DNA of 64,000 nt from Streptomyces pluripotens (GTDB lineage: Bacteria; Actinomycetota; Actinomycetes; Streptomycetales; Streptomycetaceae), in contig NZ_CP021080.1 in the NCBI RefSeq assembly GCF_000802245.2, forward strand, positions 2,294,001 through 2,358,000, given 5' to 3'. The position numbers and the translations under genes are program-made. Below, piece by piece: positions 1 through 64,000 of the stretch. The first letter of the stretch is position 1. Each line of letters starts with the position of its first letter. The notes beneath the pieces are model-generated. The model was not told the DNA's origin, made no database searches, and worked only from the letters and a program-made list of their open reading frames with translations.

Positions 1-863
1 GTCTGGACATGGTCGTCGCCGCCGACGCGGTCTGGTCCGCACTGCCCGCACGGATCGATCTGCTCGCCGCGGAGCTCCAGCGCACCCGGCAGCTCGCGCA
101 CTCCGTCGGCGTGCGTCCGGGCGAGCACCCGGCCGGTGACGACCTGGAACGGATCACCCGCACACTGACCCGGCTGCGGCAGGACGTCGTCTCGGATCCG
201 CTCGCCTTCTGGGTACCGGCCGAAGGCAGTTCGGCCCCCGGAGGCGGCCGTCCGGACACCACGGTGTACGACCGTGAGGCGCGCGCCCTGGAGGACGCAC
301 GGCGGGAGATCGAAGCCGTACTGACGGTCCGCCAGGACGCGGAGGCACGGCTGATCCGGCTGCGGGACGTGCTCTCCCGCGCGGACCGCACGCTCGCCGA
401 GGCCCGCACCGCACGCGGCGAGGTGTTGGCGAAGATCGCCGCTACCGAGGTACCGGTGGTCAGCGGCCCACCCACCGCGCTGCAGGAGCAACTGGCGACG
501 GCGGCCGAGTACCGGCGGCAGGCGCGGTGGCACCGCCTCTCCCCGCTCCTGGAATCCCTCGAACGGAAAGCGGAGGACGAACTGTTGCGGGCCCGTGAGT
601 CGCTGACCGCGGTCACCGCACCACTCGCGGTCCGCGCCGAACTGCGCGGCCGGCTGGACGCCTACAAGGCGAAGGTCGCCCGGCACGGTCTGGCCGAGGA
701 CCCGGTGCTGGTCGAGCGGTACGACGCGGCCCGGCGGATGCTGTGGAGCGCGCCCTGCGACCTGCGTGTGGCGGAACAGGCCGTGCTGCGCTACCAGCAG
801 GCAGCAGTCGAACTGCTCGGCGGCCCCGGCATGCCGGAGGGCCCTGAGGGGGGCCAGTCATGA
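1..863 (+). CDS. GlnX-like coiled-coil protein, 5'-truncated
   Basis: The reading frame is open to the first base, so the Met at position 9 is probably internal and the gene begins outside the window. The visible 286 or so residues are soluble, rich in Glu, Arg, Ala and Leu, with long heptad-like stretches that predict coiled coil; there is no membrane segment in this part. The stop overlaps the start of the PknG-like kinase gene (ATGA), indicating translational coupling. In mycobacteria PknG is encoded with GlnH and the membrane coiled-coil protein GlnX, which senses amino acids with GlnH; position and composition suggest this is the cytoplasmic C-terminal part of a GlnX equivalent. That identity is an inference from context and not from a motif. 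Confidence 0.7.
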   Translation, partial: LDMVVAADAVWSALPARIDLLAAELQRTRQLAHSVGVRPGEHPAGDDLERITRTLTRLRQDVVSDPLAFWVPAEGSSAPGGGRPDTTVYDREARALEDARREIEAVLTVRQDAEARLIRLRDVLSRADRTLAEARTARGEVLAKIAATEVPVVSGPPTALQEQLATAAEYRRQARWHRLSPLLESLERKAEDELLRARESLTAVTAPLAVRAELRGRLDAYKAKVARHGLAEDPVLVERYDAARRMLWSAPCDLRVAEQAVLRYQQAAVELLGGPGMPEGPEGGQS

Positions 864-3325
864 GTCAGCCGGGGCAGGAGTGCCAGCGGCCGGGGTGCGA
901 GGGCCGTTACGAGGACGTCGGCGGCGGTGAGCTGTACTGCGACGCCTGCGGCCTGGCACCCGTGGTCTCGGCGACCGGGATGGTCGGCTCGCCGCCCACC
1001 GGAATGACCAGGGGCTCCGCGCAGAGCGGTAGTTCCGGCAGTTCCCGTACGGCCTCCCAGTCGTCGAAGTCGCGCCGCTCGGTGTCCGGGCGTCTCTCCC
1101 GCTCGCTGTCGGGCAGGTCCAGCGGCCGATCGGTGTCGGTGCGCAGCTCCGGTTCGTCGTCGAGCACGTCGGCACGCGGTCGACTGGGCGCCGGGCTGGT
1201 GAGCGTGCCGCAGGTTCCGCGGCCCGACCCCCGCGCGATGGTGCTGGAGAACCCGGAGGTGCTTGAGCGGAAGCGGTTCTGCTCACGGGCCGACTGCGGG
1301 GCACCGGTCGGCCGGGCCCGCGGTGAGCGGCCGGGGCGCACGGAAGGTTTCTGCACCAAGTGCGGGCACCCCTACTCCTTCGTGCCCAAGCTGAGGGCTG
1401 GGGACATCGTGCACGGCCAGTACGAGGTCGCAGGCTGCCTCGCGCACGGCGGACTCGGCTGGATCTACCTCGCCGTGGACCGGGCCGTCGCCGACCGGTG
1501 GGTGGTACTCAAGGGCCTGCTGGACACCGGGGACCAGGACGCGATGGCGGCGGCCATCTCCGAGCGGCGCTTCCTGGCGGAGATAGAGCACGCCAACATC
1601 GTGCGGATCTACAACTTCGTGGAGCACCTCGACCAGCGCACCGGCTCCCTCGACGGCTACATCGTCATGGAGTACGTGGGCGGCAAGTCACTCAAGGAGA
1701 TCGCCAACGCCCGCCGCACTCCCGACGGCCGGCGCGATCCGCTGCCGGTGGAGCAGGCCTGCGCGTACGGCATCGAGGCGCTGGAGGCGCTGGGCCATCT
1801 GCACAGCCGCAACCTGCTGTACTGCGACTTCAAGGTCGACAACGCCATCCAGACCGAGGACCAGCTCAAACTGATCGACATGGGCGCGGTGCGCCGCGTG
1901 GACGACGACGAGTCGGCGATCTACGGCACGATCGGCTACCAGGCACCGGAGGTCGCCGAGACCGGCCCGTCGGTGGCCAGCGACCTGTACACGGTGGCCC
2001 GGACGCTCGCGGTACTCACCTTCGACTTCCAGGGGTACACAAACCTCTACGCGGACTCCTTGCCCGACCCGGACACGATCGAGGTCTTCCGCCGCTACGA
2101 GTCCTTCTACCGGCTCCTGGTGCGTGCCACCGACCCCGACCCGGCCCGCCGGTTCGCCTCCGCGCAGGAGATGTCCGAGCAGCTGACCGGCGTGCTGCGT
2201 GAGGTCGTCGCGCTGCAGACCGGGCAGGCGCGGCCGGCCCTGTCGACGCTGTTCGGGCCCGAGATCAAGGTCACGGACACGGAGTTGTTCCCGCACCTGA
2301 GCGAGGACGTGTCCCGGCTGGGGTCACGGGCGGCGCGCGGTGCGAAACGACAACCGGTCGCCCCCTCCAGCCCGTCGGCCCTCGTCAGGCCCGTGGACGT
2401 CCGGGCCGCCGCCCTCGCCCTGCCGGTGCCGCTGGTCGACCCGGACGACCCCAACGCCGGTTTCCTGGCGGGCCTGATGGCCGCCGCGCCGGCCGAGCTG
2501 ATCAGCGCGCTGGATGCGGCGCCCACGCCGACCGTGGAAACCCGACTGCGGCAGGTCCGCGCCCGGCTGGAGAGGGGCGACCACCAGGGCGCGCTGATGG
2601 GCCTGGGCAAGCTGGACGAGGAGCGGCCCGACGACTGGCGGGTGGTGTGGTACCGGGGCGTGAGCGCCCTGGTCACCGGCGACCTCGAAGGTGCCGCGCT
2701 CGCCTTCGATGCGATCTACGACGCTTTCCCCGGCGAGGCCGCGCCCAAGCTCGCGCTCGGCCTGTGCGCGGAGGTGCTGGGCCAGTTGGACAACGCCGCC
2801 GAGTACTACTACCTGGTGTGGGCGACCGACCCGAGTCATGTGAGCGCGGCCTTCGGACTCGCCCGGGTGGAGCTCGCGGCCGGGGACCGGCGCGGCGCCG
2901 TCAAGACGCTGGAGTCGGTGCCGGAATCCTCCATCCACTACACGGCCGCCCGCATCGCCGCCGTCCGGGCCCGGATCAAACAGCGCACGGCGCCCCCCGG
3001 TGACGTACCGTTCCTTGACGACCTGACGGCCGCCGCCGGACAGGTCGAGGCGCTGCAGGCATACGGTCTGGACCCAGCACGGCGCGCACAGTTGTCGGCG
3101 GAGGTTCTCGGCTGTGCACTGGACTGGGTACTGTCCGTGGGCCAGAGCACCACTCCGCCTGCCGCTGGTGGACAGGTGCTGCTGGGCAGCGGTCTGGACG
3201 AGCGGGGCCTCCGGTTCGGCCTGGAACGTGCCTACCGCACGCTGGCCCGGCTGGCACCGGGCGGCGAGGAGAGGATCGAACTGGTGGAACGGGCCAACCG
3301 TTACCGCCCCCGGACGTGGGTGTAG
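860..3325 (+). CDS. pknG: PknG-like serine/threonine protein kinase with zinc ribbon and TPR domain
   Basis: An 821-residue soluble kinase. Two cysteine pairs sit near the N-terminus (Cys8, 13, 27, 30) and a second four-cysteine set lies just before the kinase domain (Cys141, 146, 165, 168), as in the rubredoxin-like part of PknG. Residues 50-106 are a Ser/Arg-rich linker. The kinase domain runs from about 185 to 450: VLK lysine at 218, catalytic loop YCDFKVDN around 321-328 and a DMG in place of DFG at 340-342, both typical of PknG. The C-terminal half (about 540-820) is Ala/Leu-rich helical repeat, matching the TPR domain of PknG. In mycobacteria PknG phosphorylates the FHA protein GarA/OdhI and controls 2-oxoglutarate flux. 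Here an FHA protein is the fifth gene of the same operon. The start at 860 overlaps the previous stop. Confidence 0.93.
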   Translation: MSQPGQECQRPGCEGRYEDVGGGELYCDACGLAPVVSATGMVGSPPTGMTRGSAQSGSSGSSRTASQSSKSRRSVSGRLSRSLSGRSSGRSVSVRSSGSSSSTSARGRLGAGLVSVPQVPRPDPRAMVLENPEVLERKRFCSRADCGAPVGRARGERPGRTEGFCTKCGHPYSFVPKLRAGDIVHGQYEVAGCLAHGGLGWIYLAVDRAVADRWVVLKGLLDTGDQDAMAAAISERRFLAEIEHANIVRIYNFVEHLDQRTGSLDGYIVMEYVGGKSLKEIANARRTPDGRRDPLPVEQACAYGIEALEALGHLHSRNLLYCDFKVDNAIQTEDQLKLIDMGAVRRVDDDESAIYGTIGYQAPEVAETGPSVASDLYTVARTLAVLTFDFQGYTNLYADSLPDPDTIEVFRRYESFYRLLVRATDPDPARRFASAQEMSEQLTGVLREVVALQTGQARPALSTLFGPEIKVTDTELFPHLSEDVSRLGSRAARGAKRQPVAPSSPSALVRPVDVRAAALALPVPLVDPDDPNAGFLAGLMAAAPAELISALDAAPTPTVETRLRQVRARLERGDHQGALMGLGKLDEERPDDWRVVWYRGVSALVTGDLEGAALAFDAIYDAFPGEAAPKLALGLCAEVLGQLDNAAEYYYLVWATDPSHVSAAFGLARVELAAGDRRGAVKTLESVPESSIHYTAARIAAVRARIKQRTAPPGDVPFLDDLTAAAGQVEALQAYGLDPARRAQLSAEVLGCALDWVLSVGQSTTPPAAGGQVLLGSGLDERGLRFGLERAYRTLARLAPGGEERIELVERANRYRPRTWV

Positions 3326-3328
3326 TTG

Positions 3329-4621
3329 ATGTCGCAGATGCCCCAGCAGGCCGCACTGAAGAAGTGCCCGAGCTGCGCTGAGCCCGTCGAACCAGGCGAT
3401 CTCTTCTGCGGAGCGTGCGGATACGACCTTTCGGTGGTACCCGCTCCGCCGCAGGACCATCCGACGCTCGCCATGACCGGTTCCCCCGGAGACGGCACGG
3501 ACCGGCCCACGTCAGAACCGGCCGACCGGTCCGGCCCCGGCTCCGGTGGCCCTCCCCTGCCCGGGCACGAGGCCGGTGCACCCGGCCGGGAGCGGCCCGC
3601 GGGCTCCGGGGTGCGCTTCGACCGGCCGGCGGATCTCGACGAGTACCCGCTGCAAGCGCCGGACCCGCGCCCCGCCGCCGGCTCCGGTGCCGGTCCGGCC
3701 GCCCCGCAGCAGATGTGCGTGGCCTGTTGTGCGGGGCGGGTGGACAGCGACGGGTACTGCGAGAACTGCGGGCACGCCCAGCCACGCGAACGCGACCACC
3801 TGGAGCGGGAGTCGGGCCCGGTCGCCGCCGTCAGCGACCGGGGCCTGCGCCATCACCGCAACGAGGACGCCTTCACCGTCGGCCACACCACGCTCGCCGA
3901 CGGTACACCCGCCGCCCTCGCGGTCGTCTGCGACGGCGTCTCGTCGGCCACCCGCCCCGACGACGCCTCCCTGGCGGCGGCTCGGACGGCCGGTGACTCA
4001 CTGCTGGCGGCCCTGCCGCACGGCACCCACCCGCAGCAGGCCATGCACGAGGCGATCGTCAGCGCAGCACAGGCCGTCAACGCACTGGCCGAGGAACCCG
4101 CCACGGCCCGCGACCACCTCCCGCACCAGAACGCCCCGGCCTGCACCTTCGTCGGCGCGGTGGTCGCTTCCGGGCTGCTGGTCGTCGGCTGGGTCGGCGA
4201 CAGCCGGGTCTACTGGGTGCCGGACGACCGCGGTGCGCCGCCCGCCCGACTGACCGAGGACGACTCCTGGGCCGCACAGATGGTCGCCGCCGGGCTGATG
4301 GGCGAGGCCGAGGCGTACGCCGACGAACGCGCCCACGCGATCACCGGCTGGCTCGGCGCGGATGCCTACGAGCTGGAGCCGCACACCGCTTGCTTCAAGC
4401 CGGACCGGCCCGGTGTCGTGGTGGTGTGCACAGACGGGCTGTGGAACTACGCCGAAACGGCCGAGGAGATGTCCGAGGCGGTCCCGCCGGACGCTGCGGC
4501 ACGCCCGCTGCACTGCGCCCGGGTACTGGTCGGCCACGCCCTGGACGGCGGGGGCCACGACAACGTAACAGTGGCGGTCCTGCCGTTCCCGGCGCCGCCT
4601 CAGGGGGCAGGATCGGCCTGA
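3329..4621 (+). CDS. PP2C-family protein phosphatase with N-terminal zinc ribbons
   Basis: A 430-residue PPM-type Ser/Thr phosphatase. A zinc ribbon opens the protein (CPSC then CGAC within residues 13-30), a Pro/Gly-rich linker follows, then a second cysteine cluster (CVACC, CENC) and the catalytic domain. Metal-binding and core motifs are visible: RNEDAF, VCDGVSS, GWVGDSRVYW, TDGLWNY and GHDNVTV, which supply the acidic residues that bind two Mg/Mn ions. ATG at 3329 was chosen over a TTG three bases upstream. The gene follows the kinase by three bases, so kinase and opposing phosphatase are made together; the kinase, the VWA protein or the FHA protein are the obvious substrates (inference). 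Confidence 0.92.
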   Translation: MSQMPQQAALKKCPSCAEPVEPGDLFCGACGYDLSVVPAPPQDHPTLAMTGSPGDGTDRPTSEPADRSGPGSGGPPLPGHEAGAPGRERPAGSGVRFDRPADLDEYPLQAPDPRPAAGSGAGPAAPQQMCVACCAGRVDSDGYCENCGHAQPRERDHLERESGPVAAVSDRGLRHHRNEDAFTVGHTTLADGTPAALAVVCDGVSSATRPDDASLAAARTAGDSLLAALPHGTHPQQAMHEAIVSAAQAVNALAEEPATARDHLPHQNAPACTFVGAVVASGLLVVGWVGDSRVYWVPDDRGAPPARLTEDDSWAAQMVAAGLMGEAEAYADERAHAITGWLGADAYELEPHTACFKPDRPGVVVVCTDGLWNYAETAEEMSEAVPPDAAARPLHCARVLVGHALDGGGHDNVTVAVLPFPAPPQGAGSA

Positions 4622-4736
4622 GGCCGAAAAGGAACGCCGTCACACAGCGGGGAGGCCTCGGCGGACCGGAGGGGACCGGGCCGTCCACACGCAACGCCTC
4701 GCGTCAGCGGGGTGCCGGAGGGGGATGCGATCAAGC

Positions 4737-6080
4737 ATGGCCAATTTCGCGAAGTCGACCGTGCCGCAGTTCTCGGTGGAGGTCTACCAGAACGAGTACC
4801 TGCCGCAGGGCGGCCACGAGGTCAACACCATCGTCACGGTGACGGCGACGGGCGGCGGCACCATCGGCAGCTCGGTCACCGCCCCCTTCTATCCGACCGG
4901 GCAGCGGCCCTCCGCCGCCGTGGCCCTCATGGTCGACTGCTCGGGCTCCATGGACTACCCGCCGACCAAGATGCGCAATGCCCGCGACGCCACCGCCGCC
5001 GCCATCGACACCCTGCGTGACGGCACCCACTTCGCGGTGATCGGCGGCACGCACATGGCCAAGGAGGTGTACCCGGGCGGCGGGCGACTCGCGGTCGCCG
5101 ACGCCACCACCCGTGCACAGGCCAAACAGGCACTGCGCCGGCTGAGCGCGGGCGGCGGTACGGCCATCGGTACCTGGCTGCGCCTCGCCGACCGGCTGCT
5201 GTCCTCGGCGGACGTCACCATCCGGCACGGCGTCCTGCTCACCGACGGCCGCAACGAACACGAGTCACCGGAGGACCTGAGGGAAGCGCTGGGTGCGTGC
5301 GCCGGACGGCTCACCTGTGACGCACGAGGCGTGGGCACCGACTGGGAAGTGAAAGAAGTCACAGGTATCGCCTCCGCGCTGCTCGGCACCGCCGATATCG
5401 TCGCCGACCCGTCGGGCCTGGCCACCGACTTCACCCAGATGATGGAGACGGTGATGGGCAAAGAGGTCGCCGACGTCGCCCTGCGGATCTGGACGCCGGT
5501 CGGCGCGTCCCTCAGATTCGTCAAGCAAGTCGCTCCCACCGTCGAGGACTTGACTGCTCGGCGCACCGAGGCAGGGCCCCGAGCCGGGGACTACCCCACC
5601 GGATCCTGGGGCGACGAGTCCCGCGACTACCACGTGTGCGTGGAGGTTCCACCGGCTGGCCTCGGCCAGGAGATGCTCGCCGCCAGGGTCTCCCTGATCG
5701 TGCCCCAACCGGACGGAAGTGCACAAAGCCTCGGCGCGCAGGGGCTCGTACGGGCCGTCTGGACCGACGACATGACCGCGTCCACCTCGATCAATCCGCA
5801 GGTCGCCCACTACACCGGGCAGGCCGAACTCGCACAAGCCATCCAGCAAGGCCTCGAACTCCGTAAATCGGGTGATTTCGACGGCGCAACGGCCAAACTG
5901 GGGCGGGCAGTTCAGCTCGCGAGTGCCTCGGGGAACGCGGATACTGCGAAACTGCTTGCGAAGGTGGTGGACGTGGTCGATGCCGCGACAGGTACTGTGC
6001 GGTTGAAGACGAAGGTCGCCGAGGCCGATGAGATGACTCTCGAGACCCGGTCCACAAAGACTGTTCGTGTAAAGAAGTGA
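4737..6080 (+). CDS. von Willebrand factor A domain protein
   Basis: A 447-residue protein with a VWA domain from about residue 58. The metal-ion-dependent adhesion site is intact: D67-C-S69-G-S71, a GGTAIG threonine loop and LLTDGRNEH aspartate. The flanking beta-rich N-terminus and a helical C-terminal tail of about 110 residues complete it. No signal peptide or membrane segment is present, so it acts in the cytoplasm, probably as a metal-dependent protein-binding scaffold for the kinase-phosphatase pair. The start is uncertain: an ATG at 4725 lies four bases after GGAGGGGG, while the ATG at 4737 begins MANF, which fits relatives better. A 115-base gap with no obvious terminator separates it from the phosphatase gene. 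Confidence 0.88.
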   Translation: MANFAKSTVPQFSVEVYQNEYLPQGGHEVNTIVTVTATGGGTIGSSVTAPFYPTGQRPSAAVALMVDCSGSMDYPPTKMRNARDATAAAIDTLRDGTHFAVIGGTHMAKEVYPGGGRLAVADATTRAQAKQALRRLSAGGGTAIGTWLRLADRLLSSADVTIRHGVLLTDGRNEHESPEDLREALGACAGRLTCDARGVGTDWEVKEVTGIASALLGTADIVADPSGLATDFTQMMETVMGKEVADVALRIWTPVGASLRFVKQVAPTVEDLTARRTEAGPRAGDYPTGSWGDESRDYHVCVEVPPAGLGQEMLAARVSLIVPQPDGSAQSLGAQGLVRAVWTDDMTASTSINPQVAHYTGQAELAQAIQQGLELRKSGDFDGATAKLGRAVQLASASGNADTAKLLAKVVDVVDAATGTVRLKTKVAEADEMTLETRSTKTVRVKK

Positions 6081-6139
6081 CGCTGCCGCACGGCAGCGCG
6101 ATATCCAGCCGGACCCTTAGCAGGAGGGGAAGCACCGAC

Positions 6140-7786
6140 ATGCCGACCTGCCCGAACGGACACCAGTCGGGTTCCGACGACTGGTGCGAGGTCTGCGGTC
6201 ACCGCATGGCCGGTGCCGTACCTCCGCCGCCCCCGCCCGCCGGCGGCTACGGCTTCCCACCGCCCACCGGCCAGAGCCGTCCCGGCAGCCAGGCCGGTGG
6301 GGGACATCCGCACCCGTCCGGTACGCCCGGCTCGGAGCCGGAGCTGTGCCCGCAGTGCCGCACGCCCCGCGAGGGCGGTGCGCCCTTCTGCGAGGAGTGC
6401 CGGTGGAACTTCCTGACCAACACGGCCACCTCGTACACCCCGGCCGCCCCCACACGACAGGCCCGCTTCCAGCCGCCGAGCGCGACGTACGGCAGCGGTG
6501 ACGGATACGAGTACCGGGACTCACGGCCCTCGCAGATAAACCGGCCCGCCGAGCCGATACCGTCCTTCGGTAGCGAGCCTTCCGGCCCGATGCCGTTCGG
6601 CGGCGACCGCGGTCGGTCCGGCCCGCCGACCTCGCCCGGCCCCTCGGGACCCGACGGCCCCACCGCCCCGCCCGCCTTCGGCGGTGAACGGCGTCCGTCC
6701 GGCCCGCCGCGGGACTTCGGCGGCAGCCAGGTGGCAGGCCGGGTGCCCGGCCAGGGCCCGGCTTCCGACGGGCTCTCCGGTTTCGGGGGGTCCCAGCCGC
6801 AGGGCGCCGGCGGCCCGTCCGGCTCGCCGTTCTTCGGCGGTGGCCAACGGCAGGGGCAGGGGCAGGGGCAGGGACAGCGACCCGACGGCTCCTCCGGTCC
6901 GCCGCCCTTCAGCCGTGAGCCGTCCGCCCCCGATGGCCCCACGCCACCCGGTCCGTCCCGGGGTCCCGGCGCGCCCGGCCCCTCGGGATTCGGCGTGGAC
7001 CCGTCCCGCCCGGTACCGCCGTCCGCCCCTTCCTCGTCAGCCGGCCGGCCCCCGGGACCGGGGGCCGGCCCCGGGGGCGCCCCTCAGGCGTTCCAGTCCG
7101 CGCCGTCCGCTCCGCCCGCCTTCCCGCAGGAGACCGGTCGGCCCCCGGTCGGCGGCCCCCCTGGTGGTTCGCCCTTCGGCGGTCCGTCCGCCGGTGGCCC
7201 GTCCTTCGGCGGCGGTGAAGACGACTGGGTGATCTCCCCTCCGACATCCGCCGGTCCGTCGGGAGGACCCGGCAGCCCGGACGGTGGCCGACCCGGCGGC
7301 CAGGGCGGCGGATACGGCTACCCGCCGCCCGGCGGCCTGCAGGGCCCGTCCGGCCCCGGCTTCCCGCAGCCGTCGCAGCAGGCCACCTGGACCGCGACCA
7401 TCGGCCCGGACCGCGAGTACTTCATGGCGATGATGCAGCGCTCCGGGCCCGAGGCCGCGGGCTTGAATTTGCCCGCGTACTCGCCCGAACAGCAGCGCAC
7501 GCTCGCCGGCAACCAGATCACCATCGGCCGGCGCCGACACTCCACCGGTGACACGCCCGACATCGACCTGGCGGTGCCCCCGGAGGACCCCGGTGTCTCG
7601 CACCAGCACGCGGTACTGGTCCAGCAGCCGGACGGCAGCTGGGCGATCGTCGACCAGAACTCGACGAACGGCACCACGGTGAACGGCGCGGAGGAACCGA
7701 TCCAGCCCTTCGTGCCGGTTCCGCTCCAGGACGGTGACCGGGTACACGTGGGCGCCTGGACCACGATCACGATCCGCAGGGCCTAG
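6140..7786 (+). CDS. Zinc-ribbon, Pro/Gly-rich FHA-domain protein
   Basis: A 548-residue protein with three parts. The N-terminus carries two CxxC pairs (CPNG..CEVCG and CPQC..CEEC). About residues 100-400 are a low-complexity Pro/Gly/Ser linker, including a short QGQ run. The last 120 residues form a forkhead-associated domain with the phosphothreonine-binding signature: GRRRHS, VSHQHAVL and NSTNGTTVNG. FHA domains read phosphothreonine, so this is the likely client of the PknG-like kinase, comparable in role to GarA/OdhI though much longer. ATG 6140 follows AGGAGGGG by about ten bases; an upstream GTG at 6077 overlaps the VWA stop but lacks a ribosome site. Its stop codon interlocks with the stop of the convergent methyltransferase gene. 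Confidence 0.9.
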   Translation: MPTCPNGHQSGSDDWCEVCGHRMAGAVPPPPPPAGGYGFPPPTGQSRPGSQAGGGHPHPSGTPGSEPELCPQCRTPREGGAPFCEECRWNFLTNTATSYTPAAPTRQARFQPPSATYGSGDGYEYRDSRPSQINRPAEPIPSFGSEPSGPMPFGGDRGRSGPPTSPGPSGPDGPTAPPAFGGERRPSGPPRDFGGSQVAGRVPGQGPASDGLSGFGGSQPQGAGGPSGSPFFGGGQRQGQGQGQGQRPDGSSGPPPFSREPSAPDGPTPPGPSRGPGAPGPSGFGVDPSRPVPPSAPSSSAGRPPGPGAGPGGAPQAFQSAPSAPPAFPQETGRPPVGGPPGGSPFGGPSAGGPSFGGGEDDWVISPPTSAGPSGGPGSPDGGRPGGQGGGYGYPPPGGLQGPSGPGFPQPSQQATWTATIGPDREYFMAMMQRSGPEAAGLNLPAYSPEQQRTLAGNQITIGRRRHSTGDTPDIDLAVPPEDPGVSHQHAVLVQQPDGSWAIVDQNSTNGTTVNGAEEPIQPFVPVPLQDGDRVHVGAWTTITIRRA

Positions 7787-8787
7787 GGAAGGACCGGGGA
7801 TTGCGACTGCCCGGGGAGGGGCCAGGCATATGGCCCCACCGGGTCGTCCAGCCAGGCCCAGGTGCGCTCCGGCGTGACCGTGACGCCGTACCGTTCACGG
7901 CTCGGCTCGCCCTCACGCTCCCACAGTACGTAGGCCTCCTGCGCGGTGAGCGTCCCCCGGGTGAGCGCGAGCAAGAAGCGGAACAGTTCCTGCTCGCGGG
8001 CCCGTCCCGGCAGTCCGGCCAGGGAGACTTCCTCCGGCTTCACCCGTCCCTCGCCACGCAGTGGCACGAAATAGGCGGGTGTGGGCAGGAAGTGGCCCTC
8101 GGCGCGCTCCGGGTCCCGCAGCGTGAGGGCCGCCAGACCGGTGGCCAGCGGAGTCAGGATCCGGGCGCCGGGACGGCACTGGGCGAGCCACGCGCGCGGG
8201 ACGGTCGCCAGCTCGCAGGTGGCGATGACGCGGTCGAAGGGGGCCCGTTCGGGCACCCCGCGCGCTCCGTCGCCGGTGACGACGACCGGGCGGTATCCGG
8301 CGGCAGCCAGGTGCCCACGGGCCGATTCGGCGATCTCCGGGTCCAGGTCGACGGTCGTGACGAGGTCACCGTCGCCGAGCCGGTGGGTGAGCAGGGCCGC
8401 GTTGTAGCCGGTACCGGCACCCACTTCCAGGACCCGGTCGCCGTCCGTCACGCACAGCGCGACCAGCATCCGCGCCATCAGGGAGGGCTGGCTGCTGGAG
8501 GAGAGCAGTTCCCCGTCGCGCAGCCGGGTGGCCAGCGGCACATCGGCGTAGACACCGCGCACCCAGCGTTCCCGGTCCTCCGGGTCGGCGCTCTCGCCCC
8601 AGCGGCGTTCGTAGCCGCGCCGCCCGGCGACGTAGTAGTACGGCACGAACAGATGCCGGGGTACCTCGGCGAACGCCTTCCGCCACACCGGATCCGCCGC
8701 CCAGGTGCCTTCGGCGTCGATCTCCCGCACCAAAGCCGCCCGTCCGGCTGCGGCAAGGCTTTCGATCTCCGCATCATAGGCACCCAT
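7783..8787 (-). CDS. Protein-L-isoaspartate O-methyltransferase-like SAM methyltransferase
   Basis: A 334-residue class I SAM-dependent methyltransferase. SAM motif I (LEVGAGTGYNAALL) is at about residues 120-134, preceded by the PRHLFVP and SSSSQPSLMARM segments seen in protein-isoaspartate methyltransferases, and followed by TVDLD and VTGDGARGVP. The C-terminal 110 residues extend beyond the usual ~220-residue repair enzyme, as in the longer Streptomyces relatives sometimes tied to peptide maturation. Whether it repairs isoaspartate in general or modifies a particular substrate cannot be told. It is transcribed towards the FHA gene and the two stop codons overlap (TAG at 7784-7786 against TAG on the other strand at 7785-7783), leaving no room for a terminator between them. 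Confidence 0.85.
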   Translation of the reverse strand: MGAYDAEIESLAAAGRAALVREIDAEGTWAADPVWRKAFAEVPRHLFVPYYYVAGRRGYERRWGESADPEDRERWVRGVYADVPLATRLRDGELLSSSSQPSLMARMLVALCVTDGDRVLEVGAGTGYNAALLTHRLGDGDLVTTVDLDPEIAESARGHLAAAGYRPVVVTGDGARGVPERAPFDRVIATCELATVPRAWLAQCRPGARILTPLATGLAALTLRDPERAEGHFLPTPAYFVPLRGEGRVKPEEVSLAGLPGRAREQELFRFLLALTRGTLTAQEAYVLWEREGEPSRERYGVTVTPERTWAWLDDPVGPYAWPLPGQSQSPVLP

Positions 8788-8872
8788 ATGTCAACCTTAG
8801 GGGCGTTTCGCCGCCAACAGGTGCGGTCCTGAGCCCTGGGTAGTGGGTCCCCTGGTCTGAGACCATGGACGG

Positions 8873-9277
8873 GTGAGAGAGATTCGGCGCGGCACGCTTC
8901 AGGAGCAGACCTTCTACGAGCAGGTCGGCGGGGAGGAGACCTTCCGCCGGCTCGTCCACCGTTTCTACGAGGGAGTCGCCGAGGACCCGGTTCTACGGCC
9001 GATGTACCCGGAGGAGGACCTGGGCCCGGCCGAGGAGCGGCTGACCCTGTTCCTGATCCAGTACTGGGGCGGTCCCACGACGTACAGCGAGAACCGCGGC
9101 CACCCCCGGCTGCGCATGCGGCACGCCCCCTTCACCGTGGACCGCGCGGCACACGACGCATGGCTGCGGCACATGCGGGTGGCCGTCGACGAACTGGATC
9201 TGCCCGAGGAACACGAGCGGACGCTGTGGAACTACCTGACCTACGCCGCCGCGTCGATGGTGAACACCCCGGACTGA
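8873..9277 (+). CDS. glbO: Group II truncated hemoglobin
   Basis: A 134-residue truncated 2-on-2 globin of the GlbO type. Landmarks: [11 protein letters not shown] at the N-terminus, FYEGV with the tyrosine of helix [10 protein letters not shown], the proximal histidine at 84 in RMRHAPF, and Trp97 in AWLRHM, the G8 tryptophan typical of group II. Such proteins bind oxygen or NO at haem in the cytosol and are linked to oxidative and nitrosative stress. The GTG start at 8873 is set by the conserved N-terminus. The gene stands alone, divergent from the methyltransferase with an 85-base spacer. Confidence 0.93.
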
Positions 9278-9495
9278 TCACGTCCCGCTGATACAGCCTC
9301 GCTCAAGGCCGGATTCCGGTGCCGTGCCCCGGAATCCGATCACCGTCCGGCGCAGACCGTCCCGAAAGGGGGTCGGCATGGTTTCCCCGGGCAGGCGTCC
9401 CCCGCGGTCCAAGAATCCGGACACCGGGGACGCGGGTGCACGGGCGCGAGGACGACCGGCAACGCCGGGCCCGCGTACGGCCGGAACGAGACCGC
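9278..9495. other. Intergenic, no gene seen
   Basis: Convergent spacer between the globin gene and the 225-residue unknown protein. Frames here are short and have no ribosome site or recognisable content. Confidence 0.4.
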
Positions 9496-10173
9496 TCAGT
9501 GCACGCTGAGCCCCAGGGAGCCGAGGCCCGTCCGCCGAACGGCGACGGATCCGTACGGGGTGCGCAGCCGGAGCCACGCCCCCGACGAGAGCAGCCCGGT
9601 GTCGGCCGGCTCGGTTCCCGGCCGCAGGAAACCCAGGGACTGTGCCGCGTGCACGGCCCGTACCGGAAGCCGGGTGCGCCCTATCTCCCGGGACCAGATG
9701 TCCCGTCCGATCCGGTCCAGCTCCGCGCGGTGACGCCGTTGGGGCGCCAGCTCCTGCGTGCGTGACCGGAATTCGGTGACCGCGGCGGCGACGGTCGCCC
9801 GCAGCGCGTCCGGCGCCGGCAGCCCCGGCTCGGGCTGCCAGCCGACGCGCGGCGGCAGCACACCGGCCCACGGCGGCCCGGTGACCGCGCCGGGAACGGC
9901 AACAGTGGCCGCACGCTCGTCCACGGCCTCCAGGAACTCGCCTGCCGAGACGGTGGTGTCGAGGGTGACGTCGAGCCCGTCCTCGTACGGCTTCGCCAGC
10001 CGCACCGCGCGGATGGCCAGCACCTCGAAGGACGGTGGCCGGCCGAAGACGGCGAGGGCCGTGCCTGCCGCCTGCAGACGCACCGCTGCTCCACGGTCGT
10101 AGTGCAGCAGCCGGGAGAGGAAGGCAGCGAGGTCCGCCGCCTCCGGCTCGTCGGCGAGGTGCAGCACCGTCAT
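9496..10173 (-). CDS. Conserved hypothetical protein
   Basis: A 225-residue soluble protein that I do not recognise. It begins MTVLHLADEPEAADL and continues with alternating hydrophobic strands and a central proline-rich stretch; the last third is helical with many Arg and Gln residues, ending in a short beta segment. The ATG at 10173 overlaps the stop of the thioesterase gene (ATGA), so the two are translationally coupled and likely work on a related task. The frame could extend 70 codons further upstream, but that would run back through the thioesterase gene. No signal peptide or membrane segment. Confidence 0.8.
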   Translation of the reverse strand: MTVLHLADEPEAADLAAFLSRLLHYDRGAAVRLQAAGTALAVFGRPPSFEVLAIRAVRLAKPYEDGLDVTLDTTVSAGEFLEAVDERAATVAVPGAVTGPPWAGVLPPRVGWQPEPGLPAPDALRATVAAAVTEFRSRTQELAPQRRHRAELDRIGRDIWSREIGRTRLPVRAVHAAQSLGFLRPGTEPADTGLLSSGAWLRLRTPYGSVAVRRTGLGSLGLSVH

Positions 10174-10598
10174 GCGGCGACGGCCTTCCCTCCGGTCTCG
10201 GAGTCTTCGGCCGGGTCCCGGTACTCCCGGAGGAACTCGCGTTCCTCCGCGGTGATCCGGCGCGGCGCCTGGGCTTCGAAGTCGAAGGGGACGATCACGG
10301 TCGAGGCCCGGACATAGACCAGGTCGCCGTCCTTCACCTCGTAGGCGAGGGTGAAGGAGGCGGCCCGGACCTCGGTGACCCACAGCTCGATGTCCACGGG
10401 CTCGTGCCGGTGGACGAGCTGCCGCTTGTAGTCGATCTCATGGCGTGCCACCACGGACCCCTGCTTGAACTCCTTGTCCGGGCGGAACAGGAAGTCGATA
10501 CGGGCCTCCTCCAGATAGCGGAGGAAGACCACGTTGTTGACGTGGCCGTACGCGTCCATGTCCGCCCAGCGCAGCGGGCAGCGGTAGATGTGCCGCAA
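10170..10598 (-). CDS. Acyl-CoA thioesterase, 4HBT hot-dog family
   Basis: A 142-residue single hot-dog-fold thioesterase. The signature RWADMDAYGHVNNVVFLRYLEEAR covers residues 10-33, written here only as its key elements: Asp13/15, GHVNN and the acidic EEAR that sits in the active-site helix. Family members hydrolyse acyl-CoA thioesters in the cytosol. A TTG codon serves as start; it lies six bases after the EttA stop, and no better start exists upstream without entering that gene. Transcribed in the order ettA, thioesterase, unknown protein. Confidence 0.85.
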   Translation of the reverse strand: MRHIYRCPLRWADMDAYGHVNNVVFLRYLEEARIDFLFRPDKEFKQGSVVARHEIDYKRQLVHRHEPVDIELWVTEVRAASFTLAYEVKDGDLVYVRASTVIVPFDFEAQAPRRITAEEREFLREYRDPAEDSETGGKAVAA

Positions 10599-10604
10599 GA
10601 CCGA

Positions 10605-12269
<1,665 letters not shown>

Positions 12270-12689
12270 GAGAAACCGTCCGGCAGCTTGAAATCTGGCA
12301 GTGGGCAGATACACCCCATCTTGCCGTACGGCCACCCCTGGGCGGAAACCCGTTAGGTCGGGGGGCTGTGACCTGGACTTTCGCTGATGGTGGCTGTGGC
12401 GCCTCTGTCGCTGTCGGGTCATTGAGTGGCCTTGGGTACCCCCGCGCGCCCCAGAGACGGCCCGGGAGGATCACTCAGACGACCGGGTCTTGGTCGCCGT
12501 TGGCCAGCCTGACGTTCCCCAGGGACGCCGCTGCACGCCGCGGTCCGGCCACGCTGTGTCGGCTTCGGATGTCACCGAAACAGCTCCGGGACCAGGCAGA
12601 CCTGTAGCGGCTCTTCCGGATGCCCTGCCCGCCTCCACCAGGTGTGCCGATCGGTGCATTGCCACTGCGAGCGGCAGGTCCGCGGGGGG
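12270..12689. other. Intergenic, no gene seen
   Basis: About 420 bases upstream of ettA. The ettA promoter should lie here. No open frame with convincing codon use; the following sequence is the start of a decayed zone. Confidence 0.4.
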
Positions 12690-12959
12690 CACGTGTGGAA
12701 CGAGGAGGGCGGCTCGGACCCGGTTCCGGAGCTCGGCCGCCTCTTCCTCGGCGAGGACGGCACCATCATCCCCAGTGACCCGGACTTCGGCGCCAACCAG
12801 ATGGCGACGAACACCCATGGGCACGGCGGGTACTGGGACCCCCGCTCCAAGAGCCTGCTGAACCAGGGGCTGGTCGTTGTCGGGAAGAGCGACGACGTGG
12901 AGCTGAAGCCCTCGTACGGCACGTTCGGGCCGCACGGTTCCTGGGATCATGTGAAGTAG
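12690..12959 (+). pseudogene. C-terminal remnant of a DUF1023-type alpha/beta hydrolase
   Basis: A frame ending at 12959 encodes a tail with SDPVPELG, DPDFGANQ and THGHGGYWDPRSKSLLNQGLVVVG. That series resembles the C-terminus of Streptomyces DUF1023 alpha/beta hydrolases, which end in a GHS-GYWD-SLxNQ block containing the catalytic histidine. The nucleophile-bearing N-terminal two thirds is absent: upstream sequence in all frames shows no GHSYG elbow. The fragment sits directly before a lipoprotein gene, as intact copies of this hydrolase often do. I regard it as a truncated, non-functional relic. The left end is approximate. Confidence 0.6.
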
Positions 12960-12974
12960 GAGGGACTCCCCGAC

Positions 12975-13501
12975 GTGAAGATCAAGCTGGGCGTCCTCGC
13001 GGTCGCCATACCCCTTGCGCTCACTACCCTCATCGGATGCAACATGGCTGACAACGGTTCCGACGTCCCCTCCGCCGGCACAAGCACGTCGAATGACGCC
13101 GCTGACGAGGTGGAAGGTGTTTCCAGCAGTATCTACGAAATGATCGGTGTCAAAGGCAAGACGTCCGACAGCCGCACGACCGTGACGGAGTGTTCCGGCA
13201 AGGACCCGGACAAGTACTTCCGGGTCCTCCACCCATGAGCTTCACCCCGACGTCCTCCAGTGACCTCGAGGTAGCCATGCAACGGCTCAGGGCGGCGCTG
13301 CCGAAGCGCGGCTGCAAGATCGTCGAGTACGGGCCGGACACCAGCAAGAACAAGAACCTGAGGCTCACGGCTGACAACGACGCGAAGAAGGCCAGTGTGC
13401 ACATCATTCAGATGGCGAAGGACAATCCTCCGATGCTTAGCGTGGATGTCATCTCCGGTTGCTACCAGGTCCCGGACGGCCAGGAAGTCGAGCACTTCTA
13501 G
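12975..13501 (+). pseudogene. Small lipoprotein gene split by a one-base frameshift
   Basis: The first frame (12975-13238) gives an 87-residue precursor with a lipoprotein signal peptide: MKIKLGVLAVAIPLALT then lipobox LIGC with Cys at 22. It stops right after the sequence YFRVLHP. Sequence in another frame continues from about 13233 to 13501 (SFTPTSSSDLEVAMQRLR ... CYQVPDGQEVEHF) with the same style. Inserting one base after 13237 would fuse the parts into a single protein of about 174 residues reading HPWSFTP across the join, which looks like the ancestral order. GTG start follows AGGAGGGAC. Either a true pseudogene or a sequencing error; the neighbouring hydrolase relic favours decay. Confidence 0.72.
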
Positions 13502-13980
13502 CGGCAGCGCCGTTCAGTGAGGACTTGCAGATCACTAACTGGCCGTCTTGGTCTGAGGTGGGCGGAGGCTCCCTGCCGCTGCTTCGGGTTTGTAGAAATC
13601 TTCGAGGGAGGTGAGGCGGTCCTCTGTGAGATGGACGGTGTGCCCGGCGCGGCGTTCGAGCAGGGCGTCTTGTCCTTGAGGCCGGACGGTGAGCTGTCGG
13701 CCGTACTGGGTGGAGCGGATGCACCGGTCACGGACGCACCTGTCACTGCCAGGCGCCGCCGCGTGCCCTTGACCGCCCCTGGGCTTGGTCTGACCTCGGT
13801 CGAGTCCGGCGACCACGGCTCGGCCCTGCCCGGTGACCTACCGCACCATTCCGCCGTCCACCGGGGGGAGGAGGCCAGTCCGGGCGGTGCCGCCTGGACA
13901 GCGACCCGCGCGGTCGCCGGAGGCCGTGGCAGTCGGCCGCCCTGTCACAGCGTGATCACTGTCCGGTCAGTGGCCCGCCG
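13502..13980. other. Gene-poor decayed region
   Basis: About 480 bases between the broken lipoprotein and the thioester-domain gene. Apart from a short transposase-like scrap (13646-13744, minus strand) nothing is recognisable. Confidence 0.4.
13646..13744 (-). mobile_element. Possible transposase scrap (IS1182-like)
   Basis: About 33 codons on the minus strand read DRCVRDRCIRSTQYGRQLTV and then RPQGQDALLERRA. The pattern of closely spaced cysteines followed by GRQLTxRP resembles the zinc-binding insert of IS1182-family transposases. Both ends run into unrelated sequence and no inverted repeats are visible, so at most this is a relic. Confidence 0.35.
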
Positions 13981-15378
13981 TCAGTCGGTCGCCCCGGTGT
14001 CCCTCTTGCGGAGCAACACCAGGACCGCTCCGCCGATCACCACCAGGCCGATGGCCGCACCCGCGATCAGTGGGGTGATCGCGGAACCGCCGGTGGCGGC
14101 GAGGTCGGTGGAGTCCAAGGTGCCGCCATCCGTGACGGGACTGGGCTCGCTCAGGATCTGAGTGGTCTGGGTGCTGATCGCGCTGCCCTGGGTCTTGCAG
14201 TCCAGTACGCCCGTAAAGCGATGCCGGAAGCCGTTCGGGCCAGTGATCGTGAAGTCGTAGGCCTGGTCCTCCTGCAACGGAACGGTCACCGTACGGGAGG
14301 CGCCCGCGGGGATGGTGTGGTCGACGTCCATCAGCTCGAAGGTGAAGGGCTCATCACCCTCCTTGTTGGCCACGGTGATGTCCACACCGCTCTTGGCGCA
14401 GTTCTTCCGCGCCGACACCGCCGGTACCGCCCCCTTGGCTGCCCAGGTGGCCGTCGCGGTAGCGGAGACGGTGGACTCGCTGGAACCTGCCAGGATCTGG
14501 GTCTGGCTGCGGCTTTCGGAGGCGAAGGCGCGGCCCACCGGCACAGTGGTCGACGCCTGCACGGTCAACTGGGCCGTGCCGTTGGGGGCGTCCTCGGGGA
14601 TGTCGACGTAGAGGCGGCTGCCGTCCTTCGCCGAAGTGATGACCTTGCCGGTCTTGTCGATGATCCGCAGACCGCTGCCGACCGCGTCCGTCGGCGGGGT
14701 CACGGTGACTACGCCTGCGTTGGTGTGTACGGTCACCGGCCCCAGCAGGTCTCCCGGTCGGCCGGAGACCGCGGGCGGGTCCAGGGTGAGCGAGGCCTGC
14801 GGCTCGCCGGTGTTCCGGGCGCTCTTCTCCAGATAGTCGGCGAGCTTCTCGGCCCGTGGATCGACGGCGTCGACCTTCGCACCGTCCGAATAGCGCCAGA
14901 TGGCCACCTGGGTGCCCGCCGCCGCGTCCTGTTCGGTGAGAGCTCCCGTACCCGCCCGCCGGGCGAGTGCGGCGAGGTCGTTGACCTGGGGGTAGGAGTT
15001 CTGCAAAATCCAGCGGATCTTGCCGGCGTCCTTGTTCGTGCCCAACGACGTGCCGCTCCAGGGTGTCTCCTGGTATCTGGTGTCACGCTGGGTGGGGTTG
15101 TGGAGGTCGACGCAGTACGTCTGCAGGGTGCCGCCGCCGTCCACCGACATCTCGAACAGTCCCGCAGCCACGTGCTGATCGCCGCCGTCCGCGTGGATCA
15201 CGGCATCGCCGTAGGTCTTGAGACCGTTGATGGTGGCCGTCGCCCCGCCCTGGGTCTGCGGCGTTCCTGCGGCCAGGGCCGTGCCGGCGCCGGCCAGCAC
15301 GAGCCCGGACACCGTGGCAGCAACGGCAAGGCGAGCCACCCCGGTGGACCGACGGAACGCAGCAAGCGCAACAAGCAC
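13981..15378 (-). CDS. Sortase-anchored thioester-domain (TED) surface protein
   Basis: A 465-residue secreted wall protein. A signal peptide ends near residue 37 (GTALA-AG). A class II-like thioester domain follows: Cys89 in QTYCVDLHN and Gln157 in GTQVAIWRYSDG are the expected pair for an internal Cys-Gln thioester, which in other Gram-positive adhesins reacts covalently with host or matrix amines. Two beta-rich domains come next. The C-terminus has the sorting signal LAATGG, a hydrophobic helix and a basic tail; LAxTG is the form used by Streptomyces class E sortases. The GTG start at 15378 follows AAGGGG by six bases; the longer upstream frame lacks such a site. Stands alone. Confidence 0.88.
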   Translation of the reverse strand: MLVALAAFRRSTGVARLAVAATVSGLVLAGAGTALAAGTPQTQGGATATINGLKTYGDAVIHADGGDQHVAAGLFEMSVDGGGTLQTYCVDLHNPTQRDTRYQETPWSGTSLGTNKDAGKIRWILQNSYPQVNDLAALARRAGTGALTEQDAAAGTQVAIWRYSDGAKVDAVDPRAEKLADYLEKSARNTGEPQASLTLDPPAVSGRPGDLLGPVTVHTNAGVVTVTPPTDAVGSGLRIIDKTGKVITSAKDGSRLYVDIPEDAPNGTAQLTVQASTTVPVGRAFASESRSQTQILAGSSESTVSATATATWAAKGAVPAVSARKNCAKSGVDITVANKEGDEPFTFELMDVDHTIPAGASRTVTVPLQEDQAYDFTITGPNGFRHRFTGVLDCKTQGSAISTQTTQILSEPSPVTDGGTLDSTDLAATGGSAITPLIAGAAIGLVVIGGAVLVLLRKRDTGATD

Positions 15379-15736
15379 AGAATTCCCCTTCGAGCAGGAC
15401 CCGTTGGACGTGGGGGACGGTCCCACCAGCAGAATCGGCGGCCCCGAGGGGCATGCCTGGCATCTTATGGATCGGGCAGAGCCACACCTGCCGGTCAGAT
15501 CATCCGATTGCCGATCCGATCCGTAATCGTTATCGCCGGGACCAGTCATGAGCTGCGCTTATCGATAAATCCACCTGGTTCCACGCGGCATGCGCAGCAG
15601 GTGCTCCGAACAAGCCGTGCTTCGGCACGGAAGGTCCGCAATCCGATGCTTGGTTGGCAATAGTGAGGCCAGAGACGTCACATCACCCCACTTGTGCATG
15701 GGTGACGACCTGTCGCCGCTTTCTGTGGAAGTGACG
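15379..15736. other. Promoter and terminator spacer
   Basis: About 360 bases between the surface-protein gene and ssbB, both on the minus strand. A hairpin with a six-base stem and a TTCG loop is at 15615-15630 (CCGTGC-TTCG-GCACGG). No gene seen. Confidence 0.5.
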
Positions 15737-15751
15737 TCAGGTCACTTCCAC
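15725..15751 (-). terminator. Hairpin at the 3' end of ssbB
   Basis: GTGGAAGTGAC and GTCACTTCCAC form a perfect 11-bp stem around a five-base loop. The ssbB stop codon (15737-15739) lies inside the loop and stem, so the structure is part of the coding end and probably terminates the ssbB transcript. No T-run follows, which is common in Streptomyces. Confidence 0.6.
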
Positions 15752-16213
15752 ATGTGAAGCTGGCCGTTCTGCCGGATTTCCATCCGGGGTCTCCGTAGGT
15801 CGCGGAACCTCCCAGTCCGGCTCCGGCCTGGTCGCCATCGGTGCTGCCTCCGACTTGGTCGGGCGTTGGAAGGCCGCAGTGCCGCGTGACAGGTCGTGGC
15901 CGATCGCCACGGCGTCGATATCAGCGGACGGCCGTTGCTGCTGGCCCTCGCGCACGTCCGTGCGCACCTTGAGTCGCCCCTGGACGATGACCGGCTGGCC
16001 CACTTCCACACACGCGGCGACGTTCACAGCGAGCTGGCGGTTGACCCACACCGTGAAGAAGTTGGTGTGTCCGTCCGTCCAGGCCCGCTTGTCCCGGTCC
16101 CAGTAGCGCGCGGTCACGGCCAGCCGGAACCGGGCCGACGTCCCCACCGCCGACTCCCGGTACACCGGCTGCGTCGCCACATTGCCCACCACACAGATAT
16201 GGGTCTCGTTCAC
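15737..16213 (-). CDS. ssbB: Single-stranded DNA-binding protein paralogue SsbB
   Basis: A 158-residue protein with an OB-fold over residues 1-110 (NETHICVVGNVATQPVYRES, FRLAVTARYWDRDKRAW, FFTVWVNRQLAVNV, VIVQGRLKVRT shown piecewise). The C-terminal tail lacks the acidic DDDIPF-type tip of the main SSB, as expected for the SsbB paralogue that in S. coelicolor acts in chromosome segregation during sporulation. GTG at 16213 follows GGGAGGAGAG; the longer frame starting upstream has no such site. It lies downstream of the dynamin-like genes on the same strand, which fits a sporulation-septation theme. Confidence 0.88.
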   Translation of the reverse strand: MNETHICVVGNVATQPVYRESAVGTSARFRLAVTARYWDRDKRAWTDGHTNFFTVWVNRQLAVNVAACVEVGQPVIVQGRLKVRTDVREGQQQRPSADIDAVAIGHDLSRGTAAFQRPTKSEAAPMATRPEPDWEVPRPTETPDGNPAERPASHVEVT

Positions 16214-16520
16214 GTCCTCGCTCTCCTCCCCGCCGGCCCGTCCTGGCCGGGCGGACACGCCTACGGGCCCGTCCCGTACGGCTGCGCCTACGGTGTGGGC
16301 GCCCGCGCCCCATGGGCGCCCACACGCACGCCGACCACCCGCACCGACCTCTGGGCCTCCGGCCGGACCTGCCGTGTGATCGCCGTGGCCTCAGACTGCC
16401 TCCGCCGGACCGAGCCCGCTGAACGCTGTGGAGAACCACTCACCTGTGGCACACCCCGCCACTCGTACGAGTGACCTCTCTCCTCGCCCCCCTCACCCAC
16501 CCCCGGGAAGGTCCGCGGGC
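16214..16520. other. Spacer between dynB and ssbB with a strong hairpin
   Basis: About 300 bases with no gene. GTGTGGGCGCCC at 16293-16304 and GGGCGCCCACAC at 16314-16325 form a perfect 12-bp stem with a nine-base loop. It may end the dynamin transcript about 200 bases past its stop or mark the ssbB leader. Confidence 0.5.
16293..16325 (-). terminator. 12-bp stem-loop downstream of dynB
   Basis: Perfect inverted repeat, GC-rich, no T-run. Placement after the dynA-dynB operon and before ssbB suggests a terminator; a regulatory hairpin in the ssbB leader is the alternative. Confidence 0.45.
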
Positions 16521-18968
16521 TCACCCCACTCCGGCACCCACTCCGGCACCCGCACCGGCGCCGGTGCGCACGACCCTCCCGTACTGCTCCCGCACCTCCT
16601 GGTACCGCAGCAATTCCGCCGCCACTGGATCGAGCACCCGGGCCCGGCCGCAGTTCGCGGCTGCCTCCCGCAACTGCCGTTCCGCATCCTGGCCGTAGCG
16701 CCGCGCGGGTCCCCGGGCCGCCATCCGGCAGCCCCACTCCACCAGCGGCCCGCCGACGATGCCACACAGCATCAGCAGCACGGGAACACCCAGGTTGGGG
16801 GCCATCACACCGACGATCTGGCCCACCAGCCACAAGCCGCCCACGACCTGCAACAGGGTCATCGACGCCTGGACGAGCACTGCCGCCGGCCACCAGCCGG
16901 GCCGGGGCAGGCGCCCCGATGGCAGTCCGGACCGCTCCGCCAGCGCGTCCAGCGCCTCCGACAGCCCCTGTGAGCCACGTGCGGCGGCCTCGCGCACCGC
17001 CTGCGCCCACGGCGCGGGCAGCCCGGCCGAGGCCCGTTCGGACACCGTGCGGACCGCCTGTTCCACGCGCTGACGGGCAGTGGCCTCCTCATCGGCCTGG
17101 GCTCGCACCGGCAAGCGACCCGTATGGGGTTCGCCACGGTCCTGGTACCAGCGCCACAGCCGCAGCCACGGTGTGCCACAGGCGCGGTTGGCGTTGCGCA
17201 GCCAGGCTCGCTCGGCCGCCTCGCCCGCCGCGGTGGCACCCACCGACTCCGCGAGCCGTGTGGCGAACTCCTCGCGTGCCTGTTCGCTCAGGCCAGTCCG
17301 CCGTCCGTTGGCGTAGACGGGCCTCAGCTCGGCCGCGGCGGCGTCCATGTCGGCCGCGACCCGGCGGGCCGGTGCACCACGCTCCGCCACGAACTGGCCC
17401 AGCGCTTCGCGTAGTTCACCGATGCCCTGACCAGTGAGCGCCGACAGGGCGAGCACGGTGGCACCCGGTTCGCCGTACTCGCCGAGCGCGATGCCGTCCT
17501 CGTCCAGCAGCCGCCGCAGATCGTCCAGGACCTGGTCGGCCGCCTCCCCCGGCAACCGATCGACCTGGTTGAGCACGACGAACATGACCTCCGCATGGCC
17601 GGCCATGGGGCGCAGATAGCGCTCGTGCAGAACGGCGTCCGCGTACTTCTCGGGGTCGACCACCCAGATCACCGCATCGACCAGTTTCAGAATCCGGTCG
17701 ACCTGTTCGCGGTGCTGTACGGCCGCGGAGTCATGGTCGGGGAGATCGACCAGCACCAGCCCGCGCAACTGCGCCTCTGCCTCCGGGCTCTGCAGCGGGC
17801 GACGGCGCTGCCGGCCCGGGATGCCCAGTCGGTCGATGAGGCCCGCCGCACCGTCACTCCAACTGCAGGCGATGGGGGCTGCCGTGGTCGGGCGGCGTAC
17901 ACCGGTCTCCGAAATGGCGACTCCGGCCAGGGTGTTGAACAGCTGCGACTTTCCACTGCCGGTGGCACCCGCGATCGCGACCACGGTGTGCCGGCCGGAG
18001 AGTCTGCGCCGAGCGGCTGCCTCGTCGAGGACGCGGCCCGCCCCGGCTAGGGTGCGGCTGTCCAGGCGGGTACGGGAGAGCCCGACGAGTTCGCGCAGCG
18101 CGTCCAGCCGGGAGCGCAGCGGGCCGTCGTAGGCAAGTGGAGCGGGGGGGCTTCCCGGGTCGCGGCCCGGGGCCTCGAAGGCGGAGGCGCGTTCGACGGC
18201 GAGGGCGGCGACGGTGGCCTCCGTGACCCGTCGGGCGATGAGACCGTCGTCCCAGGCTTCGGAGGAGTCGTGATCGGCGTCGGGCGTCGCGTCCGCTGCG
18301 GGGTGGGAGGCCGGCGTCTCCCGCGGCGGGCACTGGTGCGGCGCCTCCTCTGCGAGGCGGGCGTGCGGCGGCTGGAGCCGCGAACCGGTGTCCCTGCCGG
18401 AGTTCTCGGCAGGGTACGCGTTGGCGCCCACGTCCGGGGGCTCGCCGTACGCGGCCCGGTCCCGGTCCGCGTAGCCGGCCCTCACCCACGCCTGCCGCTC
18501 GCGGGCCGGCCCCTCCGCCGCCCCGCACAGGTCCGCCGACCGTGTCAGTAGACCATCGGCGGCGCCTTGGGCGCCGTCGACCCCTTGGGTACTTTGCCCC
18601 CTCTGCACACGCTGGCCCGCCTGGGCACTCTTGCCCCTGTCCTCCCTGTCCTCCCTCTCGGTGTCCTCGGACTCACCAGTCACCGAAGCGGGCCGTTCCC
18701 GATCCGTGTCCCCACCCGTGCCCCCGCCGCCCCCGTCCTCGGCCCGGCCATCGCCCCCGATCCCGTCCACGACCTCGGTTTCCGCCTCAGGTTCTGCCTC
18801 GGTTTCCGCCTCTGTCTGCACGACCGTGCCGGTGACACTGACCGGTCCGTCACCGGAACCGTCGTCCAACGGACACACCGGGCGGGCGCCCCCCTTGCCG
18901 TCCTCCGCATCACAACGCCCCATGTGGTCGGTGTGATCCGTGTGGTCCTGGTCAGCGACGGCGGTCAC
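16521..18968 (-). CDS. dynB: Dynamin-like GTPase with membrane segments (DynB)
   Basis: An 815-residue protein. The first 240 residues are acidic, Glu/Asp/Gly/Thr-rich and probably disordered. The GTPase domain has a P-loop GATGSGKSQLF at 334-344, RRPTTAAP as the switch threonine region, VLVDLPDHDSAAV as the DxxG-type motif and LNQVDRL as the NKxD-type motif. Two or three hydrophobic segments follow near residues 690-745 (AVLVQASMTLLQVVGGLWLV region), then a helical tail. In S. venezuelae DynA and DynB stabilise Z-rings at sporulation septa, DynB being the membrane-spanning partner. GTG at 18968 is three bases after the dynA stop, with AGGAGAGG inside the end of dynA. Name assigned from domain layout and memory of that locus. 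Confidence 0.8.
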   Translation of the reverse strand: MTAVADQDHTDHTDHMGRCDAEDGKGGARPVCPLDDGSGDGPVSVTGTVVQTEAETEAEPEAETEVVDGIGGDGRAEDGGGGGTGGDTDRERPASVTGESEDTEREDREDRGKSAQAGQRVQRGQSTQGVDGAQGAADGLLTRSADLCGAAEGPARERQAWVRAGYADRDRAAYGEPPDVGANAYPAENSGRDTGSRLQPPHARLAEEAPHQCPPRETPASHPAADATPDADHDSSEAWDDGLIARRVTEATVAALAVERASAFEAPGRDPGSPPAPLAYDGPLRSRLDALRELVGLSRTRLDSRTLAGAGRVLDEAAARRRLSGRHTVVAIAGATGSGKSQLFNTLAGVAISETGVRRPTTAAPIACSWSDGAAGLIDRLGIPGRQRRRPLQSPEAEAQLRGLVLVDLPDHDSAAVQHREQVDRILKLVDAVIWVVDPEKYADAVLHERYLRPMAGHAEVMFVVLNQVDRLPGEAADQVLDDLRRLLDEDGIALGEYGEPGATVLALSALTGQGIGELREALGQFVAERGAPARRVAADMDAAAAELRPVYANGRRTGLSEQAREEFATRLAESVGATAAGEAAERAWLRNANRACGTPWLRLWRWYQDRGEPHTGRLPVRAQADEEATARQRVEQAVRTVSERASAGLPAPWAQAVREAAARGSQGLSEALDALAERSGLPSGRLPRPGWWPAAVLVQASMTLLQVVGGLWLVGQIVGVMAPNLGVPVLLMLCGIVGGPLVEWGCRMAARGPARRYGQDAERQLREAAANCGRARVLDPVAAELLRYQEVREQYGRVVRTGAGAGAGVGAGVG

Positions 18969-18971
18969 CGG

Positions 18972-20579
18972 TCACCTCTCCTTCTGCAGTACGGACAACG
19001 CAGCGATGAGTTCGGCCTGGTGCTCGGGATGAACATCGAGGGCGTCGAGCGGGGCGAGGCGCCGCTCCCGTTCCGCGTGCACGACGCGGTCCACGTGCTC
19101 GGTGAGCAGCCGCCCGACCCGGTCACGCAACCGCAGCGCGCCGTGGGCGCCGAGCCGCTCGGCGAGCCCCTCGCCCGCTGCGCGCGCCCGGCGCCCGCCC
19201 AACACGGCGGCGGCGACCAGGGCAGCGACGGTCTCGGGGTCGGGCGCGGTCGCACGTTCCAGTTCCCTCACCTCCTCCTCGGCGTACTCCTCCACCTCAC
19301 GCCGCCAGCGCCGGACGGCGAGGCCGATGCGGTGCTCGGCGCTCCCCGGTGAGGAGTCGCGGTCGGTCAGCTCCGGAGCCTGTGCGGCGGGCTCGCGCCG
19401 CCAGGTGTCGTCCACGCGTTCGTCGGCCGCGGTGACCGAGCAGAGCAACAGTGCGGCCAGGCTCTCCACAAGCGCATCGAGGAGTTCCCCTGCGGTGCAG
19501 TCCAGTGGGAAGGCCCGCCAGCGTTTGAGGGCGTCCCCGGCGAGGACCGCGCCGGACTGAAGGCGGCCCCGCACCCGCGCACGCTCGCTGTCATAGGCGG
19601 TTTCGACGGCGGAGGTGAGCCGGAGCGCGGCCGCGTACTGAGCGGCGGCGGCGCTGGCCAGCTCGGGCATGCGGGACTTGAGCGAGTCGAGGACGCCATA
19701 GGCCGTACGAGCCATGACCTGCTGCCGGGCAGAGGGGTCCTGGACGTGGTGGATGAGCCAGTTCCGCAGGGACGCGACGGCGGTGGTGGGCAGCAGACCG
19801 GCCCCCCAGGTGGACTCGGGCAGCTCGGGCACCGTGAAACGGGGTACGTAACCGAGGCCGGCCTTGGTGAGCAGGGCGCCGTACTGCCGGGAGACCTCGG
19901 AGACGACCTGGTGGGGTACCCGGTCCAGGACCGCGACGAGGGTGACGGCGTACTCCTTGGCGGTGCGCAGCAGGTGCCAGGGGACGGCGTCGGCGTACCG
20001 GGCCGCCGTGGTCACCATGATCCAGATGTCCGCGGCGCAGATCAGTTCGGCGGCGAGCACACGGTTGTCGGCGACCAGGGAGTCGATGTCGGGGGCGTCC
20101 AGGAGGGCGAGCCCGCGCGGGAGGCTGTCGACGGTCTCGATGCGCAGCACACGCGCGGGGTTCTCGCCGGGCAGCAGGAGGTCGTCGTCGGTGTCCTGGT
20201 GGGGCACCCACACACGGGTGAGGTCGGGCAGCACGCGCATGCCACTGAACCAGTGTTGATCCTCCGGATGGCAGACCAGCACCGGCGTCCGGGTGGTCGG
20301 CCGCAGCACACCGGCCTCACTCACCCGACGCCCGACCAGGGAGTTGACGAGCGTCGACTTGCCCGCACCGGTGGAACCGCCGACGACAGCCAGCAGCGGT
20401 GCACCGGGGTCCCGCAGGCGCGGTACGAGATAGTCGTCGAGCTGCGCAAGGAGTTCGTCGCGGTTGGCACGCGCGCGTGGGGCCCCGGCCAGGGGCAGCG
20501 GAAAGCGTGCGGCGGCGACACGGTCGCGCAGAGCGGAGAGTGTGTCGAGCAGCTGAGGCCGTACGTCCAAGGTCACCAC
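18972..20579 (-). CDS. dynA: Dynamin-like GTPase (DynA)
   Basis: A 535-residue GTPase. P-loop [11 protein letters not shown] is at 67-77; [10 protein letters not shown] gives the switch threonines and [10 protein letters not shown] the DxxG-type motif. The rest is helical, rich in Ala, Arg and Glu, with no convincing membrane segment. It is the first gene of a two-gene operon with the membrane-spanning GTPase, matching the DynA-DynB pair that associates with sporulation septa in Streptomyces. GTG at 20579 (MVTLDVRP) was preferred; an ATG at 20618 and frames further upstream are possible but none has a clear ribosome site. Confidence 0.78.
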
Positions 20580-20851
20580 ATGCGAAGAATGCCCAATTTC
20601 AGGGGAATTCTGAAGCATATAGACATGTCTGCGCGCCGACGGAACGGAACGGACAGAAGGGATGACTGGGGCGCAGGCGCTGTCCAGGCATAACGAGTGC
20701 ACAACACCCGGTGCGTCGGACTGTAAAAGCGCTGCACGATTCGTACCCGCCTGCGATTATCGGGACCGCTTCACCGAACCTCCACATCAAGCCACGGAGG
20801 CGAAGCGACAGGGTCAAGGAACGGGGAGCTTTATCCTTGTCCCGCCACCAG
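20580..20851. promoter_or_regulatory. Upstream region of dynA and tRNA-Arg
   Basis: About 270 bases separating divergent dynA and the tRNA gene. It is noticeably AT-richer than its surroundings around 20580-20640, so promoters for both are expected here. No exact box is claimed. Confidence 0.4.
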
Positions 20852-20924
20852 GCCCCCGTAGCTCAGTGGATAGAGCAGGCGCCTTCTAAGCGCTTGGCCG
20901 CAGGTTCGAGTCCTGCCGGGGGCG
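20852..20924 (+). tRNA. tRNA-Arg (anticodon TCT)
   Basis: A complete cloverleaf: acceptor stem GCCCCCG pairs perfectly with CGGGGGC; D arm GCTC/GAGC; anticodon stem closed by GGCGC and GCGCT (one G-U) around loop CTTCTAA, giving anticodon TCT; T arm GCAGG-TTCGAGT-CCTGC. CCA is not encoded. It reads AGA codons, rare in this genome. Such tRNA genes are frequent integration sites for actinomycete elements, and a repeat-bounded accessory segment lies just downstream. Confidence 0.95.
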
Positions 20925-20933
20925 CCGCTGAGA

Positions 20934-20956
20934 GCCCTCCCTCCGGAGGGCTTTTT
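20934..20956 (+). terminator. Rho-independent terminator of tRNA-Arg
   Basis: GCCCTCC and GGAGGGC form a perfect 7-bp stem with loop CTCC, followed at once by TTTTT, ten bases after the tRNA. Confidence 0.85.
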
Positions 20957-21410
20957 GCTGGTCAGAGCGGGTGACGGTCGACACGGGGCAGCCTCGGGCA
21001 CCCTCTTGATGATCAAGGGATGCGTTCGGGGTGTCCGGCAGTCATCGGGTTTCCACGGGGGGAGGCCCCGCCGCATGCGCATCGAAGCACCGGGCCGAGG
21101 GGTCAGCCGGCGGACGGCTGCTCGGGGAGTCTCCGGCAGCTTCAAGCCTCTTCTTCGGATTCGACAGCTGTCCGTCGATGCGGGGAGCGCACACGGCCAA
21201 CAGCACGGCGACGCTGCCCCGGCCCGCTCCGCCCCACGAGCGGACGGGGTGCCGTCGTTGGGCCACTTCGCCAGGCGCGCGTTCCGGTTTCGAGCGGTTG
21301 CCGCGGGGTGGGCGGCGCGAAGACCTGCGGACAGTACGGCCTTACGGGTGCTGCATCACGCCCCAAGGATGACGGAACCGGCGACGATGCCACCGGGCTC
21401 CCCCAGAACA
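20957..21410. other. Noncoding stretch after tRNA-Arg
   Basis: About 450 bases with several overlapping open frames but none with a ribosome site or recognisable protein. Likely eroded junction sequence. Confidence 0.35.
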
Positions 21411-21649
21411 GCGGATCACCCGACACAGCGGATCACCCACCTGGAGCTGTTCGTCCTCGGCGTGCTGCCACAGGATGCACACCAGGGCCGGACGGCCGGG
21501 AGCAGCCCGCGTCTCGCCCCCCACCCGGCCTCCGGGTCCCGTTGTTCAGAGTTCAGATGCGCGACTCGGACAGGAGCGCCAGCCACCTCTCCCCCGCCCG
21601 ACGCGATCGACCCGCGCACCCTGCGTCCGAGCGCTTCAGCACCACCGCC
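21411..21649 (+). repeat. 239-bp direct repeat, left copy
   Basis: Identical to 25136-25374 except for two substitutions that I can see (A/G in the ACCCxCCTGG region and G/A in GATCxACCC). The right edge falls just before the codon for Met in a broken exonuclease gene. The copies lie 3,725 bases apart in the same orientation. Confidence 0.93.
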
Positions 21650-22061
21650 ATGGTCAGCACTGCCCCGAGCTTCAGCGATCTCCTGGTGCCGCTGACCGGG
21701 GCGCTCATCAACCGCAAGATCGTCGTCTACAACCGGGAGTTCGACAAGCGCCGTCTCGCGGTCGAGCTCCACCGGCACTACAACGCCCGTACGTGAATCT
21801 GGAGAAGCCCCGGAGCGGTCGCTGGCGCATCCATCCTGCCGCCCGCGCTTGGCTGGCTGCACTGTCGTGGGAGGACTGTGCGATGCAGGCCTACGCGGAG
21901 TGGTACGGCGACTGGACGTGGGACTACGAGGCGCGGGATGACGAGCCGTTGTACCGGCAGGGCGACTATCGGTGGCAGCGGCTTCCCGGTGCTGGGCATC
22001 GCGCGGCTGATGATTGTCGGGCGGTGATGGGGTGCTTGGGGGGATGGCGAGCGCGAGTTGA
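21620..22061 (+). pseudogene. Broken 3'-5' exonuclease (DnaQ/DEDD family)
   Basis: The first frame reads ASERFSTTAMVSTAPSFSDL, then GRKIVVYN-type RKIVVYNREFDKRRLAVELHRH, which matches the Exo II region of DEDD exonucleases (yNaxfD). A frameshift near 21790 moves the rest to another frame: RAWLAALSWEDCAMQAYAEW and HRAADDCRAVMGCLGG, matching the late family motif hxAxxDcra. A run of six G around 22037 appears to have lost a base, hiding a stop at 22059-22061. The N-terminal DTETTG motif is absent: the repeat replaces it. The gene is thus truncated and shifted twice. Confidence 0.65.
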
Positions 22062-22068
22062 CGCGGCA

Positions 22069-22110
22069 GCGCCCCCGTTCCTGCTTCGGCAGGGGCGGGG
22101 GCGCCTTTGT
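22069..22110 (+). terminator. Terminator after the exonuclease relic
   Basis: GCGCCCCCG...CCTGC pairs with GCAGG...CGGGGGCGC across a TTCG tetraloop, with two G-T pairs in the middle, followed by CTTTGT. A strong terminator eight bases after the inferred ancestral stop, supporting that reading. Confidence 0.75.
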
Positions 22111-22155
22111 CGTGTCCGGGGTCGGTGCGCCATGGGCCGCCCGCTGGGGACCGGC

Positions 22156-22335
22156 TCACGCCGCCGTAGTGACGCCTCCGCGTTCGGCCTGCTGGAGCTC
22201 GGCGAGCAGCCGCCGATACTCCGCACGCTGCTCGGCCGACAGCGGCACCGCGGGATGCGACCACAGTGCGCGGATCGCCGCGTTCAACTCCGCAGCAGAC
22301 CGCGTCGAACCATGAGACGCAAGATCGGGGGACAT
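22156..22335 (-). CDS. Small hypothetical protein
   Basis: A 59-residue helical protein (MSPDLASHGSTRSAAEL ... RAEYRRLLAELQQAERGG) with a pattern common in small Streptomyces proteins found beside HTH-TPR regulators. It is divergent from the regulator at 22414 with a 78-base spacer. The upstream frame continues open but only as a shadow of that regulator. The ribosome site is weak. Function unknown; a small partner controlled by the regulator is possible. Confidence 0.65.
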   Translation of the reverse strand: MSPDLASHGSTRSAAELNAAIRALWSHPAVPLSAEQRAEYRRLLAELQQAERGGVTTAA

Positions 22336-22413
22336 GCGCCAAGCGTAGACGCACAACACGCCCAACCCGCCAGCAGTACCGTGGACCCACAACACCTTCT
22401 GGCGGGGGTACAC

Positions 22414-23619
22414 ATGGAAACCACCATCGGCGACCGCATCCGCAGTCTCCGCGAATTCCGCGACCTCACCCAAGAAGAACTCGCCCAACGCGCAGGCGTC
22501 AGCGTCGACACCATCCGCAAGCTGGAACAAAACCTGCGACAGTCCGCTCGTATCAGCACCCTCCGCGCACTCGCAAGGGCACTCGATGTCCAACTGGAGC
22601 GGCTGGTAGGACAGCCCACTGTGACCCAGCAACTCCAAGACGACGGCGGACTCATCGCGCTCCGGGACGCCATCCAAGACATCGGCACACTGCCTGGCGT
22701 CCTCAGCGACAGCAATCTGGAAGACCCACCCGACGAACAGGTGTGGGTCGCCAGCGTGAAGTCCGCGATGTCCCAGTACTGGCGCGGCGAGTACTCACTG
22801 CTGTCCAGCACCCTGCCGCTCCTGCTGCGTGACGGCCGCGCGGTCGCCCGGCAGACCCCGACGGAGCGGGTATGGCAGCAGCTATCGCTCGCCTACCAGC
22901 TTGCTGCGTGCCTGGCGACGCAGGCCGGCCACCCGGACTGGGCGTACACGGCGGTCGAGCAGCAGCTCACCGCCGCCGCGCGAGCATCGGACCCACTGAT
23001 GGAGGGCATGGGCGTGTCCACGCTGTCGTGGGTGCTGCTGCGGCAGGGCCGGTGGGAGCAGGCCCACGAGATTGCTGTACGGAAGGCGGAGGCGCTGGAA
23101 CCGAGTTTCATGCGGGGAACGCCCGCCCAGTTCGCGGTGTACGGGAACCTGCTGGTGGCCGCGGCTACCCCGGCGGCACGCCGTGACGACCACGACCGGG
23201 CGATAGAGCTGCTGTCCGGCGCGGAGGCTGCTGCCGTCCGCAGCGGGCCTGTCCGGGCGTATGGCACGGCGTTCAGCGTGGCCGATGTGCGCACGCAGAA
23301 GGTAAACGTCGCGCTGGCCGGGTCGGAGAACCGTCCCGAGCAGGCGCTGGAGTTTTCGGGTGACGTGCGCGTGAGTGAGATCTCCCGGCCGGTTCATTCG
23401 GCCGCCTATCGGGTCGATGTGGCTCAGGCGCAGTATCAGACCGGGGACAGTGAGGGTGCGCTGACCACGCTGTTGGAGGTGGAGGCAGACCAGCCGGAGT
23501 GGATCAAACTGCAGGTGCTGGCGTCGGCGACGGTCCGGGAGATGCTGGAGGCTGAGCGACGCCGTAACACTCCGCTGCGGGGGCTGGCGGCGCGGCTGGG
23601 GGTCGATCCTGCTCTGTAG
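22414..23619 (+). CDS. XRE-family regulator with C-terminal TPR-like region
   Basis: A 401-residue protein. Residues 6-62 are a Cro/C1 helix-turn-helix (RIRSLREFRDLTQEELAQRAGV, with SVDTIRKLEQ as recognition helix, given as two parts). The remaining 330 residues are helical repeats, with WQQLSLAYQLAACLATQAGHP typical of the TPR-like sensor part in Streptomyces regulators of this kind. Start ATG 22414 follows GGCGGGGG. The open frame extends far upstream through the exonuclease relic but that part is unrelated. Its position divergent to a small gene and next to small accessory genes fits regulation of this segment. Confidence 0.85.
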   Translation: METTIGDRIRSLREFRDLTQEELAQRAGVSVDTIRKLEQNLRQSARISTLRALARALDVQLERLVGQPTVTQQLQDDGGLIALRDAIQDIGTLPGVLSDSNLEDPPDEQVWVASVKSAMSQYWRGEYSLLSSTLPLLLRDGRAVARQTPTERVWQQLSLAYQLAACLATQAGHPDWAYTAVEQQLTAAARASDPLMEGMGVSTLSWVLLRQGRWEQAHEIAVRKAEALEPSFMRGTPAQFAVYGNLLVAAATPAARRDDHDRAIELLSGAEAAAVRSGPVRAYGTAFSVADVRTQKVNVALAGSENRPEQALEFSGDVRVSEISRPVHSAAYRVDVAQAQYQTGDSEGALTTLLEVEADQPEWIKLQVLASATVREMLEAERRRNTPLRGLAARLGVDPAL

Positions 23620-23714
23620 GACAACACGTCCTAGCCGGGGCAGAATTGACGGAGCGACTGGTGCACTCTGTCGCTGGGCTGTGATCACACGCGCACGTAA
23701 CGTGAAAGCACAGG

Positions 23715-23757
23715 GCGGTGCCGCCCCACCCCCCGCCCGGAACCGGGGCGGCACCGC
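23715..23757 (+). terminator. 13-bp stem-loop upstream of the CxxC protein
   Basis: GCGGTGCCGCCCC and GGGGCGGCACCGC form a perfect stem with a 17-base loop, about 95 bases after the regulator stop and 25 bases before the next start. Terminator for the regulator or leader hairpin for the next gene. Confidence 0.5.
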
Positions 23758-23782
23758 AACACCGCAGCCCGAGGAGCCCGCC

Positions 23783-24088
23783 GTGCACACCGCCGCAGAC
23801 CTGCTACCCGTGCCCAAACTGGACGGGCTCACCGACCAGCAGGCTCGGGGCGCCACCTGCGTCTGGGACGAAACCCCGCTCACGGCCACCACCGCGATCG
23901 ACCTCGGCGAGCGGACAGCTACCGAGGGCAGGAGATGTTTCCCGCGGGCCTGCCGGCCGTGCGCCATGCGGAAGGCGATGGACGCACTCCTCGCGCACAA
24001 CGGATCGTGTGAGCAGTGCGTGGACGACCACACGCAGTGCCCGACTGGGCTGGGCCTGGTCCGCGCAGTCCGGGAGGCCCGCTGGTGA
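23783..24088 (+). CDS. Small cysteine-rich hypothetical protein
   Basis: A 101-residue soluble protein. Cysteines are grouped: GATCVWD, RRCFPRACRPCAMRK and SCEQCVDDHTQCPTG, a layout that suggests zinc binding. Similar small proteins occur in Streptomyces next to XRE regulators and in integrated elements. GTG at 23783 follows GAGGAG by six bases. Function unknown. Confidence 0.72.
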   Translation: MHTAADLLPVPKLDGLTDQQARGATCVWDETPLTATTAIDLGERTATEGRRCFPRACRPCAMRKAMDALLAHNGSCEQCVDDHTQCPTGLGLVRAVREARW

Positions 24089-24132
24089 TCTGCGCGCGCT
24101 GCGACGAGCGTACTGACCGCGCCACTCGGCTC

Positions 24133-24156
24133 CCTGCCGGCTGAAAGGCCGGCAGG
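24133..24156 (+). terminator. Stem-loop after the CxxC protein gene
   Basis: CCTGCCGGC pairs with GCCGGCAGG around TGAAAG, 45 bases after the stop. No T-run. Confidence 0.5.
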
Positions 24157-24234
24157 TGCGCCTGGGCCAGCATCCCGCAAAGACGACCGGCCCAGGACGC
24201 GTATCCCCATCCGCAACCAGCGAAGGAGATCGCT

Positions 24235-24759
24235 GTGAGCGTACCCCTGCCCGGGCCCGGACCCATCGACCCGGCCGACGCACTGCCCGCGCTCGCCCGG
24301 ATACTCATCACCGACGACCAGTTCGCCTCCTGCCGCAGCACAGTGATGGACGCCAACCCCGATATGGCGAAGGAGATGGCCGGCCGGATCGTCGAGGAGG
24401 GCCTCAAGTTCGTGGCGGCCTGCGCGGCGAATCCGGGTGCCGGCCTCGCGCCGTCGAGGATCGTCGATGATGGCTGGCACGCCCTCGTCCTGCACACCGC
24501 CATGTACGCCGACCTATGCGAGCGGCTCGGCGGCCGGTTCGTGCACCACGCTCCGGGCTACGACCCGGCGAACTGGACCCCGTCGATCCTGGACCGGGCC
24601 CGCGAGGCGATCGCGGAACTCGGCTGGGAGACGGATCCAGGGCTGTGGGTGGCGCCGTCCGATGAGACGCTCGTGTCCGTCGCGGCGAAGTGCCAGCACT
24701 CGGACGACAGCGGACCGATCGTGACCATTCCCAAGCCCAAGCCCGACGGCGTGGTCTAG
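24235..24759 (+). CDS. Hypothetical protein, glycine-rich-domain-like helical family
   Basis: A 174-residue soluble protein. The block VEEGLKFVAACAANPGAG, VDDGWHALVLHTAMYADLCE and FVHHAPGYD is a His/Trp/Asp pattern seen in small Streptomyces proteins annotated after plant glycine-rich domain proteins. No catalytic function is established. GTG 24235 has a strong ribosome site (AAGGAGATCGCT). Its stop touches a hairpin that leads into the next small gene. Confidence 0.75.
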   Translation: MSVPLPGPGPIDPADALPALARILITDDQFASCRSTVMDANPDMAKEMAGRIVEEGLKFVAACAANPGAGLAPSRIVDDGWHALVLHTAMYADLCERLGGRFVHHAPGYDPANWTPSILDRAREAIAELGWETDPGLWVAPSDETLVSVAAKCQHSDDSGPIVTIPKPKPDGVV

Positions 24760-24781
24760 CCTCCCCTCGTTGAAGGGAGGC
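24759..24781 (+). promoter_or_regulatory. Hairpin that includes the ribosome site of the 41-residue gene
   Basis: GCCTCCC (24759-24765) pairs with GGGAGGC (24775-24781). The right arm is the Shine-Dalgarno of the ATG at 24785. It could terminate the upstream gene, hold down translation of the small gene, or both. Confidence 0.55.
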
Positions 24782-24784
24782 CAC

Positions 24785-24910
24785 ATGCCCGAGTGGATCG
24801 ACCCGCGGTACGCGGAGCTGGTGGCGGCGTGGAAGCGCGCGCAGCAGCCGACGTCGCGTGACCCGGAGCCGGTGCCTGTGCGGGGGTTCATCATCCCGCA
24901 GAAGGGCTGA
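24785..24910 (+). CDS. Small protein of 41 residues
   Basis: ATG at 24785 follows AAGGGAGG by five bases and opens a frame reading MPEWIDPRYAELVAAWKRA, then QQPTSRDPEPVPVRGFIIP, ending at 24910. The strong ribosome site and coding-like third-position GC support a real gene. The WIDPRYAELVAAW opening is seen in other short Streptomyces accessory proteins from memory. Function unknown. Confidence 0.6.
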   Translation: MPEWIDPRYAELVAAWKRAQQPTSRDPEPVPVRGFIIPQKG

Positions 24911-24959
24911 CAGCTCGTTGAGGCCCGGTTGGTGAACGTGCCGGCCGGGCCTCGTCGTG

Positions 24960-25151
24960 TCACCGAACGAGGTCGGCGAGGGGCACACCGAGAGCGTCGG
25001 CGATTCGGATCAAGGTGTCCAGCTTGGGCGAAGAGTGGCCTTGCTCGATGCGGCTGTACGTGGCGACGTCGATGCCTGACCGGCCACAGACGTCCTGCTG
25101 GCTCAGGTTGTGGTGCTCGCGCACGCGCCGGATCTGCGGATCACCCGACAC
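24960..25151 (-). CDS. Small XRE-family HTH protein, start inside the repeat
   Basis: A 63-residue stand-alone Cro/C1 helix-turn-helix: RRVREHHNLSQQDVCGRSGI then VATYSRIEQGHSSPKLDTLI and RIADALGVPLADLV. The only start is GTG at 25151, so the first five codons (MSGDP) come from the right copy of the 239-bp repeat. The original N-terminus was probably replaced when the repeat arrived, and no good ribosome site is visible. It may be a functional short repressor or a stranded fragment. Confidence 0.65.
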   Translation of the reverse strand: MSGDPQIRRVREHHNLSQQDVCGRSGIDVATYSRIEQGHSSPKLDTLIRIADALGVPLADLVR

Positions 25152-25374
25152 AGCGGATCACCCGCCTGGAGCTGTTCGTCCTCGGCGTGCTGCCACAGGA
25201 TGCACACCAGGGCCGGACGGCCGGGAGCAGCCCGCGTCTCGCCCCCCACCCGGCCTCCGGGTCCCGTTGTTCAGAGTTCAGATGCGCGACTCGGACAGGA
25301 GCGCCAGCCACCTCTCCCCCGCCCGACGCGATCAACCCGCGCACCCTGCGTCCGAGCGCTTCAGCACCACCGCC
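25136..25374 (+). repeat. 239-bp direct repeat, right copy
   Basis: Second copy of 21411-21649. Left edge lies inside the small XRE gene; right edge is followed by sequence unrelated to the exonuclease that follows the left copy. This copy therefore carries a stump of exonuclease sequence only. Confidence 0.93.
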
Positions 25375-25523
25375 GGGGCCCCGACCACGCACTTCACGGC
25401 AACACCGTCGATGCCCAACGACCGTTCCCCACCGAGCTGGTCCCGGGCCATTGGTTGGACGGGACAACATTCGGACTGATAACCTACCGCGGACCGTGAA
25501 TCAGCTGCGAGGAGGTGAGACCC

Positions 25524-25577
25524 ATGTACGTGGTATCGCTGTGGGTGCTCTCCTCTTCATCGCGGTCAGGCGAGTGA
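25524..25577 (+). CDS. Possible 17-residue leader peptide
   Basis: ATG at 25524 follows GAGGAGGTGAG, one of the strongest ribosome sites in the window, and opens a frame of 17 codons (MYVVSLWVLSSSSRSGE) with seven near-consecutive Ser/Arg/Gly codons before TGA. It ends 51 bases before the GNAT gene. A leader peptide that senses ribosome stalling is possible, as is a chance frame. Confidence 0.4.
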   Translation: MYVVSLWVLSSSSRSGE

Positions 25578-25628
25578 CGTAGGTCGCCGGGAGCGCCTCC
25601 ACCAGGCAATCCCGAAAGGCACAGACCT

Positions 25629-26444
25629 ATGAATTCTGTACCCTCCCATTCCGGCACGGGTGAGCACACGGTAGTGATCACACGAGTCGCGGAGAGGCAA
25701 TGGCACGCGCTGGAGGATGACCGGGTGGTCGGCCGCGGTGAGGCCTGGCGCAGGCTCGACGGACGACTCTTCGCCAGCATCGACTCCTGGCACGGCGCGG
25801 TGTTCGACCAACTCGCGGATGTGATGCTGGCGGGCCTGCCACGCCCGCTGTACACGATGGCCGACGAGGCCGACGTCGATCTGACGTCCCATTGGGAGCG
25901 GGTCGGCTTCACGGCCAGGCACCGCGAGTGGGTGTGCCTCGTGCCCACCGATCCGCGGGCCACGGGACTCGACTCAGCGCAACCGCCGTCGGGTGTGACG
26001 ATTGTGCCCCTCGGCGAAGCGGAGGAGGGCCCATTGCGGCAGTTGGACCGCACGATCCGCGACGAGGTCGAGGCCTCCGTCGGCTGGCAGGAGATGCCGG
26101 CCGAGGTGTTGCGCCGCCCGGACGACGCTGCCCCGGTGGACCCGTCGAAGCTGGTGGACCCGTCGAAGTACGCGGTGGCGGCCCTGGCCGACCACTACGT
26201 GGGGCTGATCCGGGTGGCGCCGGTGCCCCGGCAACCGCGGCTCGGCCTGGTCGCGGTCCGGGCCGACCAGCATCGCCGCGGTATCGCCCACGCCATGCTG
26301 GCCCAGGTGCTGGGTTCGCTGCACCAGTCCGGGATCCAGACGGTATCGGCCGAAGTCAGCGAATCCAATGAAGCAGCCTTGGCGCTCTTCGACGGCATCG
26401 GCGCTCAGCGCGTGAACAGCAACCTGGAGTTGGTGCTCCGCTGA
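25629..26444 (+). CDS. GNAT-family N-acetyltransferase
   Basis: A 271-residue protein with two halves. The C-terminal GNAT domain (about 115-271) has the acetyl-CoA loop [19 protein letters not shown] and the late [19 protein letters not shown] helix. The N-terminal half resembles a degenerate GNAT. A small tandem duplication repeats VDPSK (26137-26169). Substrate unknown; such proteins modify small amines, drugs or protein N-termini. ATG 25629 follows GAAAGG. Downstream lies an IF-1 paralogue. Confidence 0.85.
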
Positions 26445-26553
26445 CACCCGACCGCCCGCCACGCGAGCCCGAAGCATGCGTGGCACAGGCCAACCTGATG
26501 GGCGAGCAGTTTTTCTCCGACCATACAATCACCTACCACAGAAGTGCGAGAGC

Positions 26554-26778
26554 ATGGCAAAAACAACACGCGGCATCGAAGTCGAGGGCACCGTCGTCGA
26601 GTGCCTACGTAACGCCACCTTCCAGGTGGAACTGGAGAATGGGCACAAGGTCCTCGCACATATCAGCGGAAAGATCCGGAAGAATTACATCAAGATCCTT
26701 CCGTTTGACCGGGTGCTCGTGGAGATCAGCCCCTATGACCTCACCCGCGGCCGGATCATCTTCCGATACCGCACCTGA
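26554..26778 (+). CDS. infA: Translation initiation factor IF-1 paralogue
   Basis: A 74-residue S1/OB-fold protein. It keeps the IF-1 core: [39 protein letters not shown] and [15 protein letters not shown]. Substitutions relative to the canonical actinobacterial IF-1 (start [19 protein letters not shown]) and its location outside the ribosomal-protein cluster show it is an extra copy. Streptomyces often carry such paralogues, whose conditions of use are unknown. ATG 26554 chosen by homology; upstream in-frame starts add no family sequence. Confidence 0.92.
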
Positions 26779-27390
26779 CCACAGGCGGGACACGCCCCTG
26801 AGAGGAAAGCAGTCTCTCAGTCTGGACCGGAAATGCGCCTGATGGAGGAATCAGAGTCGATGACTCGCTCCTTCTGCGTCCGGCATCCCAGATGGATAGG
26901 CACGATACCGGCCTGATGCGAGGTGGTATCGGTGACCGGGCCTCCGCCCAGCCGCCGATACCACCGTCGGGAAAGTGCCGGCCAGGTACGGAAACCACGC
27001 GACGACGGTCCTGATACTGCGCATTCGGCCCGTGCCTGGGCGACGTGTGGCGGCGCGGAACGGTCCTGGACGCGCACGCTCAAGAAATTCGCCCGGTCAA
27101 AGGGTTCGACCGGTCAAAGGGTTCGCCCGGCCCAGCGTGTTCGTGCTCATCGACGGCACGCCCCTCCTTCCGTCGCGCGCTCGCCTTCAACGGCACGCTC
27201 GACTTCACCGCCCTCGCCGAGCCCCTTCCTGGAGGGGCTGAGCAAGCGTCAGGTCAACCGGTCGGTCCGGGCGCCCGATGGGTTCGGCTGCGCGCTCTTC
27301 CCTGGCTTACCTGCGGACGCCTCAGGGCTGCCACGGACGTCGCCACGTCCACCCGCCTGCCCACGAGCAGCGCCGCCCGGGCGTTCGGAC
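26779..27390. other. Gene-poor spacer
   Basis: About 610 bases with no convincing gene. CCGGTCAAAGGGTTCG occurs twice in tandem at 27093-27108 and 27110-27125. A hairpin with AGCCCCT/AGGGGCT arms lies at 27220-27239. Could serve the end of infA or of the glycosyltransferase on the other strand. Confidence 0.4.
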
Positions 27391-28647
27391 TCAGCCCCGC
27401 AGCCGTGCCAGGTTCCGCAGGAGGCGCCGGCCACTCCGCAGACGACGCAGGCCCCGGCCGGGGAGTCCGCGCAAGCGCCCCTTGAGCCGCTGCCGGGCAC
27501 GGGAACGGCGGGTGGTGTCCAACTCGGCGAAGAGGTCCTCGTACGTCTGCGCTACCCGGGCCGGGTCGAAGCGGCGGGCAGCGGTCCGCGCCGCTTCGCC
27601 CATGCGGCGCCGACCGGACTCATCGGCGATCAGATCGAGCAGCGCGACAGTGAGCGCGTGCCGGTCGCCCACGGGGACCAGACGGCCGTCGACCCCGTCC
27701 TGGACGATCTCGGCCGGACCGAGCGGGCAGTCGGTGGCGACCACTGGAGCACCGCACCGCATCGCCTCGACCAGGGTCATGCCGAAGGACTCGGCGTCGG
27801 AGGCGGAGGCGACGAGCGACGCCTTGGCGAACTCGGTCTCGATGGGTGAGACGACACCCATCAGACGTGCCTGGTCGCCCAAGCCCCGCTCGTCGATCAA
27901 CCGCTGCAGCCGTTCCTTGTCGGCTCCGGCTCCGTAGATACGCAGGGACCAGTCTGAATGTTTGGCCGCGACGTCGGTGAAGGCCTCGATGAGGAGGTCG
28001 AACCGCTTGGCGGGCACCAGCCGTCCGGCTGCGGCCACGACCTTGTCGCGGCCGTCCACGGGTGCCGGACCCGGGTCGGGTGCGCTGTTGGGTATGCCCA
28101 GAACGCGCACTCCCGGCAACGGCATCTTCGCCCGGTAGACCCCCGCGTCCGCCCTCGTGGTGGTGATCACCGCGTCGAGATCGCGGTAGCTGCGGGCGAG
28201 CTGGGTGCGCAGCCCGTTGCTGTGGGTGTCATGGGTGAGGTGTTCCTGGGCGATGCGCAGTGCGCGGCGCGGGGCGAACCGGGCCAGGTAGACGTTGACG
28301 CCGGGCCGGGTTCCGATGATCACGTCCGCGTCGCAACGGCGCAGATACCCCTCGGCGCGCAGGTCGGTGAGCCGGCTGTACTGCTTGTACCGCTTCTCCG
28401 CGGCGGGGAAGACCCGGGCGGGTTCGCGCAGCAGGGGGTCACTCGCGTCGGCCGCGTCCGCGCGCAGGTCGACCAGCGGGACCACGGTGACCCTCGGGTC
28501 GATCGCGAACCGCGGATGTGCGCGGTGTCGCAACATGGAGACGATCGTCACCTCGTGACGGTCGGCGAGAGCGGCGGCAAGATTGAGTGTGGTGCGGATG
28601 GTGCCGCCGATCCCATAGACATTGTGGATCAGGAAGGCAATCTTCAT
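27391..28647 (-). CDS. Glycosyltransferase family 4
   Basis: A 418-residue GT-B enzyme. N-terminal domain opens MKIAFLIHNVYGIGGTIRTT, with the GG motif of the acceptor side; the C-terminal domain carries GRLVPAKRFDLLIEAF and the nucleotide-sugar signature ASDAESFGMTLVEAMRCGAPVV with its EX7E glutamates. The last 30 residues are strongly basic. Likely uses a nucleotide sugar to extend a surface or secondary glycan; substrate unknown. Monocistronic, divergent from the BlaI gene. Confidence 0.88.
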   Translation of the reverse strand: MKIAFLIHNVYGIGGTIRTTLNLAAALADRHEVTIVSMLRHRAHPRFAIDPRVTVVPLVDLRADAADASDPLLREPARVFPAAEKRYKQYSRLTDLRAEGYLRRCDADVIIGTRPGVNVYLARFAPRRALRIAQEHLTHDTHSNGLRTQLARSYRDLDAVITTTRADAGVYRAKMPLPGVRVLGIPNSAPDPGPAPVDGRDKVVAAAGRLVPAKRFDLLIEAFTDVAAKHSDWSLRIYGAGADKERLQRLIDERGLGDQARLMGVVSPIETEFAKASLVASASDAESFGMTLVEAMRCGAPVVATDCPLGPAEIVQDGVDGRLVPVGDRHALTVALLDLIADESGRRRMGEAARTAARRFDPARVAQTYEDLFAELDTTRRSRARQRLKGRLRGLPGRGLRRLRSGRRLLRNLARLRG

Positions 28648-28873
28648 GCGGCCGGCTCCCGGGTCGTTTCCCCGGTGGTACGGGAGTGAAGGCGGGCCGA
28701 CTCAACAACCGGGGTGCGATCCGGTGAATCGAAGACCTGAGGCACTCGGATTCCTTTCCTGGTCCGCACTGTGCTTCGGGTGCGGCGGCATGGCACACTC
28801 AGGGACAGCGGAATTTACACCGCCGTAGAAGTTCTACACGACTGTAGAAGACAAGTGAGGGACTGACAAACCC
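28648..28873. promoter_or_regulatory. Divergent promoter region, glycosyltransferase / BlaI
   Basis: 226 bases between divergent genes; contains the BlaI-type dyads listed separately. Confidence 0.5.
28814..28849 (+). promoter_or_regulatory. Operator for the BlaI-type repressor
   Basis: A perfect dyad TTCTACA-CGAC-TGTAGAA spans 28832-28849; immediately upstream an imperfect copy reads TTTACAccgcCGTAGAA (28814-28830). Both carry the TACA/TGTA core of BlaI/MecI operators and end 25 bases before the start codon, the expected place for autoregulation. Confidence 0.78.
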
Positions 28874-29263
28874 ATGGCCGGCAGCACGCAGGGAAGAGGC
28901 CCCAAGGCGGCCAACGGTGCGAGAGAGGCCGAGATCCTCGGCCTGCTCCAGCAAGCCGACGGTGCGCTGACCCCGGGTGAGGTCGCGGAGCGCCTCGGCG
29001 GCGCGCTGTCCTACAGCACCGTGGTGACGATCCTCACCCGCATGCACGTCAAGCAATTGCTGACCCGCACCCCGCGTGGCCGGGCCTACGCCTACGCGCC
29101 CGTCACCGACGACCCCGGCTACGCCGCCCGTCGTATGCGCACCGTCCTGGAGGAGCGCCCCGACCGCGAGGCGGTCCTCGCCCGCTTCGCCGACGGACTG
29201 TCCACCACGGACGCGGAGCTGCTGCGTCAGCTACTCGGCCCCGAGCAGGATCCTCGCCAGTAA
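28874..29263 (+). CDS. BlaI/MecI/CopY-family transcriptional repressor
   Basis: A 129-residue winged-helix repressor. EAEILGLLQQADGALTPGEV then LSYSTVVTILTRMHVKQLL form the helix-turn-helix and recognition helix; RAYAYAPV is the wing strand. The C-terminal helices carry the dimer part. In the family, a membrane M56 protease senses a ligand and cleaves the repressor; exactly such a protease follows 12 bases downstream. Two TACA/TGTA dyads precede the gene. No beta-lactamase gene lies nearby, so the inducing signal may be different. Confidence 0.92.
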   Translation: MAGSTQGRGPKAANGAREAEILGLLQQADGALTPGEVAERLGGALSYSTVVTILTRMHVKQLLTRTPRGRAYAYAPVTDDPGYAARRMRTVLEERPDREAVLARFADGLSTTDAELLRQLLGPEQDPRQ

Positions 29264-29275
29264 GGGCACCTACGC

Positions 29276-30214
29276 ATGCGCATCGCCGTGTACCTACCAC
29301 TGTTGCTGTCGTTCCTGGCCCCGCTCGGCGCGCGACCGCTGTCCGAGCGCTGCGAACCCCGTCTGGCCACCTGGCTGCTCACCACCGCCTCGCTGGTGCT
29401 CGCCGCGGCCAGCACCGTCTCGCTGACCCTGCTGGCGGTCACCGGACTCCTGCGCATACCCCTGCTCGCCAGCCTCGGCCACTGGTCGGCCCACACCGCG
29501 CAGCGCGACGATCCCACCGAGTTCTCCATCGCCCTGTTCGCCGGCGTACTCCTCGGCACCGCCGTGCTCGCCTCCGCGCACATGCTCTGGCAGCGCGCCC
29601 GGTCACTGGCCGCCGCCGCACTGGCGGCCGCCTGCATGCCGACACACGACGGCCTGGTCGTGGTCGAGGACGAGGTTCCGGACGCCTACGCGGTGCCCGG
29701 CCTGCCCGGTCGCATCGTCGTCTCCACCGGCATGCTCCACACCCTGGACGACACCGAGCACGACATCCTGCTCAGGCACGAGCGCACCCACCTCTCCGGG
29801 CACCACTACCTCTTCGTCGCCTTCGCCCAGCTCGGTGCCTCCGCCAACCCCCTGCTGCGCCCCCTGGCCACCGCAGTCACCTACACCATCGAACGCTGGG
29901 CGGACGAGAACGCCGCCACCGCCACGGGCGACCGCGCCCGGGTCGCCCGCGTGGTCGGGAAAGCGGCCCTGGCCGCCCACCACGGGCCCGTCCGCGCCCC
30001 CTTGCCAGGTGCCGCCCTCGGATTCCTCGGCCGGCGCAACCCGCTCAGTGCCGCAGGCCCCATCCCCCGCCGGGTCGCCGCCCTCCTCGCGCCGCCGCTA
30101 CGACGCCACTCCGGACTCGCCGCCGCCACCGCCGCCGTCATCGTCACCGCCGCCCTGGCCACGGCCGACGCCGCCTCCGACTTCCACCACCTGCTGAGGG
30201 CCGTGGGCGCGTAA
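29276..30214 (+). CDS. M56-family membrane metallopeptidase
   Basis: A 312-residue integral membrane protease. Membrane segments are near residues 5-20, 30-60, 83-105 and 285-305. The zinc site HERTH lies in LLRHERTHLSGHH at about 165-177, followed by a helix ending ERWADENAAT that supplies the third ligand glutamate. Pairs with the BlaI repressor just upstream as in BlaR1/BlaI, but lacks the large extracellular penicillin-binding domain, so it presumably senses or cleaves through another route. Confidence 0.9.
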   Translation: MRIAVYLPLLLSFLAPLGARPLSERCEPRLATWLLTTASLVLAAASTVSLTLLAVTGLLRIPLLASLGHWSAHTAQRDDPTEFSIALFAGVLLGTAVLASAHMLWQRARSLAAAALAAACMPTHDGLVVVEDEVPDAYAVPGLPGRIVVSTGMLHTLDDTEHDILLRHERTHLSGHHYLFVAFAQLGASANPLLRPLATAVTYTIERWADENAATATGDRARVARVVGKAALAAHHGPVRAPLPGAALGFLGRRNPLSAAGPIPRRVAALLAPPLRRHSGLAAATAAVIVTAALATADAASDFHHLLRAVGA

Positions 30215-30476
30215 CTGCTGCTGCGGCACCGGATCGGGGCGCGGGCATCATGGCCACGGGCACCACGGCCGCGGGCACCACGGCCGCGGGCGGTGCGTCC
30301 CGCGTGGGGCGAGCGCCCCGTGCTGGGCTCCGCTGCACCGCTGCTGGCCGAAGCGGCTGCTGGTTAAAAGGGTGATCCCCCGTCGATCACCGTGACCAGC
30401 CCCGTGCGGTGCCGTTGAAGGGGAGTGTGGCGGCTGGCCTGCCGCTGCACTTTCCGAGTAACAAGAGGAGAACGTG
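30215..30476. promoter_or_regulatory. Upstream region of the chaplin gene
   Basis: 262 bases with short AT-richer patches before the chaplin start. Chaplin genes are developmentally controlled; no exact promoter is claimed. Confidence 0.4.
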
Positions 30477-30809
30477 ATGTCTCGCATCGCGAAGGCTGCC
30501 GCTGTCGCTCTCGGCACCGGTGCCGTGGTGATCAGCGGGGCCGGGCTGGCTCTGGCTGACGCTGGCGCCCAGGGTGCGGCCGCCGGCTCGCCCGGCGTGC
30601 TGTCCGGCAACTTGATTCAGGTTCCGGTCAACGTTCCGATCAACGTGTGCGGGAACACCGTCGATGTGATCGGCCTGCTGAACCCCGCCTTCGGTAACAC
30701 CTGCGTGAACCAGGGCGAGATGGACATGCCCGGCCAGGCCGATCCCATCGGCGCCCAGGGCCCCGGCACCGACGACGGCGGCTACGGCAACGGCGGCTAC
30801 GGCAGCTGA
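30477..30809 (+). CDS. chpG: Short chaplin with an unusual C-terminal tail
   Basis: A 110-residue secreted protein. Signal peptide ends at LALA-D near residue 27. One chaplin domain follows: GSPGVLSGNLIQVPVNVPIN, VCGNTVDVIGLLNPAFGNTC, with the two conserved cysteines. Chaplins self-assemble at air-water interfaces into amyloid-like films that coat aerial hyphae. Instead of ending at CVND, the protein goes on for about 33 residues rich in Gly, Asp, Met and Tyr (GTDDGGYGNGGYGS). ATG 30477 follows AAGAGGAG. Position directly before the tyrosinase pair matches ChpG of S. coelicolor. Confidence 0.88.
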   Translation: MSRIAKAAAVALGTGAVVISGAGLALADAGAQGAAAGSPGVLSGNLIQVPVNVPINVCGNTVDVIGLLNPAFGNTCVNQGEMDMPGQADPIGAQGPGTDDGGYGNGGYGS

Positions 30810-30938
30810 TCCGGTCGACTGACCGGCCCAGAGCCCCGGCACTCCGAGCGCCGGGGCTCCTTCCCTGTCTGCGGCCCGTGCGTCGTCTGCGCCCCGTGCG
30901 TCCGAGCCATGCGTGAGGGCCGGACGCACGTGCGCCCC

Positions 30939-31805
30939 TCACGCGTACCGGTAGATCCGACTCATGTCCTCCAGCTGGTCCGGGGTCTCGTCCCAGGGCG
31001 GCAACTGCTCGTGCCGGGCGACGACCCGCCGGTACTGCTCGTCACCAGGTCCGGGCGGCTCGGCCGGCAGGTACCGGTGGCTGCTGTGGGCCTGCTGCCA
31101 CCGGTACCACAGCAGGTCGACGAAGGCGTGGTGCAGCCAGAACACCGGGTCATTGACGGATGCGCCGCCGAGCATCGCACCGCCAACCCACCGGTGCACC
31201 CGGTTGTGGTTGTGCCAGGACGCGCTGCCGCTGCCGGTCCCCCAGCCCTCCATCTTGTTGCGGAACCCCCTGGCGGCCGTCGAGTCCCAGGGCCAGGTGT
31301 CGTAGACCGGATCGTCCGACGCCCACTGCACGTCGCTCTGGGTGGGCAGCGGGAATGGGGCGGCGGAGCGGCCCAGGTCCCGGGTGAGGAACTTGCCGTC
31401 CGTGACGTTCTCCTTGATGGTCCAGTGGCCTGCCACGTAGGCGAACGGACCGGTCATCACCTGCCGGTCGGAGCGCCGGCCGTTGCCGCCGAGCAGGTCC
31501 ATCGTCCAGGGCACGGAAGTCGTGGTACGGTCCCGGGTCCAGTCCCAGTACGGCACCGTCACCGCGGAGTCGACACGGCGCAGGGCCCGCTCCAACTCCA
31601 GCACGAACCGGCGGTGCCAGGGCAGGAAGGACGGCGTCATGTGCGCGGCGCGCAGGCCGTCCTCGCCGTCGGCGGTGTAGTAGTCGATGTGCATGCGCAC
31701 GAACTCGTCGTACTCACCGCGCCGTTTCACCTCCAACAGCGCATTGACGAACCTTCGACGCTCGGTGCGGGTGAGCGTGCTGACGTCCTTACGCACGTAC
31801 GCCAT
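30939..31805 (-). CDS. melC2: Tyrosinase
   Basis: A 288-residue type-3 copper enzyme that oxidises tyrosine to DOPA and dopaquinone, giving melanin. CuA ligands are His39 in RMHIDYY, His55 in AAHMTPSF and His64 in LPWHRRF. CuB ligands are His200 and His204 in HNRVHRWVGG and His226 in WLHHAFVD. No signal peptide: it is exported bound to the MelC1 caddie protein, which also loads copper. ATG 31805 lies 14-17 bases inside the end of melC1, so the two are translationally coupled. Confidence 0.95.
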   Translation of the reverse strand: MAYVRKDVSTLTRTERRRFVNALLEVKRRGEYDEFVRMHIDYYTADGEDGLRAAHMTPSFLPWHRRFVLELERALRRVDSAVTVPYWDWTRDRTTTSVPWTMDLLGGNGRRSDRQVMTGPFAYVAGHWTIKENVTDGKFLTRDLGRSAAPFPLPTQSDVQWASDDPVYDTWPWDSTAARGFRNKMEGWGTGSGSASWHNHNRVHRWVGGAMLGGASVNDPVFWLHHAFVDLLWYRWQQAHSSHRYLPAEPPGPGDEQYRRVVARHEQLPPWDETPDQLEDMSRIYRYA

Positions 31806-32346
31806 GCTGTCCCCCTTGTTGTCCAGGTCCCTCCAGGTACCGATGTCCCCGGCGGCGGTTCCCGGTGATCGCCCCACCGCGTACCCCGGTGTGTTCTCCG
31901 CCGACCGGGCCCGGGGCCAGGTCACGCAGTTGCCGGTCGGGGCCGATCTCGTCCACGGCCGCACGCGTCGCCTCCAGCGGCGTCCGGTGCGAGGTGTAGT
32001 GGTCGACCATGCTCAGCCAGGTGCCGTCGGCCCGGCGCATCAGATGCAGTGGACGACCATCGATGGTGATCCGCCAATTGCCCTCGGCCGTCTTCCGATC
32101 CGCGGCCGGCACCAGGACGCCCCGGATCCGGCGGCCCCGGTAGGTCTCGTCGAAAGAGCTGCCGGAGCCGCCGTCGGGATCCGCCGCCGGGGGCGCAGGC
32201 CGGGAGGCGGCGACGACCGGAGCCAACGCGAGGGCGGCGACGGTGGTCAGCAGTCCCCGAGCCACCTCCCTGCGCGCCGGTCTGGCCGCCACCGCTCTCG
32301 CCTGCTGCTCCGCACCCACCGCCACTCCGCCGACGCCGACTGCCAT
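31789..32346 (-). CDS. melC1: Tyrosinase cofactor / caddie protein
   Basis: A 185-residue secreted protein that binds apo-tyrosinase, inserts copper and carries it out by the Tat route. A twin-arginine-like PARREVARGLLTTVAALALAP signal leads, then FDETYRGRRIRG, WRITIDGRPLHLMRRADGTW and MVDHYTSHRTPLEATRAAVDE, the family core. The core normally ends soon after the AAVDEL block. Here the frame runs on for another 50 residues of Gly/Arg-rich sequence into melC2. Start ATG 32346 has AGAGGAG eight bases away. Confidence 0.9.
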   Translation of the reverse strand: MAVGVGGVAVGAEQQARAVAARPARREVARGLLTTVAALALAPVVAASRPAPPAADPDGGSGSSFDETYRGRRIRGVLVPAADRKTAEGNWRITIDGRPLHLMRRADGTWLSMVDHYTSHRTPLEATRAAVDEIGPDRQLRDLAPGPVGGEHTGVRGGAITGNRRRGHRYLEGPGQQGGQHGVRA

Positions 32347-32454
32347 CGCTCGCTCCTCTTCCGGGTTCAGCTGTCCGTACCGGCTAACCGGCTGAGGGCG
32401 GAGAGGGTCACCGATCCAGGGCCATCCGGTGGGCGCGGGACTGAGCCACGCGGA

Positions 32455-32973
32455 CTACAGCCCCGGGCCCGTGCCCAGGTTCGCGCCGGCGGCGGTCTGC
32501 AGTACCGGGGCGAGGAGCCCGGCTTCGGGAAGCTTGAGGTCAGGCAGGCCGAAGTTCTCGGGGTTGGGCGGCGTCAGGGGGGCGTCCACGTTCAGACCCG
32601 GGGCGAGGGTGCGCAGGTCGGAGGCCGGGGCATCGACGCCGACGTGGTCGAAGCGGTCGCCGAGGAGGTGCGGCACCGGTGCGCGCAGGTCGGCGCCGGG
32701 CAGGGTGCTCGTGACCGGGAGTTGGGGCAGGGTCCGGTCGGGCAGCAGGTGTCCGGTCACGTAGCGTGGCCCGTCGGGCGCGCCCGGGGTCAGCAGGGGC
32801 ACCTCCAGGCCGGCCGTGGGCACCTCCATGCCGAGGGACTGGGACACCCCGTCCAGGGGCACCGGAACCGGGACCGTACCGACCGCGGCGGCGGCGGGGG
32901 TGGCTGCGGCTCCCACGGCAGCCGCGACGCCCGTGATGACGGCGGCAAGGGTTCCTCGGGTGGTCGACTTCAT
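32455..32973 (-). CDS. Secreted protein of unknown function
   Basis: A 172-residue protein with a signal peptide ending near residue 30 (AAATPAAAA). The mature part has no cysteine and is rich in Pro, Leu, Val and Asp, built of short irregular pseudo-repeats (VPLLTPGAPDG, LPQLPVTSTLPGADL, NVDAPLTPPNPENFGLPDL). It probably is a disordered or beta-rich surface protein. I do not recognise a family. It lies between the melanin genes and VKOR among other surface proteins. Confidence 0.75.
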   Translation of the reverse strand: MKSTTRGTLAAVITGVAAAVGAAATPAAAAVGTVPVPVPLDGVSQSLGMEVPTAGLEVPLLTPGAPDGPRYVTGHLLPDRTLPQLPVTSTLPGADLRAPVPHLLGDRFDHVGVDAPASDLRTLAPGLNVDAPLTPPNPENFGLPDLKLPEAGLLAPVLQTAAGANLGTGPGL

Positions 32974-33089
32974 GTCAGGCACGGTCCCTTTCAGGATGCG
33001 GGGATTCGACGTCCGCACCACGTAACGAGCCGGAAATCGGCACCAGTTCACAATTCGCCTGACTGCCGTAATAGTCTGCTCGTCACTTT

Positions 33090-33674
33090 TCAGCCGGTCC
33101 AGAAGTCCCACCATCGGGTCAGCACGAGCATGCCGACCACGCCGATGTGCACGAGCGGCAGCACCCAGGTGAACTCGGCGAAGAAACGCTTGAGCCGCAA
33201 GGGCGCCGGTACGAATCCGTTGGTGACGATCAGCGAGGTGGCGTACCAGAACATCACGATGGTGGCGATCCAGGCGAGACAGCACCACAGGCACAGTGCG
33301 TTGATCCGGTACAGCGACTCGAACTGCAGCCAGGAGACGAAGCCGACCCCGAACAGGCATCCGACCTCGAAGAGCAGCCAGTACCACCCGGGGAAACGGG
33401 CTCCGGCCAGCAAGCTCACCCCGACGCAGATGACGATGCCGTAGGCCACCAGGCCCAGCATCGGGTTGGGGAACCCGAAGACCGAAGCCTGGTCGCTCTT
33501 CATCACACTGCCGCAGGACACCACCGGGTTCAGGCTGCACCCGGGGACGAACTCCGGGTTCTCCAGCAGCTTGACCTTGTCGAGGGTGATGACCCAGGAG
33601 GCGAGCAGCCCGGCCGCCCCGGTGAGCACCAGCAGCAGGCCGAAGCCCGTGCCACCGGCCCGGGTCCTGGACAT
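33090..33674 (-). CDS. Vitamin K epoxide reductase family protein (VKOR)
   Basis: A 194-residue membrane protein with four or five membrane helices. The redox pairs of VKOR homologues are visible: loop Cys46 and Cys54 (GCSLNPVVSCGSV) with the conserved serine nearby, and Cys128-LW-Cys131 in the fourth helix (NALCLWCC). Actinobacterial VKORs oxidise a DsbA-like partner and so make disulfides outside the membrane, passing electrons to menaquinone. The start overlaps the stop of the upstream DUF5949 gene. Neighbouring chaplins and rodlins each have two conserved cysteines. Confidence 0.93.
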   Translation of the reverse strand: MSRTRAGGTGFGLLLVLTGAAGLLASWVITLDKVKLLENPEFVPGCSLNPVVSCGSVMKSDQASVFGFPNPMLGLVAYGIVICVGVSLLAGARFPGWYWLLFEVGCLFGVGFVSWLQFESLYRINALCLWCCLAWIATIVMFWYATSLIVTNGFVPAPLRLKRFFAEFTWVLPLVHIGVVGMLVLTRWWDFWTG

Positions 33675-34165
33675 CAGCCGCGCAGGCTGGTGGCCGGCAG
33701 GACGATATGTGCGGCGGCGTTCAGGGTCTCCTCGGCTCCGGCGAACGCGGCCAGCGTGGCCGGCTCGACGACCTTGCCGGGCTCGCCCTCGGGCCAAGCG
33801 CGGGTGGTGAAGACGAGGTAGGCGTAGCCGCGGTCGGCGACGGCGGCCAGCCACTCCTCGGGCGCGTCCGCCTGGGCGACCAGTTGCGGCATCTGGACGA
33901 CTGCCTGGCCGGCCTCGACCAGCAGTCTGACGGGAAGGCTGGGCTTGGCGTTGCCGTCGACCAGTTCGCCGCCGACCGGCAGTCCGTTGCTCGCCAGCAA
34001 CTGCTCCACCGCTGCCGCGGTGGCGTCCGGACCGCCCTCGGCGTCCCCGAGGGAGTAGGCCAGCAGGTAGGGCATGTCGGAACCGTCGGGGGCCTCACCG
34101 CTCCAGGCCAGGACGACGAGCGTGCCGAGGTCGGCGGGACGGATTTCGCTTGTGGTTGAGGTCAC
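33674..34165 (-). CDS. DUF5949 family protein
   Basis: A 163-residue soluble protein. The sequence features PADLGTLVVLAWSG, DMPYLLAYSLGDAEGG, LVEAGQAVVQMPQLVAQ and RGYAYLVFTTRAWPEGEPGK, which I recall as the DUF5949 pattern of Streptomyces. No catalytic residues are evident. GTG 34165 starts it; its stop overlaps the VKOR start (ATGA), so the pair is coupled and may share a redox or envelope role. Confidence 0.8.
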   Translation of the reverse strand: MTSTTSEIRPADLGTLVVLAWSGEAPDGSDMPYLLAYSLGDAEGGPDATAAAVEQLLASNGLPVGGELVDGNAKPSLPVRLLVEAGQAVVQMPQLVAQADAPEEWLAAVADRGYAYLVFTTRAWPEGEPGKVVEPATLAAFAGAEETLNAAAHIVLPATSLRG

Positions 34166-34335
34166 CGCGCGACCCTATCGACGCGCTTTGGTGCCGCCGT
34201 GCGGCTTCTCACCCTTCCGGAGCAGTGCCCAGGGATGCTCCACACGAATGAGGGAAGCGCCTTCGAACACACCAGGGGCCGGCACCGCGGGTGCGGTACC
34301 GGCCCTCTTCCGCGTTCCGTCGCGGCAGCGGGGTG

Positions 34336-34626
34336 TCAGCTCTGCAGGGGCAGGCCGCCGAGCAGCGGGTTGTGCTGGTTCAGCGCGCCGGTGGCACCCT
34401 TGACCGTGTTCAGCAGGGAGTCCTTGTTCTCGGTGTCGAGCGCGTCCGACTGGTGCTGCAGCGGCATCACGTCGTGCAGGGTGAGGGGACCCTTGGTGAG
34501 CTGGTTGACGGCGCCATTGAGGCTGGTGGGCGTCACATCGGCGGCGTTGTAGGCGAACGCGGGCGCGGCTGCGCCGGCGAGGGCCACGGAACCGGCAAGG
34601 ACTGCGGCAGCCTTCAGGGACTTCAT
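34336..34626 (-). CDS. Small secreted protein
   Basis: A 96-residue protein with a clear signal peptide (MKSLKAAAVLAGSVALAGA, cleavage after AFA). The mature 70 residues lack cysteine and contain SLNGAVNQLTKGPLTLHDVM and a C-terminal NPLLGGLPLQS. The size resembles other small wall-associated Streptomyces proteins but I cannot name the family. It sits among chaplin, melanin and surface genes and is likely expressed with them. Confidence 0.75.
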   Translation of the reverse strand: MKSLKAAAVLAGSVALAGAAAPAFAYNAADVTPTSLNGAVNQLTKGPLTLHDVMPLQHQSDALDTENKDSLLNTVKGATGALNQHNPLLGGLPLQS

Positions 34627-34736
34627 CGTGTTCCTTTCTTCGGCAACTCACGTCACCCCAGGGAATTCTGGCGCCGTGCCTAACGAGTTCCTGCCGGGCC
34701 GGAAACCCCGCGCGGAGAAGACATATGAGATCCCCG

Positions 34737-35606
34737 TCAACCGGCCGCCGGGAGGCTCGGCACCGGAGGCACGGACGGCACCGGAGGCAGCGACGGCACC
34801 GGAGGCACGGACGGCACCGGAGGCAGCGACGGCACCGGAGGCACGGACGGCACCGGAGGCAGCGACGGCAGGGACGGCAGGGACGGCAGGCTGGGGGCGG
34901 GCAGGTCGCTGCCGAGGAGGGTGGTCGTCAGCAGGTTGACCAGGTCGGACACCACGCCGCTGGCCGCCGAGACCACTTGGTCGACGTCGGAGGTGACCGC
35001 CTCCACCAGATTGTCGATCGCCGTCTCCAGGGCGGTGAGCGCGTCGCTGGTGAGGTCGCGGGCCGAGGGCGGCTTCCCGTCGTCGGCGCTCTGCGCGGCC
35101 GTGGAAAGGTCCGACGTGGGGGGAAGGACCGGGGCGGCAGGCAGGTTCGGTGTCGCGGGCACGCTGGGGGCGACCGGCGCCGAGGACGCCGAGGATGCTG
35201 TGGGCACGGTGGGCGCCGCGGGGAGGGGCGACGTGGCCGCTTCCGACACCGTCGGAGCGGTGACCACCGGTACTGTCGGAGTGGTCGGCGACGCCGGGTC
35301 GGCAGCGGCCTCGGCGATGGCCTGCTTCGCCGCCGCCCCCAGCTTTGCCGCCTGCCCCGCGGGCAGCTTGCCCTTCTGCAGGGACTGGTCGAGCAGTTCG
35401 ACGACCGGGTCGAGGACCGAGCTGGTGCTGCCCAGGGCTCTGACCTGGGTGAGCAGCTTCTCGGCTCTGGGGGCAGGCGCTCGCGAGGCGGCGTGGGCAC
35501 GCTCCTGCGCCGAGTCGGCGGCGATGGCCGCGGGGCCGGTGATGCCGACCAGCACGGCGGCACAGAGAGCGGTTGACGCGAGACGCCGCGGCGGCAGACC
35601 ACGCAT
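34737..35606 (-). CDS. Secreted proline-rich repeat protein
   Basis: A 289-residue secreted protein. Signal peptide ends near residue 29 (GPAAIAADS). Then a helical part (residues 35-95), a Pro/Thr/Ala linker, a second helical part (TALETAIDNLVEAVTSDVDQ) and a C-terminal run of PPVPSV/PPVPSL repeats. The repeats match an 18-bp DNA tandem repeat at 34763-34870. The last residues are PAAG with no sorting motif. Function unknown; a flexible wall or matrix spacer is plausible. Confidence 0.75.
   Translation of the reverse strand: MRGLPPRRLASTALCAAVLVGITGPAAIAADSAQERAHAASRAPAPRAEKLLTQVRALGSTSSVLDPVVELLDQSLQKGKLPAGQAAKLGAAAKQAIAEAAADPASPTTPTVPVVTAPTVSEAATSPLPAAPTVPTASSASSAPVAPSVPATPNLPAAPVLPPTSDLSTAAQSADDGKPPSARDLTSDALTALETAIDNLVEAVTSDVDQVVSAASGVVSDLVNLLTTTLLGSDLPAPSLPSLPSLPSLPPVPSVPPVPSLPPVPSVPPVPSLPPVPSVPPVPSLPAAG
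34763..34870 (-). repeat. 18-bp tandem repeat inside the proline-rich gene
   Basis: Six consecutive 18-base units that alternate between CCGGAGGCACGGACGGCA and CCGGAGGCAGCGACGGCA, so the true period is 36. They encode PPVPSV and PPVPSL. Such units can change copy number by slippage. Confidence 0.9.
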
Positions 35607-35776
35607 GGGTGTTCCTTTCGGTGAACATCGGGACCTGACCCAACCGTCAGTTCACCCGCTGCGCACCGCAACCGCTCGAACACCATTTGTGATCCGTACG
35701 GGGGAGCAGAAAACCGGCCGCCCACCCCGCGGCAGATGCACGGGGCGGGGACCGGCCGAAGGGCTGCGCCCCGACG

Positions 35777-36016
35777 TCAGTCGTTGACGCAGGTGTTGCC
35801 GAACGCCGGGTTCAGCAGACCGATGACGTCAACGGTGTTGCCGCAGACGTTGACAGGCACGTGGATCGGGACCTGGACGACATTGCCCGACAGCACGCCC
35901 GGGGAGTGGGCGGCGACGCCCTGCGCGCCGGAGTCGGCGGAGGCCACACCGGCACCGCCGGCGACGGCCGCGACGGCGGCGGAGGTCAGGACCAGACCCT
36001 TCGCGATACGCGACAT
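35777..36016 (-). CDS. chpF: Short chaplin
   Basis: A 79-residue secreted chaplin. Signal peptide MSRIAKGLVLTSAAVAAVAG ends at GVASA-D. The mature part is a single chaplin domain: HSPGVLSGNVVQVPIHVPVN, VCGNTVDVIGLLNPAFGNTC, ending VND, with both cysteines. Short chaplins coat aerial hyphae and lower surface tension. ATG 36016 follows AGGAGTACCTCCCC-type sequence on its strand. Its place upstream of the glycosyltransferase operon on the opposite strand resembles chpF. Confidence 0.92.
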   Translation of the reverse strand: MSRIAKGLVLTSAAVAAVAGGAGVASADSGAQGVAAHSPGVLSGNVVQVPIHVPVNVCGNTVDVIGLLNPAFGNTCVND

Positions 36017-36501
36017 GGGGAGGTACTCCTTGGGATCGACACAAACATCCGGGCGGGATGCCCGGCGCTGTGTCAACGCGCGGCGTCCCCAAGGGTTGTG
36101 CCCCCAATGGGGTGATGCGGGGAAGGGGCCCCTTCCCGATTCGACGGCGACCGGGGCGGCCCGAGCGACGCCCTCACGCTCACCATGGGTCCCCGGCGCA
36201 CGCCGGTCACGGCGGGCGACTCCGCCAGCCCCCGACGACGTACTGACTTCCACGATCAGCGTCCCGGGTGGTGTACCCACGCGGCGGATCCCGGCCTACG
36301 CCAACACGCATGGCTACGACTCCGACGTGTTCGATCTCGGGGCGGCTCTGCGGCGCAGTGGTGACCAGCTGGGCTTCCGGCTCGTTGCCCACCGGGACGC
36401 GGCGTGGGCCGGTGCGCTCCTCGTCGCCGTGGACGCGCAGGGATGAGGCGCGTCCCCGACCGCAGTCCCGAGCGCCCCCCCATGAGCGAGGTATCCCGCG
36501 A
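36017..36501. promoter_or_regulatory. Divergent region, chaplin / exopolysaccharide operon
   Basis: About 485 bases between divergent chpF and the first glycosyltransferase. Open frames here have no ribosome site. It must hold both promoters, so the two surface components could share control. Confidence 0.45.
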
Positions 36502-37692
36502 ATGCACCATCCGTCACCCGCCTCTCGGCCGTGCGTCCTCCACCTCGCACAACCCGTCGACGGCGGGGTCGCCCGGGTCGTACTGGACCTGACGCGGGCC
36601 CAGCTCGCGGCGGGCCTGCGCGTCACGGTGGCCTGCCCTGGCGGCGAACTGGCCGCAGCTCTGCGGAAGCTGGGTGCCGACGTACGCGACTGGAGGGCCG
36701 GCCGGTCCCCGGGGCCCGGTCTTGCCGGCGAGGTACGGCGGCTCGCACATCTGATCGACGAGCTGCGACCCGCACTGGTGCACGCGCACAGCGCGAAGGC
36801 GGGCCTGGCCGGCCGGCTCGCTGTGCGCGGACGCGTGCCGACGGTGTTCCAGCCACACGCCTGGTCGTTCGCGGCGGTCGGCGGACTCACCGGGGCCCTG
36901 GCACAGCGCTGGGAACGCTGGGGGGCGCGCTGGGCCGATCGGGTGGTGTGCGTCAGCGAGGCGGAGCGCGCGACAGGCGAACGCGCTGGCGTACACGCGT
37001 CCTACGTCGTCATCCCCAACGGCATTGACACGGAACGTTTCTCTCCCGGTCCCCGGCCCGCGCTCCCGCCCCGCCCCGGTTCAGGAGCCGGCCCAGGAGC
37101 CGGTCCGAACACCGGCACGCCGGCCCCGCTCGTGGTCTGCGTCGGCCGGTTGTGCCGGCAGAAGGGGCAGGACGTGCTGCTGCGGGCCTGGGAGGACGTT
37201 GTGGCCGCGGTGCCACGGGCCCGGCTGATACTGGTCGGTGACGGTCCCGACCGTGCGGCCCTGCGTCGGCTCGCCCACCCCTCCGTGCAGTTCACCGGCG
37301 CCGTCGCCGACTCCGTGCCCTGGTACCGGGCCGCCGATCTGGTGGTGCTGCCCTCCCGGTGGGAGGGCATGGCACTCGCCCCGCTGGAGGCGCTCGGCTG
37401 CGGGCGCCCCGTGGTGCTCACCGATGTCGACGGCGCCCGCGAGAGCCTGCCCCCCGCCTTCGCCGCACGCTGCCTGGTTCCACCGGAGGACCCCGCGGCG
37501 CTGGCCGGGGCGGTCGCCGGACTGCTGTCCGACCGGTCGCTGCGCGCAGCCCTCGGCGACCAGGGGCGTCGGCACGTCCTGTCCACCCACGATGTGCGGC
37601 ACACCGCCGAACGGGTCGCGGCCCTCTACCGCGAACTCCTCGGCGACCGACCGCGCGTGCCCTCCGAGTGCAGGGAGTCCATCCACTCGTGA
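36502..37692 (+). CDS. Glycosyltransferase family 4, first gene of exopolysaccharide operon
   Basis: A 396-residue GT-B enzyme. The N-terminal domain has HLAQPVDGGVARVVLDLTRA and the HAHSAKAG motif; the C-terminal domain has VCVGRLCRQKGQDVLLRAW and the donor signature PSRWEGMALAPLEALGCGRP, which holds the EX7E glutamates. A Pro/Gly-rich insert lies between the domains (about residues 188-208). ATG 36502 was chosen over overlapping frames; its stop overlaps the GTG of the phosphotransferase (GTGA). Likely adds a sugar to the lipid-linked repeat unit in the cytoplasm. Confidence 0.9.
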   Translation: MHHPSPASRPCVLHLAQPVDGGVARVVLDLTRAQLAAGLRVTVACPGGELAAALRKLGADVRDWRAGRSPGPGLAGEVRRLAHLIDELRPALVHAHSAKAGLAGRLAVRGRVPTVFQPHAWSFAAVGGLTGALAQRWERWGARWADRVVCVSEAERATGERAGVHASYVVIPNGIDTERFSPGPRPALPPRPGSGAGPGAGPNTGTPAPLVVCVGRLCRQKGQDVLLRAWEDVVAAVPRARLILVGDGPDRAALRRLAHPSVQFTGAVADSVPWYRAADLVVLPSRWEGMALAPLEALGCGRPVVLTDVDGARESLPPAFAARCLVPPEDPAALAGAVAGLLSDRSLRAALGDQGRRHVLSTHDVRHTAERVAALYRELLGDRPRVPSECRESIHS

Positions 37693-39110
37693 CTGCGGAA
37701 AGTACCGTCCCCTCCCCCGGCGCGCAGCCATGGGACCACGGACTCTCGCCCGTCTCCGTTCTGCCGGCCCGTGCCGCCGGCGGATTCCGGTTCCCATTGC
37801 GACGCCCGCCCGCGCGGCCGTCCTCACCGCTGCCGCTGCTCACCGCCGACCTTCTCGCCGCGCTGTTGGGTGCGGTCGCGCTCGGCCCGACCGCCCATCG
37901 GCCACTGCTGGTCGCCGCGTTGGTGTCCGGGGCTCTGCTGCTGCGCCCGCATTCCGCGCGACGGGTGCCCGGTGTGCTCGACGAACTGCCCCTGGTGTGC
38001 GGGCGGATCGCGGTGGCCTGGCTGGGCCTGGCCTCGCTGCTCGCTGCCCACGCGCCCGAGCGCGCGCTGCCCGCCCGGACCCTGCTGCTCGGCTGGGCAC
38101 TGCACGCAGCAGCGGCCTGCACGGGTCGGGCCGTGGTGCACTGGCGGCGCCGGACCGCACTGGTGCGCCATCCGCGCACCGCCCTGGTGATCGGGCCCGC
38201 CGCGACCGCACAGCGAGTGGCCGCCGCACTGCTGCGACACCCGCGCTGCGGGGTGCGGCCGGTGGGCGTCGTGGCGGAACACCCCGACGGCAGCGGCGGG
38301 TTGCCCGTGCTCACCAGCGGCGAGGAGGTGGAACGGGCGCTGATCCAGAACGGGGTGCGAGTGGTGCTCACCGTCGACCCTGCCGTGCGCACCGGTGAGG
38401 AACCGCTACTGCGGGCACTCGCGGAGTCGGGCTGCGCGCTGTGGGAGGTGGCAGCGGACTGTCCGGCGTACGAGATGCGGGACGAGCTGGCCGGGTTCGC
38501 CGTACGGCGGCTGGATCTGGGCTCCGGGCGGCGCGGCAGTCTCGGCAAGCGGCTGCTGGACATCGTGGTCTCCGGGATGCTGATGGTGCTGGTCAGCCCG
38601 GTGCTGCTGGTGTGCGCGGTGGTGTTGCGGCTCACCGACGGGCCCGGGGTGGTCTTCCAGCAGGAACGGATCGGTAAGGACGGTCGCCCCTTCACGCTGC
38701 TGAAGTTCCGCACCCATCGCCCGGTCGACGAGCACGAGGCGGCCACCCGGTGGAGCGTGGCCGGCGAGCGGAAGATGAGCCCCTTCTGCCGCTTCCTGCG
38801 CCGGACCTCACTGGATGAACTGCTCCAGCTGTGGAACGTCTTCTGGGGGGACATGAGCCTGGTCGGACCGCGCCCTGAACGGCCTTACTTCGTGGCCCAG
38901 TTCAGCCAGACCCATCCGGGCTACGCGGCCCGCCACCGCATGCGGACCGGCATCACCGGGCTCGCCCAGATCAACGGACTGCGCGGCGACACCTCCATCG
39001 AGGACCGGGCCCGGTTCGACAACGCCTACATCGACAACTGGTCGCTGTGGCAGGACGTCTGCATCCTGTTGCGTACCGCGGCCGCGCTCGTACGCTCGAC
39101 GGGGAGCTGA
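37689..39110 (+). CDS. Undecaprenyl-phosphate sugar phosphotransferase
   Basis: A 473-residue polyprenyl glycosylphosphotransferase that starts a lipid-linked polysaccharide repeat. Several hydrophobic helices in residues 45-130, a nucleotide-binding-like middle domain, another helix at KRLLDIVVSGMLMVL, then the catalytic part: QQERIGKDGRPFTLLKFRTH, RRTSLDELLQLWNV and GDMSLVGPRPERP, the conserved motifs of the WbaP/EpsE family. It transfers a sugar-1-phosphate to undecaprenyl phosphate on the inner face. GTG 37689 overlaps the previous stop. Confidence 0.93.
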   Translation: MTAESTVPSPGAQPWDHGLSPVSVLPARAAGGFRFPLRRPPARPSSPLPLLTADLLAALLGAVALGPTAHRPLLVAALVSGALLLRPHSARRVPGVLDELPLVCGRIAVAWLGLASLLAAHAPERALPARTLLLGWALHAAAACTGRAVVHWRRRTALVRHPRTALVIGPAATAQRVAAALLRHPRCGVRPVGVVAEHPDGSGGLPVLTSGEEVERALIQNGVRVVLTVDPAVRTGEEPLLRALAESGCALWEVAADCPAYEMRDELAGFAVRRLDLGSGRRGSLGKRLLDIVVSGMLMVLVSPVLLVCAVVLRLTDGPGVVFQQERIGKDGRPFTLLKFRTHRPVDEHEAATRWSVAGERKMSPFCRFLRRTSLDELLQLWNVFWGDMSLVGPRPERPYFVAQFSQTHPGYAARHRMRTGITGLAQINGLRGDTSIEDRARFDNAYIDNWSLWQDVCILLRTAAALVRSTGS

Positions 39111-39113
39111 CCG

Positions 39114-40487
39114 ATGGCCCTCGCCCTGCCGCTCCGCCGGCACCCGCGGCTCTCCCGGATGCTGCCCGTGCTGCCGCTGGTGGCCGTGGTCGTACTGCTC
39201 GCCCTGCCGGTCCCGCCCGGCAGCTCGGGCGGGGCGGGCCCCGCCGACGCGGTGTCCGCACTGGTCGTCGGCCACTGCGTCGTACACCTGCTGCGTGAGC
39301 GCCGCCGCCCGCTGACCCGTACCGCCGCGCTGCTCCTTGGCCTGCCGGTGGTCGGCATCTCGCTCGCCGCGATGAACGCGGTCTCACCGTCCGCCGGTAT
39401 CAGCGGCCTCGGCCGCTACCTCCAGGTCTTCGTCCTGGTCCCCGCCACCGTCGTGCTCCTGGTCCGCGACCGGTCCGGCTTCCGACTGCTGGCCTGGTCG
39501 TTGGTGGCCCTGGCGGGCTGGCAGGGCGCCGTCGGCGTACACCAGTACGTCACCGGGACCGGTGCCTCCTACCAGGGCGAGGACATCCGCGCGGTCGGCA
39601 CGTTCGGGGCGACGGACGTCATGGGCATGGCCACCGCGGTGTCCTTCGGACTGGTGTGCGCGACGGGTATCGCCCTGGGCCGGTCCGGGACGCGGCGGGA
39701 GCGCGTGGTCGCCGCCTGCTGTGCGCTCGCTCTGTTCCTCCCGCTCGCCCTGTCCTTCAGCCGGGGCGCCTGGATCGCCACCGCCACCACGCTCACCCTC
39801 CAACTGGCGCTGGCCGGGCTGCGCCGGGCGTTGAAAGTCGGCGCGGCCGTGGTGGCCGCGTGTGTGGTCCTGGTGGGCGGCCTCGGGGTGGGTACGGCGA
39901 TGCTGCAGGAGCGGATCGACAGCATCACCCAGGTCACCGACGCGCCCGACCAGTCGGTCACCGACCGGTACACCATGTGGGCCGCGGCGGCCGACATGTG
40001 GCGCGCGCGCCCGCTGACCGGCGTGGGGATGAAGGGCTTCCCCGAGTACCGTGATGGGTACGCCTCGCTCGCTCTGTCCTCCGGCGGCGACATCGAGGGC
40101 GCGGGCGCCGCGTTCCACCGACAGCCACTGCTCTCTCCGCACAACATGTACCTGCTGGTGCTCGGTGAACAGGGCCTGATCGGATTGCTCTGCCTCGTGG
40201 GCGGATGGCTGGCCCTGCTGGTGTGTTCCCTGCGCGGGCTGTGGCGGGCCCGCGCGGTCGGCGGTCGGGGCCTGGACTGCGCACTGGTCGCCTGCGGGCT
40301 GCTGGTCTGGCAGCTCGTGGACTTCGTGTACGCCGACATCGGCGGGCCCTCGACCGTGCTGACGGCGGTGTGTTTCGGGCTGGTCGCCTGGTGGGCCCTG
40401 GTGGGGAGCGAGGAGGTCACCGGCGCCGCCCGGGCGTCCGTACCGGCCGGGCGGGGACCGGTGACGGGAAAGGCGGTCGTCCGGTGA
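39114..40487 (+). CDS. O-antigen ligase / Wzy-like polymerase
   Basis: A 457-residue membrane protein with about eleven hydrophobic segments. The large periplasmic-type loop lies around residues 265-345 and contains RYTMWAAAADMWRARPLTGV and SPHNMYLLVLGEQGLIGLL, where the PHN-xxL motif is characteristic of WaaL/Wzy proteins. It polymerises or ligates lipid-linked repeat units on the outer face. Follows the phosphotransferase by three bases. Confidence 0.88.
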   Translation: MALALPLRRHPRLSRMLPVLPLVAVVVLLALPVPPGSSGGAGPADAVSALVVGHCVVHLLRERRRPLTRTAALLLGLPVVGISLAAMNAVSPSAGISGLGRYLQVFVLVPATVVLLVRDRSGFRLLAWSLVALAGWQGAVGVHQYVTGTGASYQGEDIRAVGTFGATDVMGMATAVSFGLVCATGIALGRSGTRRERVVAACCALALFLPLALSFSRGAWIATATTLTLQLALAGLRRALKVGAAVVAACVVLVGGLGVGTAMLQERIDSITQVTDAPDQSVTDRYTMWAAAADMWRARPLTGVGMKGFPEYRDGYASLALSSGGDIEGAGAAFHRQPLLSPHNMYLLVLGEQGLIGLLCLVGGWLALLVCSLRGLWRARAVGGRGLDCALVACGLLVWQLVDFVYADIGGPSTVLTAVCFGLVAWWALVGSEEVTGAARASVPAGRGPVTGKAVVR

Positions 40488-40614
40488 CGGCCCCGGTTCA
40501 TCGCGAGTCCCAGCAGCCGGTGCGCCGTCACGGGCAGGCGGGCCGACGGAGCCTGCGACCGGCGCGGTGCGGGAGACGGGGCCCGGTGAGCTGCCGGAAG
40601 CGAAGGCCAGTGCG

Positions 40615-42642
40615 ATGACGAACTCCAGCACCGGCGCAGCCCCTGGGCCGGAATCCGGCACCGCGCATGCGCCGGCTGCGGAACCGCTGCCCCGGCCGAA
40701 GGCCGGTACCGCACGACGAGCGGCGGACAAGCCGGTGCCGAGGCCGAAAGCCGGGTCCTCGCACGGACCCGTGCCGGAGCAAGGACAGGAGGTCGCCAGC
40801 CCGCGCGGGCCAGCACCGGAACCGGGGCCGAGGGCTTCGGCCGCACAAGGGCCGGCGGCAGAAGCACGACCGGAATCTTCGGCCGGGCAAGGGCCGGCAC
40901 CGGAACCGAGACCGCAAGCCGAGACCCCGTACGAACCCGCGGCAGAGCCGGCACCAAGGGCGGACCCCGCAATCGCACCGCCGCCGCCTGCCGGGAGGGG
41001 TGCAGCCGTACGGCCGGTGGCCCGGTCGGTCCTGCGGGACGTTCCCGCGGACTCCGCGCCCGAGCACGCCCCGCCCACCGGCCGCTTCCTGGCCAAGGCC
41101 ACGCTGATCACCGCCTCCCTCTCGATCGCGGCGGCGCTGCTCGGGCTGGTGCGGGACCAGTCGCTGGCCCGTCTGTTCGGGGCCGGGCGGGACACCGACG
41201 CCTTCCTGGTCGCATGGACCGTGCCGGAGTTCGCGGCCACGCTGCTCATCGAGGACGGACTGGCCTTCGCCCTGGTCCCGGCCTTCAGCGCGGCCCTGGC
41301 CCGTCGCGCTCAGGGCGCCGCCGGGGACCCGGTCCGTTCGCTGGTCGCCGGCACGCTGCCCCGGCTGACGCTTGCGTTCGCGGCAGTGGGTGCGCTGCTC
41401 GCCCTGGCCGCACCGCAGTTCGTGGGGGCCCTCGCGCCGGGCCTGCCCGACCCGGGCCTCGCCGTGGACTGCACCCGGCTCACCGCCACCTGCGTGCTCA
41501 GCTTCGGCCTCGCCGGTTACTGCAGTGCGTTCCTCAGGGCCCATCGCCGGTTCCTCGCTCCGGCCTCGATCTACATCGCTTACAACGTCGGCATCGTCAC
41601 GGCGATGTACACGCTCGGCGGCCGCTGGGGCGTGCGGTCGGCTGCGTTCGGGGTCGCCGCGGGCGGCTGCCTGATGGTGCTGGTCCAGCTTCCGTCACTG
41701 CTGCGCCGGTTACGCCACCGGTGTCCCGGGAGCACTGCCGACGCGCCCGAAACCGTCGCCGGGGCACGGCCGATGGCCGTGCCGTTGCTGGCCACCGTGC
41801 TGCTCTTCGCGCTGTGCCGGCAGTCGCAGGTACTGATCGAGCGGTTCCTCGCCTCCAGCCTGCCCGCCGGGGCCATCTCCCACCTGAACTACGCGCAGAA
41901 GGTCGCGCAGATCCCGATGACCCTGTCCACGATGCTGTGCACGGTCACCTTCCCGGTGGTGGCCCGGGCACTGGCCGAGGGCGACACCGAGCAGGCCCGC
42001 GGCCGGGTGGAGCGGGATCTGACGGTGGCCGGCTGTCTGGTGCTGCTCGGTACGGCCGCGGTCGTGGCCTGTGCACCGCAGTTGATCTGCCTGCTGTTCC
42101 AACGGGGCGCGTTCACGGCCGGGGACACCACGGCCACTGCCGGGGTGATGCGGGTCTACGCGCTCGGGCTGCTCGGCCAGACCCTGACGGGCGTCCTGGT
42201 CCGCTCCTACTTCTCGGCGGGCCGCGCCACCTGGTACCCGGTCGCCGCCATAACGGTGGGAATCGTCGCGACCTCCTGGATCGGTGCCTGGGCCGTCGGC
42301 TCCTGGGGCGTCGTCGGGATCGCCGCCGCCAACGCCACCGGCATCACCCTCACCGCCGTCCTGTTGCTCGCCGGCATGGGGCACCGGAACGTTCCCATCC
42401 GGACCCGGCAGGTGCTGCACGAGCTGAGTCGGCCACTCAGGGCGGCGGCCGTCGCCGCCTTGGCCGGCGGGTTCGTCGCCGCGCTGCCCACGGCACCGCT
42501 CGCCGGCCTGGTCGCCGGGGGCACCACCGTGACCGTCGTGTTCGTCCTGCTGGGCCGGACCCTGGGTGTCCAGGGATTCGCACCGGCACTCCGTACCGTA
42601 CGCAACCGCATCGGAAGGCTCGCCCATGCCGTCCTCCGTTGA
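40615..42642 (+). CDS. MurJ/Wzx-like lipid flippase with long disordered N-terminus
   Basis: A 675-residue member of the MOP/MVF superfamily. The first 145 residues are Pro/Ala/Glu-rich (repeated GPAPEP and AEARPE-like pieces) and likely disordered in the cytoplasm. Then 13-14 membrane helices follow, beginning at LAKATLITASLSIAAALLG, with ARLFGAGRDTDAFLVAW typical of MurJ relatives. It probably moves the lipid-linked repeat unit across the membrane. ATG 40615 selected; a GTG 48 bases upstream is possible. Confidence 0.88.
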   Translation: MTNSSTGAAPGPESGTAHAPAAEPLPRPKAGTARRAADKPVPRPKAGSSHGPVPEQGQEVASPRGPAPEPGPRASAAQGPAAEARPESSAGQGPAPEPRPQAETPYEPAAEPAPRADPAIAPPPPAGRGAAVRPVARSVLRDVPADSAPEHAPPTGRFLAKATLITASLSIAAALLGLVRDQSLARLFGAGRDTDAFLVAWTVPEFAATLLIEDGLAFALVPAFSAALARRAQGAAGDPVRSLVAGTLPRLTLAFAAVGALLALAAPQFVGALAPGLPDPGLAVDCTRLTATCVLSFGLAGYCSAFLRAHRRFLAPASIYIAYNVGIVTAMYTLGGRWGVRSAAFGVAAGGCLMVLVQLPSLLRRLRHRCPGSTADAPETVAGARPMAVPLLATVLLFALCRQSQVLIERFLASSLPAGAISHLNYAQKVAQIPMTLSTMLCTVTFPVVARALAEGDTEQARGRVERDLTVAGCLVLLGTAAVVACAPQLICLLFQRGAFTAGDTTATAGVMRVYALGLLGQTLTGVLVRSYFSAGRATWYPVAAITVGIVATSWIGAWAVGSWGVVGIAAANATGITLTAVLLLAGMGHRNVPIRTRQVLHELSRPLRAAAVAALAGGFVAALPTAPLAGLVAGGTTVTVVFVLLGRTLGVQGFAPALRTVRNRIGRLAHAVLR

Positions 42643-43423
42643 GTCCCCCGCCCCCGTCCCTTCCTCCACTCCCACGTCCGGCACCGGGCACGCGTCCGTC
42701 CGCAGACCCGGGCCCGTCCCGTGGATCGCGATGTACCACTCGGTCGGCGACTGCTCTGACGACCCGTACCGCATCACCGTCACGCCCGGCCGGCTGGACC
42801 GTCAGCTGCGCTGGCTGCGCCGCCGGGGGCTACGCGGGGTGTCGGTGGCCGAACTGCTCGCCGCCCGGACGAAGGGCGAGGGACGGGATCTGGTGGGGCT
42901 CACCTTCGACGACGGCTACGCCGACTTCCTCACGAACGCCCTCCCCGTACTGGCCCGTTGGCAGTGCACGGCCACCCTGTTCGTGCTGCCCGGCCGGCTG
43001 GGCAGCAGCAACGTCTGGGACCCACTGGGCCCGCGCAAGCCGCTCCTCACCGCCGACGGCATCCGCGACGCCGCCGAGGCGGGCGTGGAGATCGGCTCGC
43101 ACGGGCTCACCCACGTCGATCTGACCCAGGCCGATGACACCCTGCTGTACGCCGAGGTCGAGGAGAGCCGCGCGGTGCTGGAGGAGCTGACCGGTGCCCC
43201 GGTCACCGGATTCTGCTATCCCTACGGCACGGTGGACCAGCGTGCCGTGGACACCGTCCGGGAGGCCGGATACGACTACGCCTGCGCCATCGACCCCGGC
43301 GTGCTGAACGGTCCGCATGTCCTTCCCCGGCTGCACATCGGGCAGAACGACACCGCCGTACGGCTGTTCCTGAAGTACCGGCTGCACCGGTTGCGCCGGC
43401 GACCCGTCGCGGGGCTGCGATGA
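42626..43423 (+). CDS. NodB-type polysaccharide deacetylase
   Basis: A 265-residue carbohydrate esterase family 4 protein. Motif 1 is LTFDDGYADF with the catalytic and metal Asp; motif 2 is GSHGLTHVDL with two metal His; motif 3 is CYPYG. It removes acetyl groups from N-acetylhexosamines. No clear signal peptide is visible, so it may act on lipid-linked units in the cytoplasm. ATG 42626 has GGAAGG seven bases before it and overlaps the flippase end by 17 bases. Confidence 0.92.
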   Translation: MPSSVESPAPVPSSTPTSGTGHASVRRPGPVPWIAMYHSVGDCSDDPYRITVTPGRLDRQLRWLRRRGLRGVSVAELLAARTKGEGRDLVGLTFDDGYADFLTNALPVLARWQCTATLFVLPGRLGSSNVWDPLGPRKPLLTADGIRDAAEAGVEIGSHGLTHVDLTQADDTLLYAEVEESRAVLEELTGAPVTGFCYPYGTVDQRAVDTVREAGYDYACAIDPGVLNGPHVLPRLHIGQNDTAVRLFLKYRLHRLRRRPVAGLR

Positions 43424-44583
43424 GGGCCCTGCACATCATCACGGGACTCGGGGTCGGCGGTGCCGAGCAGCAACTGCGGCTGCTGCTGCGGCACCTGCCG
43501 GTGGACTGCGATGTGGTGACGCTGACCAACCCCGGCCCGGTCGCCGACGGGCTGGTGGCCGACGGGGTGCGCGTGATGCACCTCGGCATGACCGGCAACC
43601 GCGATCTGGCCGCGCTGCCCCGGCTGGCCCGGATCATCCGGCGCGGTCGTTACGACCTCGTGCACACCCATCTGTACCGGGCCTGTCTGTACGGGCGGAT
43701 CGCCGCCCGGCTGGCCGGGGTCCGCGCAGTGGTCGCCACCGAACACTCCCTCGGCGACTCGCAGATGGAGGGCCGGCCCCTCACCGCCGGGGTGCGTGGA
43801 CTCTACCTGCTGGGCGAACGGCTGGGCCGGTCGACCGTCGCCGTCTCCCCCACGGTCGCCGCCCGACTCACCCGCTGGGGCGTGCGCGGGCAACGCGTCG
43901 CGGTCGTGCCCAACGGCATCGACCTGCCCCGGTTCGCCTTTGACCCGATGGCCCGGCTGCGCACCCGCGCCCGGCTGGGGTTGCCCGCCGACGCGTTCGT
44001 CATCGGCGGCATCGGCCGGCTCGCCCCCGGCAAACGGTTCGACGTCCTCCTCCAAGCCGTGGCCCGGCTTCCCGGTGACTGCTGGCTGCTGCTGGTGGGC
44101 GGCGGCGCGGAGGAGGGCACCCTGCGACATGCCGCGCGGGAGGCGGGGATCGCCGACCGGGTGCTGTTCGCCGGTGAACGACCATACGTGCTCGACGGTT
44201 CGCCCGGACCGGACTTGCCCGCGTTGACCTCGGCGATGGACGTGCTCGCCTCGCCGTCCCCCGAGGAGGCCTTCGGTCTCGCGGTGGTGGAGGGGCTCGC
44301 GGCCGGGCTGCCGGTGCGCTATTCCTCCTGTCCGGCCCTGGAGGACCTGCCGCCCGAGACCGCCCCGGACGCGATGCGCGTCCCCTGCGACGCCGACACC
44401 TACGCCCGCGCGCTGGCCACGGTCCGCACCACACCACCCGGCCCGCGCGTCGCCCCCGAGGCGGCCCGCCACTACTGCATCACCCGCAGCGCCGCCCGGC
44501 TCATGGATGTCTACACGGCGGCGCTGGGTCCCGTTGTCACGTCCCCCCAAGTTCCGACCCAGCAGGGAGCAAGCCCGTCATGA
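43420..44583 (+). CDS. Glycosyltransferase family 4
   Basis: A 387-residue GT-B enzyme. MRALHIITGLGVGGAEQQLR carries the GGAE acceptor motif; GIGRLAPGKRFDVLLQAV and SPSPEEAFGLAVVEGLAAGL form the donor side with EX7E. The start overlaps the deacetylase stop (ATGA) and the stop overlaps the next start, so it sits in a tightly coupled run. It likely adds a later sugar of the repeat unit. Confidence 0.9.
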   Translation: MRALHIITGLGVGGAEQQLRLLLRHLPVDCDVVTLTNPGPVADGLVADGVRVMHLGMTGNRDLAALPRLARIIRRGRYDLVHTHLYRACLYGRIAARLAGVRAVVATEHSLGDSQMEGRPLTAGVRGLYLLGERLGRSTVAVSPTVAARLTRWGVRGQRVAVVPNGIDLPRFAFDPMARLRTRARLGLPADAFVIGGIGRLAPGKRFDVLLQAVARLPGDCWLLLVGGGAEEGTLRHAAREAGIADRVLFAGERPYVLDGSPGPDLPALTSAMDVLASPSPEEAFGLAVVEGLAAGLPVRYSSCPALEDLPPETAPDAMRVPCDADTYARALATVRTTPPGPRVAPEAARHYCITRSAARLMDVYTAALGPVVTSPQVPTQQGASPS

Positions 44584-45236
44584 CCGAGAACCACATCCGG
44601 AACCACCGCACCTCCCGTCTCTCCCGTGCCCGCGCTCTGCCGCCCTGGTCGCTGGTGGCGGCCGGCGTCCTCGCGGGCGGACTGCTCGGCGGCGCGTACG
44701 GCGCGCTCAAGCCGCCGGCGTACACAGCCACCAGCTACGTCATCGCCGTTCCCACCGAGAAGTCCGACACCGCGTCGGCACTCGGTTTCGCACAGGCCTA
44801 CGGCCGGGTCGCCACCCAGCTGGCGGTGCTGGGCGACGCACAGGTGTGGGCCGGGGTGCCGGTGCGCACCCTGCGCGACAGCGTGCGCACCGCGACCTCG
44901 CCGGACGCCCCGATGGTCGCTGTCTCCGCCACCTCGACCCGACCGGCCCGGGCCGCGGACATGGCCAACGCGGTCGCGCGCGCGCTCACCCAACACGCCG
45001 ACCACACCAAGGCCGACACGCACGTCGAGCTCCTGCAGTTCTCCCGCGCGGCGAAGCCGACGACGCCGGCCTCGGCTTCACCGGGACTGACCGGACTGGT
45101 CGGGGCCGGTGCGGGCGGACTGCTCGGCGGTCTCCTCCTGCTGGTGCGGCCGGGACGCCGGCCCGAGGAAGAGACCGCGCGGCCGACCGCGGTGCCCGGC
45201 CCAGCCGTCGCCGTCGACGCGCACGGCCAGCTATGA
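44580..45236 (+). CDS. Wzz-like chain-length / polysaccharide co-polymerase protein
   Basis: A 218-residue protein with two membrane helices, residues 20-42 and 160-188, enclosing an extracytoplasmic domain that begins AYGALKPPAYTATSYVIAVP. This topology and the small-residue-rich second helix are those of Wzz/capsule co-polymerases, which set chain length. No bacterial tyrosine kinase domain is attached. It overlaps neighbours at both ends by ATGA. Confidence 0.78.
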   Translation: MTENHIRNHRTSRLSRARALPPWSLVAAGVLAGGLLGGAYGALKPPAYTATSYVIAVPTEKSDTASALGFAQAYGRVATQLAVLGDAQVWAGVPVRTLRDSVRTATSPDAPMVAVSATSTRPARAADMANAVARALTQHADHTKADTHVELLQFSRAAKPTTPASASPGLTGLVGAGAGGLLGGLLLLVRPGRRPEEETARPTAVPGPAVAVDAHGQL

Positions 45237-46381
45237 CGGCAACGTACCCGGCGCGTTCCACCCGTTCCACCCGTTCCACACGCGCCGCCGGACTCGTCAG
45301 CGAAGTCGTCACCGACGAGGACTCCTTCGCCCGGCTCGCCCCCGCCTGGGGGCGGCTGCACGAGCGGTGCACCACCGCGACCCCGTTCCAGAGCCATGCC
45401 TGGCTGCACTCGTGGTGGTGGTCGTACGGCACGTACGGCCGACTCAGAGTGATCGCGGTGCGCTCCGGTGGCCAACTTGTCGCCGCCGCACCGCTGATGC
45501 TGATCCGCCGGCCGCTGCCCACGCTGGTGCCCCTCGGCGGGGCGATCTCCGACTACGCGGACGTGCTGCTGGACGACGCCGACGACGGGCGCGCGGCCGG
45601 CGCGCTCACCGATGCGCTGGCGGACGCAGCCCGTACGGCGCTGATCGACTTCCGCGAGGTACGGCCGGGTGGTGCGGTGGAGCAGGTCTACGACCGCTGG
45701 CGCGGACCGCGCCACGCGGTCCACGACTCGCTCTGCCTGGAACTGCCCGCCGTACCGATGGACGAGCTGGTGGCCCGACTACCGTCGAACAAGGCCCAAC
45801 AGCGGGTGCGGGCCAAGCTGCGCAAGCTGGACGTGCTCGGCGTGCAGCGGCGGACGGTGCGGCCCGAGGAAGTGGACGCAGCGCTCGGCCGGCTGTTGGA
45901 ACTGCACCGACTGCAGTGGCGGGGGCGGAAGGTGACGAGCGAACATCTGCAGCCACGGTTCCGTGACCACCTGGTACGCGCGGTCGGCCCGATGGTGCGT
46001 TCCGGAAACGCGGTGGTCACCGAGTTCCGGATCGATGGCGAGGTGGTGGCCGTCGATCTGACCCTCCTCTCCCGCAGCCTGACCGGCGGCTACCTGTACG
46101 GCGCGCACCCGGGCCTGCGGGAGCGGAAGGCGGACGTGGCCGTGATGCTGCTGGAGGCGTGCGCCGAGCACACGGGGGCGGGTGGCCCGGGCACCCTGAG
46201 CCTGTTGCGCGGCAACGAGCCGTACAAGCACCACTGGCGCCCCGAACCGGTCGTCAACCAGCGACTGCTGCTGGCCCGTCGGCGTACTGCTCCGCTGCTG
46301 ACGGCCGTGCTGTGCGACACGGCCGCCCGGCAGCGGAGCAAGGAGGTGCTCCAACGGTGGCGGGAACGGGGCCGGGACTAG
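45233..46381 (+). CDS. FemX/GNAT-like acyltransferase (BioF2-like domain)
   Basis: A 382-residue soluble protein. TPFQSHAWLHSWWWSYGTYG and LAALHRLQWRGRK-like LELHRLQWRGRK are the markers of the GNAT-fold FemAB/CelD group found in exopolysaccharide operons, where members transfer acyl or aminoacyl groups to polysaccharide intermediates. The last gene of the overlapping run; a hairpin follows its stop. The exact donor is unknown. Confidence 0.82.
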   Translation: MTATYPARSTRSTRSTRAAGLVSEVVTDEDSFARLAPAWGRLHERCTTATPFQSHAWLHSWWWSYGTYGRLRVIAVRSGGQLVAAAPLMLIRRPLPTLVPLGGAISDYADVLLDDADDGRAAGALTDALADAARTALIDFREVRPGGAVEQVYDRWRGPRHAVHDSLCLELPAVPMDELVARLPSNKAQQRVRAKLRKLDVLGVQRRTVRPEEVDAALGRLLELHRLQWRGRKVTSEHLQPRFRDHLVRAVGPMVRSGNAVVTEFRIDGEVVAVDLTLLSRSLTGGYLYGAHPGLRERKADVAVMLLEACAEHTGAGGPGTLSLLRGNEPYKHHWRPEPVVNQRLLLARRRTAPLLTAVLCDTAARQRSKEVLQRWRERGRD

Positions 46382-46382
46382 A

Positions 46383-46440
46383 GGGTGTTGCGAAAGTCCC
46401 GCACAGCACCCACGGCGCAGGACTTTCGAAACGCCCCCTA
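46383..46440. terminator. Inverted repeat between convergent genes
   Basis: AGGGTGTTGCGAAAGTCC (46383-46400) and GGACTTTCGAAACGCCCCCT (46421-46440) pair over about 17 positions with few mismatches. It reaches the GH26 stop. Most simply a bidirectional terminator; a miniature mobile element end is another reading. Confidence 0.6.
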
Positions 46441-47727
46441 GCGGCTCCGCGACCACCAGTCGAATCGGATGCAGAGCTTGCCACCGAGCCAGTACTCGAC
46501 CCAGTCGCCGAGGTCCAGCGGCGAGCAGTGGGCCGGAGGCTCCTGGGGCGGCTTCGGGTTCGGGGTGGGTGTGACGGGCGGCGTGGTTGCCGGAGCCGGC
46601 TGATCGGTCAGGCCGTACAGGGCTGCCCGGTAGACCCTCGACGACCTGGGGTTGTCGGTGCACTGCCATACGCCGTGTGGGCAGTAGTCGGTCAGCGTGT
46701 TGTACAGCGGTTTGTGTTCGTCGAACCAGGCGAGCATGTGTTTCATGTATTCCGCGTCGTCACCATTGCGAAAGAGCCCCCATTCCGGATAGGAAATGGG
46801 TTTGCCGTGGGCTTTCGCGAAATCTACGTGCTGCTGGAGGCCGTAAGGCTCTTTCACCTGCTCATCGAACGACTCTCCCGTCGGCTGGTCGTAGGAGTCC
46901 ATGCCGATGATGTCGACCGTGTCGTCACCCGGATAGCACTCGGTCCAGGGCACGGCGTCCCGGCCGCGGCTCGGTGCGAAATCGAACCGAAACTTCTGGC
47001 CCGGCACCGAACGCATGGTGGTGACGATCCTCCTCCAATACTTCTTCCAGTTCTCCGGATCCGGACCGCAGCGATGGGTGTACGTGGTGCCGTTCATCTC
47101 CCAGCCGAGCACGATCACCGTGTCCGGGACCTTCAACTCCACCAGCCGCTCGGCCAGAGCCTTGAAGTGAGGGTCGAACGCGCCGGCCGCACCCTGCCGC
47201 AGCAACGACCGCACCTGACCGTCGGGAACGTTCTCCTCGTTGCGTTCCTGCATCGGCACGTTGAGGACCAGCATCCGGTCCACCTGCTCGCGCCGCCAGT
47301 GAGCCCATACGTCCAGGAAGCCGGGTGGGCCCTCGATGTCACGCCAGCGGCCACCGGGCAGGTAGGTGTGGGCGACCTTCAGCTCGGTCCCGCCGAGCCA
47401 GTGGCTCAGCTCGGCCATGCGCGCGACCCCGCGCGGCCCGGAGTCGAGGAAGGCCCCGAACGGCGGAACCGTCTTGGCTCCCACCGGGGACACCGGGGAC
47501 AGTGCCTGGCCGCTCGGGACCGGGGCCACCGGAGCGGCCGAAGTCACCGGAGGTACCACGCCGACCGGTTTCTGGGTCGTCGGCGTGGGAGTGGGGGGAT
47601 CGGAGACCCGCACCACTCCCGGGCCGGCGGCGAAGCCAGGTCCGACCGCCAGGATGACCGTCGCGGCGACCGCCACCGCGATGACAGCCAGCCGTCGGGA
47701 CCGAGCCCTGCGCTGCTGTGGAGCCAT
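46438..47727 (-). CDS. Secreted glycoside hydrolase family 26 (mannanase-like)
   Basis: A 429-residue exported glycanase. An N-terminal signal/anchor (RRLAVIAVAVAATVILAVGP) and a Pro/Thr linker precede the catalytic barrel. GWEMNGT holds the acid/base Glu and SYPEWGL the nucleophile Glu, both as in GH26; DIIGMDSYD lies between. The C-terminal 60 residues are Pro-rich with two cysteines. It is transcribed towards the exopolysaccharide operon and probably trims a beta-mannan-type or the operon's own polymer. ATG 47727 has AGGAG six bases away. Confidence 0.87.
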   Translation of the reverse strand: MAPQQRRARSRRLAVIAVAVAATVILAVGPGFAAGPGVVRVSDPPTPTPTTQKPVGVVPPVTSAAPVAPVPSGQALSPVSPVGAKTVPPFGAFLDSGPRGVARMAELSHWLGGTELKVAHTYLPGGRWRDIEGPPGFLDVWAHWRREQVDRMLVLNVPMQERNEENVPDGQVRSLLRQGAAGAFDPHFKALAERLVELKVPDTVIVLGWEMNGTTYTHRCGPDPENWKKYWRRIVTTMRSVPGQKFRFDFAPSRGRDAVPWTECYPGDDTVDIIGMDSYDQPTGESFDEQVKEPYGLQQHVDFAKAHGKPISYPEWGLFRNGDDAEYMKHMLAWFDEHKPLYNTLTDYCPHGVWQCTDNPRSSRVYRAALYGLTDQPAPATTPPVTPTPNPKPPQEPPAHCSPLDLGDWVEYWLGGKLCIRFDWWSRSR

Positions 47728-47879
47728 GCCCGCTCCTCTCTCCACTCGCCCATCGGAGTCCAGGAAATACCTGGCTACTGACACTCAGTCATATCAATAT
47801 GAATTTCGCCAGTGCGGTTACGGCTTTCAGGTGGCCTTCACCCTCGCACGAGCGAACGGATGAGAAGGAAGAAATCGTC

Positions 47880-49220
47880 GTGTCGCTGCTGGACAATCGT
47901 GTCCCCGCAGTTCTGCTACGCATCGATCGGAATCCATTCCACCACGGCACCCTGGGCGCCGTGCGCTCGCTTGGCAGAGCGGGGGTGGAGGTGCACGTCG
48001 TCGCCGACTCCGCGGGAAGCCCCCTGCACAGGTCCCGTTTCGTGCGCCAGTTGCATCCGCCACCGCGCCCCGGCGCCTCCCCTGATGAGATCGCGGCAAC
48101 GTTGCTTCACGTGGCGGCCCGCTTCCCGCGCCCTGCGGTGCTGCTCCCGATGGACGACGCGAGCGCCGTCACCGTCAGCCGACTGCGTGCGGTGCTGGCC
48201 CCCGCCTATCTGCTGCCACAGCAGCCCGAGGCGCTACCGGAACGCGTGGCGGACAAGGCAGAACTGGCCCGGATCTGCGCCGCCGCCGGTGTTCCGCATC
48301 CAGTGACCCTGGTCCCGGACAGCGCCGAGGAGGCCGCGGCTGCCACCTGGCGGTTGGGGCCTCCGGTGGTGGCCAAGTGGAGCCGGCCCTGGCTGGTGCC
48401 GGGCGGCTGCGGACTGCGTTCGACGATGGTGGTGCGCTCGGCCGGGGAAGCACGGCAGCTGTACCGGCGCGCCGGGGAGGCGGGCAGCAGACTGCTGCTC
48501 CAGGCCTTCCTGCCGCCCGGACCGGACCGCGACTGGTTCTTCCACGGATATGCCGACCGCACCGGTGCCGTCCGGGCCGGCGGCCCCGGACGCAAACACC
48601 AGGCCTGGCCGCGCGGGGCAGGTCTGACGGCGGTCGGCCAGTGGACGCCCAACCCGCACGTGCAGGCGCTGGCCGAGCGACTCACCGACGAGTTGGGCTA
48701 CCGGGGCATCTTCGACCTGGACTTCCGCCGCTGCGGCAGTACCGGCCGCTACCACCTGCTCGACTTCAACCCGCGTCCCGGCGCCCAATTCCGGCTGTTC
48801 ACCGACAGCGCGGGCCTGGACGTGGTGCGAGCGCAGCACCTGGACCTGACGCTCCGTCCACTGCCGGACGGGGTTCCGCTGCCCGGTCGGGAGTTCGTGG
48901 TGGAGAACTACGCTCCGCTGGCCGCGCTGCGCCCCGCGCCCCAGGGACGGGAACTGGCCTGGCACGCGACGGACGACCGGGCGCCGGGTCGGGCGATGTG
49001 GGCCCTGTGGGGCCGGCACGCTGCGGGCCGGCTCGCCGCGCGGCTGCGCCACCGGGCGGCCGCCACACCTGCGGCACCGACCCGCCTGGTGCACCAGGGG
49101 GGTGCCCAGGACGACCTCTCCCACGACCGGCCGACAGCCTTGTCGGCAGCCCTGCCGACAACCCTGCCGGAGGACTTCCCCGACGACTTGCACGACGACC
49201 AGAAAGCGAGCAGTTGCTGA
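47880..49220 (+). CDS. ATP-grasp domain protein
   Basis: A 446-residue cytosolic enzyme of the ATP-grasp fold (COG3919-type, from memory). The N-terminal preATP-grasp part has VPAVLLRIDRNPFHHGTLGA; the grasp part has PPVVAKWSRPW (ATP lysine), FHGYADRTGAVRAGGPGRKH and the metal/phosphate block FDLDFRRCGSTGRYHLLDFNPRPGAQF, quoted in pieces: DLDFR and LLDFNPRPG. ATP-grasp enzymes join a carboxylate to an amine through an acyl phosphate. The substrate is unknown. Its stop overlaps the flavoprotein start by one base. Confidence 0.85.
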   Translation: MSLLDNRVPAVLLRIDRNPFHHGTLGAVRSLGRAGVEVHVVADSAGSPLHRSRFVRQLHPPPRPGASPDEIAATLLHVAARFPRPAVLLPMDDASAVTVSRLRAVLAPAYLLPQQPEALPERVADKAELARICAAAGVPHPVTLVPDSAEEAAAATWRLGPPVVAKWSRPWLVPGGCGLRSTMVVRSAGEARQLYRRAGEAGSRLLLQAFLPPGPDRDWFFHGYADRTGAVRAGGPGRKHQAWPRGAGLTAVGQWTPNPHVQALAERLTDELGYRGIFDLDFRRCGSTGRYHLLDFNPRPGAQFRLFTDSAGLDVVRAQHLDLTLRPLPDGVPLPGREFVVENYAPLAALRPAPQGRELAWHATDDRAPGRAMWALWGRHAAGRLAARLRHRAAATPAAPTRLVHQGGAQDDLSHDRPTALSAALPTTLPEDFPDDLHDDQKASSC

Positions 49221-50476
49221 TGTACGACCTCCTGGTGGTGGGCGCGGGCCCGTACGGCCTGTCCATCGCGTCACACGCCGCGACGGCCGGGCTGAACGTC
49301 CACGTCCTCGGGCGGCCCATGGATTCCTGGCGCGACCACATGCCCCGCGGCATGTTCCTCAAGTCGGAACCGTGGGCCTCCAACCTCTCCGATCCCGAGG
49401 GCCGTTGGCGGCTCGACGTCTTCTGCGCCTTTCGCGGCATGACGGCCCGGCACGCTGAACCGATTCCGCTGGAGGTGTTCACCGAGTACGGCCTGTGGTT
49501 CGCCCACAACGCCGTGCCCACGGTCGACGAGCGGACGGTGGTCCGGGTGGCACCCCGCACCGGCGGTTTCGAGGCCGTCACCGAGGACGGGGAGACGCTG
49601 TCCGCGAAGACGGTCGTGCTGGCCGTGGGCGCGCTGCCGTTCGCCGTGGTCCCGGCCTCACTACGCCACCTGCCCCCGACCCTGGTCTCACACAGCAGCC
49701 ACCACGCTGACCTGGACCAGTTCCGTGACCAGGACGTCACTGTGATCGGCGGCGGCCAGGCGGCCCTGGAGACGGCCGCGCTCCTTCGGGAACAGGGCAC
49801 CCGAACACGGGTGCTCGTCCGCGAAGACCGACTCCGCTGGAACGACGTGCCACCGCCTTGCCATCGCCCCTGGTGGCGCGCGGCCCGCAGCCCGCACAGC
49901 GGCTTGGGCCCCGGTTGGCGGAACTGGTTCTACTCCGAGCGTCCCGACCTGTACCGACGGCTGCCGGAGCGGACCCGGACCAGGATCGCAGCCGAAGCAC
50001 TCGGTCCGGCGGGCGCCTGGTGGGTGCGCGAGCGGGTGGAGCGGCAGGTGGAGGTGCTGCTCGACCGGGAAGTCGTGACGGCGTGTGAAGTGCCGAACGG
50101 GCTGCGCCTGGAGGCTGCGGGGCGCCGAGGTGGAACCCGGGTGTGGGAGACCGAGCACGTCATCGCGGCCACCGGCTTCCGTGCCTCCGGCGACCGGCTG
50201 TCTCTGCTCTGCCCCGAGCTGCGAGCGCTACTGGCAACGGGCACCGACGGGGCACCCGAGGTGGGGGTGGAGTTCGAGTCGTCGTACCCCGGCCTGTTCC
50301 TGGCCGGTCTGGCCACGGCCGCGAGCTTCGGTCCGGCGATGCGGTTCGTGCACGGCGCGACCTTCACCGCGGGCACGCTGGTCCGCGGCGTACGGCGGCG
50401 GCTGCGCACAGGGCCGGCCGACTGGCGTATCCCGGCTGGCCGGCGTGGCGAGGCTGCGGTAGCGGTACGCCGTTAA
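49220..50476 (+). CDS. FAD-dependent oxidoreductase (flavin monooxygenase-like)
   Basis: A 418-residue two-dinucleotide-domain flavoprotein. The FAD motif VVGAGPYGLSIASHA is at 6-20 and an NAD(P)H motif VIGGGQAALETAALL near 173-187; ATGFRASGD is the late ATG motif. The protein looks like lysine/ornithine N-oxygenases and related monooxygenases, but the substrate cannot be read. It is coupled to the ATP-grasp gene, so both likely act on one small molecule or amino-acid-like decoration. Confidence 0.86.
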   Translation: MYDLLVVGAGPYGLSIASHAATAGLNVHVLGRPMDSWRDHMPRGMFLKSEPWASNLSDPEGRWRLDVFCAFRGMTARHAEPIPLEVFTEYGLWFAHNAVPTVDERTVVRVAPRTGGFEAVTEDGETLSAKTVVLAVGALPFAVVPASLRHLPPTLVSHSSHHADLDQFRDQDVTVIGGGQAALETAALLREQGTRTRVLVREDRLRWNDVPPPCHRPWWRAARSPHSGLGPGWRNWFYSERPDLYRRLPERTRTRIAAEALGPAGAWWVRERVERQVEVLLDREVVTACEVPNGLRLEAAGRRGGTRVWETEHVIAATGFRASGDRLSLLCPELRALLATGTDGAPEVGVEFESSYPGLFLAGLATAASFGPAMRFVHGATFTAGTLVRGVRRRLRTGPADWRIPAGRRGEAAVAVRR

Positions 50477-50528
50477 AAAATGCCGTGGGGCGGCGGGGTG
50501 CCGGGCGCTCGGTCCGGCACCCGGCGCA

Positions 50529-51437
50529 CTACCTACGGGCGGCGGTACGGCCGCGACGGTACAGGATCGCCCCGGCCGCGATCAGCACGGCACTGGCGGC
50601 CGAGGTCGCGAGCATCGCCTGGGACTCACCACCCGTGTGCGGAAGGCTGGGCGGGGAGCCCGGGTGGTGGTGCCCGCCGCCCCCGCCACCAGGCGGAGCG
50701 GTCTCGCCACCACCGGGAGGCGTGCTCTGACCACCACCAGGCGGAGTCGTCCCACCACCACCAGGAGGCGTGCTCTGACCACCACCAGGCGGAGTCGTCC
50801 CACCACCACCAGGAGGCGTGCTCTGACCACCACCAGGCGGAGTCGTCCCACCACCACCAGGAGGCGTGCTCTGACCACCACCAGGCGGAGTCGTCCCACC
50901 ACCACCAGGAGGCGTGCTCTGACCACCACCAGGCGGAGTCGTCCCACCACCACCAGGAGGCGTGCTCTGACCACCACCAGGCGGAGTCGTCCCACCACCA
51001 CCAGGAGGCGTGCTCTGACCACCACCAGGCGGAGTCGTCCCACCACCACCGTAAGGAGGAGGGGTGGGGTGATGGCCACCGGAGCCCGGATGGTCTCCGT
51101 AACCGCCGGAGTCTCCGTAACCGGAGTCGTCGGAGTCGTCCGAGTCACGGTGCTGGCCACGGTAGGGGTTACCCCAGTGTCCACTCGGAACGTATTGGTT
51201 GGCACAGGAGTTGCCGAAGGCCGGGTTCAACGCGGCCGCCGCATCGACGGAGTTGCCGCAGATGTTGACCGGAATGTTCACCGGGGCCTGGATGTTGTTG
51301 CCGGACAGCACGCCGGGCGAGCCCTGGGCGGCGCCGTGCGCGTGGGAGTCGGCGAGTGCGGCGCTGGCGCTATACAACGACAGCACGCCGGTCGCGGCAG
51401 CGGCCACGACCATGCCCTTACTGAGGGTCTGTCGCAA
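50529..51437 (-). CDS. Wall-anchored chaplin with one chaplin domain and a 16-residue repeat stalk
   Basis: A 302-residue surface protein. Signal peptide ends at AALA-D near residue 29. One chaplin domain (GSPGVLSGNNIQAPVNIPVN, ICGNSVDAAAALNPAFGNSC) follows. Then a His/Asp/Gly-rich part, about seven copies of TTPPGGGQSTPPGGGG, and a sorting end: SLPHTGG, hydrophobic helix, RRGRTAARR. Classic long chaplins ChpA-C carry two chaplin domains and LAxTG; this one has one and an LPxTG. TTG at 51437 is the start (MRQTLSKGM), with AGGAAG upstream. It occupies the ChpA position next to the short chaplin. Confidence 0.88.
   Translation of the reverse strand: MRQTLSKGMVVAAAATGVLSLYSASAALADSHAHGAAQGSPGVLSGNNIQAPVNIPVNICGNSVDAAAALNPAFGNSCANQYVPSGHWGNPYRGQHRDSDDSDDSGYGDSGGYGDHPGSGGHHPTPPPYGGGGTTPPGGGQSTPPGGGGTTPPGGGQSTPPGGGGTTPPGGGQSTPPGGGGTTPPGGGQSTPPGGGGTTPPGGGQSTPPGGGGTTPPGGGQSTPPGGGGTTPPGGGQSTPPGGGETAPPGGGGGGHHHPGSPPSLPHTGGESQAMLATSAASAVLIAAGAILYRRGRTAARR
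50723..51050 (-). repeat. 48-bp perfect tandem repeat in the chaplin gene
   Basis: Seven tandem units (the last incomplete), period 48, starting at each TGCTCTGA (50723, 50771, 50819, 50867, 50915, 50963, 51011). Units look identical base for base, encoding a 16-residue Thr/Pro/Gly unit. Confidence 0.95.
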
Positions 51438-51557
51438 TCTCGTTGTCTTCCTACTCGAAGATGCGGGAAGGCCGGCCCCGGAACGCAGGATCGACGGATC
51501 GATGGTCCGAGGCCGGCCAGAACGCAGCCTGTGAGCTGGTGCGTTGTTCGACGAACG

Positions 51558-51785
51558 TCAGTCGTTCACGCAGGTGTTGCCGAACGCCGGGTTCAGCAGA
51601 CCGATGACGTCGATGCTGTTGCCGCAGACGTTGACCGGGATGTGGACCGGAACCTGGACCACGTTGCCGGAGAGGACGCCCGGGGAACCGACGGCGGCGC
51701 CCTCGGCCCCGGCGTCGGCGAAGGCGGGGGCCGCCCCGCCCAGCGCCAGGATCGCGCCAGCGACGACAGCAGCGCTCTTCTTCAT
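51558..51785 (-). CDS. chpD: Short chaplin
   Basis: A 75-residue secreted chaplin. Signal peptide MKKSAAVVAGAILALGGAAP, cleaved after AFA. One chaplin domain: GSPGVLSGNVVQVPVHIPVN, VCGNSIDVIGLLNPAFGNTC, ending VND. ATG 51785 has AGAAGGGAAAG seven bases away; a GTG/ATG 24 bases upstream is less likely. The order long chaplin, short chaplin, rodlins matches chpA-chpD-rdlA-rdlB in S. coelicolor from memory. Confidence 0.92.
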   Translation of the reverse strand: MKKSAAVVAGAILALGGAAPAFADAGAEGAAVGSPGVLSGNVVQVPVHIPVNVCGNSIDVIGLLNPAFGNTCVND

Positions 51786-52078
51786 AGACTTTCCCTTCTC
51801 TGCGGTCATGCCCCTATGACGGCCGAAACCGAGCGAGCACAGCTTGAACGGCTCGCACCATGACCGGCAGGCTGTAGAACGAGGGATAGACAGCCGAAGA
51901 AACTACGGAACGCGCGTCGCCCCTGAATTCACTCGAACGCCTTCAGAGAATTGACACGTTGGCGGATACGCTCGGCATACAACACAGAAACGCTTCTTCG
52001 AGAAGTGACAACCAAAGCCGCCCGGACGGCGGCACCGAATATCGGCACGCCGCCCGAGCGGTCCTGAACCGGCCTGCC
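51786..52078. other. Spacer, no gene seen
   Basis: 293 bases between chpD and the first rodlin, both on the minus strand. The chpD promoter should lie here. Relatively AT-rich around 51880-51990. Confidence 0.4.
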
Positions 52079-52489
52079 TCAGTGGTTGGCCACGCCGTTG
52101 CCCGCCAGGACGGAGATGTCGTCCAGGATGTGCGAGAGCGCCTCGTCATCCTTGGCCTGGGTCGAGTTCTCGGCGCACTGCTGGTTCTGCGGCGAGGACA
52201 GGACCGGGATGTCCTGGACGCCGACGTTGACGACCGCGAGAACCGACTGGACGTCCGCCTTCGCCGGCAGGCCGACACAGAGCTTGTTCACGGAGCTCTG
52301 CACCAGCGTGGCCTGCGGGCTCATGTCGCCGCTCGTCACGCTGTTGCCGAACGCCTGAGAGGCACCGTTGCCGCTGAACGACGTGGTGCCCGTGTCGTTG
52401 CCGATGGCAAGCGCCTGGGGGGCTGCCGCCGCCGACACACCGACGAAGGACGCGGCGACCGCCGCCGCGGCCATTGCCTTCTTCAGCAT
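52079..52489 (-). CDS. rdlA: Rodlin
   Basis: A 136-residue secreted rodlin. Signal peptide [20 protein letters not shown], cleaved near PQALA. Core: [40 protein letters not shown] and [20 protein letters not shown], with the two conserved cysteines. Rodlins organise chaplin fibrils into the rodlet layer of aerial hyphae and spores. This copy differs from the other two: [10 protein letters not shown] and DDEALSHI. It is divergent from the next rodlin. Confidence 0.92.
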
Positions 52490-52749
52490 TTCGCTTTCCT
52501 TTCCTGGCTCCTCGCCAAGACGCACGTTCCTGCCCTCGCATCAACCGGAACAGCGCGGATTGGTTGCGGGGCATCACCCGATCGGATCGTTCGACGCGAC
52601 GGAATCGGTGGAATTCAAGCACCGGCGCCCGAGCCCGCCGCGCGCCCCCCGATGGGCCATCAGAGTGAATCGGAGCAACTCGTCGATGCGATGGGCAGTT
52701 GAACCAGGACGCTCCGGTGGACGGGGTTTCTTCAGAAGGGAATGAGTAA
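52490..52749. promoter_or_regulatory. Divergent rodlin promoter region
   Basis: 260 bases between divergent rodlin genes. Both promoters must lie here. Rodlins are strongly induced in aerial hyphae. No exact sigma-factor site is claimed. Confidence 0.5.
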
Positions 52750-53160
52750 GTGATCAAGAAGGTTCTGGCTTCCGCCGCGGTCGCCGCCTCTGTCGTCGGT
52801 GCTTCCGCCGCCGCCGCGTCGCCGGCCCTGGCCATCGGCAACGACACGGGCACCACCTCCTTCAGCGGCAACGGTGCCTCGCAGGCGTTCGGCAACTCGG
52901 CCACCTACGGCAACATGAGCCCGCAGATGGCCCTCATCCAGGGCTCGCTGAACAAGCCCTGCATCGGCCTGCCGGCGAAGCTCAACGCCCAGTCGCTGGT
53001 CGGCCTGGTCAACGTCGGCGTGCAGGACATCCCGATCCTGTCCTCGCCGCAGAACCAGCAGTGCACGGAGAACTCGACCCAGGCCAAGGGCGACGAGCCG
53101 CTCTCGCACATCCTGGACGACATCTCCGCCCTGTCCGGCAACGGCGCCGGCAACAGCTGA
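52750..53160 (+). CDS. rdlB: Rodlin
   Basis: A 136-residue secreted rodlin. Signal peptide MIKKVLASAAVAASVVGASA, then the core [40 protein letters not shown] and [20 protein letters not shown] with both cysteines. GTG start at 52750 after AAGGGAATG. The last 150 coding bases before the end (53005-53154) are identical to the following rodlin gene. A terminator follows at 53188-53216. Confidence 0.93.
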   Translation: MIKKVLASAAVAASVVGASAAAASPALAIGNDTGTTSFSGNGASQAFGNSATYGNMSPQMALIQGSLNKPCIGLPAKLNAQSLVGLVNVGVQDIPILSSPQNQQCTENSTQAKGDEPLSHILDDISALSGNGAGNS

Positions 53161-53187
53161 GCACCGCTGGCCCCTGACGGGCCTACG

Positions 53188-53216
53188 ACGGGCCGCCGAA
53201 CCCTTCGGCGGCCCGT
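53188..53216 (+). terminator. Terminator of rdlB
   Basis: ACGGGCCGCCGAA and TTCGGCGGCCCGT form a perfect 13-bp stem with loop CCC, 28 bases after the stop. Confidence 0.75.
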
Positions 53217-53397
53217 CCGCCGTTTCCGGACCCGGGCCCACGGTGCCGCCCTTTCATCCCGGGCAACAGACGGCGCTTGTGCACTCATCACACTGCGCTG
53301 GTCCGAACGGGGCAAAGAGCGCAACCCCGGAGGGGTTCCCACCGTTGACGATCATGCAACTCCTCCCCGGAGTCCGCCTTTCGAAAGGGACAGAAAC

Positions 53398-53805
53398 ATG
53401 AAGAAGCTGTGGGCAACCGCGGCTGTTGCCGCCTCTGTCGCCGGTCTCGCCGGAGCGGCGGCCCCCCAGGCCCTCGCCATCGGTGACGACCACGGCACCA
53501 CGTCGTTCAGCGGCAATGGCGCCTCGCAGGCGTTCGGCAACTCGGCCACCTTCGGCGACATGAGCCCGCAGCTCTCGCTGGTCCAGGGTTCGCTGAACAA
53601 GCCCTGCATCGGTCTGCCGGCGAAGGTCAACGCCCAGTCGATCCTTGCTCTGGTCAACGTCGGCGTGCAGGACATCCCGATCCTGTCCTCGCCGCAGAAC
53701 CAGCAGTGCACGGAGAACTCGACCCAGGCCAAGGGCGACGAGCCGCTCTCGCACATCCTGGACGACATCTCCGCCCTGTCCGGCAACGGCGCCGGCAACG
53801 GCTGA
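53398..53805 (+). CDS. Third rodlin
   Basis: A 135-residue secreted rodlin with the same layout: [20 protein letters not shown] signal, [40 protein letters not shown] and the QQCTEN cysteine. S. coelicolor has two rodlins, so this is an additional copy. Protein identity with the preceding rodlin is high, and the DNA of 53650-53799 equals 53005-53154. ATG 53398 follows GAAAGGGAC. The signal peptide region differs clearly from rdlB, so the similarity is not a simple recent whole-gene copy. Confidence 0.9.
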
Positions 53806-53817
53806 GCAAGCCCTCCT

Positions 53818-53856
53818 CGGCGGCGGGTCACCGGTTCCTCCGGTGACCCGCCGCCG
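53818..53856 (+). terminator. Terminator of the third rodlin
   Basis: CGGCGGCGGGTCACCGG and its exact complement CCGGTGACCCGCCGCCG form a perfect 17-bp stem with loop TTCCT, 12 bases after the stop, followed by CTGCTTTC. Confidence 0.8.
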
Positions 53857-53912
53857 CTGCTTTCGACGGTATCGGCGGCCCTCCGTGACCAGTGGTGGAT
53901 CCCACGGTGGCC

Positions 53913-54077
53913 TAGTGCCGCACCAGGCGACGTTCGCCCCGTCGCGACGCCCGGCACGCTCGCCGCACCGACCGAAAGCCCACGTACATCCCGTACGAGG
54001 ACGTCCGGCCAGCACGCCGAAAACACCCACCGAACACCACTCCTTGACGGGCAAACGTCGCCTGCCGCGGCACTAGG
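53913..54077. mobile_element. MITE-like element with 24-bp terminal inverted repeats
   Basis: Left end CCTAGTGCCGCACCAGGCGACGTT-type (53913-53936) and right end (54054-54077) are inverted copies with 22 of 24 positions matching; pairing extends weakly inward (TTCGCCC against TTTGCCC). Both ends contain CTAG at the outside, consistent with a CTAG target duplication as reported for IS701-family elements. The 117-base inside has no full gene. The outer right end includes the stop codon of the ABC permease. Confidence 0.75.
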
Positions 54078-54936
54078 AGACGATGTCCTTGCGCGCGAAT
54101 CCCCGGAAGGCCAGCGCGAACAACACGAGGGCGTACGTGAGGGACAGTGCGGTGCCCTGGATCATGCCGGACCACTCGGGGTGTGGCTGGACGGCGTCGG
54201 CCCAGGCGAACTGCCAATGGGCGGGCAGGAAGTTCCGCCAGTGTCCGAGGGCGGTGACGGCGTCCAGCACGTTGCCGACGATGGTCAGGCCTACCGCGCC
54301 GCCGACCGCTCCCAACGGCGCGTCCGTCTTGGTCGACAGCCAGAACGCCAGCCCTGCGGTGACCAGTTGGGAGACGAAGATGTACGCCACCGTCAGCGCG
54401 AGCCGCTGTGCCGCCGTAGCGGTGTCCAGTGCGCCCCCGGTGGGGATCTGCAACGGGCCCCAGCCGTAGGCGGCCGTGCCGACGGCGAGGGCCACCACCG
54501 GCAGCAGCAACATCGCGGCCAGGCTCAGCCCGAGTGCCACGGCGAGCTTGGACAGCAGCAGCCGGGCGCGGGGCACAGGTGCGGCGAGCAGGTAGCGCAG
54601 GGAGGACCAGCCGGCCTCCGAGGCGACCGTGTCCCCGCAGAACAGGGCGACCGGGATGACGAGCAGGAAACCGGCCGAGACGAACAGGTTCACCGCGGCG
54701 AAGTTGGCGCCGGACGCGGTGGCCGTGTCCATCAGGGTGATCCGGTTGTTCCGGCCGCCGGGGTCGCCGCCCACGGCGAAGGCGATCAGCAGCACGAACG
54801 GCAGGGCGGCGAGGATCGCCCCCATGACCAGGGTGCGGCGCCGCTTGAGCTGGCGCACCAGCTCCACGCGCAGGGGCAGGGTGCGGCCCGCGCGGTAGCC
54901 GGACACCGCCCCGGTGCGTTCGGCGAACGTGCTCAT
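54073..54936 (-). CDS. ABC transporter permease
   Basis: A 287-residue membrane protein with six hydrophobic segments (about 38-58, 90-112, 132-160, 170-190, 205-225, 255-275). The pattern matches ABC-2-type permeases that work with a stand-alone ATPase. It starts within the stop of the ATPase-hydrolase gene (ATGA), so the pair is coupled. Its TAG stop coincides with the CTAG at the end of the adjacent MITE-like element. Confidence 0.86.
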   Translation of the reverse strand: MSTFAERTGAVSGYRAGRTLPLRVELVRQLKRRRTLVMGAILAALPFVLLIAFAVGGDPGGRNNRITLMDTATASGANFAAVNLFVSAGFLLVIPVALFCGDTVASEAGWSSLRYLLAAPVPRARLLLSKLAVALGLSLAAMLLLPVVALAVGTAAYGWGPLQIPTGGALDTATAAQRLALTVAYIFVSQLVTAGLAFWLSTKTDAPLGAVGGAVGLTIVGNVLDAVTALGHWRNFLPAHWQFAWADAVQPHPEWSGMIQGTALSLTYALVLFALAFRGFARKDIVS

Positions 54937-57593
54937 GCGGAACCTCCGATCAGCGTGAGGAAGGCGTCTTCCAGGCGGCGGTGCGGGCCGACCGAGGTGA
55001 CGGGCACCTCCAGCCGCACCAGGTCCACGACCAGCCGCTCGGCGGTGCCCGTGGGTTCGAGCCGGATCAGCACCCCGCCGTCGGTGCGCACCGCGGAGGC
55101 GACGCCGGGCAGGGCGGCCACCTTCTCCGCGACCGGGTCCGCCACCGGGGTGGCGGTGCCGACCAGCAGGGTGTCGCCGGCTCCCACGATCTCCCGTACC
55201 GGGCCCGCCTGGACCAATCGGCCGCGGTCCATCACCACCAGGTGGGTACAGGACTGCTCGACCTCGGCGAGGAGATGGCTGGAGACGATCACCGTACGGC
55301 CGCTGGCCGCGTAGCGGATCATCACCTCGCGCATCTCGCGGATCTGGGGCGGGTCGAGGCCGTTGGTGGGCTCGTCGAGAATGAGCAGGTCGGGCAGGCC
55401 GAGCATGGCCTGGGCAAGGGCGAGGCGCTGCCGCATGCCCTGGGAATAGGTGCGCACCGCGCGGGCGAGGGCGTCACCGAGTCCGGCGATCTCCAGGGCC
55501 TCGTCCAGGTGGGCGTCCTCAGGTGGGCGGCCGGTGGCCCGCCAGTACAGTTCCAGGTTCTCCTGGCCGGACAGGTGCGGGAGGAAGCCCGCGCCCTCTA
55601 CGAATGCGCCGACCCGGGAGAGCACCGGCGCGCCGGGCCGGATCGCGTGGCCGAAGACGCGGATCTCGCCGTCGTCGGGCGTGATCAGGCCCATCAGCAT
55701 GCGCAGGGTGGTGGTCTTGCCCGCGCCGTTCGGTCCGAGCAGGCCGAGTACCTGGCCCCTCTCCACCCGGAAGGACAACTCGCGCACCGCATACCGGTCG
55801 GCCGACCTGGCGTAACGCTTGCTCAAACCATCGATCACCAGGGGGACTTCGGTCAGCTCCGGGTCGGGCGCGGGGACGGCCCCCCGGCGACGGCCAGTCA
55901 GCAGCAGGGCGAGTGCACCCGCGGCGCCGGCAAGGGGCAGCCACCAGACCCAGGGGGGCAGGGGGGCCGCGGCGGTGGTGACCGCGGGAGCCGTCGGCAC
56001 GCTCAGGTCCCCCTTGAGGGAGACGGTGTAGGTCGCCGGGGCAGCCGGTGAGGCGTAGCCGAGGTCGGTCGAGGAGAGGACCAGGCGGAGCCGGTGGCCC
56101 TTCTGCACCTCGTGGTCGATCGCCGGGAGGGTGACGGTGACGTCCCGGCCCGCCCTGGCACCGGTCACCCGGACCGGGGTGACGAGCTGGGACGGCAGGA
56201 CCTGCCGAGTGCCGTCGGGGCCGACGTCGTAGACCTTGCCGAAGAGGACGGCGTCGGCGCTGGTGGAGGTGACGTGGACGGTGGCGGTCGGTGCGCCGGT
56301 GATCCGCAGATCGCGGGTGAGCGGCGCCGAGTCGAACCGCGCGTACTGGCCGGGGAAGTCGAGGGCGACGCCGACGCCGAGCGCGGACAGCTGGGCGAGG
56401 CCGCCGGAGCCGCCGAGGCCGGGCAGGGCGGAGACGCCGGGTGGGCTGGCGCCGGCCGGGTTGCTGACCCGCTGCTCGCCGCCGGTCAAAGGGAGGTCGC
56501 GCCGGTGGCCGTGCAGGCCGGGGTAGGAGCCGGCGCTCGCACCGCGCAACTGGGCGGCGCCGTTGGTGGAGTCGACGCCTCCGGTGCGGGTGATCCGGAA
56601 CACCGGGCCGGTGCCGGTACTCCTGTCGCCCTTCAGGTACCGGTCGAACCACGCGTGTATGCGTGCCTGGATCCGGCCGGTCTCCAGGTCGCCGCCATCG
56701 TGTCCGCCCGCGATCCAGTCGACGTCCACGGGGGCGCCGTTGGCACGGATGGCCTTCTGGGCGGCATCGGACTGGGCGAGGGTGAACAGGGAGTCCGTCT
56801 GGCCCTGCACCAGCAGGGTGGGCACCTTGATGCGGTCACCGACGGCGGACGGTGAGCGTTCCTCCAGGAGTCTGCGGGCGCCGGCGTCGGGGGTGCCGGA
56901 TTCGGCGACCCGGTCGTACATCCGGCACAGTGCGGGCTCGAAGTGGGAGCAGCCACCGCCGGTGTTGACGAAGATGCCGGCCCACAGCTTCTTGAACACG
57001 CCGTTCGGGAACAGGGCGTCCGCCAGATCCCAGTAGGTGACGGACGGGGCGATGGCGTCGACCCGGTGGTCGTATCCGGCGGCGAGGAGTGAGATCGCGC
57101 CGCCGTAGGAGCCGCCGGCCACGCCCACTCGCGGGTCGCCGGGTTTGTCGAGCCGGACCTGGGGCTGCTTCGCCAGCCAGTCGATGAGCCGGGACACATC
57201 GGCGACCTCACCCTTCGGATCGTTGAGCCCGATCTTCCCGGTGGACCTGCCGAAGCCGCGCGCGGACCAGGTCAGGACGGCGTACCCGTCCCGGGCGAGG
57301 TCCTCGGCCTGCTGCCGCATGTCATCCTTGCTGCCGCCGAAGCCGTGCGCCAGCAGGACGGCGGGGTGGCGGCCGGCGGTGGCCGGGGTGAAGAACGAGG
57401 TGTCCAAGTGCACACCGTCGACCGCCATGATCCGGTCGGTGCGGTGCACCTGCCGGGTGTCGTCGGAGGCGACGGCCGCCGTCCACGTCCCCGCGCCGGC
57501 GAGCGCCGCGGCGGCCGCCGCGGCGGCGACGAGCCGGCGCGGCCTGCGCGGCCGGCGCAGCAACGCCCGCAGCGCGGGCAGTCGAAGATCCAT
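54933..57593 (-). CDS. Fused X-Pro/CocE-type hydrolase and ABC ATPase
   Basis: An 886-residue fusion. After an N-terminal hydrophobic helix (21-42), residues 45-555 form an S15/CocE-like hydrolase: nucleophile Ser162 in AGGSYGGAISLL, oxyanion region LAHGFGGSKD, GGHDGG histidine, and a C-terminal jelly-roll (ARVTGA...HRLRLVLSSTDL). A second helix (VWWLPLAGAAGALALLL) at about 560-580 leads into an ABC domain: Walker A GPNGAGKTTTL, signature YSQGMRQRL, Walker B LLILDEPTN. So the hydrolase should sit outside the membrane and the ATPase inside. The permease follows directly. Substrate unknown; the arrangement suggests peptide or ester processing tied to export. Confidence 0.9.
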   Translation of the reverse strand: MDLRLPALRALLRRPRRPRRLVAAAAAAAALAGAGTWTAAVASDDTRQVHRTDRIMAVDGVHLDTSFFTPATAGRHPAVLLAHGFGGSKDDMRQQAEDLARDGYAVLTWSARGFGRSTGKIGLNDPKGEVADVSRLIDWLAKQPQVRLDKPGDPRVGVAGGSYGGAISLLAAGYDHRVDAIAPSVTYWDLADALFPNGVFKKLWAGIFVNTGGGCSHFEPALCRMYDRVAESGTPDAGARRLLEERSPSAVGDRIKVPTLLVQGQTDSLFTLAQSDAAQKAIRANGAPVDVDWIAGGHDGGDLETGRIQARIHAWFDRYLKGDRSTGTGPVFRITRTGGVDSTNGAAQLRGASAGSYPGLHGHRRDLPLTGGEQRVSNPAGASPPGVSALPGLGGSGGLAQLSALGVGVALDFPGQYARFDSAPLTRDLRITGAPTATVHVTSTSADAVLFGKVYDVGPDGTRQVLPSQLVTPVRVTGARAGRDVTVTLPAIDHEVQKGHRLRLVLSSTDLGYASPAAPATYTVSLKGDLSVPTAPAVTTAAAPLPPWVWWLPLAGAAGALALLLTGRRRGAVPAPDPELTEVPLVIDGLSKRYARSADRYAVRELSFRVERGQVLGLLGPNGAGKTTTLRMLMGLITPDDGEIRVFGHAIRPGAPVLSRVGAFVEGAGFLPHLSGQENLELYWRATGRPPEDAHLDEALEIAGLGDALARAVRTYSQGMRQRLALAQAMLGLPDLLILDEPTNGLDPPQIREMREVMIRYAASGRTVIVSSHLLAEVEQSCTHLVVMDRGRLVQAGPVREIVGAGDTLLVGTATPVADPVAEKVAALPGVASAVRTDGGVLIRLEPTGTAERLVVDLVRLEVPVTSVGPHRRLEDAFLTLIGGSA

Positions 57594-57872
57594 GCCTCAA
57601 CGGTACGGGCCGCCACCGGCAACCGGTGCGGCTATCGGCCTGGACCGCGGCCCCTTCCGGGGACGTACGAGACGGCCCGGTGAACTTCGGGCGTGGTGGA
57701 CGCAGCCGTGGCGAACGGGGCCGGAACCGCGGCCGGGGGCCAGGGCCGGGCCTGGAGTCGGGAGGTGAGAGGTAGGAGGTAGGAGGTAGGAGGTAGGAGG
57801 TAGGAGGCATTGCAGCCTCGGGCCCCGGAGGCGAAGGGTGCCGAGCGGTCCCGGGACTCCGGCGACCGGCCG
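57594..57872. other. Spacer with 7-bp tandem repeat
   Basis: About 280 bases between the fusion gene start and the permease stop. GGTAGGA occurs five times in perfect tandem at 57771-57805, with imperfect units before it. No gene. Confidence 0.6.
57771..57805 (+). repeat. Five perfect 7-bp tandem units
   Basis: GGTAGGA repeated five times without interruption; a related GAGAGGT precedes. A candidate variable-number tract. Confidence 0.9.
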
Positions 57873-59264
57873 TCAGGCCCGGGTGTCCTCGGGAACCGTC
57901 ACCAGCCAGCGGGTGTCGCGGCGCGGGCGGAGGTAGAAGGCCCAGTAGAGGGTGGCGGCGGCGGTGATGCCGCCGGTCCACAGCAGGTAGGCCGTGTCCT
58001 GCTCCACGAGGATGTAGACGAGGACGATGATGAGCAGAACGGGTACCGCGGGCCAGAGCGGCATCCGCCATGCCTTCCGGGCGCCGTGCGACCCGCGCCG
58101 GGACAGCAGCGCGGCGATCGCGACCAGCAGGTAGAGGCCGGTGACGGCGACGCCGGTGACGCCGTAGAGGGTGTCCAGGTTGACGAAGCAGAGGAATGCG
58201 CCGGGGACGCCGACGACGAGCGTGGCGACCCAGGGGGAGCCGAACCGGCCGAGCTTGGCCAGGGAGTTGTTGACCGGTGATGGCCAGGCTTTGTCCCGGG
58301 CCGAGGCGAACAGCACGCGGGAGTTCTGGATCACCATGACGATACCGGCGTTGATGATCGCGAGGGCGACACAGAGGCTGACGAAGGTGCCGACGGCCGA
58401 GTTGCTCCAGGCGATGACCATGGTGCTGATGTCGCCGCCGGTCAGGGCCTGCAGGTCGTCGGCGCCCATGGTGATCGCGGCGACCGGGACCAGGATGACC
58501 ACGCTGGAGATGGCCAGTGTCGCGAGGACCGTGCGGGCGACGTTGCGGCGCGGGTTCTCCAGTTCCTCGGAGAGGTAGACGGCGGTGGAGAAGCCCTGGG
58601 TGACGAAGAGCGCGATGGCGAGCCCGGAGACGACCATCATGGCCGTGACGATGTCCGGGTGGGCATGGGTACCGCCCACCTGCAGGGAACCGAGGCTGCT
58701 CGCGCCGCGGTGGGTGTGGGTGAAGCCCAGGACGGCGACGATGCCGGCCGCGACGACCTCCAGGACCAGGAAGATGCCGGTGATCCAGGCGTTGGCGCGC
58801 AGGTCCAGCAGGCCTGCGAGGGTGGCCGCGATCATCACTCCGGCGCCGGTCCAGGCCGGGTCCAGGTGGATGACCGGAGCCAGGTAGTCGGCGGTTCCCA
58901 TCGCGATGACCGGGGGGACGATCAGCACGACCAGAAGCGACATCACGAAGGCCAGCCAGCCGGCGAGCCGCCCGGCCAGCGTGGAGACGATGGCGTACTC
59001 ACCGCCCGCGCTGGGGATGAGGGTGCCCAGCTCCGAGTAGCAGAAGGCCACGGGAATGCAGAGCAGTGAACCGATGGCGATGCAGAGCGCCGTCGCCGTG
59101 CCGAGGCTGGAGAACAGATCGGGCACGATCACGAAGAGCGTGGAGGCGGGCGTGACGCAGGACAGCGTCAGCAAGGTGCCGCCGACGACGCCGATGGAAC
59201 GCTTCAGCCCCGGTGCGGGGGCCGTCGCGGCGTCAACCACGGACTTCTGGAGCGTATCGGTCAT
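57873..59264 (-). CDS. APC-family amino-acid/polyamine permease
   Basis: A 463-residue transporter with twelve membrane helices. SIGVVGGTLLTLSCVTPAST near the N-terminus is the unwound helix of the APC fold; YSELGTLIPSAGGEY is the conserved helix II-III region. Such proteins import amino acids or amines by proton symport. The window does not show its substrate. It lies downstream of the inositol genes on the same strand but separated by an IS30 scar, so common control is uncertain. Confidence 0.9.
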   Translation of the reverse strand: MTDTLQKSVVDAATAPAPGLKRSIGVVGGTLLTLSCVTPASTLFVIVPDLFSSLGTATALCIAIGSLLCIPVAFCYSELGTLIPSAGGEYAIVSTLAGRLAGWLAFVMSLLVVLIVPPVIAMGTADYLAPVIHLDPAWTGAGVMIAATLAGLLDLRANAWITGIFLVLEVVAAGIVAVLGFTHTHRGASSLGSLQVGGTHAHPDIVTAMMVVSGLAIALFVTQGFSTAVYLSEELENPRRNVARTVLATLAISSVVILVPVAAITMGADDLQALTGGDISTMVIAWSNSAVGTFVSLCVALAIINAGIVMVIQNSRVLFASARDKAWPSPVNNSLAKLGRFGSPWVATLVVGVPGAFLCFVNLDTLYGVTGVAVTGLYLLVAIAALLSRRGSHGARKAWRMPLWPAVPVLLIIVLVYILVEQDTAYLLWTGGITAAATLYWAFYLRPRRDTRWLVTVPEDTRA

Positions 59265-59840
59265 ACGGCGCTTCCGATCGATTCATGCGAATGTCGCGCG
59301 AAGGAGGGTGTGGTCGGGAGCGCTATCGCCTCCGGCGGATCGTCATACGTGCAGGTCGTCCGGCTCCCGGCGCTGCATAGCGAACCCCGACGAAAACCAC
59401 CCCGTCAATGGCCGTTTACCTTCGGAATCCGCACCTCGGAAGTCACCTGCGCTGCCCCACTTTCCCAGGTTGATGCGCCGCACAGATCTATTCACGCAAC
59501 CTTTAGCGAATCTGACCTTGCTTTCGAAGGCAAAAGCGCCATAACCCCTTCACCATCCCTTTCATGCCGCCTGCACGGGAATCGCAGTTGGGGCGTCGAA
59601 AAAAGTCACTACCGTCCGCTATCCGGACGCCAATCCGGCGCGTACATGCCAGCAATGTGGCGGGTCGGACGTCGGACGTTCGGCGCGAAGACCGTGATCG
59701 TGGACCTCGACGAGTCCGACGAGACGGCCACGGTGAAGCCACCCACCGCCACGGCCCCCGCTCGCAGCTCCGAACCGGTCGAGAAGCACCAGCGGGGCCG
59801 AGCACACCGGTGCCCCACCCTCCGGCGGGGCGGGTTCTAT
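59265..59840. promoter_or_regulatory. Upstream region of the permease
   Basis: About 575 bases with lower GC than the genes, likely carrying the permease promoter. Several open frames but none recognisable. Confidence 0.4.
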
Positions 59841-59841
59841 T

Positions 59842-60019
59842 GATCCCCGCAACACCCTGGAGTTCAGGGAGTTGCGGGGATCATGGATTTCGAGGTGCTG
59901 AAGGCGAGGTTCTTCGAGGCGCTGGACAAGGAGGACGGCAGCGTCACTGCTGCGGCTCGGGCGGTCGGAGTGAACCGCAACACGGCGTTCGGATGGACGC
60001 GTCGGGCCGGAGCACCGTG
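59842..60019 (+). mobile_element. IS30-family remnant (end plus transposase N-terminus)
   Basis: GATCCCCGCAAC (59842-59853) and GTTGCGGGGATC (59871-59882) form a perfect 12-bp inverted repeat. Immediately after, a frame from 59883 encodes MDFEVLKARFFEALDKEDGS, VTAAARAVGVNRNTAFGWTR, the HTH start of IS30-type transposases. Sequence similarity ends near 60019, ten bases before the mmsA stop. The rest of the transposase is missing. Confidence 0.75.
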
Positions 60020-60029
60020 GTCTCCGGGG

Positions 60030-61532
60030 TCAGTTGTTGCGCGGGAACCCGAGGTCGACGCCGGCCGGGGCGTCGGCCGGGTCGGGCCAGCGGGTGGTGA
60101 CGACCTTGCCGCGGGTGTAGAAGTGCGTGCCGTCGTTGCCGTAGATGTGGTGGTCGCCGAAGAGCGAGTCCTTCCAGCCGCCGAAGGAGTGGTATCCCAC
60201 CGGCACCGGGATCGGCACGTTCACGCCGACCATGCCGGCCTCGATCTCCAGCTGGAAGCGGCGGGCGGCGCCACCGTCCCGGGTGAAGATGGCGGTGCCG
60301 TTGCCGAACGGCGAGGCGTTGATGAGCGCCACGCCCTCCTCGTAGGTGTCGACGCGCAGCACACACAGCACCGGGCCGAAGATCTCGTCCTGGTAGGCCT
60401 TGGCGCTGGTCGGCACCTTGTCCAGCAGTGAGATACCGATCCAGTGGCCGTCCTCGAAGCCCTCGACGGTGTGACCGGTGCCGTCCAGGACCACCTCGGC
60501 GCCCTCGCCGGCGGCACCGGAGACGTACGACGCGACCTTGTCGCGGTGTGCCCTGGTGATCAGCGGACCCATCTCGGACGCCGGGTCGTTGCCGGGACCG
60601 ATCTTGATCTTCTCGGCGCGCTCACGGATCTTCTCCACCAACGTGTCGCCGATCGCGCCGACCGCGACGACGGCCGAGATCGCCATGCAGCGCTCGCCCG
60701 CGGAACCGTAGGCGGCCGAGACCGCCGCGTCCGCGGCCGCGTCCAGGTCCGCGTCCGGCAGCACCAGCATGTGGTTCTTGGCGCCGCCCAGGGCCTGCAC
60801 CCGCTTGCCGTTGGCCGAGGCGGTGGTGTGGATGTAGCGGGCGATCGGCGTCGAGCCGACGAAGGAGACCGCCTTGACGTCCGGGTGCTCCAGCAGCCGG
60901 TCCACGGCCACCTTGTCACCGTGCACGACGTTGAAGACACCGTCCGGCAGACCGGCCTCGGCGAGCAGCTCGGCGATCTTGAGGGCGGCCGACGGGTCCT
61001 TCTCGCTCGGCTTCAGCACGAAGGTGTTGCCGCACGCGATGGCGATCGGGAACATCCACATCGGGACCATCGCCGGGAAGTTGAACGGCGTGATGCCCGC
61101 CACGACGCCGAGCGGCTGACGGATCGCGGCCACGTCGACCCGGCTGGCGACCTGCGTGGACAGCTCGCCCTTGAGCTGCACGTTGATGCCGCAGGCCAGG
61201 TCCACGATCTCCAGGCCGCGGGCGACCTCGCCGAGCGCGTCGGAGTGCACCTTGCCGTGCTCGGCGGTGATCAGCTCGGCGATGGCGTCCCGGTTGGCGT
61301 CCAGCAGTGCCCGGAACGTGAACAGGATCGAGGTCCGCTGGGCCAACGAGGACTGGCCCCAGGCCACGAAGGCGTCCTTGGCCGCCGCGACGGCCGCGTC
61401 CACCTCCTCGGCCGACGCGAACGCGACCTTCGTGGTGACCGCGCCGGTCGCGGGGTCGGTGACCGGCCCGTACGCACCCGACGCGCCTTCGACGGTCTTG
61501 CCGCCGATCCAGTGGTTGACGATCTTCGTCAT
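60030..61532 (-). CDS. mmsA: CoA-acylating methylmalonate-semialdehyde dehydrogenase
   Basis: A 500-residue ALDH-superfamily enzyme. Markers: GVVAGITPFNFPAMVPMWMF for NAD/CoA, FVGSTPIARYIHTTASANGK, LGGAKNHMLVLPDAD and the catalytic Cys in GSAGERCMAISAVV; KPSEKDPS precedes. In the inositol pathway it turns malonate semialdehyde or methylmalonate semialdehyde into acetyl- or propionyl-CoA. It is the last gene of the visible iolB-iolD-mmsA run, 15 bases after iolD. Its 3' end abuts the IS30 remnant. Confidence 0.95.
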   Translation of the reverse strand: MTKIVNHWIGGKTVEGASGAYGPVTDPATGAVTTKVAFASAEEVDAAVAAAKDAFVAWGQSSLAQRTSILFTFRALLDANRDAIAELITAEHGKVHSDALGEVARGLEIVDLACGINVQLKGELSTQVASRVDVAAIRQPLGVVAGITPFNFPAMVPMWMFPIAIACGNTFVLKPSEKDPSAALKIAELLAEAGLPDGVFNVVHGDKVAVDRLLEHPDVKAVSFVGSTPIARYIHTTASANGKRVQALGGAKNHMLVLPDADLDAAADAAVSAAYGSAGERCMAISAVVAVGAIGDTLVEKIRERAEKIKIGPGNDPASEMGPLITRAHRDKVASYVSGAAGEGAEVVLDGTGHTVEGFEDGHWIGISLLDKVPTSAKAYQDEIFGPVLCVLRVDTYEEGVALINASPFGNGTAIFTRDGGAARRFQLEIEAGMVGVNVPIPVPVGYHSFGGWKDSLFGDHHIYGNDGTHFYTRGKVVTTRWPDPADAPAGVDLGFPRNN

Positions 61533-61547
61533 GCCCTGAGACTCCTT

Positions 61548-63434
61548 CTACAGATGACGGCGCCGGGTCGAGACGTGCCGTTCGTACAGCTCACGTGCCG
61601 TGACCGCCGACGGTCGGGTCGCGGTCTCGGCCACAGGGACATCCCACCAGGCCTGCGCCGGAGGCGCGCCCGACACAGTGTCGGACGTTTCGGTCTCCAC
61701 GTAGACACATGTGGGAGTGTCGGCGGTCCGCGCCTCGGCGAGCGCCGCACGCAGATCCCGTACGGTCTTCGCGCGCAGCACCCGCATGCCGAGGCTGGCC
61801 GCGTTGGCAGCGAGGTCCACGGGGAGCGGAGCACCGGTGAAGGTGCCGTCGGCGCGGGGGTAGCGGTAAGCGGTGCCGAACCGCTCACCGCCCACCGACT
61901 CCGACAGCCCGCCGATGGAGGCGTATCCGTGGTTCTGCACCAGAAGGATCTTGATCGCGATGCCCTCCTGCACGGCGGTCACGATCTCCGTCGGCATCAT
62001 CAGGTACGTGCCGTCGCCCACCAACGCCCACACGTTCCGCTCGGGCGCGGCGAGCTGCACGCCGATCGCGGCGGGGATCTCGTAGCCCATGCAGGAATAG
62101 CCGTACTCCAGGTGGTACTGGTCACGGGACCGCGCCCGCCACAGTTTGTGCAGGTCGCCGGGGAGCGATCCGGCCGCGTTGATGATGATGTCCGACTCGT
62201 CCACCAGTGCGTCCAGGGCGCCGAGGACCTGCGGCTGGGTCGGCCGTACGTCGATCTCGTCGGCCTCGTAGCAGGCGTCGACGCGCTGCTCCCAGCGCTC
62301 CTTGTCCTCGGTGTACTCGGCGACGTACGACCGCGCCACCCGGTGGCCGTCCGCCCGCAGCGCCCCGGCCAACTGTTCCAGGCCGCCGCGGGCGTCGGCG
62401 ACCAGCGGCAGCCCGGCCATCTTGTGGCCGTCGAAGGGGGCGATGTTGAGGTTGACGAAGCGGACGTCCGGATTCTCGAAGAGGGTGCCGGAGGCGGTGG
62501 TGAAATCGGTGTACCGGGTGCCCACACCGATCACCAGATCGGTGGTGCGGGCCAGTTCGTCGGCGGTCGCCGTGCCGGTGTGGCCGATCCCGCCGACGTC
62601 CTGCGGATGGTCGTGGCGCAAGGAGCCCTTGCCGGCCTGGGTGGAGGCGACCGGAATCCCGGTGGCCTCGGCGAACTCGGCGAGTGCCTCTTCCGCGCGA
62701 CTGTGGTGCACCCCGCCGCCGGCGATGACCAGCGGACGGCGCGCCGTACGGATCGCCCGGACCGCGCCGGCCAGCTCGGCGGGGTCGGCGCCGGGCCGAC
62801 GTACGGTCCACACGCGCTCGGCGAAGAACTCCGCCGGCCAGTCGTACGCCTCCGCCTGCACGTCCTGGGGCAGGGCGAGCGTGACGGCACCGGTTTCCAC
62901 GGGGTCGGTGAGGACCCGCACGGCCTGCAACGCACTCGGGACCAGTTGCTCGGGGCGGGTGATCCGGTCGAAGTACTTCGACACCGGGCGAAGGGTGTCG
63001 TTGACCGAGACGTCGCCCGCGTACGGCACCTCCAGCTGCTGCAGGACCGGGTCGGCAGGGCGGGTGGCGAAGGCGTCCCCGGGCAGGAGCAGCACCGGCA
63101 GGTGGTTGACGGTCGCGAGGGCGGCACCGGTGACCAGGTTGGTCGCGCCCGGGCCGATCGACGTCGTCACCGCGTGCGCGGACAGGCGGCCCGACTGGCG
63201 GGCGTAGCCGACCGCCGCGTGCACCATGGCCTGCTCGTTGCGGCCCTGGTGGTACGGCATGGCGTCGGCGTACTCGAGCAGCGCCTGGCCGAGGCCGGCG
63301 ACGTTGCCGTGCCCGAAGATGCCCCAGGTGGCGCCGATCAGCCGGTGCCGGTCGCCGTCCCGTTCGGTGTACTGGGCGGCGAGGAAGCGTACGAGTGCCT
63401 GCGCGACCGTGAGCCTCGTCGTCGAGGTGGTCAT
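61548..63434 (-). CDS. iolD: 3D-trihydroxycyclohexane-1,2-dione acylhydrolase
   Basis: A 628-residue thiamine-diphosphate enzyme that opens the inositol ring ketone. YHQGRNEQAMVHAAVGYARQ carries the activating Glu; TTSIGPGATNLVTGAALA is the PYR-domain block; LVGDGTYLMMPTEIVTAVQE with VQNHG is the ThDP/Mg motif. ATG 63434 overlaps the iolB stop (ATGA). Upstream in-frame starts would run into iolB. Confidence 0.95.
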   Translation of the reverse strand: MTTSTTRLTVAQALVRFLAAQYTERDGDRHRLIGATWGIFGHGNVAGLGQALLEYADAMPYHQGRNEQAMVHAAVGYARQSGRLSAHAVTTSIGPGATNLVTGAALATVNHLPVLLLPGDAFATRPADPVLQQLEVPYAGDVSVNDTLRPVSKYFDRITRPEQLVPSALQAVRVLTDPVETGAVTLALPQDVQAEAYDWPAEFFAERVWTVRRPGADPAELAGAVRAIRTARRPLVIAGGGVHHSRAEEALAEFAEATGIPVASTQAGKGSLRHDHPQDVGGIGHTGTATADELARTTDLVIGVGTRYTDFTTASGTLFENPDVRFVNLNIAPFDGHKMAGLPLVADARGGLEQLAGALRADGHRVARSYVAEYTEDKERWEQRVDACYEADEIDVRPTQPQVLGALDALVDESDIIINAAGSLPGDLHKLWRARSRDQYHLEYGYSCMGYEIPAAIGVQLAAPERNVWALVGDGTYLMMPTEIVTAVQEGIAIKILLVQNHGYASIGGLSESVGGERFGTAYRYPRADGTFTGAPLPVDLAANAASLGMRVLRAKTVRDLRAALAEARTADTPTCVYVETETSDTVSGAPPAQAWWDVPVAETATRPSAVTARELYERHVSTRRRHL

Positions 63435-64000
63435 CGGTACCCCCCTGTGCTTTCTGTGTGGTCGGGGTGGAAGCGGATCCGCCATTCCCGTGTCTCGCCC
63501 GGCCCGGCCATCACGTTGAGGTAGTACATGTCGTGTCCGGGCTGGGCGATGGACGGCCCGTGCCAGCCGTCGGGGACGAGGACGGCGTCACCGGAGCGGA
63601 CCTCGGCGAGGACGTCGCAGCCGCCCTCACGCGAGGGGAATACGCGCTGGTAGCCGAGACCGTTCGGGCCGTCGATCTCGAAGTAGTAGATCTCCTCCAG
63701 TGCGGACTCCTCGCCCGGCCGGTACTCGTCGTGCTTGTGCGGCGGGTAGGAGGACCAGTTGCCGCCGGGAGTGATCACCTCGACGGCGATCAGCCGGTCG
63801 CAGTCGAAGGCGTCGGCGGAGGCGAAGTTGCGTACGCGGCGGGCGCAGGTGCCGCTGCCGCGCTCTTCGACGGGGACCTCCGGCGCGGGGCCGTAGCGGG
63901 CGGGGAGTCGTCGCTCGCACTTCGCTCCTGCCAGGGCGAAGCGGCCTCCCGCGCCGGAGGCGATCTGGACCCGGGCGCCCCGGGGGGCGTACGCGAAGTC
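63431..64000 (-). CDS. iolB: 5-deoxy-glucuronate isomerase, 5' end outside window
   Basis: The visible 189 residues are the C-terminal part. They begin DFAYAPRGARVQIASGAGGR at the window edge and include VEVITPGGNWSSYPPHKHDE, the cupin metal site with its histidines, then EEIYYFEIDGPNG and DGWHGPSIAQPGHDMYYLNV. IolB converts 5-deoxyglucuronate to 5-dehydro-2-deoxygluconate in the cytosol. It is coupled to iolD by an ATGA overlap. Other iol genes probably lie to the right. Confidence 0.93.
   Translation of the reverse strand, partial: DFAYAPRGARVQIASGAGGRFALAGAKCERRLPARYGPAPEVPVEERGSGTCARRVRNFASADAFDCDRLIAVEVITPGGNWSSYPPHKHDEYRPGEESALEEIYYFEIDGPNGLGYQRVFPSREGGCDVLAEVRSGDAVLVPDGWHGPSIAQPGHDMYYLNVMAGPGETREWRIRFHPDHTESTGGYR

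Follow-up and report, generated by a model that had tools for sequence, protein, structure and literature searches.

A candidate Wzx/Wzy-type polymer pathway that recurs beside chaplin genes in Streptomyces and looks like an optional companion of the coat proteins

Does the polysaccharide gene set that lies among the chaplin and rodlin genes of Streptomyces pluripotens contribute to the rodlet layer, or does it share with it little more than a neighbourhood? The locus lies in the window, by which we mean the whole 64,000-nucleotide stretch of contig NZ_CP021080.1 analysed here (Table 1). A sequence-only reading had placed four chaplins, three rodlins, melanin genes, five uncharacterised secreted proteins, VKOR, an eight-gene exopolysaccharide operon and a GH26 glycanase within about 20 kb, and had suggested that polymer and rodlet layer are assembled together. 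The genes it described are real, but several counts and boundaries needed correction. Four is the right number of chaplins, but three lie within 32455-53805 and the fourth at 30474-30809; tyrosinase and melC1 are both present, but outside that interval, and all these genes together occupy some 23.3 kb (30474-53805). Signal-peptide-like N-termini, called by eye throughout the district, were seen in three secreted proteins rather than five, and the DUF5949 neighbour has no obvious signal. The three rodlins stand, one by its family model and two by sequence, as does VKOR.

Table 1. Genes and gene remnants of the district, in positions of the window
Feature	Position	Strand	Evidence and remarks
Short chaplin, chpG-like	30474..30809	+	ChpA-C 101.3 bits and genome hit; outside 32455-53805
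Tyrosinase, melC2-like	30939..31844	-	PF00264 149.6 bits; outside 32455-53805
ORF containing tyrosinase cofactor melC1, start uncertain	31789..32346	-	PF06236 108.7 bits; outside 32455-53805
Secreted protein, 172 aa	32455..32973	-	Signal-like N-terminus; no match in Pfam search
ORF containing VKOR (domain 33240-33635)	33090..33854	-	PF07884 140.7 bits (genome search), 138.5 bits (ORF)
DUF5949 protein, without obvious signal peptide	33674..34165	-	PF19374 245.5 bits
Small secreted protein, 96 aa	34336..34626	-	All family models below cut-off; recurs beside the locus in relatives
Secreted proline-rich protein, 289 aa	34737..35606	-	No match in family search; recurrent neighbour in relatives
Short chaplin, chpF-like	35777..36016	-	PF03777 99.8 bits
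Remnant of secreted DUF3344 gene, C-terminal 69 codons	36234..36440	+	tblastn, 74% identity
GT4 glycosyltransferase	36502..37692	+	PF13439/PF13692; top NCBIfam model TIGR03088, below cut-off
Polyprenyl glycosylphosphotransferase, initiating enzyme	37689..39110	+	PF02397 199.4 bits; TIGR03025 326 bits (cut-off 295.6)
Wzy polymerase/ligase	39114..40487	+	PF04932 64.1 bits
MurJ-type flippase, Wzx role	40615..42642 (ORF open from 40567)	+	PF03023 199.1 bits
Polysaccharide deacetylase, no signal peptide seen	42626..43423	+	PF01522 96.7 bits
GT4 glycosyltransferase	43420..44583	+	PF13439 90.1 bits
Wzz-like chain-length protein	44580..45236	+	PF02706 18.7 bits, under cut-off 25.5
FemX-like tandem GNAT acyltransferase (Acetyltransf_6)	45233..46381	+	PF13480 82.2 bits for longer ORF
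GH26-like glycoside hydrolase	46438..47784	-	PF02156 32.9 bits (cut-off 20.2)
ATP-grasp-like protein	47880..49220	+	PF13549 19.8 bits, under cut-off; recurrent neighbour in relatives
FAD/NAD(P) oxidoreductase	49220..50476	+	PF07992 69.3 bits
Long chaplin, one ChpA-C domain and cell-wall anchor	50529..51437	-	PF03777 88.9 bits, PF00746 21.7 bits
Short chaplin	51558..51809	-	Genome hit 51564-51731
Rodlin (first)	52079..52525	-	NF041022 213.9 bits
Rodlin (second)	52750..53160	+	Resembles first rodlin
Rodlin (third)	53398..53805	+	Resembles first rodlin

The eight-gene operon fits the Wzx/Wzy type in its family assignments. The initiating phosphotransferase, which has WbaP among its relatives with solved structures, exceeds the TIGR03025 cut-off, and the flippase and Wzy polymerase/ligase exceed theirs (PF03023, PF04932); the Wzz-like member is a sub-threshold match. 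The flippase family is of the MurJ type, which by itself is also compatible with lipid-II flipping. The glycanase assignment holds as well: relatives of this protein with solved structures belong to GH26, mannanases being the majority (best E 6e-5). A sequence search with the GNAT protein returned no solved relative at E 0.1; the top PDB matches of its AlphaFold2 model (pLDDT 83.1) include FemX/FemA. The operon genes had been said to overlap end to end, which is true of five of the seven junctions (4, 17, 4, 4 and 4 bases), while the other two have gaps of 3 bases (39110 to 39114) and of 79 or 127 bases (40487 to the flippase start).

These assignments support a plausible Wzx/Wzy-type polymer pathway, and from them we infer the chemistry of its product. 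The phosphotransferase would put the first sugar onto undecaprenyl phosphate and the two GT4 enzymes would lengthen the repeat unit, a cytoplasmic deacetylase would uncover amines, and the FemX-like acyltransferase would alter sugars or amines. Export by the MurJ-type flippase would be followed by polymerisation by Wzy, with chain length set by the Wzz-like protein, and an extracellular GH26 enzyme might trim or free the polymer. The GH26 gene is probably part of the core unit, because it adjoins the eight genes in three genera.

What kind of polymer could this be? The closest cluster we have seen, by gene content as described, is wps-3 of Actinoplanes missouriensis, which in the available text of its description combines Wzx, Wzy and Wzz with a GT4, a polysaccharide deacetylase and a BioF2-like acetyltransferase, as here, and, unlike the operon here, additionally has aminotransferase and oxygenase genes (PMC13390465). 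According to the same excerpts, wps-3 transcription belongs to an early stage of sporangium formation and deletion of the cluster leaves sporangia normal, with no phenotype, which we count against a surface-polymer role; the imp matrix polymer of this species is broken down by dedicated hydrolases, GimA and GimB, much as the operon here is paired with GH26 (PMC13390465). The paper never uses the word chaplin. A second parallel is the Caulobacter holdfast, for which the accessible part of the source lists glycosyltransferases, a flippase and polymerase step, the deacetylase HfsH and the FemX-like acyltransferase HfsK, whose reported solved relatives are FemX/FemA (PMC5362036). The operon likewise has a deacetylase and a FemX-like tandem GNAT beside Wzx/Wzy genes. 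Its proteins nevertheless fall far below the cut-offs of the Hfs family models (HfsE 130 bits vs 750, HfsH 43.6 vs 400), and the deacetylase scores higher with PgaB (64.9 bits), below cut-off too. The holdfast also belongs to a different phylum and has outer-membrane export and Hfa anchors, none of which were seen here. Models of the XrtA/PEP-CTERM locus are the best ones for both glycosyltransferases (TIGR03088, 106.4 and 115.6 bits vs 409) and for Wzy (TIGR03097, 62.2 vs 188), all far short of their cut-offs, and no exosortase was found among the district proteins scanned.

Streptomyces is known for other extracellular polysaccharides, namely CslA/GlxA glucan, MatAB PNAG and ebosin, some of them tied to attachment or aggregation in the portions of the literature available. 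The CslA/GlxA and MatAB polymers are of the synthase type, unlike the operon here, and to our knowledge the surface glycans described from Streptomyces (CslA/GlxA, MatAB, ebosin) exclude this locus. Its S. coelicolor counterparts presumably fall in the range SCO2703-SCO2715. Literature listings by locus number yielded no paper for SCO2706, 2707, 2708, 2709, 2711 and 2714; SCO2703, 2704, 2710, 2712, 2713 and 2715 led to two papers in these listings, with a single mention in each. Two or more of the SCO numbers for chaplins or rodlins of the district occur in six papers. The ste cluster of ebosin has 27 ORFs in the text available, and its relative in S. coelicolor is given as SCO0381-SCO0401 in the accessible part of the source (PMC4398421), a different locus from the operon, judged by gene number. 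Among our 80 named loci none was labelled as S. coelicolor or S. venezuelae.

Could the proximity to chaplins be accidental? A chaplin lies in the flank of 62 of the 75 readable Streptomyces operon loci, in several arrangements (75 of 95 loci were kept; the 20 dropped were contig-cut, partial or represented by a paralogue only). As a 9.9-kb operon would fall within 6.6 kb of a chaplin at 1.6% of random positions in the S. pluripotens genome, the linkage exceeds chance. Rodlins flank 36 of the same 75 loci, and the operon is colinear in Streptomyces, usually together with GH26. The eight genes and GH26 are colinear also in 12/12 usable loci of a second genus (g11) and 5/5 of a third (g7). The layout in g11 differs, yet it is still chaplin- and rodlin-rich, both being found in the flanks of all 12 loci. 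One clade keeps operon, chaplin, melC and GH26 together, with the chaplin 170-253 bases past the last operon gene (12 genomes measured) and the operon 0.13-0.56 Mb from the contig end in five near-complete genomes and 1.29 Mb in G068, for which downstream values were taken by hand from gene order, a second phosphotransferase having shifted the operon end. On the operon tree (73 of the 95 loci, those with five well-covered genes), chaplin linkage changes between near and none only six times within Streptomyces, so that linkage within this genus is largely shared descent, and chaplin contexts track the clades. Across four further genera, 0/18 genomes have the operon near chaplins among the chaplin matches listed, which were part of 154; this separation indicates that its basic function is independent of the linkage.

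The first operon gene had also been seen to face a chaplin promoter. It is indeed divergent to chpF, but the arrangement is derived, with a DUF3344 remnant in between. In many relatives chpF and the operon are separated by a gene for a secreted DUF3344 protein, with a conserved promoter-like element before it; intact copies occur in 35/95 loci of one set and 35/80 of a second, which overlaps the first and includes some of the same genomes. S. pluripotens retains 69 of about 364 codons (36234-36440); a deletion took the rest of the gene together with its promoter-like element. The operon thus faces the chpF promoter because an intervening secreted-protein gene was lost, and we reject this orientation, a deletion scar, as evidence for shared function. 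The scar is a warning that divergent-promoter logic from a single genome can mislead. The state of the DUF3344 gene changes 18 times on the 73-genome tree; its protein is modelled as all-beta (pLDDT 64.9), and none of the 50 listed PDB matches exceeds a TM-score of about 0.3.

Promoter motifs argue against co-regulation of the operon through a BldN-type promoter. Our BldN-like pattern, fixed by eye after two earlier patterns had matched 0/13 upstream sequences, is found at 37/65 rodlins and 40/156 chaplins, many of which it misses. Upstream of the first glycosyltransferase it is at chance (3/81, chance 3.7%), the S. pluripotens locus not being among the three, and it is uncommon upstream of the DUF3344 gene, though more frequent there than in any of 50 shuffles (8/66; shuffle mean 1.7 and maximum 7). 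Intact relatives carry a GACAC-containing element upstream, with AACAC instead in several. WhiA targets often carry GACAC, a motif called too frequent for global comparison in the available text (PMC3781837); given this frequency and the AACAC variants, we treat a WhiA link as a lead only.

Do the operon and the coat proteins need each other? Chaplins occur in every operon-bearing genome tested (14/14 and, in a second set from the four other genera, 18/18), but their presence is uninformative about partnership because they are also kept in 26/26 sampled Streptomyces without the marker glycosyltransferase. Rodlins are absent from 8/30 tested operon-bearing genomes and present in 5/6 tested operon-lacking ones; in 29 genomes of other genera they exceed the cut-off in six, one of which has the operon's Wzy. 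Three clusters of operon-lacking Streptomyces miss only the cassette, their chaplins and rodlins remaining colinear around empty sites and scars. The module is therefore not required for retention of chaplins or rodlins, and the co-occurrence across genomes is not that of obligate partners.

Several explanations have to be weighed against these observations. The idea that the polymer partners the rodlet layer structurally, being expressed and assembled along with chaplins and rodlins, could draw on the linkage recurring in two genera, on the rodlins in the flanks and on the chaplins of all operon carriers, but the last point carries no information, operon and rodlins each occur alone, the whole cassette has been lost from otherwise colinear clusters, four genera lack the linkage and the BldN-like motif is rare at the operon. 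Obligate co-assembly is not supported, and we consider a structural partnership very improbable; what survives of the sequence-only interpretation is the polymer pathway and its recurrent linkage to chaplins. A co-inherited block of surface genes, with the polymer acting elsewhere, for example as a vegetative capsule or matrix, has an appreciable chance, though we doubt it. The contexts that follow operon-tree clades, the unlinked loci of four genera and the separate upstream element, unlike the chaplin motif, all speak for it, yet a rearranged block still has a chaplin directly past the operon, the differing g11 layout remains rich in chaplins and rodlins, and random adjacency fails to account for this.

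It may also be asked whether the operon is being retired in S. pluripotens, silenced by the deletion of the DUF3344 gene and its element. The 700 bases preceding the first glycosyltransferase lack this element, which 41/66 intact relatives carry, and no sigma-70-like site was found at 35950-36520. All eight frames nevertheless stay open over their normal length, and conservation is higher in the remnant block than at third codon positions in the gene that follows (0.83 vs 0.68; 36 pairs, nine loci), which could reflect either a replacement promoter or just a recent loss. Retirement appears unlikely to us.

We favour, with somewhat better than even confidence, an accessory surface polymer that is deacetylated in part and modified by acylation, made by a holdfast-like enzyme kit and linked to chaplins in some lineages only. 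Streptomyces and one sister genus usually have the module inside the chaplin-rodlin district, and a secreted DUF3344 protein heads it in many Streptomyces. Its product most likely forms an accessory layer on the surface of the hyphae that serves adhesion or hydration, and chaplin fibres may be embedded in it. A bolder version is distinctly unlikely: that the polymer is a cationic glue of the holdfast kind tying chaplin amyloid fibres to hyphae beside or instead of cellulose, with DUF3344 as the original linker between fibre and polymer, its repeated loss marking lineages in which chaplins came to do this on their own.

The accessory polymer looks like an optional companion of the coat proteins, not a part of the coat. 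Its linkage to chaplins in two genera makes it a concrete candidate for the matrix that holds chaplin fibres, and wettability and attachment can readily be compared in clusters without the cassette and in operon carriers without rodlins.

The exopolysaccharide module is real, linked and widely kept. The window (2294001-2358000) belongs to a single contig of 7.35 Mb whose source groups with Streptomyces, judging from its nearest named relatives. The sequence-only reading had bounded the hyphal-surface district at 32455-53805; the genes of that interval are real, but one chaplin and the melC pair fall outside it, and three small secreted proteins are counted where five had been claimed. Of the eight operon genes (36502-46381), seven were described as overlapping end to end; overlap is found at five of seven junctions, and the other two lack it.

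Features of the window and divergent rodlin-like sites in other genera of the family
Feature	Position	Content
Hyphal-surface district	30474-53805	four chaplins, three rodlins, tyrosinase and cofactor, VKOR, DUF5949, three small secreted proteins
District, continued	30474-53805	eight-gene polysaccharide operon, GH26-like hydrolase, ATP-grasp-like protein, FAD oxidoreductase
DUF3344 remnant	36234-36440	69 codons left in window
Divergent rodlin-like sites	G174:C1:4722627-4726693; G177:C9:158127-162248; G193:C1:8624611-8629340	profile matches under cut-off

The initiating phosphotransferase scores over the cut-off of the general EPS model TIGR03025, and the best model matches of both GT4 enzymes and of Wzy, far under cut-off, are to XrtA-system models. 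Models of HfsE and HfsH from the Caulobacter holdfast match operon proteins weakly. The product of the last gene is a tandem GNAT; FemX and FemA rank among the top matches of its predicted structure (pLDDT 83.1) and are also the solved relatives reported for the holdfast enzyme HfsK (PMC5362036). Sequence search gives the GH26 protein a distant relation to solved mannanases.

The second glycosyltransferase (43420-44583), which served as marker, occurs in 95 of 121 Streptomyces genomes, one copy each; three of these are paralogues without an operon, in two the operon is partial, and in others a contig end truncates the locus. The operon is partial at L083 (G075) and L104 (G098): one locus retains the phosphotransferase and one glycosyltransferase, the other glycosyltransferases, deacetylase and fragments of the flippase and GNAT genes. 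Both have the DUF3344 gene intact. Within the family, 54 of 81 genomes have Wzy, drawn from 6 of 17 genera; it was found in none of 12 genomes from other families of the order. All eight genes and GH26 are colinear in genera g7 (5/5 usable loci) and g11 (12/12). In Streptomyces GH26 mostly, though not always, adjoins the operon, and some loci lack the GNAT gene. The FemX-like acyltransferase did not turn up in seven of the named loci that reach 17 kb or more (L173, L186, L187, L188, L196, L198 and L200), probably one clade, and the examined stretches of all seven also lack a rodlin.

How closely is the operon tied to chaplins and rodlins? Linkage could be judged in 75 of 95 Streptomyces loci, those with sufficient operon and flank. 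A chaplin stands in the examined flank of 62 (on both sides in 30, on the upstream side alone in 14, on the downstream side alone in 18) and a rodlin in that of 36; random placement in the window's genome would yield chaplin linkage in 1.6%. In a second set, 60 named loci no shorter than 17 kb from the query's closest relatives, every locus has a chaplin and 47 have a rodlin. The 62 linked loci are far from independent, because near versus none needs just 6 changes on the operon tree (73 rows). Of the 13 chaplin-free flanks, two have a chaplin just past the examined stretch (~3.9 kb from the operon in G069, ~10.6 kb in G043) and one ~100 kb off (G096); in the rest it lies at least 0.7 Mb off or on a different contig.

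In one clade the operon stands together with a chaplin, melC2, melC1 and GH26. In 12 of its genomes the chaplin lies 170-253 bases past the final operon gene, and in a thirteenth, G068, which the distance figure does not cover, it comes directly after the operon; G108 belongs to this clade, yet has no chaplin at the operon. Five near-complete members (G005, G076, G077, G108, G063) carry the operon 0.13-0.56 Mb from a contig end, with rodlins 0.7-6.3 Mb from the operon; the corresponding distances in G068 are 1.29 and 0.25 Mb. We take this as movement of the clade's operon towards a chromosome arm, contig ends not necessarily being chromosome ends. Genus g11 has the order rodlin, chaplins, rodlin, operon, GH26, melC1, melC2, followed by an extra chaplin in 11 of 12. 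Chaplins are present in g7, g14, g15 and g18 (18 genomes), and among those listed none is within 20 kb of Wzy, the nearest being at 42 kb, with about half the assemblies fragmented and distances taken regardless of contig ends. Divergent rodlin-like proteins (35-50 bits, cut-off 75 bits) were seen about 4 kb or less from chaplin clusters in g7 and g18. A 2013 review confines obvious rodlins to streptomycetes and reports hits of very low score in a few other organisms (PMC4255298).

Co-assembly of the polymer with the rodlet layer had been proposed; as an obligate arrangement it is not supported, since cassette-free clusters exist and rodlins and operon occur apart in both directions. All 26 Streptomyces without the marker carry 4-14 chaplin domains per genome. 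Of 20 chaplin clusters retrieved from 16 of these genomes, three (L205, L211, L218) share the window's gene order except that the whole stretch from operon to FAD gene is missing; most others are different chaplin loci. Between chpF, the short chaplin beside the operon, and the long chaplin, L211 (G109) holds a scrap resembling, by eye, the operon's upstream element, ATTAGTACGGATAGCGGC, and no operon gene was found there. In L219 (G046) an orphan first glycosyltransferase (~9483, minus strand; 61% identity over nearly full length) stands among chaplins with the rest of the operon absent. The empty colinear clusters, the scrap and the orphan fit loss of the cassette from clusters that kept chaplins and rodlins. 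Of the Streptomyces tested, 8 of 30 with the operon lack rodlins and 5 of 6 without it have them; among 29 genomes of other genera rodlins exceed the cut-off in 6, just one of which has Wzy, and match below it in 16 more. Chaplins accompany the operon in every carrier tested (14/14 and 18/18), which is little informative since they turned up wherever sought.

The operon does diverge from chpF (35777-36016, minus strand), but it came to face the chaplin promoter by deletion, as the DUF3344 remnant here and the intact gene in relatives indicate. In many relatives a gene for a secreted protein of ~365 aa, named DUF3344 by NCBI although its family match (23.7-25.3 bits) falls slightly under the Pfam cut-off of 27.2, separates chpF from the first glycosyltransferase. 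Two overlapping sets of loci have it intact in 35/95 and 35/80 and as a piece in 6/95 and 14/80. Its state changes 18 times on the operon tree and both deep branches contain intact copies, a pattern that fits repeated loss of an old gene. Ahead of the intact gene, GACAC and a TAGAGT-like box 36-47 bases apart occur in 41 of 66 distinct sequences (shuffle mean 0.35). Within 700 bases of the first glycosyltransferase this two-part pattern also occurs in 8 of 20 loci that keep a DUF3344 piece and in 11 of 59 that have none of the gene; several more carry the TAGAGT half by itself close to the glycosyltransferase. In the window, neither was found upstream of the first glycosyltransferase, nor did a sigma-70 scan of 35950-36520 find a site. 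Outside the window's clade, L073, L075, L077, L078 and relatives show by eye another upstream element, roughly GTGATTTC or CGATTTCG, then TCTGNCAAAGTGCACT.

BldN controls chaplins and rodlins, according to PMC4125116. A BldN-like two-box pattern, set by eye, partly from window upstream sequences, after two first patterns matched nothing, precedes 37 of 65 rodlin genes and 40 of 156 chaplin genes, against 2-5% in shuffles, the rows being related and many chaplins missed. It precedes 3 of 81 first glycosyltransferases (chance 3.7%) and, in the forward direction, 8 of 66 DUF3344 genes, more than any of 50 shuffles gave (mean 1.7, maximum 7); read in reverse, the direction of chpF itself, it occurs in 41 of 66. 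The chaplin right behind the relocated operon has it in just 2 of 12. These counts argue against a promoter type common to the operon and chaplins or rodlins, and do not settle the matter.

The nearest described gene set seen, by gene content and not by sequence comparison, is Actinoplanes wps-3, whose deletion leaves sporangia normal; the imp matrix of Actinoplanes, with its own hydrolases, is likewise near in content (both PMC13390465). Streptomyces CslA/GlxA, MatAB and ebosin are other loci, as far as the accessible sources go, and a literature search, mostly without reach into subscription papers, found none on the operon. In the window the operon has lost most of its leader gene together with the conserved upstream element. 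It does not belong obligatorily to the rodlet layer, and its product can reasonably be put forward as a candidate surface adhesive in the vicinity of the chaplins.
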